Origin: Cephalotus follicularis
Lineage: Eukaryota; Streptophyta; Magnoliopsida; Oxalidales; Cephalotaceae
Assembly (NCBI GenBank): GCA_001972305.1
Contig: BDDD01000877.1
Coordinates: forward strand, 1-64,000
Direction of reading: 5' to 3'
Length of the DNA stretch: 64,000 bases
The notes under the pieces: model-generated
What the model was told of the DNA's origin: nothing
Database searches by the model: none
The model's input: the letters and a program-made list of their open reading frames with translations, nothing else
Translations under genes and position numbers: made by a program
Part shown: piece after piece, positions 1 through 64,000 of the stretch
Layout: each line of letters opens with the position of its first letter
How positions within the stretch are numbered: position 1 is the first letter of the stretch

Positions 1-164
1 GGATTGCTCAATGTAATGAGAACAAGAATTGGCTTTGAAAGCAAAAATGAGATTTTTGATAGAGCTCTTTGATTTGAATGCTTTGAATGTGATTTTCTTG
101 AATGATGTTTTTATGCTTGATTCACTTGTGTTGTTCTCTTATCTGCACTTCAAATCATTCGTCA

Positions 165-171
165 TTTTATA
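165..171 (-). promoter_or_regulatory. Putative TATA box of LTR N
   Basis: On the minus strand the sequence reads GCTATAAAATGACG. It lies about 85 bp downstream of the palindrome array, in the same order as in LTR E2, where GGCTATAAAAGG follows the array. It is the best candidate for the LTR promoter; the start site is not visible. Confidence 0.5.
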
Positions 172-255
172 GCTTAATGCCTCATAGATCCGTTGGGATT
201 AGTTTAGGATTAATTCCTTAATGGAATGTCCACTGAAATCCGTCAGAAAATTGCT

Positions 256-632
256 GCAGACGATCAAAGCGTCGACTGACCTCTCCCAAGCGTCGACGGT
301 CATGTGACCGTTGGGGCTCCCAACTTTGAATTCTCTGCTTGAAGCGCAGACGTTCCATTGATTATGTCGACCGCCAGATAAAGCGTCGACCGCCAGCCTT
401 GAGCGTCGTCGCTTAGGCACATTTTAATTGCCAATTCCTCTCTGTACCAGACAGCAGACGCTTTGCACTAAGCGCATGCGTTTTGCGCCTTAAAGCGCAG
501 ACGCTTGAATTTGAGCGTCGACGCTTGGAGTGTTATTTCCAATTCTCCAAGCACTTCACCGGTAGACGCTTTGTTCTTGTCTCGACCGCCAGCCAAAGCG
601 CAGACGCTTTAATTGCAAGCGTCGGCGGTCTG
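256..632. repeat. Phased GTCGAC palindrome array in U3 of N
   Basis: Cores of the form GTCGAC, GCAGAC, CTCGAC or GTCGGC start at 256, 271, 292, 346, 366, 385, 405, 454, 474 (degenerate), 497, 517, 562, 581, 600 and 621. Most neighbours are 19-21 bp apart. Arms are often AAGC on the left and GCTT, GGTC or CGCCAG on the right. The spacer sequences differ from unit to unit, so the palindrome is better kept than the rest. Confidence 0.85.
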
Positions 633-753
633 AGCTGTTTCTGCATAATTTCTGCTGATATGTTTATCTTTTACCTTTCTTGCACATAAAGAAACTTTGT
701 CAAATACAAATATGTTATCATCAAAACATAGGATTGAGACATAAATGTCAACA

Positions 754-2028
754 GTTGATAACACCATTACCAACACAAACATTGTTCGAATATATAAAAC
801 ATCCAATGTCTTGGAATTTAAGCTCCAAGCCCAAGCCACATAAGTGACAAACACTTGTAATATTCCTTACAATAATCATAACAGAGTAGCATGGATCCAA
901 AGTCAATACATAACCATTACATAAATTAACATCACAAATTCCAACAGCTTGAGCAATGATCCTAGATCCATCACCAAGCCTCAAGTCCAGGTCTCCTGCT
1001 CCAAGCTTTCTAACTTTTCTTAGTCCCTGCAATGAATTGCAAAGGTTAGTTCCACATCCAGTATCTAATACCCATGAAGAACTACTATTCAAAGCTAGAT
1101 TAAGTTCAATCATGAACATACCTGATGTACTCGCACCGCACGGGTTATCAGCAGAGACAGTAGCAACAGCAACACGACAATCCTTTTTCCAGTGCCCGGT
1201 CTTACCGCACTAGAAACAAGCACCTTCAACAGCTAACTTCTTCATCCGATATTTGGCAACACTCCTGCTGGCTCCAAGCTTCCCCTTCTTCTTCTTTTGC
1301 TTCTTCTTACCCTTGCCTTTTGTATTGACAGGCATGAGCACGCCCTTCCCTTTACAGGAAGACGAGGCACTGGCTTTTCCTTAGGTAGACCTAGAAGAAG
1401 TAAGAAGTAGGGAGTGGGTCTTTGACTTCCCAGAGTCAAAATCGACCTCAGCCGTCCTCAACATACCAACCAGTTCAGATAGAGTTACCTCTATCTTGTT
1501 CATGTGAAAGTTCACAAAAAACTGTGAGAACGACTTAGGAAGGGACGTCAGAATAAGATCTATATATAGATCATGGTCCATGACAAACCTTAATTGAGCC
1601 AGCTGCTCAATCATGTCTATCATCTTCAATCCATGCTCATGGACTGAAGCTCCCTCTTGCATCTGAGCCTTAAAGAGTTTGCGAGATAAATTAAACCTTT
1701 GAGTCCTAGACTCAGCTCCATACATCTCCTGAAGGTGGAGTAGTATAGCAGATAAGGTCTCAATCTTTTCATTCTGACGCTAAAGCTCAGGTGTCATCCC
1801 AAGAAGGGCAAGACATCTAGCCTGCTCATCATCTTCTAGCCACTTGGCTAGTCGCTCACTCTCTTCGGGCGTCGGATCTTCACCCAGTGAAGGAGGCCCC
1901 TCAGTCATCACATAGGCCATTTCATTGGCCGTAAGGGCGATCTTGAGGTTGCGGTGCCAATCATTGAAGTTGGGCCCCTCAAGTTTGTTTGTCTGAAGTA
2001 TACGGGACATTGCATTTGATAAAGCCAT
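754..2028 (-). pseudogene. Copia gag-protease (element A), broken
   Basis: This is the first 425 codons of a Copia polyprotein, all in one frame from the ATG at 2028. Residues 1-230 are a Copia gag domain (the retrotransposon gag/UBN2 type), followed by a lysine-rich stretch (KKKQKKKKGK). A CCHC zinc knuckle (C-x2-C-x4-H-x4-C, containing GKTGHWKKDC) lies near residue 273, with its spacer residue turned into a stop. The aspartic protease follows, with WVLDTGCGTN and the catalytic D near residue 322. In-frame stops lie at 1780-1782, 1381-1383 and 1210-1212; each fits a CAG or CAA codon with one C-to-T change. Coding ends at the boundary with LTR N. Gag packages the RNA and the protease would process the polyprotein; this copy cannot make the full product. 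Confidence 0.85.
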
Positions 2029-3867
2029 TCTAGCAACCTAGATAAGGAAATATAAGCATGAGTTAGAATTTATTCCAATTTTAATATATGATAACCATAA
2101 CACTTGGTCTTTAGTGCTTATGGTTCCTCCCACTATTCTAATCGTATCCCATACCCCCATATGGAACTCGAGAAGTCTAACTTTCAAGTGGGGATTGGAA
2201 TCCATCGCAATCATATCATACCCTCAGCTAGGGCATGACAAACTATAATATATCCAATGGGTAGGCTTTCTTACCAATTTGTATCCAATACAAGATCCAA
2301 TCATAGTATTTGGCCTTAGATTCAATATGGCCTCAACTAGGGCATGACAAACCATCAGAATCTTGATAAGTCCAGTACCCACAATTTTCATTGGAATGCA
2401 CTAGTTTTAACACCCACACGTAGGCGTGTCCAAGTGCTAAAACATAGCCACCCTTTGCGGTGCCCAACACCGATGTTGACATAATATCCCCAAGTCATCA
2501 GCCTCAGCTAGGGCATGACAAACCAACATCCCAGGAACACTACTCAACGAAAATTGTGGAAGGCAACGGGGAACCACTCCATGGGTTCCTACGTTAAGAC
2601 TTATTATTCAAGCGAGGGAATTTGCGGTCTCAAATTTTAATTACCGAGCCATTAATTAATTCATTGGTTGTATTAGCCAATTCCAATTAATTACGGCTTA
2701 GCATGCAAGACGTATATCTTATGCACCTTGGACATATTTCTAAAATATGTCAATGGATTGGCAAGGACATTAGTAGTAGTAACTTGAGCCCAAAATCACT
2801 ACTAGGTCTTCCTAGGTGTAAAGATATAAAAAAAAAACTATTTATTACAACAATTACCATGCATACATGGCCTTCAAAAAGCTTGTAATCCATTTCTCCT
2901 TTCCTCCATCTTTCTTTACAAGGTCTTCTTCTACATAAAGAACTTTACATTTAAAAATACAAGGAAAAATTACAAAAGAAAGGAAAAATAAAGTATGCAC
3001 GCAGGCACCTTGTTACAGACCTTTAAAGTAATAAATAAATATATAAATCCATCCACACAAGAAAACCACAAACTAGGTCTATGTCCTTCTTAGGCCATCC
3101 ATTATGCATAAGACTTATATAATATCCAATATTATAAAACACAAATAAAACAAATGCCATAAGTAATAACCAATTATACAATTTAATTTAAGGATTGTTA
3201 ACTGATCAAACTCCCACTAAATCAAGCAATGATTTTTGATTTTCTAAGTGCCAAAAGGTATAAAATCCAATTTTATTAAAAAACAGTTTTTTTTTAATAA
3301 AGACGTCGACGCTTCCCAGAAGGCGTCGACGCTTCCCAGAAGGCGTCGACGCTTCCCAGAAGGCGTCGACGCATTTTATGAAAACTAATGAAAAAGGCGT
3401 CGATGCATAACACAAGCATCAATGCGTTTCCCAAGAACTATTGGAAAAAGGCGTCGATGTTTATCAATAACATCGACGCTTTTCCTAGAAATGATGAACA
3501 AGGCATCGACGTCTATCAAGAACGTCGACGCGTTTCCTGGAAAGATGAACAAGACATCGACGTCTATCAAGAACGTCGACGTCTATAGCCCCCTGGGCAG
3601 TTTCTGCATTTGGAAAAATGCATAAAATAATGGTCTAGACTTTGGCATTCCAGTATGGCAATCCAAACTGCACTATGCATGTTCAAAACATAATTCTAAA
3701 CACATTATATCAAATTCACCAGGTCAAAAACACAATGAAATCCAATTTCATGCAATTTTCACTAAGGCACTTTGAAAATCTAGTTTGATCATAAAACACA
3801 TCCATTAATTAAACCATTAATCAGTACATCATCTAAGCCATAAATTCAATCAAGGATGATGTGGGAC
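2029..3867 (-). other. Untranslated leader of element A
   Basis: This stretch lies between the primer binding site and gag and has no credible coding. It holds a palindrome array at 3301-3590. On the plus strand it also holds three scattered copies of a 20-bp phrase, CTCAGCTAGGGCATGACAAA, at about 2223, 2332 (one mismatch) and 2503. A leader of 1.8 kb is long for a Copia element. Confidence 0.65.
3301..3585. repeat. GTCGAC palindrome array in the leader of A
   Basis: Cores start at 3305, 3325, 3345, 3365, 3399, 3418, 3453, 3472, 3505, 3524, 3556 and 3575. The first units are near-perfect 20-bp tandem copies of GGCGTCGACGCTTCCCAGAA (3301-3370). The last four cores are two copies of a unit of about 51 bp holding two cores each, 19 bp apart. 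This array lies outside the LTR, downstream of the primer binding site, so it would be part of the genomic RNA. Confidence 0.9.
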
Positions 3868-3879
3868 GCTCTGATACCA
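3868..3879 (-). other. Primer binding site of A (initiator Met tRNA)
   Basis: The minus strand reads TGGTATCAGAGC, the usual plant primer binding site complementary to the 3' end of initiator methionine tRNA. One base separates it from the LTR end at 3881. It fixes both the strand and the LTR boundary of element A. Confidence 0.93.
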
Positions 3880-3880
3880 T

Positions 3881-6032
3881 TGATGGAAACAGATAAACCG
3901 AATCCGGTGCCAAAAACAGACTTAGGCATATAGGGTGTAGAACAAAACAAAATCATATAAAATGGCAGCGGAAGAACACCCAATTAAAAACAAAAGAGTC
4001 CATAAGGCATGTCCACAGACCACATGGATCACCACATCATCAACAAAATTGAATTGGTGTCACCATAGCAAACAATGGTGACACACAAGCATGGCAAGAA
4101 GAGAAGGACCGAGAGATATACCAGCGGGTGAAGGCTCCTTCTTTCTTTGCCACTGCACGCTTGAGTAGATTCCCTCTTTAATCTTCTCCAAGTCTCTAGA
4201 ACAACAAGCAATCCAACCAGCAATAACCAAGAACAAAGTGTATGAACTCTCTCTCTCTCTCTCACTAAGCTTAGAAAAGGTAAATTGATATTGACCAATG
4301 AAGTCAATAATCAATCCACCCTAGATAAGCTCTTGCTTGGTGTATCACAGATGAAGGGAACACACACTACTGAGAAGAATTCGAAGTCACATTGCCCAGC
4401 AAAAACTCTACTCCTCCTCTCACATTTTCTTCCTCCTTCTCTCTCCCACTCTCCCATTCACTTAAGATCATGGTCCTTACTCCTCGGGAGTCTATGGCCA
4501 TGATCCCCACGTTCCCATAACATGCAAGAGTGGGAGATGGCTGCTAGAGATGAGAGAGAAAATGTGCCCATGAAGTGAGCTCGTGCACAGGTTGCACGTT
4601 CTGCTCAAAGACGTCGACGCCTTCCAAAGGACATCGACGCTTATGCAAAGTGGTACCAAGAACATCGACTCTTTCTAAAAGACATCGACGCCTATAAAAA
4701 CGTTAAGCATCGACGTCTTTCTAAAAGACGTCGACGCTTTGTCTGGCCAGTGAAGTAATAAGAGTCTAACTCTTTTAGTGATCTCCTGTACCCTTCGAAT
4801 ATTGGTTAAGTAAGATGAAACATATGTGTTTCCACAAAATGCAAAATCCACATAACCGATATTTGACACCAAGACTTAATATGTCCAACATATTAAAGAA
4901 CTAATCATTATAAGGCAGGGACCCTTTAAAATCTTGGTTAAAACAAGAGGTGTTCATAAATTACCAAATACCCCTAGGGTCCGGTTTAGCCATTCTAAAT
5001 GGTCCTTGACCAATTTAAATGCTATTGGAATAATATCCAAATATTATCCAGATGGAAAAATTAATCTAATTAATTTTCCCATAATTTATTACACACCTCA
5101 TAAACCCTGGATTTTCTAAGTCGTCGGTTCACGTGTACTATAATCCCTTGTCATGCTTGGCCCCGATTGAGGTCTAGGGTAAGGATATGTGTTAACCCTA
5201 GATAATACTTCAATGGCTAAAATATCCGATCATTACTAGGACCTTTGGCAAACTCTCCGGAAATCTAATTTCCAGTCTACCTCAACCTTGGCCAAGGATT
5301 TCGTAAGTCCAAAGTATAATCAGACCATAATAGGGCCGATCACCTCCGCTCAGGTGTGACAATCCCATATTGCGCACTCACTTATATTCGTATAGATTCG
5401 ATCATACCCAAAGACCACCCGATTTCCAGCCCTGCCCAAAGACTGGGTAAGGTGGAGATCATAGCATAACCGTCTCCATACAATATAGAGTAGTCGCTCA
5501 GGTCTAAGGATCAGACGAGTTTGAGAACTCGCTAAGTGATGATCACTTATACACAACCGCAACAAGTAGGAGCCACTACTGACATGAGAATAGCGACTAT
5601 CCAAATAGTATCTCCTACGCGGGTCCTGTTCAGTGTATACGCTCCTAGCACGCACTCCGTATTTGCCCTAGTGTCCAACACAGATGGTAGTGAGAGAATC
5701 CATCCTCCAATTCCATGAGCAGGCAATATACGCGCAAGTCTATCCGGTTCACTAATGCCCACAAAGTGAACCTATGACTTGGAACTAATTCGACATAAGG
5801 AATAAGGTAACCAATCTCACAGCCTCCATGCTAGGCATCCAACCTTATGTCAGGGCATCACAAGTGTAAGCAGGTAAATAATAAACTACTTCAATTATGT
5901 GATAAAACACAAGTGATATAGCCATAATAAAATTAGCACGCATCATATATATAAGGAATAAGATTGTTTCATACAAGATAAGATATAATTTGACAACCCA
6001 TCTAATGGCTTGTCGGGTCACTCTATCTAACA
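3881..6032 (-). repeat. 5' LTR of element A (2152 bp)
   Basis: On the minus strand the LTR starts TGTTAGATAGAGTGACC (6032) and ends in TTTCCATCA (3881), next to the primer binding site. It contains a palindrome array at 4613-4735 and a CT run at about 4247-4263. No TATA box is obvious. Short open frames inside it (for example 5350-5655, minus) look like chance. Confidence 0.85.
4613..4735. repeat. GTCGAC palindrome array in LTR A
   Basis: Cores GTCGAC or ATCGAC start at 4613, 4633, 4664, 4684, 4709 and 4730, mostly 20-21 bp apart with one step of 25 and one of 31. Flanks are of the type AAAGAC on the left and GCTTT or GTCTTT on the right, the same style as in LTR E2. Confidence 0.85.
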
Positions 6033-8190
6033 ACTACTCCATAGACACCTCAATAGAATGGGGTGGCCGAATGTCTAAATCGGTCACTCATGGAAAAGGC
6101 GAGATGTACGCTAAGTTGGGCAGGCTTAGAGCCTGAGTTCTGGGCAGAAGCTATAGCCACAACATGTTATTTGAAGAACAGGTGAGTATCAAACACCATT
6201 TGAGGCATGGTTTGGGAGGAAGCCAAATCTGTCACATCTGCGAGTGTTTGGTTGTGAGGCATATGTCCATGTGCCTAATGAGAAAAGGACCAAGCTTGAC
6301 AGCAAATATGAAAAGTGTAAGTTTGTTGTCTACAAAGATGGTGTCAAGGGGTACAAGCTGGGGAATCTAAAGACCGGGATGACTACTATTAGCAGAGATG
6401 TTGTGTTTGGAGAAGCACAAAATCTCGAGGCAGTTCAGGAGGTTCTAGAACTGCTCAAGAAAATTCAGTTTGATGTGAAGCTAGAAGAACATGTGGAAAA
6501 CAGTACAAAGGTTCCACATGTAGCACTAGAAGATTCTGAGTCTGAGTCTGAGCATAATGATTAGGTTGATGACATTAGAGATGCTATTTCATATGAAGAT
6601 GTAGAGACTCCACTAGTGCTTAGAAGAGCGGCACGTGAGAGGAGGGTACTAGATCGATACTCTCCTAGTGCTTTGAGTGCATTGCATGCGTTGAATGTCA
6701 CTGGTGATGAACCGAGAAGTGTCAAAGAGGCAAGATCCATGGCTGATGCAAATCTATGGGAGCTTGCCATGATAGAGGAAATGCAATCACTGAATTGAAA
6801 TGAGACATGGGATCTTTGTAAACTACCTAAGAACCGTAAGGCTGTTGGGTGCAAATGTGTATTCAAACAGAAGTTAAATGCAGATGGAACAACTGAGAAA
6901 TACAAGGCAGGGCTAATGGCAAAGGGGTACTCACAGATTGAAGGAGTTGACTATGATGAGATATTTTTCCCAGTAGCAAAGCTGACCTTAATCAGGTTTG
7001 TTCTATCTGTGGCAGCTGTGCATAATCTAGAGATTGAACAACTAGATGTGAAGACAGCTTTCCTTCATGGAGATTTGGAGGAGGAGATTTACATGTAGCA
7101 ACCAAATGACTTTCAGGTCAAGGGAAAGGAAGATCTGGTTTGTAAATTGAAGAAGTCCCTGTATGGACTTAAGCAGTTACCAAGGATGTGGTACCAGAAG
7201 TTCAATACGTACACTCTACATTTTGGCTTTATTCGAAGCAATGCAAATCACTGTGTTTATGTGAAGAGGTCAGGTAACAACTTTGTAAATGTTGATGATA
7301 TGTTGTTAGTTGGCAATAACATGAAGATGATCAAGTCTGTGAAGGGTTTGTTGGCAAAACATTTTGATATGAAGGATCATGTGCCAACAAATTTTATTTT
7401 GGGTATGCAGATTAAAAGGGATCGTGAGAAGTGAAAATTGTGGCTAGGGCAGAAAAAGTATATTGAAGAGGTACTCAAGAAATTCAATATGATTGATTGC
7501 AATCCAGTTGGTACTCCCATGCCTTCGAGTACCAAGCTATCTGCAGAACAGTGTCCAAAAATAAAGGAAGAAATTGATGAGATGAGAGATGTGCCATATC
7601 CCAATGCTGTCGGTAGCCTAATGTATGCTATGGTTTGCACGAGACCAGATATTGCCCAAGCATTGGGAGTATTGAGCCGTTATATGTCAAATACAGGGAA
7701 AGAGCATTGGACTATAGTCAAGAGAGTCCTTAGGTATCTTCGTGGAACTTCAGATTATTCTTTGTGTTATGAGGGTATAGGATGTGGGGATAACCTTGTT
7801 GTAGTAGGCTTTGTTGATGCTGATTGGGGAGGAGATATTGATGGGATGAGGTCTACTAGTGGCTATGTCTTTACTTTGTATGGTGCTGCAGTTAGTTGGA
7901 TGAGTAAGAGACAAAGTGTTGTTGCTTTATCTTCTACTGAGGCGGAATACATGGCTTTGACATATGCTAGGAAAGAAGCTATGTGGCCTCATAGGTTGTG
8001 TGTGGAGCTTGGTTTCAGGCAGGATGCTGTGAAGATGAAATGTGATAGTCAAAGTGCAATTTACTTGGAGAAGAATCTGACGTTTCATTCACGTACGAAG
8101 CACATTGATATTCAATATCACTTCATCAGAGAAATGGTGGAAAAGAACATGATATGGTTAGAGAAAATAGATACGGCAGTGAACAGCTAG
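6033..8190 (+). pseudogene. Copia integrase-RT-RNase H (element B), broken
   Basis: The first codons match the conserved Copia integrase end, with NGVAE after two stop codons in the TPQ-type motif (6041-6055), then FWAEA. A frameshift near 6170-6190 leads into FGCEAYVHVP. Reverse transcriptase follows (AKGYSQIEGVDY, then QLDVKTAFLHGDLEEEIYM, then SLYGLKQ). The catalytic YVDD region reads NFVNVDDMLL, so a few residues before VDD appear lost. RNase H is clear at the end (DADWGGD, SGYVF, SWMSKRQ, ALSSTEAEYMA, then KHIDI). Further in-frame stops lie near 6562, 6796, 7096 and 7432. The enzymes would copy and integrate the element; this copy is dead. Confidence 0.9.
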
Positions 8191-8298
8191 ACTTCTTGAC
8201 TAAACCAGTTGTAAGGCAAAGTTTGAGTGGTGTGTCGTCGAGATTGGTTTGAAGAATGGTCATACTGGGAATGTTCTCATTTGTGCGAAGTATCCACC

Positions 8299-8309
8299 AA
8301 GTGGGAGAT
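8299..8309 (+). other. Polypurine tract of element B
   Basis: AAGTGGGAGAT sits directly before the TG of the 3' LTR. It is the usual plus-strand priming site in plant Copia elements. Confidence 0.75.
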
Positions 8310-8656
8310 TGTTGGAGTTGGTATCTACTTTGACATATCAACAGTACGACTATGACCTTATCCCCGAAAAGACACCAGGTTTTCTTAATCAGATGTAGTC
8401 CTGGTTTTATATATTAATTATTAGTAGTTTGGGCCTGGCCCATGAATAGCTACTTGAATACTAGGGTTTTCTAGTATTGCCTATAAAAACAAATCTCTTA
8501 TGAGGGTTTCTCATTGTAACAGAGAGTCGTGTGACGAGGCTATTGAATCCATAGTAAAATCTCCTTGTGCAAGACATAGCCCTGAATTGGGGTGAACCTG
8601 GGTAACTCTGTGTCTTTTACTTTATCGTTATTTTCTGTGTGATTGATTTCTTGACA
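8310..8656 (+). repeat. 3' LTR of element B (347 bp)
   Basis: The LTR starts TGTTGGAGTTGG after the polypurine tract and ends in TTGACA. A TATA box (TATAAAA) lies at 8482-8488. Unlike the other Copia LTRs here it has no GTCGAC array. The exact right end is chosen from the TG/CA rule and was not confirmed by a second copy. Confidence 0.7.
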
Positions 8657-9166
8657 GGGATATCAAAATCGTATAATGTTTAGTGTAATCTCAATTGTTA
8701 TAAAAACCAATTTAAAAAATTATATGTTAAAATTTTATGTCTCAATTGCTTTATATTGTATAATTATTTATTTTTATTTTTTCTCGTTTTTGTTTAATTT
8801 GTTCAAATTAACTTGTGCAAAAAAATATAATCCTCGTATATTATATAATCAAAATTGGATTGGAGTTATTCAAAAAGAATTAAATAGAAACCCTCTCAAC
8901 GAGACCTAAGTTAGAATCGTTTAAAATATAAAAAACTCCATTCGTTATAAATGAATGAGAGACACTATGGAGAAATCAAATACACTAATAAAGAGTTCTA
9001 AATAAGAAAAAAAAGATTGATAGGAAAATAAATGATATCTCTTGTTTGTCACCACTCCATAAGCTAAACCATGGATCTATTTACAGATAGATGACTTAGC
9101 ATGATGACAAAATTTTAACTACAATATTAAGGAAGAAAGATAGGTCGTAGCATTCACATTTTTCAA
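8657..9166 (-). other. AT-rich stretch, probably LTR remnant of element C
   Basis: No coding is seen. The sequence lies just beyond the polypurine tract of element C (minus strand), so part of it is probably its 3' LTR; a TATA-like CTGTAAATAG occurs near 9075. No second LTR copy is present to set the ends. Confidence 0.35.
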
Positions 9167-9179
9167 ACTCCCCCTGAAT
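9167..9179 (-). other. Polypurine tract of element C
   Basis: The minus strand reads ATTCAGGGGGAGT, a common Copia polypurine tract. It lies downstream of the RNase H end of C and after the familiar 3' untranslated phrase TTTCCCCATCGGGTTTTC. Confidence 0.6.
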
Positions 9180-9369
9180 GACTAACGTACACGAATATGC
9201 TTCGTTAAAAACCTTTACAAAGAAAACCCGATGGGGAAAACTTAGTGAATGAAAAAGAATATATATCATTGTGTGTGTAAATTAGGGAAGGAAAAAGAGT
9301 ATAGTCTCCTATGAAATCAAAACTCTTTAATTTAGGGTACAATGTTTGAAAAAAATCTTAAAATTGGTA

Positions 9370-10760
9370 CATATGATTTTATGTTTGAGCTTCTCGAACG
9401 TAACAATTGGTAAAGCCTTTGTAAATAAGGCGTTCGGATATCGCTTCAGTAAATTTGTTATACATAATATCGCCCTTTTTTTAGAGCTTGTGAGTGTAGA
9501 AGAATTTCTCTAAGATGTGTTTCATTCTATCGCCCTTGATGTATCCTCCTTTGAGTGGTGTGATGTAAACATCATTATCTTCATACACCACAGTGAGATT
9601 ATCAATTATTGAATTGGTCCACATGATATATGTTGATTCATTGATCTCAACCATATACTTTATCGGCTCTCTTCATGAATTGCAGGAACCTCGAAACGAT
9701 ATTAAGAAGTTTTTGTCATTGTTTGTTTCCTGGATTGCCATGATACAACAATAAGGCAAAAGGTAAAGATATAACCTTTTTTACAATCTTGCTTTCTGTA
9801 GATCAGACAAGTAACATTCATCAACATATCTAGTCAATGGTGATTTCCTCTCTCTTGGATAAAATAACTTCCTTGAAGATAACGCGTTATGTACTTTATC
9901 CCTTTCCAATGTGCAAAAATGTACCTTTCTATCAAAGTGGCAGCGAGTGAAATATCATCTCTTGTACAATTTATGAGATATCATTAATGCTCCAATTACA
10001 CTAAGATAACGAACATCAATCCTAGGATTTCTTATCCTTCTTGAGGCCGGAATGGATCATTCTTTATATTGAGTGATTGGACAACCATAAGAGAGCTCAA
10101 AGAATGATCTTTGTCCATGTAGAATCGAGTGAGAACATTTTCTGTGGAAGTTGATTGATAGATGAAGATCCCATATGATACTTTCTCCACTTGTATACCA
10201 AAAAAAAATCCCGTCTTTCCAAGATCTTTCATTTGAAAGTCACCTTTCAAATATATGGCATTTTTTGTGATTTCTTCTAGAGTACCTACAATATTCAAAA
10301 CATTCACATATAAGTAATAATAGAAAAATCATTTTTTGATCTCTTAATAAAAACACATGGACATATTTGATCATTTATATGCCATGCTTTTATGAAATAT
10401 TCACTAAAATGATTTACTAGATGTGTCTAGATTGTTTCAATCCAAACAATGAACATTGTGACTAGATCGTTTCAATCCATACAATGAACATTGTAGCTTG
10501 ATTGAACATAAACGACAGAGTTTGTAGGCCTCAGGTACCTTAAATCTTTCGGGGATTTTCATATAGATGTCAATATTAAGAGACCTGTATAAGTACGCAA
10601 TGACCACTTCCATAAGACAAGTTTGAAGCCTTTCCATGACTGTCATACTAATAAGGAAAAGAAACTTGATCACATCCAATACTAGAGAATATGTTTCCTG
10701 GTAATCAACATTGTGTCTTTGTGAGAACCCTTGAGCTACAAGTCGTGTGGCGCCTTGAGC
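9370..10760 (-). pseudogene. Copia RT-RNase H (element C), strongly decayed
   Basis: On the minus strand the order is reverse transcriptase (VAQGFSQRHNVDYQETYS near 10740, then a DIYMKIPE motif and SIKLQCSLYGLK near 10500), the region after the active site (YLKGDFQMKDLGKTGFFFGI near 10240, DPFRPQE near 10050), and RNase H to its end (LKGGYIKGDRMKHI near 9540, then ADLFTKALP near 9430). Several frames are needed, with many stops, and the YVDD active site is not readable. It belongs to a different Copia lineage from A and B, judging by LKGGYIKGD and the 3' end. Confidence 0.8.
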
Positions 10761-11434
10761 CCGAATGGCGAGCTCATGACATCACAATCCGTCCTATACC
10801 TATCTCTCTTAGTCCTATGGTTGGCGTATTACAATAAGTGTAATCCATAAAAATTGAAAATATTAAAAACTTTAACAATCAACTCCATCATCCATTCAAA
10901 TACTTTTTAAGACTGACATGCATGTTGATAAACCATACTAAAGACACTATGGTTACAAATAACATCCGTTAACTCTCAATACAATCCATATATGTCTTAC
11001 ACAAGTGAATATAATACAAGCCTTGAGAAAACGATAATAGAAATAATGTACATCCATGCATCCCATTCTAAGCAGACTCTATCCCCTCATTTGCAGCTAC
11101 AATAAGCCTTCATCACTTACCACTGGTCTCAGCCCTCTAACCTAATCACAAATATACGCCCATCCCTATGAATGGATCAACCAAAGGCTTAGTAGGATAA
11201 CCTCATGCAGAATGGAGTGAACAGATATCGCGGATATATGTATGTGTCATGTTATATGCATGTGTGACAATTGTGGTTGACTATTCAATATATACCGTCG
11301 TCCTTATTGGTGTATATATGATAGGATCTAATAAAAAAAACCCTATTCCATACATCTATCAGACACTCCATACAATGTGTACAAGCAAACCCATATTTAC
11401 CTATAGAGTTTAATAACCTCTCATGAAAATCGTG

Positions 11435-11650
11435 GATCTAGTCGCCCATAGATTAGTCCATGAGAGCTCAACTAGATTTCCAGCCGCCGGTGGATTGGTC
11501 CACAATCACTCAACTGGATGTTCCTAGTTACCGATAGATTAGTCTATAGGCGCTCAACTAAGGTTACTAATTACTGGGGGATTTGTCCATAAGAGCTCAA
11601 CTAGGTCTAATTGCCTGTGAATTAGTCCACATGAACTCAACTAGTACACT
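11435..11650. repeat. Degenerate repeat of about 42 bp in LTR D
   Basis: GAGCTC-like cores followed by CAACTAG occur at about 11464, 11506, 11550, 11593 and 11633, each 40-44 bp apart. Between them is a conserved phrase of the type GATTAGTCCA. The same repeat is found in LTR F at 30750-31225. Confidence 0.7.
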
Positions 11651-11968
11651 CGGAATCAACCAGTGCAATAATAGTGCCAATCAAGGCAAGTAATTATGTC
11701 TAGACAGATGGATCAGTTGAACTAGGTTCAACGCCTAACGTGCCTACTAAAATTTACTAATGAGGTTACTCTAATAGGTTTAGCAAACAGACAAATCAAT
11801 GTCAAACTATAACATCTTAACCCAGCAAATCCGTGAAAATCCTTACTAGTTAGGCAAAGTTTGATCCATAATCAACTCTCAAGGAAACGAGAGAAATTCA
11901 TTTCGAAAACCCATTTCAGAGATAAACTCTGTTTTGACGATTCCTTTTATGAACATTTGAGATGAGAC

Positions 11969-12046
11969 GTCGATGCGATAACTATAATGCATCGGTGTGT
12001 TGGGCTTAAACCATAAGCATCCACGCAATAGAAGAAAGGTGTCGAC
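11969..12046. repeat. Weak GTCGAC array in LTR D
   Basis: Cores start at 11969 (GTCGAT), 11991 (ATCGGT), 12019 (ATCCAC) and 12041 (GTCGAC), spaced 22, 28 and 22 bp. It lies at the same place in the LTR as the array in F. Confidence 0.55.
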
Positions 12047-12795
12047 GTGTTGGTGTTTAACATGAGTTCAATCCGAGTTCAAATCCAGTTTTAGCATACT
12101 TTTGCAAATCCGTTTCAAATAAAATTTCAAGGACAAAATCTAGACATGTATAAGAATGACATATCACGAGATGAAGTCATTTGGAATGTTAAAAGGTCAC
12201 CAAATCAAAAAGGGCATAAATGACATAACCTTTTCCAATTTCAATTGAAATCCGTGTAAAACCATTCTAATTCTCCCTAATCACAAACATACAAAAGTGC
12301 ACAATGGCACGTACGTAGTTTGTGCATATTATAAAGAACTTCAACAATCCATATTGCATTTTAGGTAGATAAGTCCTACCAAAATTTTGGTTTCAATCAA
12401 ATGCAATCCTAGCTTGAATATCAATGAAGTGCAAGCTTCTATCCTCCCTACTTTGATCAATCAACTGTGATACTACCATGTTTGATCATTGACAAATTTT
12501 CGTTCAAAGAGATGATGATTTGAGTATGTTGAAGAGAGAGAGAGAGGNGGGGGAGGGAGAGAGATATGAGAACGAGAAAAATGAATAAGAAAATAGAAAA
12601 TGGGTTTCTATTTATAACTTTCTCGTAAATCTATCCCTATGCTTAAAACAGTCATAAAAACTCTCAAATAAACATATATGGGTAAATCAACACCCTAAGT
12701 ATCGATAATCCATATGCACCTACCGTTTCACATAATATTCGTACCTTAGTTAAACACTAATGCAAAATGCCATAAAAGGGTTGGGTTTACCAATT

Positions 12796-13384
12796 TCTCA
12801 ATCCTTACAAGTTGAGCCTTGTATCTTACAATTTCATTTTTTTTTATTTTTTTTTTGAATTAATACCCATTTATACCCAACATGGGTTACATCATTTGGC
12901 GTTTGGACTACTGTTCCAAAGACTTCTCTTTTAAATAAGGATTGCATGAGATCTTCTTTCTTAGATTTAGGTTAGCAAGCCTAGCTTTCATTATAGTTGC
13001 AACTGCTTGTTGGAGAAGAAGTGAACAAAGGAATGCTTACTTTCTTTCTTTTTTTTATTGCACCATTCCATTGTAGCTAATCATTTCTTTGTTAACATTC
13101 TTTCCCACTTTGTGGTTCAGAATCTATATCAGAATTTGCGGTAATGCCCAATGCCACAACAAATGCAAACATATCATTAACCACAACACTTTTCTAATTC
13201 CATATTTGATAATTATGCACGTAACATATTTGATCATTAAACACGAATACAAGCGCGCGTTACTCAATTGTTGTCTTTTAAGAGAAATAAAAATTCTTTG
13301 AAAAGTTATTGATATATCGGATTATATTCAACAAGATTCATGCAAAAATTTGAAGCACATAATTTTTTATGCTAAAAGTAACGT
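12796..13384. other. Intergenic, AT-rich; left copy of a direct repeat
   Basis: No gene is seen. There are T runs near 12836-12860. Bases 13241-13382 match 14656-14790 in direct orientation, one copy on each side of LTR E1. Confidence 0.5.

Positions 13385-13450
<66 letters not shown>
13385..13450. repeat. TA/TG microsatellite
   Basis: A TA run is followed by a TG run with few interruptions. It touches the left edge of LTR E1. Confidence 0.95.
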
Positions 13451-13454
<4 letters not shown>

Positions 13455-14632
13455 GGGTTTCTAATATCAAGTCTTTTGATTTTGATGATAACAAAATCGA
13501 CTGTTATTTGTTGATGTTTGTAAGATTCATTTCAATGCATTTAATTGCAAAAGGCTAGCCAACAACTGAAATGATCAAGAAATGGAGAAGGCCTACCGGA
13601 TGAAGTGCTAAATACATTTCTTTAGTATTTTGGTCATAACTTTCTCTACATTGTAGAATTTTTATCTGAGGTCAACAGAATCAGAAACTAGACTTTCATA
13701 TCTTTCCAATGCATATTCATTTGTTCAATTTGGAACAGAAATGAGAAACAAGTCAACGTGCTGGAAATTGCAAAAAATAAACAGAACTGGAACAGAATCA
13801 AGTCGACGTTTTTGAGAAAAAAGTCGACGTGCTCAGACTTGGATACATAACGACTAGTTTTAAAGTGCATTAAAGTGGGAGAAAACTTTCCAAATGAATC
13901 CCAATGGCTATCTACTTCAAGAGGATATAAGTTGGGCTTGAAATTAAGTTTAAAAATGAGGAGGAATCATCAAATGCAAGCCTTTATCAAGCATCAAACC
14001 AAGCCTCCATTGTTCATCAAATCAAGTAAAAAAACACTCATATGCTTGTAACTTTTATTATTTTTAAGTGTTATTTGTGAGAGCTCATTAAAGCAAAATC
14101 AAACCTTTTAGAGATTATAAAAACACAAACACTTATACTTTATTCTTTAAATAGAGAGATTTGTAAACAAAACCCATTGTAAGGCTTCAAGTGAAAAAGT
14201 TTGTGTGATTAAAGTCAATCACTAAAGTAAATCCTCTAGGGGGATTGCTGTAGGTGAAAGGAGTTCTTGATTGACTCTTGTAATTAAATAGTGGTGGAAG
14301 GAGTTCTCGATTTGCTCCTATAATTAGATCGAGGTAGTATTCCGGGGTGCATACTTGTGAAATCTCAATGAGGCCCCTTGGGGAGTGGACGTAGTCAAAG
14401 AGTTGACCGAACCACTATAAATCGTGTTTGCATCTCTCTATCCGTAAACTCTTTACTTATTACTATTTATTTTCAAGTATTCTTACTTTGTTATTTTTCT
14501 CTCTTCAAGTATATTTTCTTTGCTTAATTGTTTATTCTCTTGAAGTGAATTACACATTGATTGGTTATTTGGATTAATTGAAAAATCTTTTAATATTCAT
14601 TAAAAAATCCATTTCACCAATCCTTGATTGCA
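13451..14632 (+). repeat. Element E1: SIRE-like Copia solo LTR
   Basis: The LTR begins TGTTGGGTTTC at the end of the microsatellite and ends in GATTGCA. It shares with E2 the early TTTTGATGATAACA phrase and, near the end, GTGGACGTAG followed by CCGAACCACT. A possible TATA (ATATAA, 13925-13930) follows three palindrome units. There is no primer site, coding or clear target duplication, so it is read as a solo LTR. Confidence 0.65.
13752..13832. repeat. Short GTCGAC array in LTR E1
   Basis: Cores start at 13752 (GTCAAC), 13803 (GTCGAC) and 13824 (GTCGAC); the last two are 21 bp apart. They lie about 100 bp upstream of the possible TATA box. Confidence 0.6.
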
Positions 14633-14655
14633 TTATGTAACTTTCAATATATATA

Positions 14656-14790
14656 AACACAAATACAAGTGCAAGTTACTCGTTAATTGTCCATTTTGAG
14701 AAAATAAAAATACTTTGGTAAGTTATTGATATGTTGGATTATATGAAACAAAATTCATGCAGAAATCAGAAGTAATGATTATGCTAAAAT
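14656..14790. repeat. Right copy of a direct repeat flanking E1
   Basis: The sequence resembles 13241-13382 over about 135 bp, for example TACAAGTGCAAGTTACTC against TACAAGCGCGCGTTACTC. The two copies lie on either side of E1 in the same orientation. They may be LTRs of a very small element or a local duplication. Confidence 0.6.
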
Positions 14791-15183
14791 ATCATTATTT
14801 TAAGCAAAAATTTGAAGCATTGAATGAAAAATATTATACGCTTAATTTTATTAGTCAACTGAAACTATTGTCTTATATTATATGACTTAGAACTTACCAA
14901 TACAAATTTGTATTACAATATACATGTTCAAAACAAAAACAGTAAATGTTACAAGTGCTAAGAAACTAAATTTTTATTTATTGTTTGGTCGTTCACAGTT
15001 TATACTCTTGCGGGTCAAGAGTTTATATTAATTGGTTATTCACAGTTTAAACTCTTACAGGCCAATAGTTCTTGGTATCTTGCTCTCGCAGTTCACCGAT
15101 TCGAGTGTTTTGCAATATCTAATCCTTTAAGAAAACCCACAACTCAATAGATCGTGGACTCAATATGCTCCTTCTATCGTTAA
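14791..15183. other. Intergenic, nothing recognised
   Basis: AT-rich DNA between the direct repeat and LTR E2. No coding, RNA or terminal repeats are seen. Confidence 0.5.
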
Positions 15184-15306
15184 TGTTGACGATTAAGTCC
15201 CAATCCTTGTTTTGATGATAACATATTTGCATCTAACTAAGTTACTTGATGTGCAAGGAATTACAAGTTGAATATCAAAGTCTAAAACCATCTGCAGAAA
15301 AAGAAG

Positions 15307-15925
15307 TCGACTCCTTTACTTAAAGCATCGACGCCTTTTGTAACAGAATTAACTGCCAAGAAAGCATCGTCCTCCCAGTTATAGCATCGACGTCCGTACT
15401 AAAAGAAGTCGACTACTTAAAGAAGACGTCGACTACATTCAAGAAGACATCGACTACTTCAGTGATCACATCGACGGGATTAGTCATTTTTGGAACAGAA
15501 GCTACTGTCTGAAAAATGCACTCAAAGACATCGATCCTCAGACAAAGACATCGACGTCCAAGTAAAAGACATCGACGCCTTTAAATAGAGATCGACGCCA
15601 TTTTCATAATCCCCAGAAAAAGCATCGACTCCAAGGAAGAGATCGACGTGACACTCAAAGTCTCTGCACCTGGACATTTCCCAGAAAAGACATCGACGTC
15701 TTTAGAAAAGAAGTCGACGCCTTTTCAAGAAGACAACACCCGGGAAAGCTGGAACGGCTAGTTCAACCACTTCCAACGGCTACCAAGTAAAAGACATCGA
15801 CTCCTTTAGAAAAGAAGTCGATGCCTTTTTAAGAGAACAAGAACCGGGAAAGCTGGAACGGCTAGTTTAACCACCATAACGGCTATCAACCAAAAGACAT
15901 CGACGCCTTTCAGAAAGAAGTCGAC
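15307..15925. repeat. Dense RTCGAC palindrome array in U3 of E2
   Basis: Cores start at 15307, 15328, 15367 (degenerate), 15387, 15409, 15429, 15450, 15471, 15531, 15551, 15572, 15592, 15625, 15643, 15692, 15713, 15796, 15817, 15899 and 15920. Most steps are 20-22 bp and several larger ones are near multiples of 20. From 15685 the array is organised in a higher-order unit of about 104 bp, repeated two and a half times (15685-15788, 15789-15891, 15892-15937), each with two cores 21 bp apart and, in the complete units, the phrase GGGAAAGCTGGAACGGCTAG. Confidence 0.92.
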
Positions 15926-16023
15926 GTCTTTGTACCAGCAAGAGATAAATTCAACAATTGCAACTCACATTATTTAATCAAAAGCTTCCACAATTTAAGC
16001 AACGGCTAGATACCTTTTCTGGC

Positions 16024-16030
16024 TATAAAA
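16024..16030 (+). promoter_or_regulatory. Putative TATA box of LTR E2
   Basis: GGCTATAAAAGGAAG is a strong plant TATA match, about 100 bp downstream of the last palindrome core. It places the array in U3, upstream of the likely start of transcription. Confidence 0.65.
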
Positions 16031-16553
16031 GGAAGCATGAAACCTCAGAATACAACAACAAGACATACCAAGAACTACTACAATTCAGAATCAATCACAC
16101 AACTTCAAGAGAAATCAAAATTCAAGCTATCTAGTGTGCAAAAGCTCAAAGTGCCCTACATTGTTAAACAAGCTTCTAAAGCTTCTATCTTTGAGTGTAT
16201 CTGAGTGTTTCTATTTGTGAGCTTTACTTATTCACATCAACCTACTTAAGAGGTTATTGTAAACACTTTTCACATTTACTTGTAAAAGAGGAGATTCCTC
16301 TAAGGCTTTGAGGTCAAAGTCTTGTGATTAAGGTCAATCATGAAATTGTAAGGTGTAACGATTTGCTGCCTTAATCAAATCGAGCTAGTGGAAACTCAAG
16401 GAGCTCCCTTGGGAAAAGTGGACGTAGGCAAGAGTTAGCCGAACCACTCTAAAACTCGGAGAAGTTTTTCTTTCCTTATCTCTTTACATTTAAAGTCTTT
16501 AAATTTCCGCATATTCCTCAATATTCAATTCACCCCCCCTCTTGTATATTGCA

Positions 16554-16724
16554 AGAGTGTTTTATTTCAGTTAAGGAGGTGCTATAGATTCCAAGTCTAC
16601 ATTGAGGTCCCATATTAAGTCACTGAGGAGGTACAATAGGAAAATAAATAAAACATCCAAACACTCTTAAGTAAGAGATGTTTGGTTCTTGATGTGCCAC
16701 ACTGGACCCAGCGGAGGTCTAAGA
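16554..16724. other. Short unassigned stretch
   Basis: Sequence between E2 and the Gypsy LTR fragment M. No feature is recognised. Confidence 0.4.
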
Positions 16725-17175
16725 TGTTAGTCAAACTCATTTGGTCTTTTAATCCATAAGTTGGATACTAATTAAAGCCTATTCCGTAAAACAAAAATCC
16801 ATATATACTTAAAACTTCCATACATATGTACGTACATCCATTCAAACATCAATATATAGGTCCATACAATTCAATACAAAGCCATAGCATACATACTCAA
16901 ACATTATACAGTGAAATCCATAAAAGAAACCATCCTTGGATCCATGCTCCTTCCATATTTACCAAAACTGATCTCTGCGTCCATGATCATTGTCCCTTGC
17001 CCCTGATCCGTCTGTACCTGGTCACACAAACGGTGTCCCATCCCTAAGGATGGGTCAGCCAAACAACTTCGTAGGAAACAACCCCATGCTTAAGATATGA
17101 GCAGATATCACAAGTATAAATGCATGAATGATTGTGGTTAACTAATACGTTTATATAACCGTCCCATACCGACAT
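16725..17175 (-). repeat. Element M: Gypsy LTR fragment
   Basis: The fragment resembles the left part of the LTRs of F (29985-30540) and D, for example AATCCATAAGTTGGATACT against AATCCATGAGTTGGGTACT, then the CCCATCC...GATGGGT block. It is truncated before the array region and adjoins element I. Confidence 0.6.
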
Positions 17176-18040
17176 ATACCCTCAACCCTACACTAGTGTT
17201 CGAAAACGAGATGGAAGGGGCATGACATATCTGTCCTAGTAGTCTCTTGGCCGTTTGCTTATGACAAAGTGCACATAACAGAAGCCAAATTCTTTGATCA
17301 GTTTGATGAACACAAGGATGATTCCCTCCAGGACACCAACTATTATTATGAAGGGGCGATGTCAAGGAAGGACCATGACATACTACTAAAAGATAAGCCC
17401 ATGCGTCAACTGCTCCAAAACCCAAGGAAGTGTGGAGGAATATACAGAGAGGCCTTGCCTAATGGTAAGGCACGTTAGCACTTATAAAGATGTGCGTGAT
17501 GCGAGAACCTACTAATCCGCAAAAGAAGATTATGAAGCATAGGCATTTGAGCCTACACCAAAGTATTTGCAAGATGGCCCAAAGCCACGACAAGATGAAC
17601 TTGAAGAAGTTACCTCAGTCCTGATGATGCAATAAAAAGGGTCATTCTCATTAGCAAGGTTATTCCTCCATGTATTCATGACTGATTGATAGAATTATTA
17701 AAAGAATTTCAGAATGTATTTGCTTGGTGTTACCCTAACATGCCTAGACTAGATGCATCACTTGATTCCCATAAGTTATGTCTCTTCTTATTACAAGCTT
17801 GTTAAGCAACCTAAACGCACATTCCACTATGAAGTGAAAGTTCAAGTTAAAGGTAGAAATTGAAAAATTACTTCAATGTCGGGTTTATCCAACCTATAAT
17901 ACACCCAACTTGGCTAGCCAACATTGTGTCAATAAGAAAGAATGATGGACAAATTCAATGTTGCTTGGACTTCAGAGATCTTAACAAAGCATGAACCAAA
18001 GATGAATTCCCCCCTATGTAGACACCATGATCGACGCTAC
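17176..18040 (+). pseudogene. Tat-like Gypsy pol, part before the hAT insertion (element I)
   Basis: From about 17640 the plus strand reads as the start of a Gypsy reverse transcriptase with many frame changes: ELLKEFQNVFAWCYPNMPRL, then FHYEVKVQVK and EIEKLLQCGFIQP, PTWLANIVSIRKNDGQIQCC and DFRDLNKA. The last is the RT box common in Tat-like elements. The upstream part (17176-17500) has an open stretch at 17269-17478 that I do not recognise. Coding continues at 23788 after the hAT insertion. Gag and protease are not seen. Confidence 0.75.
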
Positions 18041-18493
18041 TAGGACCATGCATTCGGGTATTAACCGAACCCGAATTTCTATTCGAGTACTGGTCTCGAG
18101 TAGCACTTTAGTGCTCCCAAACCCTACCCGATTTTTAGATACTACACGAAAATTCAGGTTTCAGGTATATTCGAGTATTACCCGAAATTACCCAAATAAA
18201 TTATGGCAGTTTTTTTTTAGACCTGTTTTTATAATCTGTTTGGTAATTTATTATAAGCTGTTTCTACAAAAATTAAACTTGTAAATTGTAATAATATATC
18301 AGCTAAGCCTTAAAAAACTATTTGTAATAAACTAAAACACTAAACATTAAAACATAAAACAACTAAAACTACATAGACACCACAAACATTAAACAAAACA
18401 CTAAACAGTCCACTACCCACCTCCACCAAGTCACCACTCACCAACAATCAATCCAACAGGAGTTACAAGACCAAAAATAAACAAAATAACAAA

Positions 18494-19641
18494 GGGTAAA
18501 TTATACAAAAACACCTGAGTTTTATCTCTGTTGACACTTTAGCACCTGAAGATTCAAAATATAAACTTTGACACTTATGATGTTGTTTGGTAGACAGTTA
18601 GACACCTGCCGTTAATCTGATGTTAGTTGATTCGTTAGTTTTAGGGTAAATTACACAAAAACACCTGAGTTTTATCTCTGTTGACACTTTAGCACATGAA
18701 TATTACAAAATAACAAAGTCACACCTCATTATTAATGTTGTTAACGGAAATTGCAAAATACAATACTACCCTTATATTAAAAAATATGTACTTAGTGTAT
18801 TAAAAAATCTCAGTTCCCTCTCCATGCTCTCCGAACACGCATAGCCATTTTCACCAGCTCCACTCACACCCCCACATGAACCCAGCCCCATCAAAACAAC
18901 CATTCACCTCCACCAAATGCTCAACCAAACACAACCCCTAAAACCTATAACCAAAGCCTTATCCAGTACCTAAATTACCAACAAGTAGCCACAGTGAAAC
19001 AAAAAAAACTGCCCAAAACAAAAACCCAAAACCGAACCACAACCTCAAAACACCATACAAAACCAAAACCCAAAAAGCATACCCAAATAAAAAAATTCCA
19101 CTGCCATAAAAGACAACCTACAACCAATCACCCAAGCGTACAACATTCACAAGCAACCACGCACTCACCTTACCGCACAGACCATCGCAAAACACACCTC
19201 AATCACCGCCCTTACTCTATCCAGACCCAAGAGTTTTGAACGCAAATCTGGTATGGATCCCATTGTTGGTGTGGTTTGGTGAGGGAGGGAGAGCATGGAG
19301 AGGGAACTGAGATTTTTTAATACACTAAGTGCAGATTTTTTAATATAAGGGTAGTATTGTATTTTGTAATTTTCGTTAACAAAATTAAGGTGTGACTTTG
19401 TCATTTTGTAATCTTCAGGGGCTAAAGTGTCAATGGAGATAAAACTCAGGTGTTTTTGTGTAATTTTCCCAATGTTATTAATATAATGCTGATGTGGCGG
19501 TAGATCAACTAACGGCAGATTAACGGCAGGTGTCTAACTGTCTACCAAACAGCATCATAAGTGTCAAAGTTTCTGTTTTGAATCTTCAGGTGCTAAAGTG
19601 TCAACAGAGATAAAACTCAAGCGTTTTTGTGTAATTTACCC
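18494..19641. mobile_element. Non-autonomous Mutator-like element, nested in hAT
   Basis: The ends are long inverted repeats: GGGTAAATTATACAAAAACA at the left and the complement of the right end, GGGTAAATTACACAAAAACG, continuing for about 150 bp (the CACCTGCCGTTAATCTG block is on both sides). The flanking 9 bases are AATAACAAA (18485-18493) and AATAACGAA (19642-19650), an 8 of 9 match that suits a Mutator-like target duplication. There is no transposase. The A/C-rich middle (18840-19250) has only chance open frames. Confidence 0.85.
18644..19470. mobile_element. Inner copy of the same terminal repeat
   Basis: A second pair of inverted ends starts with the same bases, GGGTAAATTACACAAAAACA, and runs inward for about 195 bp to the TTCCCTCTCCATGCTCTCC block, also inverted on the right. 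It lies inside the larger element. No matching 9-bp duplication is seen, so it is either a nested relative or a duplicated terminus. Confidence 0.7.
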
Positions 19642-20164
19642 AATAACGAACCCATCATCACACCACAAACAATTAAAAGTCTACAACCATTACAAAACAA
19701 TAAATAAAAGTCATAAAACAGTCCATAAAAGTCATAAAACAGTCAATAAATAAACATGAACAACTGCATGCATCTCATCCCGCCTACACCTCCGATCATC
19801 AACAATTGAGCATTGAAAACAATCCACACCCCACAAATAATCGGGCATCCTCAAATAATCAACAGTACAACTACAAGAGACAAGAGTACAAAATCAGTCT
19901 CAAAAACATATGCAAATTACACAAAGTCAATGTGGATGTATAATTATTAATTGATGTGAACACAAATAGCAAAATAGTTACGCATAGTAACTTATGTGTA
20001 ACTTACCCTTAGGCCTTAGCCAAGTTGTCTTCACCTCAGGTATCACTTATCACCTTGGAGTCCCCACTCCCAAATTCTAAAAATTAAGAAATCAAGAAAT
20101 GCATTAAAAGAGTAATTTATATTTATTTTATCATCTCGAAAATTTCTAAACAAGAGGACTAATA

Positions 20165-22285
20165 AGATTTTAAGAATGTTAGAAGTTACCATCTTCAAGT
20201 TTTCAAGTTCTTCCAAATCTTCTTTAATATTGACCCGAGTTGATGGTCGAAGTCAATCTTGAGTACAAACCAAAGCTTCAACAAGCCTAGGAGTGAAGGA
20301 GCTCCTAAATGGATCAAGAACGCGTACTTCCGTGCTAAATGCATATTCGGAAGCAACAATGGATATTGGAGTAGCAAGCACATGACAAGCCAAATGCGAG
20401 AGGATAAGAAATCTAGAACTATTAACTTTCTACCATCCTAATACATCAACGTCTTCATCCATTTTTTCTATATTTTCACCTAGACACTTATCAAACTCCG
20501 ATTGATTATCTCCATTGCTTCCTGATTCATCCATCTGCTTTATATATAAATCTACCATCTTTGTTCATCTCACATTTCTTGGGGGTTCCAAATCACTTGA
20601 TTCTTAGGGCCTGAGACTAGCACTTCATTGTTCACATTCATTATGTGAACCATACAGTTTTTGGTACTCATCAAACAAATCAAACAAAGCATTTTTCACT
20701 TTTTTTTTCTCATCTCCTTGGCCAAATCATTTTCATACATCTGATTCAAAGCAAACCGCATAAAACCAAACTTGTGCCTCGGATCAAAAATAATTGCAAT
20801 GCGAATGAGAAAGTTCATCTTTTTTGCATTACCCCAATATTTATCATACTTGTCTCTCATCTTAATAGCCATCACCTGCAACTCATTATCGCTACTATCA
20901 ATCCACTCCTTCAAGAGACAATATGACTCACTGGTCTCATGAAAGTAAGAGTTTGAAGTAACATATAAAAAACCTGACACTCGTCGTGTCAGCTGATAAA
21001 AGTACTCTAAAACCTTCACCACCCTCCTACAATTCTCCCAATCTACATAAAGGGGCCTACCCTTCCCCTTTCCCTTCCCTTGGGCTACATCATTTATAGA
21101 TGGTTCTAACTCCAAAGCTTAATGTGGGTCTTCAATATCAAACCTATCAAATGCTCCTTGATATTTTAAAGTAGCCTCAAGAATTGGATAGGTTGAATTC
21201 CATCTAGTTGACACATCAAGGCACAAAAAACTCTTACTTAGAATGTTTGCTTCCTAGACACACAGTTTAAACTTTTTCAACCTAACTGGAGATTGTCTTA
21301 CATATCTCGCAGCCGCCCTAACACGAGTAACAGACTCACCAACCTCAAGCAACCCATCAACTACCCCAAGATTTATTATATGGGAAACACATCTCATGTG
21401 AAGGAATTGCCCATCCAAAACATTCGATACAAAGTAAGAAAATTGATTCTTCAAATATGCAATAGCACATCATTAGAACTAGCATTATCAACAGTAAATG
21501 TCATTACCTTCTCAATACCCCAATCTTTCAAACATTTATCAATCGCCTTTCCTCTTTGCTCACCATTATGACTAGAAATTGGAGAAAAATTAGTATTCTT
21601 TTGCTCAATTTCTAGTCATTGTCAATGAAATTGGCAGTAGAGACATGTAGTTAATCCGTTGTATGGATGTCCAAGTATTAGTGGTGAGACAAATCCTTTC
21701 ACATGAACTTCTAAAAAAAGATTTTAATTTCGACCTTTCAACATTATAAAGTTGATGACAATCCCTAGTAACCGTCCAACGTGACGGAATATGAAACCAT
21801 GGACATGCGACAGGCATAATATATCTAAACCCTACACCCTCGACAAATTTTAATGGGAGCTCATCAACAATAATCATATGGGCTAATGCTTTCCTCACAA
21901 CCTCCTCATCTAACTTCCAATTGGTAAGGTTACCACTACTACCCGCCCCCTCTTGGCCTTTTTCAACTAGTTGAATATTCAATAATGCTTGTTTTTTATC
22001 TATGTTGGGCAGGTATTTTTTGCATGACTTCATGTGATAACCAAGAGATGTAATCCCATGTTTGTTGCTATCAGGACACAATTCTTTACTACAACAATTA
22101 CATTTAGCCTTTGTTCCATTAGCAATCTAATGATTCCATACCTCTAACCTAGTATCCATAGTCTTTCTCTGAACTTTCGGCTTACTAACAGTGCTTTCGA
22201 GTTCCTTCGGCAAGGAATCATAGCCTTTCTCTACATCCTGCACTTCCTCCAGGACCTCCACTTCATGTGATGGCATTTGCAACAT
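20165..22285 (-). pseudogene. hAT transposase, broken
   Basis: The ATG at 22285 opens a frame that reaches a BED zinc finger (VWNH, then CNCCSKELCPDSNKHG and YHMKSCKK) with one stop in it. Downstream pieces match the hAT core: CVSHIINLGVVDGL near 21400, VSTRWNSTYPILEATLKY near 21190, DWENCRRVVKVLEYFY near 21030 and FDPRHKFGFM near 20770. The C-terminal dimerisation domain is seen near 20370-20260 (ATPISIVASE, FSTEV, DPFRSSFTPRLVEALVCTQD). Frameshifts and stops (near 22130, 21605, 21254 and elsewhere) break it. The protein would cut and paste the element by binding its sub-terminal repeats. A possible splice donor lies near 20190. Confidence 0.88.
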
Positions 22286-23787
22286 CTAAACATAACCAAA
22301 AAAAAAAGGAAAAACTGAATTAGCATGTAGTGGCTGATTGCTCTGCTCAAAATCAAATCAACATAAATGAATTACAGTTTAAATCAACATAAATAATTGA
22401 GAACTTAAATAACCATTGCATATCTAATCCCTAAATAACCATTTGAAAATTCAACACAACGCAAAACGACTCGTAAAAATGCCCAGAGACAGAGAGTTTA
22501 ATATCATATCAAGCCTCTTTTAATTTAAATGCATCATTTACCTTAAAAATTCACTTTTTTACAAGACATAATGTTGTATCCTATGAATTAAATCAGGTTC
22601 AGATTTTTGCATGCTAGCAATCAGCCACTGAAGTATTCATGTCAGTGAAAGAAAAAATTCAAAACATTAAGGTTTAAAGTGTTTTAGAAGAACCCGAAAT
22701 CAAGCAATTCAGAACATTAGGGTTTACAATGTTTACCATTACAGCCACTTAAGTTACTAAATTAAGTTAATCAAATCAAAACAAAACACGTATGACCTAT
22801 TGGTGAAATCAAGTGCCTATCATTAATGTGTTTACTTTAGAAGCACATAAATCAAAAACCCATCAAATATGCTTCAATGCGCGCGGTGAGAAGAGAAAAG
22901 AGAAAACTAGAATGGAATTAAAGTCTGTTTACCTTAACTTGTAGGCGCGGTGACTTATGAGAATGGCTCGTTACTCGTAGACTAGGCGCCTAAAGGGCTC
23001 GTAGGCGCGGTGGTGGTCTTGTCTAGTCACTAACTCACTGCCATTTTCGACTTTTAGTTTGGTGGTGAAAGTGAAACACTGGCTCCCTTTTGTTTTGTGA
23101 TTGAAGAAAACCCTAGGCCCCCTTTGAGCTGAAGTGATTGAAACTTGAAAGCGTATTGGGCCAGCCACGTTAGGATGTTTGCTAATGCTTGTGTAAAAAT
23201 ACTTTTTTAAACTATTTTTTTTTTAGTAAAAGTGTTATCGTCAAAAGTTCTGTGACGAAACTAAAAGATGTTTATGTAGTAAATATCTGTTTGGTAAATA
23301 TATTTTTGAAACCTACATTTGAAATGACTGAAATGGACATGAAATTATAATAACTGTTAAAACATGTGATTGACAAAAACACTTTTCGAACTGACCTTAC
23401 CAAACCAGTTTGAAAAGTGCTTTGACTCCATCTAAAAAAAAGTACTTTTGCTAAAATTTTATCAAACACTAATTAGACTAAAATTGAGGTCAAAAAGTGA
23501 TTTTGGTAATACAAAACGCTACCTCAATGTTTTGTTTTTTAGATGGTGAGATCTGCCTGAAACCTTTAGTTTATTAGTGCCTAGGCTAGCCCAAAATAGT
23601 AAAAGCCCAAACAACAATAGGAAATTTGGGTTTTCGAGTTTACCCGGATTTTAAATTATACAAATCGAATTCGAACCCGTATTTTATATATACCCGAAAT
23701 ATCCTACTTGAATACCCGAACCAGAAGACAAATTTCGAGCCAGTTTTGCTAAAAAATTCGGGTTTACCCGAAATTTACGCACCACTA

Positions 23788-26700
23788 GACGCTACAGTAG
23801 GTCATGAAATGTTTTCACTCATGGACGGGTTTAGTGGATACAACAAGATAAAAATGGTGCATGGAGATACAGAAAAAACTTTGTTCAGGACCCCAATGGG
23901 AAACTTCTACTATACAGTCAAGCCATTCGAATTAAAGAATGCGAATGCCACATACCAAAGAGCAATGGCTCCCATCTTCCTTGATATGATGCAAGATTTT
24001 CTAGAAGACTATGTAGAAGACATAGTAGTCAAGTCAAAGAGGGCGAATGAACACGTGAGACATTTTAGAAAAGTATTCACACGATGTCGGATATATAAAC
24101 TTAGGCTCAATCCACTCAAGTGTGCCTTTGGGGTATCGACAGGCAAGTTCCCAGGCTTTGTCGTACATAGGCATGGCGTCGATATTGACCCCAGTAAAGC
24201 AACCACCATCATGCAAATTCCATGGTCACATTATCAAAAATAGCTTAAAAGCTTTTTGGGAAATGTATCCTATGTCAGTGTCCTACGTTAGACAATTCAT
24301 CCCTGCCTTAATAGAATTGATCTTACCGCTCCAGCCTTTATTAAAGAAGGACACCACGTTTAACTGGACGGAAGAACATCAACACGCATTGGATAGCATT
24401 AAACATGTACTAACTTCACCTCTTATTAAGATTATGCCTAACCCAGGAAAACCAATGTTATTGCACATTACAACAACATGAAAATTGATTGGCGCTATGC
24501 TGGTACAAGATATTAATGGAGAGGAGTGGCCAGTGCATTACTTTAGTAGAGTCATCAAGGGTCTGGAATTACGATACACAACTATGGAAAGCATTGCCTA
24601 GCTTTAGTATTTGCAGCATAGAAATTTAGACATAACATACTGACTCACAAGCTAGTAGTGGTTACATGCTCTGATCCCATAAGATTCCTGCTCAGCAGAC
24701 CTGCTTTCTCCGGTTGAACGGCTAAATGGTTGATGATTTTGATAGATTTTGGAATTACCGTACAACTTCCTAGAGAGATCAAAAGTCAAGCCCTCACTGA
24801 TCTGCTAGCTCAATTTTCCTCACAAACCTTGGAGCCAGTCTTCGAGGAGATCTCAAGGGACGTCCAAGAAATTTATATAGCCGAATCAAGAGAATGGCAA
24901 TTGCATTTTGATGATTTATCAACCTCGGGAGGAGGGGGCACGAGTATCATTCTAGTCTCTTCATATGGTGATACTATTTAGCCATCTTATAAGCTAGACT
25001 TTAGATGCTCCAACAATGAAGTTGAATATGAAGTACTCATCCTAGGACTACTAAATGTGTCGGCCATGGGCTTTACGAGCTTGAATGTAAAGGGAGACTC
25101 CAAATTAATACTCAGTCGAGTCAAAGGAGAATATAGTGTTAAGGAGTCGACCCTAGCATCATACAGGACAATAATACAAGCACTAAAGGGCCGCTTCCAA
25201 AAGATCCAATACAATCATACCCCAAGAAACATAAATCGGCATGCCGATGCTTTAGCAACACTTGTCTCAAAGATCGATGTGAGCATAAATGACGAAGCGT
25301 AAATTAAAGTAATCAGAAAATCTCTCCTTACTCAATCACCACCCTACTGACCAAAGAAGAGCTGGGGGAGAATATGCACGATTGGAGGATAGAAATATCA
25401 GCACAACTCAAAATCCCACACCTCGACAAGAGCATAAGGTTAAAAATTTTGTGCTCCTAGACAATATGATGTACTATAGAAGTTGGAGGAAGGACTGCGT
25501 AAGTTGGAGGAAATCCACAAGCAAATGTGGATTGAGTAAGGCCTTTCACTCTATAGAAGAGTCCAGAGACAAGGATATTATTGGCCTATTATGATGGAAC
25601 AATCCAACAAGCTTCATAAGGAATGCAATAGGTGCTCCAAAATCCTTAACCATATGGAAGCACACTTTGTCTAAATTACTGGAGATTAGAGACAACCTGA
25701 CATAAAATTTTTCATAAATCACACTTTGCCTACCAATCCTAGAGATGCAATCACCCTTAGAAAAAGAGCGGAGTGCTTCTTTATGAAAGACGACAAGTTA
25801 TTTAGAAAATCATTGGTAGTGGCTCCACTCATATGCATGTCCATTAAATAGCCAGAAGAGATTATGAAAGAAATGCACGCTGACAATTGTCGAGAACACC
25901 AAGGCGGTAACAAGTTATTCAAGGAAGCTGTGTCAAAGGGGTATTATTGGTCTACTATTATTGGTCTGTCAAAAGCATGGTAATCTTATACACGCACCAG
26001 CAATAGAGCTCCATATGCTCTCGACACCGTGGTCATTCCATACATGGGATTTTGACTTAATAGGCCCCATCAGTCCCCATTCGAATGGCCATTCCTGGAT
26101 TCTCACAGCCACAGAACTGTACACTAAATGGATCGAAGCAAAAATGCTTCATAGGACCACGAGGGTACTATCGTCGCCTTCATTAAAGAGCAAATAATTT
26201 GCTAAGACAGAATCCCAAGGCGCATACTGTCCGAAAATGGCACGCTCTTCAAAAAAAGTGTCAGGGAGACATTAGAGCCCTACGAAATTCATCACGTTAA
26301 GTCCACACCCTACTACCCTAAGGGGGATGGACAAGCGGAGGCTACTAACAAAACCATTCTGCGCATACTTGGTTAGATGATTCATGGAAATCCTAAGGTT
26401 GGTTCGACTCTCTCCCTCATGCAATTTAGGCCTATCTCACATCTAAGCGAGACGCCATTGGGACAATTGCTTTTTCATTGGTTTATGGCATAGAAGTGGT
26501 TATCCCAATAAAAATCAAGGTCTCCTCGGTAAGGATTGCCCTTGCAGCAAAACTGGAAGTTGACAGGGAAGCAGAAGTAGAAGCCTTAGAGGAGCAAAGA
26601 CAACATGCTCAAGATAGAGCACGAATGTGCACAAGGAGAGTTACTAGGGCATGCATAAAAATGGTCCGCCTTAGGATTTTTAGCAAGGGAGACCTGGTTA

Positions 26701-26878
26701 TGAAGACTGCTGATTATGTTAAAATGTGTGGAGCCGCAGGGAAATTCGCACCTAACTAGGAAGGCCTTTATCTGATCAACAAAATTAATGAGAGCGGTTA
26801 TTGTAAGCTAATCGATGTACGATCAGAAGTTGAATTACTAGCCATCAATTTACATTATGTAAAGAGGTTCTATGCATA
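23788..26878 (+). pseudogene. Tat-like Gypsy RT, two RNase H domains and integrase (element I)
   Basis: Reverse transcriptase resumes with DATVGHEMFSLMDGFSGYNK and has TLFRTPMGNFYYTVKPF; the catalytic YVDD reads YVEDIV. A first RNase H follows (FNWTEEHQHALDSIK, then KLIGAMLVQD). A second, plant-type RNase H lies at about 24890-25290 (WQLHFDDLS, CSNNEVEYEVLILGLL, GDSKLILSRVKGEYSVKE, NRHADALATL); two RNase H domains are a mark of the Tat group. Integrase follows (HVKSTPYYPKGDGQAEATNK near 26300, then LEEQRQHAQDRA and the C-terminal end SGYCKLIDV). Stops and frame changes are frequent. The open stretch from 23626 to 23787 belongs to the hAT end and not to this gene. Confidence 0.88.
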
Positions 26879-26988
26879 ATGAATAAAGAGAAGCCTTTTG
26901 TGCGAACAAAAAGGAACCACTTCCATGTAAATCAACATTTTATTGATAGCAAAAAGAAGAAACAAAAAGTACATGGTAAACAAATTTC

Positions 26989-27400
26989 CTACAACGCAAT
27001 GAAACACTTGGCTCCCAAGAACTCTTCAAACCCCAGAAAAAGCTCGCCCACGTCCAGATCAGGGCAAGCCTTACTCAGCTTGGCCTTCAATTTCTTTACC
27101 TCCTCCTTGAAGTTTAGGATTTGTATTACCTCAGCCTTATTTGAGGGACCTAATGCATCAAAAGCCACCTGAAAATCCTTAACACGCAGTTGGAGGGTGT
27201 CTAAAGTCTCATCCCGAGTAGCTGTGATTTGCGAGGAAGAAGAAAGCATCTTGTCCCAATTGGCCACTTGACTCTCGCAAAAAAGCCAGGTTTTTCTGAG
27301 TCCTTCTTAGCTCTTGGAGCACGACAGTGTACAGTGCCTTCCGTAAGATAACTCCTTTGATGGTAAACCTAGGGGACTTGCCATTATAGAATTCTTGAGA
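26989..27400 (-). pseudogene. Antisense ORF downstream of Tat-like pol
   Basis: On the minus strand a broken frame reads FYNGKSPRFTIKGVILRKAL and QELRRTQKNLAFLRES, then in the next frame VANWDKMLSSSS, EEVKKLKAKLSKACPDLDVG and so on to 26989. It is rich in charged helices and looks like a coiled coil. Several Tat lineages are known to carry an extra ORF in antisense between pol and the 3' LTR, and the position fits. No domain is certain, so the identity is inferred from position. Confidence 0.45.
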
Positions 27401-27882
27401 GTTCTAGAAAATGAGACGAAAAAAGAAGATATGAGAATGCTGGAGATGGATCAGTAATATATAGTGGAAGAGTCCCTTTGGGAAACGACCCAAGTTTAAT
27501 GGAGAACCCTCTGCATCCATAAGTAATAAAAGCAGACGCTTAGAACCCCTAAAGAACTTTAAATGAGAAGTGACTCTACGTTTATTTGGATTTTAGTGGG
27601 ATTTGTGTATTCAAGTCATAGTGAAAGTCATCCGACGTGCAGGGTTTAGTTAAGTATGCCTATAAAATTTCTATCTAATCAAGAGATTTAATCCCATTAG
27701 GTACCAATTATTTTGTCTCGGTTAATTGTTCAAAGAGGGACACGTGACATCATCAAATTTGCTTCTCATGAGTCGGAATTTTAAGAAGAAGGAATGTTTT
27801 CATTGATTACAAATCTTAAGTACAAAGGCAGCCCACACACAAATCCTAGTCAGCCCAAGAAGTCTGGGTACAATGACGCATC
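27401..27882. other. Non-coding part of element I
   Basis: No open frame of note. It lies between the two antisense coding-like stretches and may hold their promoter or an intron. Confidence 0.35.
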
Positions 27883-28299
27883 CTAGGCTACAACGACTTC
27901 ATCTCTTTCCAAATCTGGTAACATAACTATTGACTCCATTATTGAGGCCTCCCCTCTAGCAAGGTCCCTTTGGAGCTTCTCCATGTCCTCCTTAATTTGC
28001 CCCTTGTTACCTTCGAGAGCTTTCAGATCAACCAGGCATAAGGCCTTTAGGTCCTCCCACTTGAGCATACTAGAAATCTTTTCAATGCCTTCCCTTACCT
28101 ATGGGACACTGAACCCAAATGCTAGACCAAGATCCTTGTAGTCCTCGAGAAGATCTTTGATAAGATCAGGCGTGCAACTCAAAAAAATTTCAATGGAAAT
28201 TTTAAACAACAATTTCCCTAGGAAATTAAAGCCCGCCGCACTAACCTGAGGTCGGTTCTCATTAACACAAGGTGTAAAATTACATTGGAAAAGCAACAT
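27883..28299 (-). pseudogene. Second antisense coiled-coil stretch
   Basis: Two minus-strand pieces (28299-28099 and 28068-27883) read as helical protein: KLLFKISIEIFLSC and PDLIKDLLEDYKDLGLAFG, then MLKWEDLKALCLVDLKALEG and KEDMEKLQRDLARGEAS. They are probably the upstream part of the same antisense gene as 26989-27400 in element I. The stretch runs almost up to the boundary of element F near 28330. Confidence 0.4.
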
Positions 28300-28616
28300 T
28301 ACACTTTAACGAAAACCCCGGGCGTTACAGTAAGATTCTCCCTTCCTTAAATAGAATCTGTCATCAGATTTACTGTCTATAACCATATCCATATTCATAA
28401 TCATATCCGTAACCTTACCTCTTTGTGTCGTACTTGGATCCATAAAAGTCTTTGTAGTCGCATTGTACAAGTGAGCATAACCCCCCATCAGTTTTTTCCC
28501 CTTGCCTGTCTTGTCCCTCTAGAAGAACTCGATGCACAATCAGTCCGTATAGGTGAAGCTTGATATTGTGTCTAAGAAGTCTGATACTGATACCCTGTCT
28601 AGGGTGTCAGCTGCGG

Positions 28617-29805
28617 CTAACCCCTAGTACCTGTAGTAAGATGGCAATCCCTCTCCATGTGATCTGGAGCTCTACAACACATGCAACTCCCAAAGTACCA
28701 ACGACAATTGTCTGAGGTATGGTTGGTCCTCTGACAATGAACACATGTCACTGGTGTGGAATGATTCCCTGTATCTGAAAACCTGGATTGTCCCTGACCC
28801 GATGTCCCTGATCTATTCCCCCAACGGGAATTCTGTGTCTGGTGTCTCCTGCCTAAGTGTTGGGACTGACTCTCATGCTCTCCAGAACCCATTTGAAAGT
28901 CACTCTGGAAGAACCCGTCTGAAAACCCAACCGGTGGTCCACTCAGTGAGCCACTACTGTCGGTCTTTGCTTACTTCCTACTAGGAGACCCGCTTGACTA
29001 CTCTGCCAGAAATATGGTGCTGATCCAGTGCCTGTCTGGATCCTCAGCATCCTAAACTCCTCTGATATGTCCTTTAACTGTCTGACGCTAGCTGCAACAT
29101 TGGCCACAATCCTCAAGTCCTATACAATTGACTCCTCAGTTCTATCTTTAAACCATGTAGAACCTTCTTTGCTTTCCTAGTATCTCCTTGAACAAGATAC
29201 GGATCCGACTAAGACAACTCCATAAACTTGTTCTCATACTGAGCAATTTTCATGTCCCCCTGTGTCAAGTTGGCAAACTCTTGTTCTCTCTTGTCTTTGA
29301 TTTCCTCGGGATAAAATCGAGTGTTAAACTCCGTCACAAATGCATCCCATGTCCTCGGTGTCTCATTAAGTTCCCATGAAGTATGAACCATAGCCTACCA
29401 ATGTTTCGTTTCTCCTCAAAGCATGTATACTGCTAAGGAAAGTCTCTGCTCATCTGTAAACTCCATAACTGCAAAAATATTTTCCATGGGACTGAGCCAC
29501 TCCTCAGCTATCACTAGATCCACATCACCTTTGAAAGCTGAAGGATGTAACTTCATAAACCTTGACAACATACCATATCTCCTTCAACAATGTTCATCGT
29601 TAGCATTTCTTCTCATCAATAGTTCATTCATCCTTGCAATAGTCGCGCACATTTCTCTCCAAGTGGCATGATCATAGCCAAGAGGTGCAGCATTCTCATC
29701 AAAGGCAGGTGCCTAGTTCTCGTGTAGTGATTCATCTTCTATGGCCAAACGATCCCTTCGTGCACCTACTCTTCCCCTTCGGTCTCTTCGCCCTCTGTTG
29801 TCCAT
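28617..29805 (-). pseudogene. Gypsy gag (element F), broken
   Basis: The ATG at 29805 starts MDNRGRRDRRGRVGARRDRL. The capsid region has RFMKLHPSAFKGD, WLSPMENIFAVMEF, then TWDAFVTEFNTRFYPEE and FANLTQGDMKIAQYENKFME, the typical gag signature of chromoviral Gypsy elements. A frameshift lies between about 29200 and 28900. The end has two zinc knuckles, C-VHCQRTNHTSDN-C and C-MCCRAPDHMERD-C. In-frame stops occur near 29713, 29580 and 29430. Gag would form the particle and bind RNA. Confidence 0.85.
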
Positions 29806-29955
29806 ATCTACCTTATATAAGAAGCCACCGCTAATACATTCACATATATATTAATCATAAGCATCAAAAAATGTAATTACATAAGTCATGCACGTCCATT
29901 AAATTAATCTATAAAAACCAATAAGAATAAGACTTAACTAGTGGTCAAATGTTCT

Positions 29956-29966
29956 CTCTGATACCA
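29956..29966 (-). other. Primer binding site of F
   Basis: The minus strand reads TGGTATCAGAG, complementary to initiator methionine tRNA, two bases from the LTR end at 29969. The usual final C is replaced by A. Confidence 0.85.
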
Positions 29967-30734
29967 ACTGTAACACGTCAAACCCGTAGGGGGCAAACAT
30001 CTGTTCGGTTACTTAATCCATGAGTTGGGTACTTGGTAAGTCTATTCTATTCAGCGAAAATCCATCATAACTTAAAACTTTAACATAACATATGTGTGTG
30101 TCCATTCAAATACTCTTAAACATTAATACACTACTATCTCATGTCATACAAATCTCATAATCCTTATCACAACATACAGAAGTTCATGCCACTCAAATAG
30201 ATTCTTAATATGAATACATAATTTTATTACAACTCTCATACATGCATAAAACTAAAACATCTCCCTTGAACCTATGCTCCATGCAATGATCCCCTCACTG
30301 GTCTCTATGTCCTTGACCACTACTACCTACCCCTGTCTCATCTGAACCTGAACACAATATAGGTGCCCCATCCCGATGGATGAGTTAGCCATATGACAAA
30401 GTAGGACATAACCCCATACATAAAGAATGACTACAGATCATATTAGTATATCGTATTCATGAACAACTATCACAGTTATAAGTATGTCATGGCATAATGC
30501 ATGATAACAATTTCGGTTATCAAATCATTTATATAACCGTATACATAATTTGTTAACCTACACATTCACTCTTATCCATCCATCTACCAGACAATCAAGA
30601 GGTTAAATAGATATATACATTATCTCATACTAGCATATATAAGTGGTTAACGTAACATACAACTATCCATACGCCTAAACCCCACCTTTTCAGGATCATA
30701 AACAACTCAACGGTTTGGAAATCTAGTTGCCCAT

Positions 30735-31225
30735 AGGTAATGCAACTAGGAGCTCAACTAGAATTAGTTACTGGTAGGTTAGACACATAGGAGCTCAACT
30801 AGTTACAGATTCATACTAGGCATATCATAGCATATGTGCAAGGACATCCATAACACATACAGTAACCTATAGAGTTAATGACCTCCCTTACATAAACTTG
30901 ATCTAAACTCCTAAGAAGTAAGGCCCCTTAGAGCAAGATTTAGATACCTAGTCACCTATGAGTTAGACACATAGGAGCTCGACTAGATTTTCTAGTTACT
31001 GGTGGGTTAGACCCACGGGAGCTCAACTAGGTCTAGTCGTCTGAGAGATAGACCCACAAGAGCTCAACTAGCATACTTGTGCCATAAGTAATCTAATGAT
31101 CTAGTCACCTATAAGTTCAACCTATAGGATCTTGACTAAATAACCAAGTTGCAGGTGAGTTAAACCCACATAAGCTCAACTGACCCTAGTTGAAGGTGAG
31201 TTGACCTACAGGAGCTCAACTAGAA
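30735..31225. repeat. 42-bp GAGCTCAACTAG repeat in LTR F
   Basis: GAGCTC or close variants followed by CAACTAG start at 30750, 30791, 30975, 31019, 31060, 31128, 31172 and 31212. Adjacent steps are 40-44 bp (68 once, 184 once). Between them lies a phrase of the type TTAGACCCACA. The same unit occurs in D. Confidence 0.75.
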
Positions 31226-31721
31226 TTATAATCCTTTAAGTAAAACCGTAAGGTCACTCTAAGGTTAACATACAAATTCACTTCAGTTCTATTCCTTGCC
31301 TTAAAAGCCTTTTAATCATTTTCTTACTAGTCAATTCAATTCTTTACCATTCCTTTTTTTTTTTGTCTTTATAGAAAAGCATTTCCTTTTCAATTAAAAA
31401 TCCTTTCCTTAAGACTAATCCAAGTGAAAGCTCAAAGGAATCATTCACCTAATGTAGAATACGTTTACACAAGTTAAACTCACGCCTTGGAAGGCTCACT
31501 TGAGAGGTCGTTTGAGAAAAACAAGTAAAAAGGGCTCAAACGAGCCATTTCACAGAAAACCTCCATGAAATGTCAATCCTTTCAATCTTTGGTCAATTAT
31601 TTATTAAAACATGTGGAAATGTGTTAAAACATATTGAGGAAAGTGTTATTTGAGTCTTGGAAGACTCTTATTGAAAATAGTTTGAGAAAACATGAAAAAA
31701 AACACTTTTGGGTGAAAACCA

Positions 31722-31880
31722 GCAGACTTAATTGGTCGATCAACTTCATAATTAGTAGACTAAGGTTGCCCAGGCCTGTAACCTAAAATCTAGGATAAGA
31801 ACTTGGTTGTAAATTCAAAGTTATTCGACCAACTTTCCCAGAATTACAGAATTAGTCAACTAACTTCAAAGTTAGTCGAC
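31722..31880. repeat. Variant TTAGTCGACTAA array in LTR F
   Basis: Cores GTCGAT, GTAGAC, TTCGAC, GTCAAC and GTCGAC start at 31735, 31755, 31824, 31855 and 31875, with two clear 20-bp steps. The arms are TTA/TAA instead of AAGC/GCTT, so the core and spacing match the other arrays and the arms do not. Confidence 0.6.
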
Positions 31881-32676
31881 TAATATCAAGTTTTTAGTAG
31901 AAAACCAGTTGCAACCCTTTGAGCCAAAATCCAATTTTGTAGGCCTTCCTCAAATTCGTTTGAAACGAAACTTTGAGGGAATTAACTAAACATGTAAAAT
32001 AAAAACATATCTTAATTTCAAATCATTTGGACCATCTTCAGGCCATTAGATTTATGGGGGGGGGGGGGTAGATCAAAAAGTCCATTTTCAATGAAATTAA
32101 TCCGTTTTTAATCCGCTTTAAACGATCATATCACATGCATACCCAAGTGCTCATCGAAGGCTCTAAAATTCATGCATATATAAATCAATAAAACATTTCA
32201 AATATATTTTAGGTAGAGAAATTTCATACCTAAACGGTTTGGAACTTGAACTAATCAAACTATCAGACAAAGGAGAAGAGACTCAAGTCTCTAGCTTCTA
32301 TCAAGTACCTATTGTTGTATGATCATTTTGATTCCAAGTTAGCAAGATTTTGAGAAATAATGGCTAGAGAGAGAGAGGGTGAGGGTAGGCTGAGAGGGAA
32401 GTTAGAGAGAGAGATAGTTTTGTGAGAATGAAGAGAAATATGAATTAAGCTTCCATTTATTGGTTTTCTCTCTTAAACTCAAAACGCTCACATCTCTCAT
32501 AAGCAACTAACTACCTCCATGTTATCCTTCATATACGCACATAAAACATCCCATATGAGTATTAAATACCCCATTCATTCCATAATCATATGCACAAACA
32601 ATTCCATAATATCCGTAAACCATAAAATGATGCAATAAATGCTAAAACAATTAAAGGGTTACTTTGGGGCATTACA

Positions 32677-33788
32677 GCATAATATGTTATTGCGTGATAT
32701 GAATGAATTGTATTTATTTATTTATTGTATTTATGGTATATGCATCTTGTTAAGTGATTTGCATATTTATAATTTATGCATTTAAAATATTATTTTAAAG
32801 GCTTAAATGCAAACATACTACCTGAACTTTTCTACTTTGGTCATGTAGCTACCAGATCTTTAAAACTGATTATTTGGGTACTCAAACTTTGAGAAATTAG
32901 ACACATACTGGTACATAACCAATACGCTCGATTCGTGGTAGAAACGAGTTGGTCACAGTGCATGATAGTACATGGCTAATACGCTCTATCCATTGTAGGA
33001 CCAGATGCACACGACGCATGGGACGTCTCTCATAGCTCTTCAAATTAACATGTAGGCCTATTGCAATCATGGCAAGGCGCATGGTTCCTTTATGGTATGA
33101 TTAACGCATAAAGGCACCCTTTGAGTAATGTAGAATCTGGGTATTGACACTCCCTTGTAGTAGGAATCTATGTTCCAAGAAATCTGGGATTAACGCCTCC
33201 TTCAAGGCGGGAATTGATATTCTAATACAAATATGGTACTCTCAAGAGTCGTCACGGAACTCCTGAAAGTGATTGATAGCTCTTTTGCGGTTTATGATAT
33301 ATCCAAGGCATGTTGGGTTGTTTGCCTGGACACATGGGACTCTTCTAAGATACTCTGCGCTTTTGTACTTTTCATGTATAAACATTAGCCCTCTGTGCTT
33401 GGATCCTAATGACTGAGTGGTCCGAGTGCATCATTATAGCGGACCGAATTCAATGCTCTTTCCTTGTATCAGAATTTGAAATGTTTTTTTTATCCAAGGT
33501 TAGATGCCTTGACTTAATTAATCCATACCAACTGTCTTGAATTTATGCTATATTGGATAAACACAATTGTTGTTTGTATTGATGTCCTTATTTGAAAGTT
33601 GTATCATCACTTCCTCTAGTATAAATGATGGAGGACGTTGTGACTTCTTGTTCATAAAGTGTTTATTGTATACTACGTAGGGTTCTTTCTTGCTTACATC
33701 ATTTCTTTTATTGAGGATGGCCAATAGGAACTGTAACCCTATTCTAGATGCCAGTGTTGTTTGCTAAATGTTGTTATTGACGCTTCAG
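32677..33788. other. Unassigned; possible Mutator-like terminus near 32800
   Basis: Bases 32803-32915 (TTAAATGCAAACATACTACC and onward) resemble the ends of non-autonomous Mutator-like elements of plants, but no second end was found. The rest is non-coding to the eye. A splice acceptor at 33785-33788 (CTTCAG) leads into the next open stretch, so part may be intron. Confidence 0.3.
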
Positions 33789-34067
33789 GAACTGGAATAT
33801 AAGGAGGAGAGGTTGCCTTCAACCGAAAATATGTGCAATGTTTTGATCTTGCTCCTTGAGATTTATCGGAAGAAAGTAGAGGATAGTAAACAAGCTTTTC
33901 GTGCTGCTGAGTATTACTTCCGTCACCTTGATGTAGCAAGGTTGAAGAAGAGACTTGAAGATGTTTGCTTTGGTGTTCACATAGATGGGCTCTTTGGTGA
34001 TTTGGAGGAGCATTTAGTGAACATCCAGGGAAATATTAGTGATGCAGCGGTGTCATGTGACTTTTAG
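33789..34067 (+). CDS. Last exon of an unrecognised protein
   Basis: After a plausible splice acceptor (GACGCTTCAG) a 92-codon open stretch runs to TAG. It is helical and charged: NVLILLLEIYRKKVEDSKQA, then AAEYYFRHLDVARLKKRLED. It has no stops, and AATAAA follows at 34143-34148, which suits a 3' untranslated region. I do not recognise the family. It lies in the same orientation as the mobile-domain pseudogene about 0.9 kb downstream and could be the end of a related copy. A TA run (34183-34207) follows. Confidence 0.4.
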   Translation, partial: ELEYKEERLPSTENMCNVLILLLEIYRKKVEDSKQAFRAAEYYFRHLDVARLKKRLEDVCFGVHIDGLFGDLEEHLVNIQGNISDAAVSCDF

Positions 34068-34174
34068 TAGTTTGTGATAATAGCAGGCTTTTTTTTTTTT
34101 GTTATGGCTGATGCGCATTCTCCTTTTGTAGTGACCTCCATCAATAAAACTTGTCTTCATTCCGATGCCTCCGA

Positions 34175-34207
<33 letters not shown>

Positions 34208-34487
34208 TATTTTCTTTTTGTTAATTTCACAACGAAGCGCTTCCATTTGGGATAGAGAGGCTTGTCAAACATCACTTAAAACGTCTCCTTGTGGGTTTCA
34301 ATAGTCACCTTTACTAGAATGCTAAACGTTTCTTGAGGTGACAGGTGTGCCATATATTCCAGAGTTTTTACAGCTCATGATTAATATGGTAGCTTTGAGC
34401 CCCCAATCCACACGTCTCATTTAATTCATGACGCCTAGTTACCTTAGGGTCTTGACTCCTTAAAAAGAGATTTTTTCATCTTCTTTA

Positions 34488-34925
34488 CTAGTCACCTCTT
34501 TCACTCTTTGACAGTAATTTCAAAATCTTCAAAATTTCTTCTTTTGTTATTCTCTTTGCATCAAAGCATCTTTTTCTCTCCCAATACCATATTAGATGGT
34601 TGCACTTGAGCTTGTTGACATTCGCCCTAATGGCTCGAAATTTGTCCCACAGGTTCGCCCCCCCCCCCCCCCCCCCCCGCCGGAGGTGTTTGGAGAAATG
34701 CTTCATTATATGTTGATGACTTATGGAAGGAAGTGGAACTTCGGCTTTCTGTACAAACTCCTCCCACGTTCTCCAAGGCTTTTCTATTATTGACAAAGGA
34801 TGACCCGTTATCAGTGTTCCCAACCCTGGACCGGTCTTCTGGGTGAGGCATGAAAGGGGGGGACCATCCTCCTTCTTAGATCGAGTTTGTCTTCCATAGT
34901 CATCCATACAATGGTTGGCAGGCAT
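34488..34925 (-). CDS. Unrecognised ORF, uncertain
   Basis: A 145-codon open frame on the minus strand. Its last third (KLKCNHLIWYWERKRCFDAK, then EEILKILKLL) weakly recalls the W-x-ER-x-R end of plant LINE reverse transcriptase proteins. The earlier part (ITGHPLSIIEKPWRTWEEF) is not recognised. It contains a glycine run that is translated from an 18-base C run at about 34660-34679, so the frame across that run is doubtful. Confidence 0.25.
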   Translation of the reverse strand: MPANHCMDDYGRQTRSKKEDGPPLSCLTQKTGPGLGTLITGHPLSIIEKPWRTWEEFVQKAEVPLPSISHQHIMKHFSKHLRRGGGGGGANLWDKFRAIRANVNKLKCNHLIWYWERKRCFDAKRITKEEILKILKLLSKSERGD

Positions 34926-34983
34926 ATACTAAGTATATTATAAAGAATTATAGATACATTCTAGATCAGGTCTACTTAACTGA

Positions 34984-36016
34984 GTAATGTTATGTCACGA
35001 CCTTGATATGTTTCATGACAAGAAGAGTTTAAACGTATTGATAAATAGGTGGTGTTCTAATACTCGTACTTTTGTCGCAGTTTGGGGTCCATTCACTGTT
35101 ACTTTTGAGGATGTCATGGTTCTGTATCATCTCCCTATTCTTGGGAAAATGTCCTTTTCAGATTTTTAGGTCTGGGAAAGCGAACAAGGACAAGTGAACA
35201 ATCTCTGTCGCTTGATAATAGCGATTGGTAAGCACCATTCTAAAATTGTCCCCAAAGACGAATATGGTTCGTCTTCCCTTCCTAAGCATCCTTCTTCTAG
35301 TAGCTAGATCTGCTACTTTTTCAAGGAAGTAGATGAAGATGGTCGATCTTATGAAGGCGATGATTTTCGGACGTCGTTGGAGTTTGTCGCCTTCTTATCA
35401 CTGTGGTTATCTAGAAACATTCTTCTTGGTCATCCGTAGGGCCGGGTGACCAGGTGAGTATTTCCCCTGGTAGTGAAACTGGCTTGGGGGGTGAGTTTTG
35501 GTGTGGCTCAAGTTTTCTTGGATGCATTGTATAAGGGCCTGGACCTACATAGAGAGGCGGTGGAACGTTCAATGGGCAGATATGTCTATCTGTCTTTCAT
35601 TGATATCGCTTTCCTTCAATTTTTTATGTGGGAACGGTTCCCGAATTTGGCTAGGCCCACGACTAGGGTGAATGGTGGTGAGTACAGTTTTCATGCTTTA
35701 CGATGGCATGGGATAAATAAGTCTAGGAGTTTTCAAAGCGTGTTGGACAAGGAAAGTGATTTTTTCTTCCATTCTTACGTCGCTGATGCTGATAGGTCTG
35801 GACAATGATGAACTATCCTATGGTAGACCAATTAATTAGTACAGTAGGGGAAGGTTACCGACATGACACTAATCGGGAAATGTCATTACTGTTTTTCTAT
35901 GGTTATGTGATAGCTATGGTCGAAGAGGATTCAAATGAACCAGTGAATAGTGCTTTCTTTGTCATGACATATTCCCATTCCTTGTTGGGTCGCCAGTTTG
36001 GGTTTAACCAAGGGTA
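34984..36016 (+). pseudogene. Plant mobile domain protein, first part
   Basis: The sequence matches the plant mobile domain family (PMD, aminotransferase-like): LINRWCSNTRTFVAVWGPFT, then TFEDVMVLYHLPILGKM, EFVAFLSLWLSRNILL, VFPLVVKLAWGVSFGVAQVF and later LLGRQFGFNQG. All from 34987 to 35808 is one frame with four in-frame stops (near 35167, 35308, 35440 and 35453), then a shift leads into 35805-36016. The coding is cut after FGFNQG by solo LTR L1 and resumes at 38340. PMD proteins occur both as host genes (MAIN-like) and inside transposons; which applies here is open. Confidence 0.75.
36012..36016. repeat. Target duplication GGGTA, left of L1
   Basis: GGGTA precedes the TG of L1 and recurs at 38340-38344 after its CA end. 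The repeated five bases prove the extent of the insertion. Confidence 0.93.
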
Positions 36017-36737
36017 TGTAAGCCTTGAGTTATAGATGTACGAAATTATTTGTATTTATACAGTATTGTATATATGAATGGTATGGATTGTATATATATT
36101 ATAGTATTTAACACTTTTATGTTTGTTTATAGGTTATGGGGGTTCAACCAAACCTACGGTATTTTTTTCAAGTTTTCGCCTACAGGAGTCTATATATAGA
36201 CGAGTTAAATATTTCTATTCTCATTTTTATTTCTCTTTCCATTTATAGAGAATGAGTGAGTTAGATAGAGAGAGTGGGCGGAATCGAGCAAGGAATGAGT
36301 CTTTGGATTCGTGGCAGAGTGTAGAACTTGAAGGGAGAAGCAGAATAAGGATTCAAGCAGCCAATCAGCTTATTCTTCGTTCCCAACAATTTTGAGATAG
36401 GTTCTACATATATGCTTTGAATCCATGCATTTTGACTGAATTACATGTTTATATGGCTATAGATGGATGGGTTAAGGTGATTGTTATGACTGATTACAAC
36501 TTTAAATAGAAATCAGATAGAGAATTGACAGTTATAGGTTTATAGGCCTATTCTCTTATCTTTCTTGATTATGGGTTACAGACATGGATATTAGTGTTTT
36601 AAAGGTGTTTAAAGTTGTAATCGACCATAAGGGGCTTTTAGCTTCTTTTGGATCGAGTTTTAAATGGTTTGAATGGATTTAAAGTGGATTCAAACTGATT
36701 TTTGAATATTTGACAAACTCCTTACTACTGTCATACC

Positions 36738-37009
36738 GTCGATGCTTTGGCTAAAAGTGTCGACGCTTTGTGAGTAATTAGTCAACGCTTTCGAACAATC
36801 TGTCGACGTCTTTGGACGTGATCCAAGATTGTCTTGCTCAAACCGATGATACTTCATCTAATGCGTAGACAGTCGATGCTTAAGGCGTCGAAGTGATCGC
36901 CACTTCAGTTAAAGTTGTCGAAGCTTTAACACGCAAACCATCGACGCTTTTCTCTAAACCGTCGACGCTTTGTAGCACTAATAGTCGGTGCTTTGGCTTA
37001 ACAGTCGAC
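36738..37009. repeat. GTCGAC palindrome array in LTR L1
   Basis: Cores start at 36738, 36759, 36781, 36802, 36872, 36887, 36917, 36940, 36961, 36984 and 37004. Steps of 20-23 bp dominate. Right arms are mostly GCTTT. Confidence 0.88.
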
Positions 37010-37500
37010 ACTTTATAGCTTGTTTTTAGTTAAAATATAATGTTTTCAACCCTTTTCAACCCCAAATGCTTTTATCTTTAAATGGGTCCCATAGGAAGCC
37101 TCCCTAAGGCCGTGTAACCTATGTGAACCCTTCTTTAAACCAAATGATCTTCAAAATCAATCTTCAAATGGATTTCTAAAAAGGTTTTCAATAAATGGTT
37201 AGGTTAGTTCAATTGGGATGTTTGGATGCAAATATCCTAGTTGGACTTCCTCTCCATTGTTTTAATAACTCTGATAGGACCAAGAAATGGTTATGAAAAA
37301 TGGTTATGGAAATGGTTTTGAAGGATGGATCATAGGTGATCCTTTATGGTTAGGTCCCTATCTTTTAAATGAATATATAGTTACGGGCTACAGGCATTGC
37401 ATGGTTATGGTTGTTATTGTTTGAGACCTAACGAGATAACCCTTTCATAATTCTCATTTCCGTCATGGGGATTATGGGTGTTAGACCACATTATAAGGGG

Positions 37501-37630
37501 ATTACAGGCTAGGACCATTGAGGACTCGCATTACGGCTACAGGCTAAGACCATTTGAGAGCATTACGGGCTAGGACCATTAAGGACTATCATTACAGTTA
37601 CAGGCTAGGACCATTGAGGACTAGCATTGA
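37501..37630. repeat. Short tandem repeat in LTR L1
   Basis: GGCTAGGACCATTGAGGACT or a near copy begins at 37507, 37542, 37568 and 37603, at steps of 35, 26 and 35 bp. A further ATTATRRG-type phrase precedes it. Confidence 0.7.
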
Positions 37631-38339
37631 TGTGGTTAGTGTTATCTCAACCCCACTCGGCTACGACCCCGAAAAGGTAGGTAGTCGGTGACAGTACTAT
37701 CTGGGGTCGGAGGGGCAGAGTGGTACTCAGACCTTATGGATTGTTTGACCCATGGATGGTTATGGATTGACTTGTGGAGTGTCTACAAACCTATGGTCTT
37801 TTTTTATTAGGACTAGCTAAGTATGCCACCGCTTAAGGACGGTTGGTATACTAACACTGTCCACAATTGGCATTCATACATTTCACATGCCATGCATATA
37901 TCTGTATATACCTGTTCATTTCATTGCATATAGTATTACCTACATGGCCATGTTTGGCTGACCCATTCTCGAAATGGGCACAACATTTTAGGGACGAGTG
38001 CTGAGGATGCCTTGACGTGAGACGGGATGTTTTACAGAGCAGAATGTTTAGCAGTGTAGTTTCCTCTATCTACCTTTTTGTATAAGAAACATATTGTATT
38101 CGGTTGTGTTGACCTGCAGGCTTATGGCAATGCTTCAGTTATGTATGATGTATTGTGGATATCGTTGGGTTGATCTAATTAAGTATTTGTATGGTTGTTT
38201 TCGCATGCATGATTATGTATTAAAGTTTTAAATTTATATCGTATTTTGTATAGTATGCTATGAAGTATAAAGACAGATTGTGCGGACGGTATACCACGCG
38301 TCGGGCCATGCGGTTCACCTTGTGGTTTGGGGCGTGACA

Positions 38340-38930
38340 GGGTACACCCGCACCTTCCTAGTGCCTATGCCATTGATAAGGTGACAAAAAAATTCTGTAG
38401 GGTCACCTTTTCAAATGCTTTCTGTGGTTTGTCCAGCTTTACATTTCCCGAGAAATGAAAAGTGGGTTGGGTAGAGCTGCATCAGCGAAGATCCTCCCCA
38501 TCCCAATGATACTCACAGGGGACTTGTCTTTACGCTTGCCTCCGAGGTCCTTAATTATGGCTTTAATGAAGTTAACAAGAACTAAAATTGGTTGGGGGGG
38601 GGGGCGGGGCGGGATTCGAAGGCCTTAATGCGAGGATGATGAACCCTCTTCATATAGGAAGCACAAAGCTGAGCATTCTGAGGTGGTGAAAACCAAGAAG
38701 CGAAAGGCTAGGAGAACTATAGTTCCTTTCAGGGAATACTCAAAGGTTCGTATAATGGATTGTTTTCACTTTCCCTTACTTGTTTCCCCCTCTTCAAAAT
38801 TTGGTAACTACTAAGAAATTCCTTCCCTTTATGTATCAGCATGTTGTGGTATTGGTGGGTGAAGGAGAGGAAGACGAATGAAGAGAGACCTCTGTCGGAA
38901 GAGGCGGGGAGGTGAAAGTGACAGACATTC
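38340..38930 (+). pseudogene. Plant mobile domain protein, second part
   Basis: Coding resumes directly after the GGGTA duplication with YTRTFLVPMPLI, in continuation of FGFNQG upstream of L1. Later pieces read PALHFPRNEKWVG, SEDPPHPNDTHRGLVF and VVKTKKRKARRTIVPFREYS, the last a basic patch that could be a nuclear localisation signal. Several stops are present. A splice-donor-like AAGGTTCG follows near 38745. A G-rich run lies at 38596-38611. The segment is cut by L2 at the CATTC duplication (38926-38930). Confidence 0.6.
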
Positions 38931-39127
38931 TGTAAGGCCCGGGAATTCCATACTTTGTAATAATTTAATTTCTGACGTAACCTTATCGTGGAATTAATGA
39001 GAATAATGAAATTCTTGACTTTGATGATGTTTTCCAAACTCTAATGATGTTGATTTTGGAGTAGGAATGTTAAAGAAATGTTAAAATGGCAAATTGAAGC
39101 AAAACGGCGCAGTTTTTGGTTAAAAGC

Positions 39128-39271
39128 GTCGACGCCTTTGGGAAAGCGTCGACGCCTACGCAGCAAAGATGCGCACGTAAACCATGCACATGCACGTCGA
39201 CGCCTGTTGATGACGTCGACACCCTTTAGGCAAAACGATATAAGCGTTGACGCCTCCATGTAAACGTCGAC
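39128..39271. repeat. First GTCGAC array in LTR L2
   Basis: Cores start at 39128, 39148, 39196, 39215, 39246 (GTTGAC) and 39266. Paired steps are 20, 19 and 20 bp. Arms are AAAGC and GCCTTTGG or GCCTACG. Confidence 0.87.
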
Positions 39272-40057
39272 GCTTTGCGTCGTGGTTCTGATATGCACAA
39301 ACAACAGATAGACGTGTCGCATGATGGTATGTTTGTACCATTTACTAGGCTTCTTGGTAGATGCTTTGGGGACGTTTTATGCATGCAATGTAACGTCTGC
39401 CTTGCCAGGACTGTAAAGGAACTGAAAGGAAGGGACATGTGAGTGTGCATGGACTGGGAAGAAGAAGAAGAATTTGACACCTGTAGCACCAGATTGCACA
39501 AGAAAGAGAGAGGAAGAAATGGTGGGTGCATGCAAGTGAAACAAAAACGAGAAATGGCATAAAGTCTGCTCTCTCACCTCACTCTTATCTATTACCGAAA
39601 TCCAGAGAGCCTAGAGACACTGTGAGTGACAAAGGAGAGCAGAAAATTAGCGAGAGGAAGCCGAACCACCATTGTTGAGCAAGGGAGAACTTGGAACTTG
39701 GACAACGACTGTGGAGTGAACCAGGGAGCTTTCAGGCTGAACCTGGGGACTCAAAGTGACTGATTGGATACTAAAAGAGGTGGACTTTCGGCTTCTAACT
39801 TGAGGCTAGAGGTAGGGGAAGCCATACTTGTATTTTGTGTTCAATATTTGTGTTTGTCCAGTGATGTTTATGCATCGATTGCATGGCCTGTTGAACTATT
39901 TTTGGTCACTGAAATTATGCCATGTTGTACTGGATGTGTAATATGATGTTGCATGTCGGTTTTCTGGGCTTTATACATGTTGGATTGCATGTTATTGTTG
40001 TGGAAATGTCACTGTTTGGTCACGTCGTTAGGAAGAAGACGACTGATGCTTGAAACC

Positions 40058-40244
40058 GTTGATGCCTTTGGTAAGCGTTGACGCTTGGTACTGTGAACTG
40101 CGTTTTGTTTACTGAATGCGTTTTAAACGTTGACGCCTACGGGAGGAGACATCGACGCCTAGGCACTGGAAAGCGCTGACGCTATGGGACTGCACGTCGA
40201 CACTTAAAGGACATAAGCGTCGATGCCTAAGTAAAAACGTCAAT
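40058..40244. repeat. Second GTCGAC array in LTR L2
   Basis: Cores start at 40058 (GTTGAT), 40077 (GTTGAC), 40129 (GTTGAC), 40151 (ATCGAC), 40175 (GCTGAC), 40196 (GTCGAC), 40219 (GTCGAT) and 40239 (GTCAAT). Steps are 19-24 bp apart from one of 52. Many cores have lost the central CG to TG or CA, as expected from decay of methylated cytosine. Confidence 0.8.
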
Positions 40245-41526
40245 GCTTTAAAGTCCTGTTTGGACAGTTTTTACGATTTTAACACCCGGCAACCCCGATT
40301 TCGCTTAAGATGCATTCGAGCATTTGTATGCATTGCATATGTACTGTTTACTGCCTGTTTATTGACTGTTTATAAATTGATTATGATTTCTAAGTATTGT
40401 TACATTAGAAATGCATGTATGAGTTGAAAACTACTATGTTGAGTACGAAAATATAAAATGAGTATTGTTATATTTTCGAACATACTGGGAAAGCAATTTC
40501 CACTACTGAAATGTTTTAAAGTATTTCTATCTATTGGAAATACATATTTCAAATGTTTACGACTTTCGAAAATAGTTTGAAATGAACTGCCTACTATTGA
40601 TCTAACAACCACTACTGTACTGTTTACTGTGACTATTCACTGTTCATGCTCTATGAATTTACTGTGTTTGTGCTTGAGTCACTAGTTATGTGGAGGGGAC
40701 TGCCAGCGTTGGCTAGTTGCAGGGTTGACCTAGGGGCCAGGAGTTAGCTGGGTAACTCACTGTATTGTATTGTTGGCTTGCTTGGTCACCTGGAGAAGGG
40801 ACCGAAGTGGGATTGCAACGTAGGACCAGGAGTTGGCGGCGTTGTACATACTGACTACCTCTTTGTGGTCCCTTTGTGGACTTACTGTATTGTTACTAGT
40901 CCTATCTGGACACTACTGTGTCTGTTGATGTAGCCCTGATCGGGTTACTACTGTACTGTTATTGCATACATATATTTTCATATATATGTCCCTACTGATA
41001 TTTTACTGTACCGTCAAACTTATATAATATATAAACTAGTATTTTTACTGTACAGCATCATCTATGCATACATTACACGACATACATTTAATGTTGATCC
41101 CAACTGCTCTTATGACTTATCCAAGTGAGGACAAATGCTAGCCCCCTACTTTACAAATTGATGCAGTGGACCGGCTTGGGAATCAGCATGGATGAAGTAC
41201 AAGTTTTTAATAATGTCCTTACTAGGGGTTATGTCCCTTTGGGTGTTGTGTACTGTATTTTTCGATTACTTGAGTTATGATGATACCGGATAATGTATTT
41301 TGGACCACGCTCCATTTTGTGGGCTTTTAACTATGACAGACATGTATTTGGTAGCGTGCAGTATGGGATGCACGTTACGTATATTTCAGCTTATGAATTT
41401 TAATGCTTCCGCCACTGATATCTTGTTTGAAAATTTTAAACTTTTACGGTATTTGCATGAGCTAAATCTTAAATGTTAATTGCCTTTACCACTTTTATGT
41501 GTGTTTATCGAAAGCGGGGTGTGACA

Positions 41527-41821
41527 CATTCCTAACATATATGACGGGGGCATCCGCATTTTGCGCTCCCCTATTGCTCCAGGTTTCACTTTGTACATTT
41601 TCTTCTTCTTTTTTTATTTTTTTGTAAGAGTGTATTTACTTTCAACTGTTTTTCCCCTTTTATAACTGTAGAAATACCGAGCCACTCCTTTTCATGTTCC
41701 ACTTTTTTGAACACTCAAGTGCTCAGTCATCAGGCATAAGTTGGCCTGGTAAAGGCGTTGAGATCCCTAAGGAGAACAGGGCCAGGTAATTGGCCCTTTC
41801 ATTTTAATACTAGAGGCTTGT
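41527..41821 (+). pseudogene. Plant mobile domain locus, third part
   Basis: Short coding-like pieces are seen, for example HSSAQSSGISWPGKGVEIPK, preceded by an acceptor-like TAACTGTAG. It lies between L2 and G, and joins the second part when L2 is removed. It ends at the CTTGT duplication (41817-41821) of G. Confidence 0.4.
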
Positions 41822-42257
41822 TGTCACACCACTTTTTCAAATTCCATAATAGACAAGCATATAAGGTGATATCAGAAATAAGCATAAATAATATACCAGC
41901 ATTCCAATTAACAATTCATAAATAAATTTGCGGAAGCATTCGATAAGCCGGAATATAAATACAAGTCACCCGCACGCATCCCATACTACGTGCAGGCATA
42001 ATCCAACAGTTATCCTTAACAAAGGAAAATAAAACAGTATGGGATGTGATCCGTTCGATACATTACAATACATCATAAAGGAGATAACAACCTTAAGATG
42101 AAATAATAGAAGCTCTCCAAGCTTCAGCAGCGAACTCCGATCGTCTTCGCTTAATCTGAAATTGTAGGGGTTAGCCGTTGTCCTCACTTGGCTAAGTAGG
42201 AAGATAAAGCATGTAGATGAATCTATAAATGTAAATATGGATGACAGATAATGAAAT

Positions 42258-42292
<35 letters not shown>

Positions 42293-43029
42293 CAATAGGT
42301 ACGCAATCATGCCAAGTGGCCATAAACAATCCATATACAAGAATACCGCACAAGGGTACAATCAATTCATACAGTGGTTTTGGTGTCACATGTCGCTACC
42401 TCCTAGCTCTGACTGCGCACCACCTATCCATCACTCTACACTCCGAGATGATAGATAAGGTAACATTTACTACCGGCGTTGGCGGGTAGTTTAACAATTA
42501 AGATCTGCAATGCAGACAAGTTTGGGGGATACTCTGGCCAACTCCTGGCACCCAGGATCACCTCTGTAGTCAGTGACATCCTCCATCACTCGACTAACGG
42601 CAATAAGCATAGACAGTCAATTCAATCAATTCAGATCAATAATAATATCACATATATGTGTAATATGCAATATCAAAGTTGTTTTCTTTGGAAACATATA
42701 ACAATTCAATTATCGTACATATCATAGGAGGAAAACGATATCAATTCAATAGTGGTTCTCAATTGGAGAACAAAATAGTAACAGTGCCTCTATTAAGAGG
42801 AAAATAACAGTTGGTATGATAATAAAATTTTCTATTAGAAAACCGTTTACAAATCATTGTTTATGCTTTAAGCATTAGGTTGGTAAAATTCTTGAATATG
42901 TATTCATAACAGCAGAAATTTTACCCAATAACAGTAATAGTAGTTACAATATAACATATCAGGGATATTTGCAACCACAAACAGTTCAATCGATCAGTTT
43001 ACAAATTTCTACACCTATTGTTCTAAAGC

Positions 43030-43140
43030 GTCGACAGTTGCCTGGTAAGCGTCGACGGTCAATGGCTATGCGTCGACATTCTAAGCCTTAACTATGCTAT
43101 TTTTGTACCAAAGCGTCGACTGTCACGTGTAAGCGTCGAC
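43030..43140. repeat. GTCGAC array in 3' LTR of G, distal
   Basis: Cores start at 43030, 43051, 43072, 43115 and 43135, at steps of 21, 21, 43 and 20 bp. The 5' LTR has an extra unit here (see 49855-49990). Confidence 0.9.
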
Positions 43141-44252
43141 GCTTCTGGGTTTCATGCGAATTCCAGGAGCAGTTTCAAAACAGGGGATGCACAATTCAAT
43201 CTAAACTCAATCCAATTCGACATGCAATCAAGCATCAACCATCATAACATATTATACATGTTATATGTTCAAAAACATGTCAAGATCCCCTACCTCAATA
43301 GCTTATCCCAAGATCAATTTGGAATTGATCTTTCACTTTGAGTTGTCCAAGCTTTTCACCAACAAAGCTTCCAAATCCAGCAAGATTACTCTATATATCA
43401 TGCATGCATGTAGGTTTAGTCATTGACCAGTAGGTTTGTTAATTATCAGCTACAATTACTACTTCAACAGTAGCCTATTATCAATTCCTTAAGTCTTATC
43501 TTCCATTCTACCACTTTTACTTTGAACTCTATGTCAAGTATCTTCCAATTTCGGATTCATTGAACTTAACTTGTTCACAAAAGGTATATATATATATATA
43601 TATATATCAGTAAGTTTATGACAACAAACAACAATCCAAATTCGAGGTCATAATCTCCACTAAGCTTCATGTCCATAATTCTTACTCCTTTTTATTACCA
43701 TTTCAAATTCAATTCAGAAGATTGTTCTCCTTAACCATTTATCAGGAGATATTGAACATCCACCTAGATAAACTATCATCACATTAACAGTGAGTTCGAA
43801 TGGGAACTTACCAGGAGAAGTCCAAAGCTTCCAAGTCCCCTTTGCACTCTAAGCTTCAATTCCCACTTTGAGCTCACCAAATCCTCAAATGCAAACTCCA
43901 ATAACCTTTAGCAAGCTCTCTCTTCACTTAGTGTTTTCTAACACTCATCTCTCAAATCAACAGTTGATATAAAGTCTTTAGGAATCTTTAAACTCGCCAG
44001 AATCCTTAACTCCTCCTTCTCTCATCTCTTGTCTCTCTCACATGCATCTCTCTTTTCATTGTTTTTCCCTTAATTGCAGATTGTGCAGGTGGAGGAAGGC
44101 ATGCAAGGCCTTAATTCTGGGGTTAACAACAGCTGTCAGGGTCCCTTTTGCATTGCCAACACGTCTATGGACGCATGCCCCTGTCCCCATCATGTCAGCT
44201 CTGCCTTTCCTTCCAACTGACACCTATTTTTGCGCCAGAACACGACTAAAGC

Positions 44253-44389
44253 GTCGAAGGTTAACCTTGGGCGTCGGCAGTTATACGCCTCTAAGTGTCA
44301 ATGCTGGGCGTTTAAAGTTTGACGGTTGGCACCTTCGTATTGTGCACGTGTCCGGATTAAGCGTCGACGGTGTGTATCTAGGCGTCGGC
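44253..44389. repeat. GTCGAC array in 3' LTR of G, proximal
   Basis: Cores start at 44253 (GTCGAA), 44273 (GTCGGC), 44297 (GTCAAT), 44363 (GTCGAC) and 44384 (GTCGGC). It lies about 150-290 bp from the LTR start. Unit GGCGTCGGCGGTTTAAT resembles a unit of Copia LTR N. Confidence 0.85.
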
Positions 44390-44542
44390 GGTTTAATAAC
44401 AAAATTCAATTCTTTAATTTTCCATTTAAAATTCTATTCCAATCTCATCCATTAAGAAAAGTAATCCCACATAACATCTCAAAAGGTATATTTTATTCAT
44501 TATCGGATACGAAATACATGAATTGAAATTGCGGTTATTACA

Positions 44543-44556
44543 TTCCCCCCTCCTTA
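44543..44556 (-). other. Polypurine tract of G
   Basis: The minus strand reads TAAGGAGGGGGGAA directly before the TG of the 3' LTR. Confidence 0.9.
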
Positions 44557-44588
44557 AAGAAAATTCGTCCTCGAATTTAGCCCTTACA

Positions 44589-45985
44589 TTACATTCCGAA
44601 CAAGTGGGGAAATGTCTCCATCATTTCTTCCTCACGCTCCCACGTAGCTTTCTCCGTTCCGTGAAAACGCCACAACACTTTGACCATAGGAATGGTCTTG
44701 TTCCTCAGAACGTTTTCCATTCGATCCACAATCTTCGTCGGCCTCTCTTCATAAGTCAATCTAGGGTTGATGAATCCGGGGTCGTAGCTCAAAATGTGAG
44801 ATGGGTCGGGTACATATTTCCGTAACATGGAGACATGAAATACGTTATGCACGTCCGACAAACTAGGCGGTAGTGCAATCTGGTATGCTACCTCCCCCAC
44901 TCTCTCCAGTATCTCGTAAGGTCCAATATACCTTGGAGCCAACTTCCCTTTGAGGCCAAAACGGTGTATCCCCTTCGAAGGCGAGATCTTCAGGAAAACA
45001 TGATCCCCCTTCTTGAATTCTAGCTTCCTTCTCTTGCTATCGGCGTAACTCTTTTGCCGACTTTGTGCAGCTAGCAGTCTCTTCTTGATCATCTCCACTT
45101 TATCAGTGGTCTCTTGTACAAAGTCTGGTCCAAGCACTTGTCTCTCACCTACTTCGTCCCAGCAAATAGGTGATCTGCATTTCCTCCCGTATAAAGCTTC
45201 ATAGGGAGGCATTCCAATGTTGGTGTGAAAACTGTTGTTGTAAGAGAATTCAATCAATGCCAGATGATCCTCCCAACTCCCAGCAAAATCAATCATACAA
45301 GCCCGTAGCATATCCTCCAGAGTCTGAATCGTACGCTCGGACTGTCCGTCAGTCTGTGGGTGAAATGCAGTGCTAAAGTTCAAGGTTGTTCCCATAGCTG
45401 TTTGGAACTTCTTCCAGAACCTCGAAGTAAATGTAGCATCTCGGTCACAAACAATACTGACCGGCACCCCATGCAATCTCACTATCTCCCGGATATACAA
45501 TCGAGCAAGCTTCTCGATAGAATATGTCATATTCATCAGAAGGAAGTGAGCAGACTTAGTAAGCCTGTCCACTACTACCCACACTGCTTCATGCTGATTC
45601 CGTGACCTCGGTAATCCTGACACGAAGTCCATGGTCACATGCTCCCATTTCCATTCAACCACTAGTAGCGATTGTAGCAGTCCCGCAGGTTTCTGATGTC
45701 CAGCCTTCACTCTCTGACAGGTCAAACATCCTTCTACATATTCAGCAATTTCTTGTTTCATACCACTCCACCAGTAGTTCTTCTTCAGGTCGTGCCACAT
45801 CTTGGAACTTCCTGGGTGAACACTGTACTTCGATTTGTGAGCTTGTTGTAGTAGCTCATTCTTGATGCTCTCATCATTCGGAACACATATCCTCCCTCGG
45901 AACCTCAATATGCCATCAGTATGAATGGAGAACTCAGAATCCGGGTCTAGGTTCTCATGAATACTCCACAATTCAGAATCTCTAA
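44589..45985 (-). pseudogene. Integrase and chromodomain-like end (element G)
   Basis: This part is open to the stop at 44589. It has the integrase zinc-binding motif (AHKSKYSVHPG, then CLTC), the catalytic core with D in MDFVSGLPRS, D in VCDRDATFTSRFWKKF and E in FHPQTDGQSERTIQTLEDML, and the family phrase NNSFHTNIGMPPYEALYGRK. The end (IVDRMENVLRNKTIPMVKVL, then ATWEREEEMMETFPHLF) resembles the chromodomain-like tail of Tekay/Del elements, thought to guide insertion to certain chromatin. Its frame differs from that of the upstream gag-RT because of a deletion at about 45985; the domain itself looks undamaged. Confidence 0.92.
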
Positions 45986-48543
45986 AGCTTCGAAAATCCC
46001 TTGATGAATCTTCGATAATAGCCAGCCAATCCCAGGAAACTATGAACCTCCGTAACGTTCCTCGGTTGGGGCCAATCAACAATGCTCTCAATCTTCGAAG
46101 GATCCACTGACAATCCTTCACTCGACACAATGTGACCTAGGAACGTCACATGATCCAGCTAAAATTCGCACTTGCTGAATTTGGCGTATAACTGTTCCTT
46201 TCGCTGTGTCTGCAATACAATCCGCAAATGCTGCATGTGTTCCTCAATGTTCTTTAAATAGATCAGGATGTCATCTAAGAATATAACGACAAACTGGTCC
46301 AGGTAAGGTTGGAACACTTTGTTCATCAGACACATAAAGGTTACAGGTGCATTTGTCAAACCAAACGGCAATATCAGAAATTCGTAGTGCCCATATCTGG
46401 TTCGAAATGCGGTTTTCTCCACATTTTCTTCTCGGATCCTCAACTGATGATAACCTATTCTTAGGTCAAGTTTGGAGAATACAGTTGAGCCTTGCAATTG
46501 ATCAAACAACTCCTCAATATGCGGTAGAGGATACTTGTTCTTCACAGTCACATGATTTAGCAGCCTATAGTCGATGCATAGCCGCATCGATCCATCCTTC
46601 TTATTTACAAACAGAACCGGTGCTCCCCACGGTGATACACTTGGTCTGATAAAGCCCTTGTCAAGATAGTCTTGCAATTGAACTTTCAACTCTTTCAATT
46701 CGGCAAGAGCCATTCGGTATGGTGCTCTGGATATAGGAGCAGTTCCAGGTAACAACTCAATACTGAACTCTATGTCTCTCTCTGGTGGCAACGAAGTGAG
46801 TTCATCTGGAAACACATCAAGAAAATCACATACAATAGGCACTTGTTCAATACTGGGCGTACCTTTCATATGATCAATCACATACACCAAATAGCCCTCA
46901 CATCCTTGCTTGAGATATTTATGTGCTCGAGTATAGGAAATAATCGGAGCAGTAACATTTTTCTCTCCGATAAACTTGCACTCTGTCCCATCTTGCAGAT
47001 AAAATGTCATCATCGTGTTGTAGCAATCAACACAAGCATGATGAGCATACAGCCAGTCCATCCCCAAGATTAGATCAAAATCTCGGATAGGTAACACTAT
47101 CAGGTCAGTAGATAATTCAATCCCAGCTACCACGATCTCACAATCTCTCATAATAGTGCCGGATAGAAGATAAGTACCCGCAGGAGTACTCACCTCCAAA
47201 ACATATGGTAGTGTAGAAGTAATACCATGCAAATTGCGAGCAAATTCAGATGCAATGAATGAATGCGTCGCACCAGGGTCAATCAATACATGAGCTAATA
47301 TCCCCGATATGTAAATAGTACCTCCCACAACAGTAGTGGATTCCAGCACATCATCTTTAGATAAGGTGTAGACCCTACCTTTCACAATCCCCTTTCCGGT
47401 GTCTCTCCCCGGTTGAGCCGCCGTGACACTACCACTAGCACCAGCACTTCCTTGTTGGCCGCGTGTATGATCCCTCATCATCGGGCAACTACTCATCAAA
47501 TGATCCTGTGAACCACACCTCAAGCATTTCCCCATCTTCTTCCAACATTCTGTCTCATCGTGATTCGGGCGACCACAAAACGTACATCCACCTGCATTCT
47601 GTTGACTGTTTCGGCCAGGTGTCCTTGATCGTGTGCGTCGAGAACCTCCTTGACCTCGATTGTCAGATCTGGTTGACTTAGCAGGATTATTGCTTCCTTA
47701 CCCCTGTGACTGTATGGCCCTCGATTGATTAGTGCGAGTCTGTTCTGCCCTTCTCTCATTCGCATCAGCTTCAAGAATCATCGCTCTCTCAGCAACATCA
47801 ACAAAAGTGGTCAGCTGCAACAACAACAATTTAGACCTGATGTCTGGTCGAAGGCCTTTCAGGAACCTTCAAATCATTTTGGATTCACCCTCCACAAGGT
47901 AAGGTGTGTGCCTTGCCAGCTCCACATATCTGGTCTGGTACTGAGCTACCGTCATATCTCCTTGACGTAACTCCATCAACTCTGTCTCCCATCGATCACG
48001 CTCAATCTGTGGCACATAAGCATCAAGAAACTCGGACTGAAATCTGTCCCAAGTCCTGTCAAGTCCACAGGCTTCCCATTTTGCTTCAGTTCTTTCCCAC
48101 CAGTAAGTAGCCTCGCCCCATAGGCGGTACATAGCAAAACTGAGTTTCTGATCATCGGTACATTCTAGGGCAGCAAATATCTTCTCTAGATCTCTAATCC
48201 ACTGCTCGGCCGCAGTAGCATTCAGTTCACCATTGAAAGTCGGAGGATTCTGTCGTATGAACCGCTCCAAATCCCTGCCAAAACCACCAGCATGACAAGC
48301 ATCGGGTGCCTACTGATATGCCCGGTTAGCCTCGTACATTTGCCGAATTTGTTCCATGTTCGCTGCATTTTCTTGCATCTGCTGCCGGAAAAGATCAGCC
48401 AGGTGGTCAAAATTACTCCTCTCGTCATGCGCTGGTGGAACATTCACTCCTTCTTTCATTGGCGGAACATTTTCAGGTACTGGCGGAGCATTAATCCCCT
48501 CATCGGCTCTACGCCTTCCAATTCTTCCTCTTCGGAGATCCAT
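45986..48543 (-). pseudogene. Gypsy gag-protease-RT (element G), broken
   Basis: One frame from the ATG at 48543 holds gag (WIRDLEKIFAALECTDDQKL, ELRQGDMTVAQYQTRYVELA), two zinc knuckles ([14 protein letters not shown] and [14 protein letters not shown]), aspartic protease ([13 protein letters not shown]) and RT ([40 protein letters not shown], catalytic FLDDIL). In-frame stops lie at 48310-48312, 47869-47871, near 47700 and at 46159-46161. RT ends at [12 protein letters not shown] and is then joined directly to integrase-side coding. By comparison with H about 560 bp, the end of RT and all of RNase H, are missing. Confidence 0.92.
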
Positions 48544-48633
48544 TCAGTTTCCTATACGGAATGACATAATTATTAGGAAACAATTCACTTAATTTTCCGA
48601 GAAACTTATCCCAGCTTAGCATATATGGAATAT

Positions 48634-48645
48634 GCTCTGATACCA
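48634..48645 (-). other. Primer binding site of G
   Basis: The minus strand reads TGGTATCAGAGC, an exact match to the initiator methionine tRNA site, three bases from the 5' LTR. Confidence 0.95.
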
Positions 48646-49085
48646 TGCTGTCACACCCCGTTATTCAAATTCCATAATAGACAAGCATATAAGGTGATAT
48701 CAGAAATAAGCATAAATAATATTCCAGCATTCCAATTAACAATTCATAAATAAATTTGCGGAAGCATTCGATAAGCCGGAATATAAATACAAGTCACCCG
48801 CACGCATCCCATACTACGTGCAGGCATAATCCAATAGTTATCCTTAAAAAAGGAAAATACAACAGTACGGGATGTGATCCGTTCGATACATTACAATACA
48901 TCATAAAGGAGATAACAGCCTTAAGATGAAATAATAGAAGCTCTCCAAGCTTCAGCAGCGAACTCCGATCGTCTTCGCTTAATCTGGAATTGTAGGGGTT
49001 AGCCGTTGTCCTCACTTGGCTAAGCACGAAGATAAAGCATGTAGATGAATCTATAAATGTAAATATGCATGACAGATAATGAAAT

Positions 49086-49122
<37 letters not shown>

Positions 49123-49854
49123 CAATAGGTACGCAATCATGCCAAGTGGCCATAAAAAATCCATATGCAAGAATACCGCACAAGGGTACAATCAATTCAT
49201 ACAGTGGTTTGGGTGTCACATGTCGCTACCTCCTAGCTCCGACTGCGTACCACCTATCCATCACTCTACACTCCGAGATGATAGATAAGGTAACATTTAC
49301 TACCGACATTGGCAGGTAGTTTAACAATTAATATCTACAATGCAGACAAGTTTGGGGGGATACTCTGGCCAACTTCTGGCACCCAAGATCACCTCCGTAG
49401 TCAGTGACATCGTCCATCACTCGACTAACGGTAATAAGCATAGACACTCAATTCAATCAATTCAGATCAATAATAATATCACATATATGTGTAATATGCA
49501 ATATCAAAGTTGTTTTCTTTCGAAACATACAACAATTCAATTATCGTACTTCTCATAGGAGGAAAACGATATCAATTCAATAGTGGTTCTCAATTGGAGA
49601 ACAAAACAGTAACAGTGCCTCTATTAAGAGGAAAATAACAGTTGGTATGATAATAAGATTTTCTATTAGAAAACCATTTACAAATCATTGTTTATGCTTT
49701 AAGCATTAGGTTGGTAAAATTCTTCAATATGCATTCAAAACAGTAGAAATTTTACCCAATAACAGTAATAGTAGTTACAATATAACATATCAGGGATATT
49801 TGCAACCACAAACAGTTCAATCGATCAGTTTAAAATTTCTACACCTACTGTTCT

Positions 49855-49991
49855 AAAGCGTCGACAGTTGCCTGGTAAGCGTCGATGGTCAATGGCTAGG
49901 CATCAACACTAACGCTTCGGCGTCGACATTCTAAGCCTTAACTATGCTATTTTTGTACCAAAGCGTCGACTGTCACGTGTAAGCGTCGACG
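49855..49991. repeat. GTCGAC array in 5' LTR of G, distal
   Basis: It matches 43025-43145 of the 3' LTR but has an added unit, GGCATCAACACTAACGCTTC, between the second and third cores. Array length therefore differs between the two LTRs of one element. Confidence 0.9.
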
Positions 49992-51089
49992 CTTCTGGGT
50001 TTCATGCGAATTCCAGGAGCAGTTTCAAAAAAGGGGATGCACAATTCAATCTAAACTCAATCCAATTCGACATGCAATCAAGCATCAACCATCATAACAT
50101 ATTATACCTGTTATATGTTCAAAAACATGTCAAGATCCCCTACCTCAATAGCTTATTCCAAGATCAATTTGGAATTGATCTTTCACTTTGAGTTATCCAA
50201 GCTTTTCACCAACAAAGCTTCCAAATCCAGCAAGATTACTCTATATATCATGCATGCATGTAGGTTTAGTCATTGACCAGTAGGTTAGTTAATTATCAGC
50301 TACAATTACTACTTCAACAGTAGCCTATTATCAATTCCTTAAGTCTTATCTTCCATTCTACCACTTTTACTTTGAACTCTATGTCAAGTATCTTCCAATT
50401 TCGGATTCATTGAACTTAACTTGTTGACAGAAGGTATATATATATATCAGTAAGTTTATGACAACTAACAACAATCCGAATTAGAGGTCATAATCTCCAC
50501 TAAGCTTCATGTCCATAATTCTTACTCCTTTTTATCACCATTTCAAATTCAATTCAAAAGATTGTTATCCTTAACCATTTATCAGGAGATATTGAACATC
50601 CACCTAGATAAACTATCATCACATTAACAGTGAGTTCGAATGGGAACTTACCAGGAGAAGTCCAAAGCTTCCAAGTCCCCTTTGCACTCTAAGCTTTAAA
50701 TTCCCACTTTGAGCTCACCAAATCTTCAAATGCAAGCTCCAATAACCTTTAGCAAGCTCTCTCTTCACTTAGTGTTTTCTAACACTCATCTCTCAAATCA
50801 ACAGTTGATATAAAGTCTTTAGGAATCTTTAAACTCGCCAGAATCCTTAACTCCTCCTTCTCTCATTTCTTCTCTCTCTCACGTGCATCTCTCTTTTCAT
50901 TGTTTTTCCCTTAATTGAAGATTGTGCAGGTGGAGGAAGGCATGCAAGGCCTTAATTCTGGGGTTAACAACAGCTGTCAAGGTCCCTTTTGCATGGCCAA
51001 CACGTCTATGGACGCATGCCCCTGTCCCCATCATGTCAGCTCTGCCTTTCCTTCCAACTGACACCTATTTTTGTGCCAGAACATGACTA

Positions 51090-51232
51090 AAGCGTCGACG
51101 GTTAACCTTGGGCGTCGGCGGTTATACCCCTCTAAGTGTCAATGCTGGGCGTTTAAAGGTCGATGGTTGGCGCCTTCGTATTGTGCACGTGTCCGGATTA
51201 AGCGTCGACGGTGTGTATCTAGGCGTCGGCGA
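51090..51232. repeat. GTCGAC array in 5' LTR of G, proximal
   Basis: The same units as at 44253-44389, with small base differences (GCGTCGACGG here against GCGTCGAAGG there, and GGCGTCGGCGGTTATAC here). Confidence 0.85.
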
Positions 51233-51383
51233 TTTAATAACAAAATTCAATTCTTTAATTTTCCATTTAAGATTCTATTCCAATTTCATCCATTAAGAAA
51301 AGTAATCCCACATAACATCTCAAAAGGTATATTTTATTCATTGTTGGATACGAAATACATGAATTGAAATTGCGGTTATTACA

Positions 51384-51605
51384 CTTGTCCCCTTTATATT
51401 GGGCTTAACTCTGATCCATTATCTCTTGGTATATTCGATCTTGCAGAGGGAGTAGGAACTGTCGAAGGGCAGGTGTGATGAGCGAAACGGGCAGCTTCAC
51501 ACCTTTGAACTCTGCTGATGCCTTTGCTGCAACGAGAAAAAGGGTGGAAGCTAGAGCTTTTACGTCTTTTAAATAGGTTCCTTCCTCTATTGGGTTGCCC
51601 ATAAA
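51384..51605. other. Host DNA of the mobile-domain locus, right of G
   Basis: It begins with the second CTTGT of G and continues the interrupted locus to the start of LTR K. On the minus strand 51605-51405 is open and reads SAEFKGVKLPVSLITPALRQ; on the plus strand no clear mobile-domain continuation is seen. I do not recognise the minus frame, and it could be chance. Confidence 0.35.
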
Positions 51606-52872
51606 TGTAACAACCCTAAATTCCCTTGTATTTATTTTAGCATTATCATTCATGATTACATTATATTATTGACTGCATTGAAATAAAATGATGAGTGGAT
51701 TGGGGTATTTATGTCCGTTACTGGTATTGATTGATTATTTTATTGCATTGGGGGATTATTGCATGGAGTATCTGGAGTGAGACCCCTAAGTGGTATAATC
51801 ACTTACTATTTCTCAAGTGGGAGGCCAAATTTTACTAATAAACTACCNNTGTCTCTCCCTTAATCTCAAACTTCTCCCTCTCTCGCTACATAACTCCCAT
51901 TCTCCTCTTTCTCTCAACCACACTTGTCTTTCTCAAACACAATACCAACATAGACAAACAACCTCATCTCCTCTCCTCTCTATGTCGATTCAACTCAATA
52001 ATATTGAAGAGAAGATTGATTCATCTTCTTACATCCAGAACAAGAATCAAAGCTTGTAATTGGTTGAGGAGTCCTTGGACTTGAGTCCAATCTCTAATTT
52101 CTGATAGATTTCCTCCATTAAAGCTTCTAATTGATAGGTAGAGTTTCTCTACCTAATAGGCATCTTATAATGCATATGTAAATTGATTATATTGATTGAT
52201 TGTGAGTTGAATTGATTGAAATTGAAGAATTGATTGAAAATGGATTTCCCTTCTTAGATCTAGTGACCTTCTTACAGTCCAAATGATTTTATATCATGAT
52301 ATGTCATCCCTAGACATGTCTAGATTGTTTTCCTAAGTTTCATTTCAAATGGATTTGAAAAAGAGTGTGAAAATGAAGAGTTATCCTGCTCCAGAGCTTT
52401 CACAAAACTGAAGAAAACTATAGTAATTCTCACTACAATTGACTGTTAGTTTTTACATTGTACTGGCACCTGGTAGTGGATTACCAGTCAAGCGCTAGGT
52501 TTTGCACTGCAATCGACTGCAGTTTCTTGTTCTGCAAAAACTGTAGTTTTGTCCCAAAGGTCTGGTTTTGCGAGTTTTCTCAAACGGTTTTCAACAGGAA
52601 TTTTCTGAGGCTCAAATGCCAATCTTATAAACATGTTTTTATCAACCTTTAACATCCTTTTCAAAGGATTCAATCAAATGGTTTCAATGGATTAAAGTTT
52701 AACGTTTTACGAAGGTTTTCTCCGAAATAGCGCATTTGAGGCTTTTCAATTATTTTCTCAAATGACATTCTAAGGGAGCCTTCAAAGGCCCAAATGTATT
52801 TTCTTTTTAACATGTTTTACCTTGTCTACTAAAGGATTTGAACAAATGATTGAACAAATGTATTTTCTTCCT
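51606..52872 (+). repeat. Element K: partial Gypsy LTR
   Basis: It starts TGTAACAACCCTAAATTCCC after ATAAA, a possible target duplication with no partner. Its later part matches D and F in inverted orientation, for example around GATATGTCATCCCTAGACAT (52300). The array position holds only weak cores (ATTGAC 52438, GTCAAG 52487, ATCGAC 52512). It is cut by element J near 52873. Two undetermined bases lie at 51848-51849. Confidence 0.7.
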
Positions 52873-54680
52873 TCTTCACAAACAAGACCGGTGCTCCCCA
52901 TGGGGATACACTGGGTCTGATTAAACCTTTATCCAACAACTCCTGTAGTTGTACTTTCAATTCCTTTAACTCAGGAGGGGCCATCCGGTAAGGGGCTGTC
53001 GATACTGGAGCTATTCCTAGTAGGAGATCTATAGCAAACTCCACGTCTCTCTCAGGAGGTAAGGATGTCAGCTCTTCCGGAAACACGTCCGGGTATTCAC
53101 AAACCACAGGAACATCCTCCAACTTTGGTGTCCATTTACTATCACCTGTAACATGTGCCAGGTAAACAGTACAACCCTGTCTGAAGAGTTTGTTAGCCTG
53201 AGTAGCAGATATCATAGAAACTGGCTGATGCTCTAACGTCCCGATGAACTGGAACGGAGACTGTCCTGGAAAATGGAAGGTTACAACCTTCCTATTACAA
53301 TCTACATATGAATAATGTTCTGACAGCCAATCCATACCAAAAATCATATCAAGTTCTCCCATCGGCAGTACTATAAGGTATGCCGGAAGAACATGTCCAC
53401 AAATCTCGATGGCACAAGATCTACACACCCACCGGGAGGTAACCAACTTTCCTACCGGTGTGTTGACCTCTATCATAAAAGGTAAGGGATCGGGTTCCAC
53501 ATTCATACGACTTATAAAATGAGAAGCAACATATGAATGGGACGAGCTTGGATCAATCAAAGTCTATGCCAAAAGCTAAGATACATAAACCATACCTCCA
53601 ATCACTGAGGGTGATCCAGCTGCAGCACGCCGATCCATAGCATAAACTCTTCCTTGTACCGTAGGTGCAGATCCCATCGGCTGTTTGCCACAGTCTCCAC
53701 GTGAACTGGTACTAGGGTGGTTTTGCTGGAAGCTTGCTTATGATCGGTTTGAACCTTGTCCTGCTTGACCTCCTGTGTTGAACTGATTCTGTGGACACTG
53801 AGTATATATATGATCTTGAGCTCCACAAGTCCAATACTTACCATCTTTCCACTAGTCATCCTCAGAAGCATGGTTGGTACGACCACAATGCATACAGGGT
53901 TCAACAGACCCTTGTTCATCATCGACAGGTTTCGAAGAACCTTTTTACGAAGCTGTCCTTCGCTGACGCCTCCATCGTGCATCACGACCGGGTCTTCTCT
54001 GTTGTGAACCACAAGATTGTCTTCCCAACCTCGAAGGTCCTGCGGGGCTACCAATACTGTGGGGAGATTCTCCCTGCCTTGGACTGTTGTGATATCCCGA
54101 CCTTCAGGATTTATTGCTACATCCAGAACTCCTCCCTGACTGATCACCAAGAGGGTCAGGTCTCCGTTGGCCTGTATGGATTTCCAAGTTCTGAAACCGT
54201 TGTGCCAAGGCTTCAACTTCACGTGCCCTGTTAGACAACTCAAAGAAGGATCGTAGGTGTAGGGGCACTAACTTCTCTTGGATATCATGTCATAGTCCAC
54301 CAAGGAACTTCTTAGCCTTCCTTGACTCAGTATTCACTAGGTATGGAGCTATCCTTGATAACTCGATGAACTTGGCCTCATACTGGGCCACAGTCATATC
54401 TCCCTATGTCAGGCCTAGAAATTCAGCTTCTTTCTTGTCAATTTCCACCTCAGGATAGAATCGGTCATTGAACTCTGATTTAAAGGTATCCCAAGAAAAT
54501 TTCATTCCAGATATCTCACACTGGGATTCAGTCATCTTCCACCAGTGTTCTGCTTTACCTTGTAACATGTAAGTTGCAAACACAACCTTCTGAGAGTTGG
54601 AGCAACCCATAACTCGGAAGATCTTGTCCAATTGCATTATCCATCTCTCCACCGAAATACAATCAGGATCTTCGGTGAAG
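52873..54680 (-). pseudogene. Gypsy gag-protease-RT start (element J), broken
   Basis: J is close kin of H on the opposite strand. Minus-strand pieces are gag (ISVERWIMQLDKIFRVMGCS, FKSEFNDRFYPEVEIDKKEA), a zinc knuckle (CMHCGRTNHASED), protease ([31 protein letters not shown]), and the start of RT ([28 protein letters not shown]). It begins in mid-gag at the H junction (54680) and ends in mid-RT at the K junction (52873), so both ends are rearrangement breakpoints. Frame changes and stops are present. A long open stretch at 53602-54243 is an alternative frame of this gag. Confidence 0.88.
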
Positions 54681-55502
54681 CCTGCATTTGCTGAAGAGAG
54701 TCTAGGAATTTCTGGACTCTTCCTCTCGTAATTATTTAAGGCAGATGGTAGCCTTGGGACATGCTTTAGCCATTTTATCTTGCACAGTGCTTCTAGAGAA
54801 ATAGGGAGAGTGAGAGAGTGAGAGGTAGAAGACAAATGGGTGCAGTCCAAGTAAGCCAAATGTCCTCTGCATTCCATCCCTATAAATACCCATTCCCTGG
54901 GGGCAAGAATGGTGCAAGGAAAGAGATTTGGCAAGAAGCGTAGCAGTCCCCAGCTTTAAGGAAAGCCAGAAGTTGCGAGGAAGCATCTCCGTTTTCAACC
55001 TTACTCCAGGTACGTTGCTCCATATCAGCATGTTTGTGTGTGTGTTTTGCTGTGCATTGCTGGATGTATTCATTCTCTATATGTTTGTTATGTGTGTTTA
55101 CCAGTTGCTGTGTCTGGGGTGAATGTTGTAGGTGTTTATAGTGTGTTGTTACAAGTGTTAGTAATGCCAATGGAAATTATGAGCAGTGGCCACCTTAACA
55201 CGTGTCCATCACGTGAGCATCATTTCTTCTTCTTCATTGTGCGTCTCATTGTGCTTATACTGTTTCTATCAAAACGACGCCATTAGCAGAGATGGGCAGT
55301 GGAGTTGAGCTTTCTTGGCCTTGTGTCTGGGCATGGTGACGTGTCGAGATACTTGCCGCTGGACGACTAGGCTCCCTATGCCACTAGCTTCACCCAATCT
55401 CGAGCTCATTGTACGTCATATACCATCCTGGGCGTTTACTGAGCTACCCTAGCACCAAAAATGACGCGATACCAAGCTGCCAGGGATGAAGCATGGTTAC
55501 CG

Positions 55503-55601
55503 GGCTGAGCGTGCGAGCTGTCCGGGCTGAGCGTGCTAGCTGTCGGGCTGAGCATACGAGCTGCTGGGGCTAAGCGCAAATGCCCGGGGTTGAGCGGATG
55601 G
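55503..55601. repeat. 22-bp array in 5' LTR of H
   Basis: About three full and two partial units of GGCTGAGCGTGCGAGCTGTC type span 99 bp. The 3' LTR has 165 bp of the same array, a difference of exactly three 22-bp units. Confidence 0.88.
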
Positions 55602-56349
55602 ACATCCAGGGGAGAAGGTGTCGTGCTGCGACGCCATGCCGAGCTTCCCTGTTGTGTCGTAGTGCCGGGAAGATGTGCCAGGGAAGATGAGCCGGGGGAG
55701 ATGTGAGCCTGGGTTGTCAAAACCAGAAGGGTTATACCAGGGAAGCCACACCCGTGGTTCCAATGTCGTGGAGTCGCCCATGACCTTCCCCTGTCATGCA
55801 AGCTTCTGGTGATTCCCTTCCATGCAACCCAGGGACGCTCCCAAGTTGTGCGCCATAGCTGCCATCCACCTGGGCCTCCCATACCGTGAGCCGAGCAAGC
55901 CTCTTATGAATGCAATGCCCCCCCTGGTAGAGTTTCCCAGGTGTGCGCCACGAAGAAGATGATATATTATGCGAAGGTACATGTCCCTGCATGCGCTTAT
56001 GAATAAAAGAATGGTATAAGTACATGCAGGCGTCCCCGGCACATGAAATGCAAAGGATGCTTACTTTGCTTGCGCCATACATACATCCCCCAGCCTGCTG
56101 TGTTCCAAACATAGCTCTATATGTCTCATGCACGCGTATGTTAATTTGTACTCGAATAAGCATGAAAGGGTAAATGTTAATATACATGTGCCATGCACAC
56201 TCGAGGTGAACCTTGTGCATGGGAAAGGTGAGCCTTGGTCTGCCTTAAGAAATGGCTTAAAGAAGCCAAAGAAAAGAAAGGGAAATAAGCCATTGAAGGA
56301 AATAGAATTATGAAATAAAAGGAAAAAGGAAAAGATTTAGATAAAGGAC

Positions 56350-56590
56350 CCCAGGCAGGTGAGCCCAACTGGGGAGAATTCCGCCGAGCAGGTGAACCTA
56401 AGGGGTGAATTCCGTGAGGCAGGTGATCCTCGGGCGAACTGCCAATGGTGAACCTAAAGGTGAATTTCGCCAAAGCTGGTGATCCAAAGGGTGAACCGCA
56501 GAGCAGGTGAGCAAAGGGTGAATTCCGCTCAGCAGGTGAACCTGGAGGAGAATTCCACGGGCTGGTGAACCTAAAGGTGAACCATGTATA
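56350..56590. repeat. GGTGAAYCT repeat in 5' LTR of H
   Basis: Degenerate units of about 30-36 bp of the type GCAGGTGAACCTAAAGGTGA followed by ATTCCGC recur seven or more times. It gives a long proline-rich open frame on the minus strand that looks like a product of the repeat. Confidence 0.75.
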
Positions 56591-57159
56591 CCGACCAGAC
56601 CATAGGATGACTGGACTAGACTCCTCTGTGATATAATTGCTATGTATGGTTTGAGTAGAGCAGTCCGAGAACAAAGGATAATGATGATTATGCTATGGAT
56701 TATGATCTACATTCATGTAGGCCTGCATATTTATTATTATATTTGTTTCTCTTGTGCTTGTATTGTTTGTTCCTTTGGTATGTGCCCGTATATGGGGTGA
56801 CCTACACAACCCTCAGGGTTGCAGACCCATTCCTTGAATGGGCCAGGTACAGGTACAGGTAGTGGAGGCACGTCGCAGCAGTGCTAAAGACAAAAGATTT
56901 TTGAGTAAGTTCCTCCTCGACAGTACGCTTCCATGGACAAAGTTACAGGAAAATAAGTTGAGTATTTATTTTATTATGGTTTGTAGCTGTGTAATTTATA
57001 TGATTCGAACTGGGTCTGTATATCCACACATTATGTAAAAGTTTATGGTTATGATTTATTTCAAGTTTTAATTTTTATGCTTAATTATAATAATGATTGT
57101 ACGGATTGCCACGTGTCGAGTTGTGGGGCCCATCCCACGGTTCAGGGCGTGACAGCTTT

Positions 57160-57171
57160 TTGTATCAGAGC
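57160..57171 (+). other. Primer binding site of H, one mismatch
   Basis: TTGTATCAGAGC differs from the standard TGGTATCAGAGC at its second base. It lies five bases after the LTR end. Confidence 0.85.
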
Positions 57172-57263
57172 CGTACTATTCTGGATATGCCGGGATAGGA
57201 CCCTTGGCAAGTGGAATTAAATTACATGTGAGGATATTGACCCGTTCTTTTATGTGAACCAGA

Positions 57264-60200
57264 ATGGAAGGACGAAGAAGTAGAAGCGTACGAGGAGAGA
57301 GGTACGGGCCGTCAACTAGGCGTACCCGTTCAATAAGAGGTGCCGAAGAACAAGGAGAAGTTAATGCACCCCAAGAAATACAACATGCTGCTCCTGCCAG
57401 AGAGGAACGTAGAGGATTCATGAGGAGAATGCGTGCTATGATAAACCAAATGCATGAATTTCTTCAACGACAACCGGATGAGGATGAACCACCTGCTGCT
57501 GTACCAGCTAGACGTGCAGCAGAGTCTTCTAAACAGACATCAGCCGCTCGACCAGCTAGGCGAGCTGTAGCTGCAAGGAGATTAGTCGACCAACCTTCGC
57601 GACGAGAGAACCCTCTGATCAAATTTCTAAAGTTAAACCCTCCAGCCTTCACGGGAGATCCTGATGGTATATCGACGGAGAGGTGGTTGATGCAAATGGA
57701 TAAAATCTTTCAAGTCATGGACTGTTCTGACTCTCAGAAGGTTGTGTTCGCAACGTATATGCTACAAGGTGAAGCTGAACACTGGTGGAAAATGATTGAA
57801 TCCCAGTGGGAGATATCTGGAACGACCTATTCTTGGGATGCTTTTAAATTAGAGTTCAATGATAGATTCTATCCCAAAGTAGAAATTGATAAGAGAGAAT
57901 CTGATTTCTTGGGATTGACACAGGGAGACATGATAGTAGCCCAATACGAGGCCAAGTTCATCGAGTTATCAAGGATAGCTCCGTACCTGGTGAATACTTA
58001 GTCGCGAAAGGCTAAGAAGTTCCTTGCAGGACTTCGACCTAACATTCAAGAAAAGTTAGTGCCCCTACATTTACGATCCTTCTTTGAGTTATCTAATAGG
58101 GCACGTGAAGTGGAACCCTTGGCTCAGCGGTTTCAGAATTTAGAAATCCAGACAGGCCAGCGAAGACCTGCCCCTCCTGGTGATCAGTCAGGAAGGAGTT
58201 CTGGTAGTAGCAATAAATCCCGAAGGTCGGGATATCACAGCAGTCCGAGGCAGGGGGAATCTCCCTGCAGTATTGGTAGCCCCACAGGGCCTTCGAGGTT
58301 GGGAAGACAATCTCGTGGTTCTCAACAGAGAAGACTTGGTCGCGATGCACGATGGTGGTGACAGCGAAGGACAGCTTCGCAAGGAGGTTCCTCTAGACCT
58401 ACCGATGATGAACAGGTGTTTGTTGAACCCTGTATGCATTGTGGTCGTACCAACCATGCTTCTGAGGATTGCTGGTGGAAAGATGGTAGGTGTTGGACTT
58501 GTGGAGCTTCAGATCATATATCTACTCAGTGCCCACAGAATCAGTTCAACCCAGGAAGTCAAACAGGACAAGGTTCGAACTGACCCCAGGGAAGTTTCCA
58601 GCAAGGCCGCCTTAGCACTAGTTCACGTGGAGACCGTGGCAAACAGCCGATGGGATCTGCACCTACGGTACAAGGAAGAGTTTATGCTATGGATCGGCGT
58701 GCTGCAGCTGGATCGCCCTCAGTGATTGGAGGTATGGTTTATGTATCTCATCTTTTGGCACGATTTTTGATTGATCCGGGCTCGTCCCACTCGTATGTTA
58801 CTTCTCATTTTATGAGTCGTATGAATATGGAGCCTGAACCTTTACCTTTTATGATAGAAGTCAGCACACCGATAGGACAGTCGGTTACCTCCTGATGGGT
58901 GTGTAGATCTTGTGCCATTGAGATTTCTGGACATATTCGTCCAGCTGACCTTATAGTACTGCCGATGGGCGAACTAGATATGATTCTCGATATGGATTTG
59001 CTGTCAGTGTATAATGCATATGTGGATTGTAATAGGAAGGTTGTAACCTTCCATTTGCCAGGACAGTCTCCGTTCCAGTTTATCGGGACGTTAGAGCATC
59101 AGCCAGTTTCTATGATTTCTGCTATCCAGGATGACAGACTCTTGAGACAGGGATGTGTTGCTTATCTAGCACATGTTACGGATGACAGTAAATGGACACC
59201 AAAGTTGGAGGATGTTCCTGTGGTTTGTAAATACCCGGATGTGTTTTCGGAAGAGCTAACATCCTTACCTCCTGAAAGAGATGTGGAATTCGCTATAGAT
59301 CTGTTACAAGGAACGGCTCCAATATCGACAGCTCCTTACCGAATGCCCCCTCATGAATTAAAAGAATTGAAAGTGAAACTACAGGAGTTGCTAGATAAAG
59401 GTTTCATCACACCCAGTGTATCCCCCTGGGGAGCACCAGTCTTGTTTGTCAAGAAGAATGATGGATCCCTGAGAATGTGTATCGATTACCGGCAGTTGAA
59501 TAAAGTGACAGTCAAGAACATGTATCCACTACCGCACATAGACGATCTATTTGATTAGCTTAAGGGATCTTCAGTGTTCTCTAAGTTGGATCTGAGATCA
59601 GGATATCACCAGCTCCGAGTTAGAGTGGAAGATATTCCCAAGACTGCTTTCAGATCACGATATGGACACTACGAATTTGTGGTAATGCCTTTCGGGGTGA
59701 CCAACACCCCTGCAGCGTTTATGAGCTTAATGAATAAGATATTCAATCTATATCTTGACCGGTTTATAGTGGTGTTCATCGATGACATCTTGATATACTC
59801 GAAGTCTATGGAAGAACATGGTGGACACCTACACTTGGCATTACAGACTCTCAGAGACCATCAGTTGTATGCCAAGTTTAGTAAATGTGAATTCTTGTTA
59901 TCAGAGGTGACTTTCCTTGGTCATGTTATATCCAGCACAGGATTGTCAGTAGATCCTACAAAGATTGAAGCAGTAAAGAGCTGTAGACGACCAACGAATG
60001 TGACGGAAGTATGAAGCTTTCTTGGCTTGGCCGGATACTACCGCCGGTTTGTAGAAGGCTTTTCAAAAACAGCAACACCTCTGACTAGATTGACGCAGAA
60101 AAATGTGGCTTTTGTTTGGGATGATGCTTGTGAACGGAGTTTCCAAGAATTAAAGCATCGCCTGACTACTGCGCCAGTCCTAGCCTTACCAGAAGGTAAC

Positions 60201-62027
60201 GAAGGCTTCGTTGTATATAGTGACGCATCAGGCAGTGACCTGGGTTATGTCCTTATGCAGAATGGAAGAGTGATCGCATACGCCTCGCGGAAGCTAAAGC
60301 CCCATGAAGAAAACTATCCCACTCATGATCTTGAGTTAGCTGCGATAGTGTTTGCTCTGCGTAAATGGAGGCATTATTTATATGGTACCAAGTTCGAGAT
60401 GTATACCGATCATAAAAGTCTAAAGTACCTGTTTTCACAGAAGGATCTGAATATGAGACAGCGAAGATGGATGGAGTTGCTTAATGACTATAACTGCGAA
60501 ATACAATACCATCCAGGCAAAGCTAATGTGGTTGCAGACGCCCTTAGTCGTCGATTAGCTTGCCTAACCCTTGCTCATATTCAGACACGTCCATGGCTAA
60601 TGGACCGGATCCGTGGAGCTCAGAGCAATGATGGAGATTTGCTTAAAACAGCTTTGAGCGATAATGGAGGTTTGAAACCGGATTCCTCTATACAAGATGA
60701 TGGATTAATCCGATATCAGGACAGAATATGTGTTCCTAATGATAAAGAAGTGAAAGATGAACTGTTGTCACAAGCGCATCGTTCTAGTTTCTCCGTACAT
60801 CCAGGAAGTACCAAGATGTATCGGGATCTAAAGCTAGACTATTGGTGGAACAACATGAAAAGAGAGATAGCCGAATATGTTGCTTCCGGTTTAATATGCC
60901 AACAGGTCAACGCAGAACACCAAAGACCAGCAGGATTGTTACAACCGTTGCCTGTGGCGCAGTGGAAATGGGAACACGTAACGATGGATTTCGTGACAGG
61001 ACTGCCCAAAACAAGGAATGGCCGTGATGCTATATGGGTAATCATCGATCGCTTTACCAAGTCTGCACATTTCCTTGCGATCAAGATGAACTTTTCTCTG
61101 ACACGGCTGGCCAATATGTATATTGCTGAAATTGTAAGGCTCCATGGAGTACCAATCAGCGTGGTGTCTGACAAAGACCCCTGTTTTACATCGCGGTTTT
61201 GAAAGAAACTACAAGAATCTTTTGGTACTCAGATGAACTTTAGCACAACTTTTCATCCCCAGACTGATGGATAGTCTGAGAGGACCATACAGACTCTAGA
61301 AGATATGCTACAAGCGTGTGTTTTAGATTGGGGAGGTAGCTGGGAAGATCATCTGCTGTTAGTGGAGTTCTCGTACAACAATAGTTTTCACGCCAGTATT
61401 GGTATGACGCCGTTCGAAGCTCTTTATGGAAGGAAGGGCAGAACCCCGATCTCTTGGTTCGAAGTGGGAGAACAGAGTATTATGGGACCCAAGCTTGTAC
61501 AAGACACAGTTGAGAAGGCAAAAGTTATCCGGGAAAGACTCCGTACAGCACAAAGCCGACAGAAAAGTTGTGCAGACCACCGCAGGCGGGAGTTTGAGTT
61601 CGCTGTGGGCGATCATGTATTCCTTAAAGTCTCTCCGACTAAAGGAATTATGAGGTTCGGCAAGAAAGGAAAGTTGAACCCTCGGTTTATAGGACCATTC
61701 GAGATCCTTGAGAGGGTAGGCGCTGTTGCTTATCGACTTGCCTTACAACCCAGCCTGGCGGATGTGCACAACGTGTTTCATGTTTCGATGCTGCGGAAAT
61801 ACCATCCTGACCCTTCTCATGTTTTACAATGGGAGCCACTTGAGTTGAGAATGGATTTGAGTTTCGAGGAGATACCTATCCGGATTCTCGACCGACGAAT
61901 TAAACAGTTAAGGAACAAGACCATTCCGTTAGTGAAGGTATTATGGCAATACCATGGAGTGGAAGATGCTACGTGGGAAAGAGAAGAGGATATGCAAGCT
62001 AAATGCCCCCAGTTGTTTTCATCCTAG
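57264..62027 (+). pseudogene. Full-length chromoviral Gypsy gag-pol (element H), eight internal stops
   Basis: From the ATG at 57264 to the TAG at 62025 everything is one frame of 1588 codons. Order: gag (STERWLMQMDKIFQVMDCSD, LTQGDMIVAQYEAKFIEL), knuckles (CMHCGRTNHASEDC, CWTCGASDHISTQC), protease (FLIDPGSSHSY), RT ([20 protein letters not shown], catalytic FIDDIL), RNase H ([35 protein letters not shown]), integrase ([44 protein letters not shown]) and a chromodomain-like tail (ATWEREEDMQAKCPQLF). Internal stops begin at 57999, 58359, 58581, 58893, 59556, 60012, 61200 and 61272; no frameshift is seen. In the integrase zinc site the CxxC reads GLICQQ, so the first cysteine is changed. Confidence 0.95.
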
Positions 62028-62051
62028 GGAATCTCGGGACTAGATTTCTCT

Positions 62052-62064
62052 AAGGAGGGGAGGA
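62052..62064 (+). other. Polypurine tract of H
   Basis: AAGGAGGGGAGGA lies directly before the TG of the 3' LTR. Confidence 0.9.
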
Positions 62065-64000
62065 TGTAAGAGCCCTAAATATTATAAAATATTATTATTG
62101 GTCTTTGTAATTATTTTCCCACTTTTGGACTGGGCCCGAAATTTATGATGTAGTTAATTGGGCCCTAATGGAAAATAAATTATGATTTTGGGCCTTAATG
62201 AAATTTAATTTAAGACATTGGACTTAAGGAATTATTTTCCTCATTGGGCCAATTTAATTGGTGAAAGAATGGGAGAAACATAAGTGAGGCCCAATTGGTT
62301 AAGTTAACCCAAGATGAGAGGCTAGCCCAAGCTTGGCAAAGCCTGCATTTGCTGAAGAGAGTCTAGGAAATTCTGGACTCTTCCTCTCGTAATTATTTAA
62401 GGCAGATGGTAGCCTTGGGACATGCTTTAGCCATTTTATCTTGCACAATGCCTCTAGAGAAATCGGGAGAGTGAGAGAGTGAGAGGTAGAAGACAAATGG
62501 GTGCTGTCCAAGTAAGCCCCATGTCCTCTGCATTCCATCCCTATAAATACCCATTCCCTGGGGGCAAGAATGGTGCAAGGAAAGAGATTTGGCGAGAAGC
62601 GTAGTAGTCCCCAGCTTTAAGGAAAGCCAGAAGTTGCGAGGAAGCATCTCCGTTTTCAACCTTACTCCAGGTAGGTTGCTCCATATCCGAGTACCTACCA
62701 GCATGCTTGTGTGTGTGTTTTGCTATGCATTGCTGGATGTATTCATTCTCTGTATGTTTGTTATGTGTGTTTACTAGTTGCTGTGTCTGGGGTGAATGTT
62801 GTAGGTGTTTATAGTGTGTTGTTACAAGTGTTAGTAATGCCAATGGAAATTATGAGCAGTGGCCACCTTAACATGTGTCCATCACGTGAGCATCATTTCT
62901 TCTTCTTCATTGTGCGTCTCGTTGTGCTTATACTATTTCTAGCAAAACGACGCCATGAGCAGAGCAGGGCAGTGGAGTTGAGCTTTCTTGGCCTTGTGTC
63001 TGGGCATGGTGACGTGTCGAGATACTTGCCGCCGGACGACTAGGTTCCCTCTGCCACCAGCTTCGCCCAAGCTCGAGCTCATTGTACGCCATATACCATC
63101 CTGGGCGTTTACTGAGCTACCCTGGCACCAAAAATGACGCGATACCAAGCTTCCAGGGATGAAGCATGGCTACCGGGCTGAGCGTGTGGGCTATCCGGGC
63201 TGAGCGTGCGAACTGTCCGGGCTGACCGTGCGAACTGTCCGGGCTGACCGTGCGAGCTGTCCGGACTGAGCGTGTGAGCTGCCGGGCTGAGCGTACGAGC
63301 TGCCAGGGCTGAGCGCAAACGCTCAGGGTTGAGCGCATGGACTTCCAGGGGAGAAGGTGCCGTGCTGGGACACCATGCCGAGCTTCCCTGTTGTGCCGTA
63401 GTGCCGGGAAGATGTGCCGGGGGTGATGAGCTGGGGAAGATGTGAGCCTGGGTTGTCAAAACCAGAAGGGCTATACCAGGGAAGCCACACCCGTGAAGCC
63501 AATGTCGTGGAGCTGCCCATGACCTTCCCCTGCCATGCAAGCTTCTGGTGATTCCCTTCCATGCCACCCAGGGACGCTCCCAAGTTGTGCGCCATAGCTC
63601 CCATCCACCCGGGCCTCCCATACCGTGAGCCGAGCAAGCCTCTTATGAATGCAATGCCCCCCTGGTAGAGTTTCCCAGGTGTGCGCCACGAAGAAGATGA
63701 TAGATTATGCGAAGGTACATGTCCCTACATGCGGTTATGAATAAAAGAATGGTATAAGTACATGCAGGCGTCCCCAGCACGTGAAATGCAAAGGATGCTT
63801 ACTTTGCATGCGCCATGCATGCATCCCCCAGCCTGCTGTGTGCTAAACATAGCTCTATATGTCTCATGCACGCGTATGTTAATGAGTACTCGAATAAGCA
63901 TGAAAGGGTAAATGTTAATATACATGTGCCATGCACACTCGAGGTGAACCTTGTGCATGGGAAAGGTGAGCCCTGGTCTGCCTTAAGAAATGGCTTAAAG
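62065..64000 (+). repeat. 3' LTR of element H, cut by the window edge
   Basis: It starts TGTAAGAGCCCTAAATATT. From 62341 it follows the 5' LTR closely. It has three more 22-bp units than the 5' LTR and small indels near 62690. The end lies outside the window; by comparison with the 5' LTR about 800 bp more are expected. Confidence 0.92.
63176..63340. repeat. 22-bp array in 3' LTR of H
   Basis: About six full and two partial units of GGCTGAGCGTGCGAGCTGTC type. Two neighbouring units share the variant GGCTGACCGTGCGA, a sign of recent local duplication. Confidence 0.9.

Follow-up and report, generated by a model that had tools for sequence, protein, structure and literature searches.

Clusters of one TCGA-centred palindromic word in Copia and Gypsy LTRs of Cephalotus follicularis, with a possible role as host-factor enhancer arrays

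Several long terminal repeats (LTRs) in the stretch of Cephalotus follicularis DNA analyzed here (64,000 nucleotides; hereafter, the window) carry clusters of one palindromic word, and these clusters, which occur in both Copia and Gypsy elements (Table 1), are real. The consensus of the word, AAGCGTCGACGCTT, is a perfect palindrome with the core CGTCGACG; individual copies are mostly imperfect. At a threshold of at least 11/14, it was found at 46 sites, compared with 0.78 expected (maximum 3; 100 dinucleotide shuffles in 1-kb blocks), and at a threshold of at least 10/14, at 88 sites, compared with 10.06 (maximum 17; same shuffling scheme). At 11/14 or better, neighbors 18–23 bp apart number 18, as against 0 in the shuffles, and seven of the 46 are duplicates, because the two LTRs of element G (G3 and G5) are copies of one LTR. 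Every one of the 46 falls within an LTR or the leader of Copia element A, and the other 42.8 kb of the window contain none. The hexamer RTCGAC, named as the core of these arrays in a first-pass annotation, has 139 matches on both strands (26.25 ± 6.45 in 100 shuffles), and the excess over shuffled sequence and, for the 14-mer at 11/14 or better and with the A leader as the one exception, the confinement to LTRs that this annotation had raised hold in the window. Palindromes at large were considered as the signal and rejected (98 with at least 6/7 pairs and some G+C, compared with 57.75 and a maximum of 74 in 20 mononucleotide shuffles); since TCGA is the commonest center among them (22/98), the signal is the word itself. 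Rfam, at gathering scores, gave 0 matches in the window.

Table 1. Positions of the LTRs, arrays and related features in the window.
Feature	Positions	Strand	Remarks
N, LTR	1..753	-	Inside A element; truncated by window edge; Sirevirus-like start TGTTGAC with TTTTGATGATAACAT
N array	267..630	-	13 units at least 8/14; 7 with TCGA-like center
A leader array	3301..3584	-	Between primer binding site and gag of Copia element A; 12 units at least 8/14
A primer binding site	3868..3879	-	TGGTATCAGAGC
A 5' LTR	3882..4890	-	3' end set by primer binding site
A LTR array	4609..4739	-	6 units
E1, Sirevirus-like LTR	13451..14620	+	Ends approximate
E2, solo LTR	15184..16569	+	Target duplication GTTAA; poly-C stretch near 3' end; TATAAAAG at 16024
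E2 array	15302..15930	+	11 to 21 units by threshold
D2 palindrome	31729..31886	-	Different TCGA-centered palindrome of the AAGTTAGTCGACTAACTT type, at 5 sites; among these, two pairs spaced 20 bp
L1, solo LTR	36017..38339	+	Gypsy type by ends; target duplication GGGTA
L1 array	36734..37013	+	11-12 units; arm GACGCTT (right) better kept
L2, solo LTR	38931..41526	+	Gypsy type by ends; target duplication CATTC; stretches like G
L2 array 1	39124..39275	+	6 units; offset about 200-340
L2 array 2	40054..40248	+	7-8 units; offset about 1130-1310
G 3' LTR	41822..44542	-	Both LTRs of this Gypsy element present; target duplication CTTGT
G 3' LTR array 2	43026..43144	-	
G 3' LTR array 1	44249..44393	-	
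G 5' LTR	48649..51383	-	95.7% identical to G 3' LTR
G 5' LTR array 2	49856..49994	-	Copy of 43026-43144
G 5' LTR array 1	51090..51234	-	Copy of 44249-44393

By element, copies at 8/14 or better (those with a TCGA-like center in parentheses) number 21 (18) in E2, 18 (18) in the A LTR and leader together, 14 (13) in L2, 13 (7) in N, 12 (11) in L1, and 12 (11) in G, where each array is counted from one LTR copy. The set of elements with at least eight copies each comprises E2, A, L2, L1, and G, with E1 below this number; N reaches it only when units lacking a TCGA-like center are counted. The RTCGAC arrays annotated earlier in N, A and its leader, E2, L1, L2, and G were recovered, and the core starts quoted for them are correct provided that the count begins at TCGA in E2 and at RTCGAC in G and L1; the one at 36781 is a GTCAAC variant. 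The arrays likewise annotated in E1 and D were not: E1 has 2–3 weak units (9/14, two of them at 13798–13832) and none at 10/14 or better, and D2 has a different palindrome of its own.

The signal was also proposed to be the same in Copia and Gypsy elements, and matrices trained on either side find the arrays of the other. The Copia-trained matrix had 4 matches in L1, 9 in L2, 4 in G3, and 6 in G5 (∼0.05 expected in each), the Gypsy-trained matrix had 8 in N, 17 in A, and 8 in E2, and both had 0 matches in the window outside the listed LTRs and the A leader; the training units were chosen by the same consensus in both lineages, and the test is in this respect not fully blind. Recombination or template switching could have carried the array from one family to another, which would make the sharing a matter of common descent and not of convergence; such movement appears improbable. 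Consistent with such movement, 44 bp of the A leader and L2 align at 84%, the alignment of the A LTR with L1 outdoes 199/200 spacer shuffles, and seven further pairs of 24 had only 1 to 7 of 20 spacer shuffles as good. However, only one of the 24 cross-lineage pairs of arrays beat all 20 spacer shuffles (equalled by 1/200 on repeat), 16/24 had at least 12/20 as good, and between the superfamilies no alignment extends more than ∼15 bp past an array edge, so the exchange between families suggested in the first-pass annotation finds little support. Spread between families concerns the origin of the arrays, and is compatible with the enhancer function considered below. Within the Gypsy elements, array 1 of L2 and G may be common by inheritance, given a 230-bp alignment across it, and independent origin is therefore argued between lineages only.

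Gaps were analyzed for units at 9/14 or better in nine arrays with limits set by hand, keeping unit number and array extent fixed. Gaps of 19–22 bp account for 36/68, compared with a mean of 11.4 (maximum 23) in 5000 random placements, and gaps of 20–21 bp for 29/68, compared with 5.6 (maximum 14; 5000 placements); among gaps of 18–24 bp the mean is 20.8 bp, or about two helical turns. The 21 gaps of 25–60 bp have no 10.5-bp phase (R = 0.11). The 20–21 bp phasing claimed earlier is thus retained as a preferred gap, and is lost as a phase of the whole array. Short gaps tend to be separated by longer, unphased ones and follow one another less than expected (7 short-short gaps compared with 11.6 when the A leader and E2, the duplicated arrays, are left aside, p 0.004; p 0.0007 to 0.042 across eight settings), and the repeating unit therefore looks like a doublet, not an evenly phased array. 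Neutral tandem duplication of a short, functionless unit is already disfavored as the origin of these arrays, and we consider it very improbable. Parts of two arrays are duplicated by tandem repeat, namely that of the A leader (identical 20-bp units with identical spacers; the repeats at 3340–3530 and 3394–3581 agree at 78%) and that of E2 (∼104-bp repeats). Neighboring units, however, have a mean identity of 74% (40 pairs), yet 9/12 compared spacer pairs are at most 50% identical, in agreement with the earlier statement that spacers differ, and neutral growth gives no identical word in unrelated families.

On the Copia side, the start of N is 71% like that of E2 over 161 bp, and no coding domain was found that would tie N (truncated by the window edge), E1, or E2 to Sireviruses. 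Element A encodes gag (PF14223, 1381–1779) and Pol_BBD (748–1209) on the minus strand, has the primer binding site motif TGGTATCAGAGC, and has an uncertain 5' LTR start, placed by eye either at TGTTGG (4890) or at TGTCAC (5361). Its junction reads CA-ATGG-TATCAGAGC, as opposed to CA/ATTGG in Sireviruses. A therefore fails two Sirevirus marks, the junction and the poly-C stretch; poly-C was found by pattern in E2, was not found by pattern in A, and was not found in E1 by the pattern that detects it in E2. On the Gypsy side, G has Gypsy domains (gag, protease, RT, and integrase, at 44589–48309), and the 3' end of L1 is 64% like H over 134 bp; H has no array of the unit. Compared against viral contigs, a piece of the G integrase and a Copia piece had no relatives.

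Arrays of palindromic repeats are a known feature of Sirevirus LTRs, namely the repeated motifs (RM) of Bousios et al. (2010; PMC2829016), so the earlier remark that no such family had been described does not hold. Similar to the present arrays, the RM are short, CpG-rich palindromes in many copies per LTR, with divergent flanks, a core common between families, and a position upstream of the TATA box (here in E2 and N), and two of the 13 published RM are TCGA-centered (Vitis CGGTCGACCG and Tnd-1 ACAATCGATTGT) (PMC2829016). In contrast, the CGG-CCG core of the RM is absent here, as it is from Tnd-1, the published exception, and doublet spacing is a feature of the present arrays, with none described for the RM in the available portion of that source (PMC2829016). 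Furthermore, the RM are called Sirevirus-specific against classic Ty1/copia elements (PMC2829016), whereas the word here occurs also in Gypsy LTRs and in Copia element A. The unusual part, for which our searches gave no precedent, is one TCGA-centered word across Sirevirus-like, other Copia, and Gypsy LTRs that have no flanks, and no clear spacer sequence, in common. Among the literature matches listed, there was no report of a palindrome array shared across Gypsy and other LTR lineages and, for four strings of the word itself, no plant retrotransposon; “palindrom” occurs 0 times in the available portions of PMC3601003 and PMC9663577.

On balance, we think it probable that the arrays are LTR enhancers composed of predicted sites for a host dimer, and that distinct lineages possess them in parallel. 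As cis-regulatory, enhancer-type parts of LTRs, they would present in each unit (∼AARCGTCGACGYTT) a putative site for a host sequence-specific DNA-binding protein acting as a dimer; two units 19–22 bp apart would make up a doublet whose sites face the same side of the helix, with several doublets per LTR, and the Copia and Gypsy lineages would use the same host factor through sites kept or built independently, much as Sireviruses may use palindromes of their own. Protein binding, the dimer, activation, and the identity of the factor are steps that we infer. Cross-training, confinement, pair spacing, and doublets count for an enhancer, as does the start of the array 120–200 bp into the LTR (N, E2, L2, G, and A if it starts at 4890). 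So does the end of the array 95–96 bp ahead of a TATA box in E2, where the last TCGA-centered unit lies at 95 bp, and in N (by eye, TATAAAA at 171), which is near the Sirevirus layout (PMC2829016). Counting against it are the unphased longer gaps, the strong RNA folding of several arrays, and the failure of a simple TATA pattern, which had no match in four elements (N, A, L2, and G) and no fitting one in L1.

Pairing between the two arms of a unit (389/630) does not exceed that of arms re-dealt within the array (393.2 ± 6.6), which is expected for independent protein half-sites rather than a conserved hairpin. The better-kept arm is the right one in Gypsy units (21 to 7) and the left one in A units (11 to 4), so the fit to a symmetric dimer site is imperfect. 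Per 90 units, the half-site readings considered were GACGCTT (29), GACGYYT (53), GTCGAC (34), TGACG (6), ACGT (21), the W-box (1), and GCGTNNACGC (9), and all were rejected, as none covers all arrays. Facing half-sites, GACGCTT-N7-AAGCGTC, may resemble the nitrate element of NLP proteins; a literature search on this likeness gave no paper.

Each unit contains three CpGs, and CA or TG occurs at 54/270 CpG places. ATCGAC fits CpG decay of GTCGAC, and the RTCGAC core of the first-pass annotation would then be partly a decay product. In A and E2, the inner base is altered 23 times and the outer 0 times, as if the outer C and G were constrained. The overall ratio is 33:9 (p 0.0003; 29:9 among distinct units, p 0.002), and the bias comes wholly from A and E2 (10:9 in the five Gypsy arrays together, 0:0 in N), a restriction that counts against the enhancer reading. 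Because of the CA and TG, the arrays may have been methylated, and such CpG-rich words could serve chromatin via a methyl-sensitive reader, a demethylase, or a silencer, for host repression and not activation; a difference in palindrome at about the same place in D1 and D2 would suit an arms race of this kind. We regard this as unlikely; it requires the same binding step as an enhancer, and the present results do not separate repression from activation.

The palindromes may instead act as RNA, with neighboring units pairing into transcript hairpins that feed small RNAs or packaging, which we judge rather unlikely. Sense-strand folding reaches z −2.9 to −10.4 in 8/9 arrays (−0.2 to −3.7 in five controls) and is stronger than all five controls in 6/9, and the A leader array is downstream of the primer binding site, and therefore within transcribed RNA. 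Excess small RNAs occur at structured Sirevirus LTR regions (PMC10760457), and LTR palindromes of maize Sireviruses, a palindromic cis-region likened here by description and not by sequence, have been proposed as a hairpin/small-RNA source (Bousios, 2016, via PMC10760457, PMC5311732). However, any palindrome array folds, three of the nine (G mid −2.9, L2b −3.7, and G first +0.3) fold no more strongly than the top control (−3.7), there is no compensation between the arms of a copy, the array is upstream of the TATA box in E2 and N, and hairpins would need no common sequence across Copia and Gypsy.

For an LTR enhancer, a comparison is offered by ONSEN/ATCOPIA78, in which a host-factor site inside the LTR places the element under the control of a host pathway; that site is a heat response element of GAA boxes, with another sequence and no palindrome array described in the available portion of that source, and its binding by HSFA2 has been shown (PMC3907296), whereas binding to the present arrays is predicted. 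The motif RYCGAC, termed CBFHV in PLACE (PMC7570135), occurs on one strand in 64/90 units (5/13 in N, 3/8 in L2b), which makes the arrays, by sequence match, a candidate CBF/DREB target, although RYCGAC leaves the conserved arms unexplained and RCCGAC itself occurs in 4/90 units. More tentatively, three or more separate LTR lineages of this plant (chromovirus-like Gypsy, Sirevirus-like Copia, and a further Copia) may each have captured one host factor in parallel via one doublet-spaced palindrome, as a shared regulatory code for much of the retrotransposon load, with related LTRs swapping arms and keeping the TCGA center and spacing (D1 compared with D2). If one host factor does read both Copia and Gypsy arrays, many retrotransposons would be controlled at a single point, and the factor could be sought with array DNA as a ready bait. 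In that case, arrays of LTR palindromes, so far described for Sireviruses, would extend to other lineages, and one cis-element would have been captured in parallel.

D2 is a label of this analysis; the earlier D had been given without coordinates. The D2 LTR seems to begin at 32676, and no AAGCGTCGACGCTT-type unit at 8/14 or better is present within 31700–31900. Its own palindrome shows no excess in the window at 12/18 or better (26 sites compared with 26.7), and at 15/18 or better has 3 sites, compared with 0.03 in shuffles. D1 and D2, which are related LTRs, have different palindromes at about the same position.

The RTCGAC clusters named in the first-pass annotation are real: the hexamer occurs 139 times in the window as compared with 26.25 expected, and TCGA-to-TCGA distances peak at 19–21 bp (5, 12, and 15 pairs), in eukaryotic DNA where LTR retrotransposons are abundant and whose element types point to a plant. 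At least 11 of 14 positions of the palindromic unit, AAGCGTCGACGCTT, are matched at 46 sites (0.78 expected; maximum of 3 in 100 shuffles), all of them inside LTRs or the leader (PBS to gag) of the Copia element A: N 6, A LTR (limits 3882–5361) 3, A leader 8, E2 1, L1 5, L2 9, and 7 in each LTR of the Gypsy element G (G3 and G5). Because G3 and G5 are copies of one LTR, 39 sites are non-redundant. At this threshold there are none in E1, in the LTRs of the second Gypsy element (H5, H3), or in the remaining 42.8 kb, including the related LTRs D1–D3. At 10 or more matches, 88 sites were found, of which 77 fall in array-bearing LTRs and the A leader, 2 fall in H, and 9 are spread over the other 42.8 kb, with about 10 expected by chance for the whole window.

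Elements carrying arrays and other features of the window
Feature	Coordinates	Strand	Description
A		minus	Copia element; gag PF14223; PBS 3868–3879
N			LTR inserted in A
E2	15184–16569		Solo LTR; target duplication GTTAA and termini
L1	36017–38339		Solo LTR; target duplication GGGTA and termini
L2	38931–41526		Solo LTR; target duplication CATTC and termini
G	41822–51383	minus (domains)	Both LTRs; target duplication CTTGT; Gypsy gag, protease, RT, integrase
H	54678–64000		Second Gypsy element; gag, protease, RNase H, integrase pieces; chromodomain match just under cut-off
H relative adjoining H	52866–54684 / 57643–59461		1.8 kb Gypsy gag-protease region, inverted, 87% identity
Repeats flanking E1 LTR	13238–13387 / 14654–14798		Imperfect direct repeats (78%), distinct from the LTRs themselves
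Copia pieces	6175–8187	plus	Integrase SH3 piece; RT-like pieces (RT-like by eye); no LTR assigned
Inverted repeat	18494–18832 / 19288–19641		Arms about 340–355 bp, 85.6% identity
hAT-like piece	20696–21118	minus	RNase-H fold (PF14372)
Reverse transcriptase piece	23590–24243		RVT_1, LINE or Gypsy type

N, E1, and E2 are classed as Sirevirus-like, and L1 and L2 as Gypsy, by their LTR features and by partial alignments, not by coding domains; among these features, a TTTTGATGATAACA start is a Sirevirus mark. The G integrase has a core match under the Pfam cut-off, and zinc-binding and SH3_Tf2-1 parts over it. The label "chromovirus-like" comes from H, which is related to G and whose chromodomain match, at 23.9 bits, is slightly under the Pfam cut-off of 25.1 bits.

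That both superfamilies carry the same motif is borne out by matrices from each lineage, which recover the arrays of the other, in a cross-test that is not fully blind because the common consensus was used to choose training units. The symmetrised Copia matrix (43 units; threshold at 1.3 matches per window in 20 block shuffles) gave 61 matches: L1 4, L2 9, G3 4, G5 6, N 4, A 17, E2 16, D1 1, and 0 elsewhere. The Gypsy matrix (35 units) gave 71: N 8, A 17, E2 8, L1 7, L2 13, G3 9, G5 8, D1 1, and 0 elsewhere. Neither matched H, D2, D3, or E1. Exchange of the array between families, also proposed earlier, finds little support. Between-superfamily alignments span 34–84 bp, reaching at most about 15 bp beyond the arrays (one strand, E ≤ 0.01), and longer stretches are shared in LTR alignments within lineages (E2-N, E1-E2, L2-G, L1-H, D1-D2-D3). 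Among 24 cross-lineage array pairs, one beat 20 of 20 spacer shuffles, 7 had 1 to 7 of 20 shuffles as good, and for 16 at least 12 shuffles did as well; A LTR-L1, which ranked best, was matched by 1 of 200 on repeat. Since these alignments are mostly no better than spacer-shuffled ones, sharing holds for the word and is not demonstrated for a common array.

Unit information spans about 14 bp, with some arm positions weaker. The suggested 20–21 bp phasing stands as a preferred spacing (19–22 bp in 36 of 68 gaps vs. 11.4), but not as a continuous phase: no helical periodicity shows in the 21 gaps of 25–60 bp (R 0.11 at 10.5 bp). Instead, units appear to form doublets, as short gaps adjoin each other less than in permuted arrays (14 short-short neighbours vs. 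21.9, 0/5000; 12 vs. 18.1 without the A leader, p 0.0014; 7 vs. 11.6 when E2 is left out as well, p 0.004; eight settings gave p values from 0.0007 to 0.042). Spacers do differ, as first described, with a mean identity of 0.49 over 12 pairs from successive short gaps; 9 are at 0.5 or less and two are identical, both in the A leader. L2 and G have two arrays each, about 155–340 and about 1130–1520 bp into the LTR, and L1 has a single array at about 720–990 bp. A TATA box lies 95–96 bp past the array end in E2 and N (that of N found by eye); in A, L2, and G, searching by pattern revealed no TATA box.

Across the three CpGs of 90 units, CG is kept at 172 of 270 places, and TG or CA occurs at 54. 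In the outer CpGs, the inner base has decayed more than the outer, 33 to 9 (29 to 9 over 68 distinct units); by source, this is 11 to 0 in A, 12 to 0 in E2, 10 to 9 in Gypsy arrays, and 0 to 0 in N. The better-kept arm is the right in Gypsy units (21 to 7, 7 ties), the left in A units (11 to 4, 3 ties), and in N and E2 units right 13, left 7, with 5 ties. The two arms of a unit match no better than arms re-paired at random (389 of 630 vs. 393.2), which counts against selection on single hairpins. On the sense strand, folding is stronger than in shuffles for eight of nine arrays (z -2.9 to -10.4, with +0.3 for the remaining one; 15 or 30 shuffles apiece), and six are stronger than every one of five control stretches (z -0.2 to -3.7). 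E2 folds better in antisense (-263.8 vs. -162.5 kcal/mol) and the A LTR in sense (-68.8 vs. -43.9 kcal/mol), as expected from G-U pairs after one-sided decay.

The pattern is real, and its Sirevirus-like part is of a known kind. What is new is its sharing by Gypsy elements and by a Copia element failing two Sirevirus marks (A), along with the doublet build. The best account is an enhancer array read by a putative host factor and held in parallel by lineages. The CBFHV motif is attributed to barley CBF factors. As a candidate factor site, RYCGAC, which is present in 64 of 90 units and appears as the PLACE motif CBFHV in PMC7570135, is a lead only. The view that no such family had been described gives way to the covered sections of PMC2829016, where palindromic repeated motifs lie 5′ of the TATA box in Sirevirus LTRs of 13 elements, all but Tnd-1 having a CGG-CCG core; those of Vitis and Tnd-1 are TCGA-centred, as here. 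In these sections, classic Ty1/copia elements are said to lack such motifs, and Gypsy is named in other contexts alone. Excerpts of further papers place small RNAs at structured regions of Sirevirus LTRs (PMC10760457, citing Bousios 2016), mark palindrome-rich LTR regions in maize Sireviruses (PMC5311732), and show HSFA2 binding to an element in the ONSEN LTR (PMC3907296). The terms "palindrom," "CBF," and "DREB" are absent from the covered text of a 2025 host-factor review (PMC12786077), and no single palindrome array common to Copia and Gypsy appears among the matches listed (titles and abstract starts, subscription literature being mostly outside this scope).

The H LTRs have no array, which makes H a natural negative control. 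D2 has five sites of a different TCGA-centred palindrome, including two pairs 20 bp apart; three score at least 15 of 18 (0.03 in shuffles), on a consensus taken from those same sites, and at 12 or more there are 26 in the whole window vs. 26.7. D1 has five weak main-type units at 8 or more, two of them at 10, and its LTR aligns to D2 adjoining the place of the D2 palindrome. These few data suggest that arms may turn over at one LTR position. Elsewhere, the RT-like piece at 7435–8190 has no Pfam match, and the inverted repeat beginning at 18494 is perhaps a non-autonomous DNA transposon.
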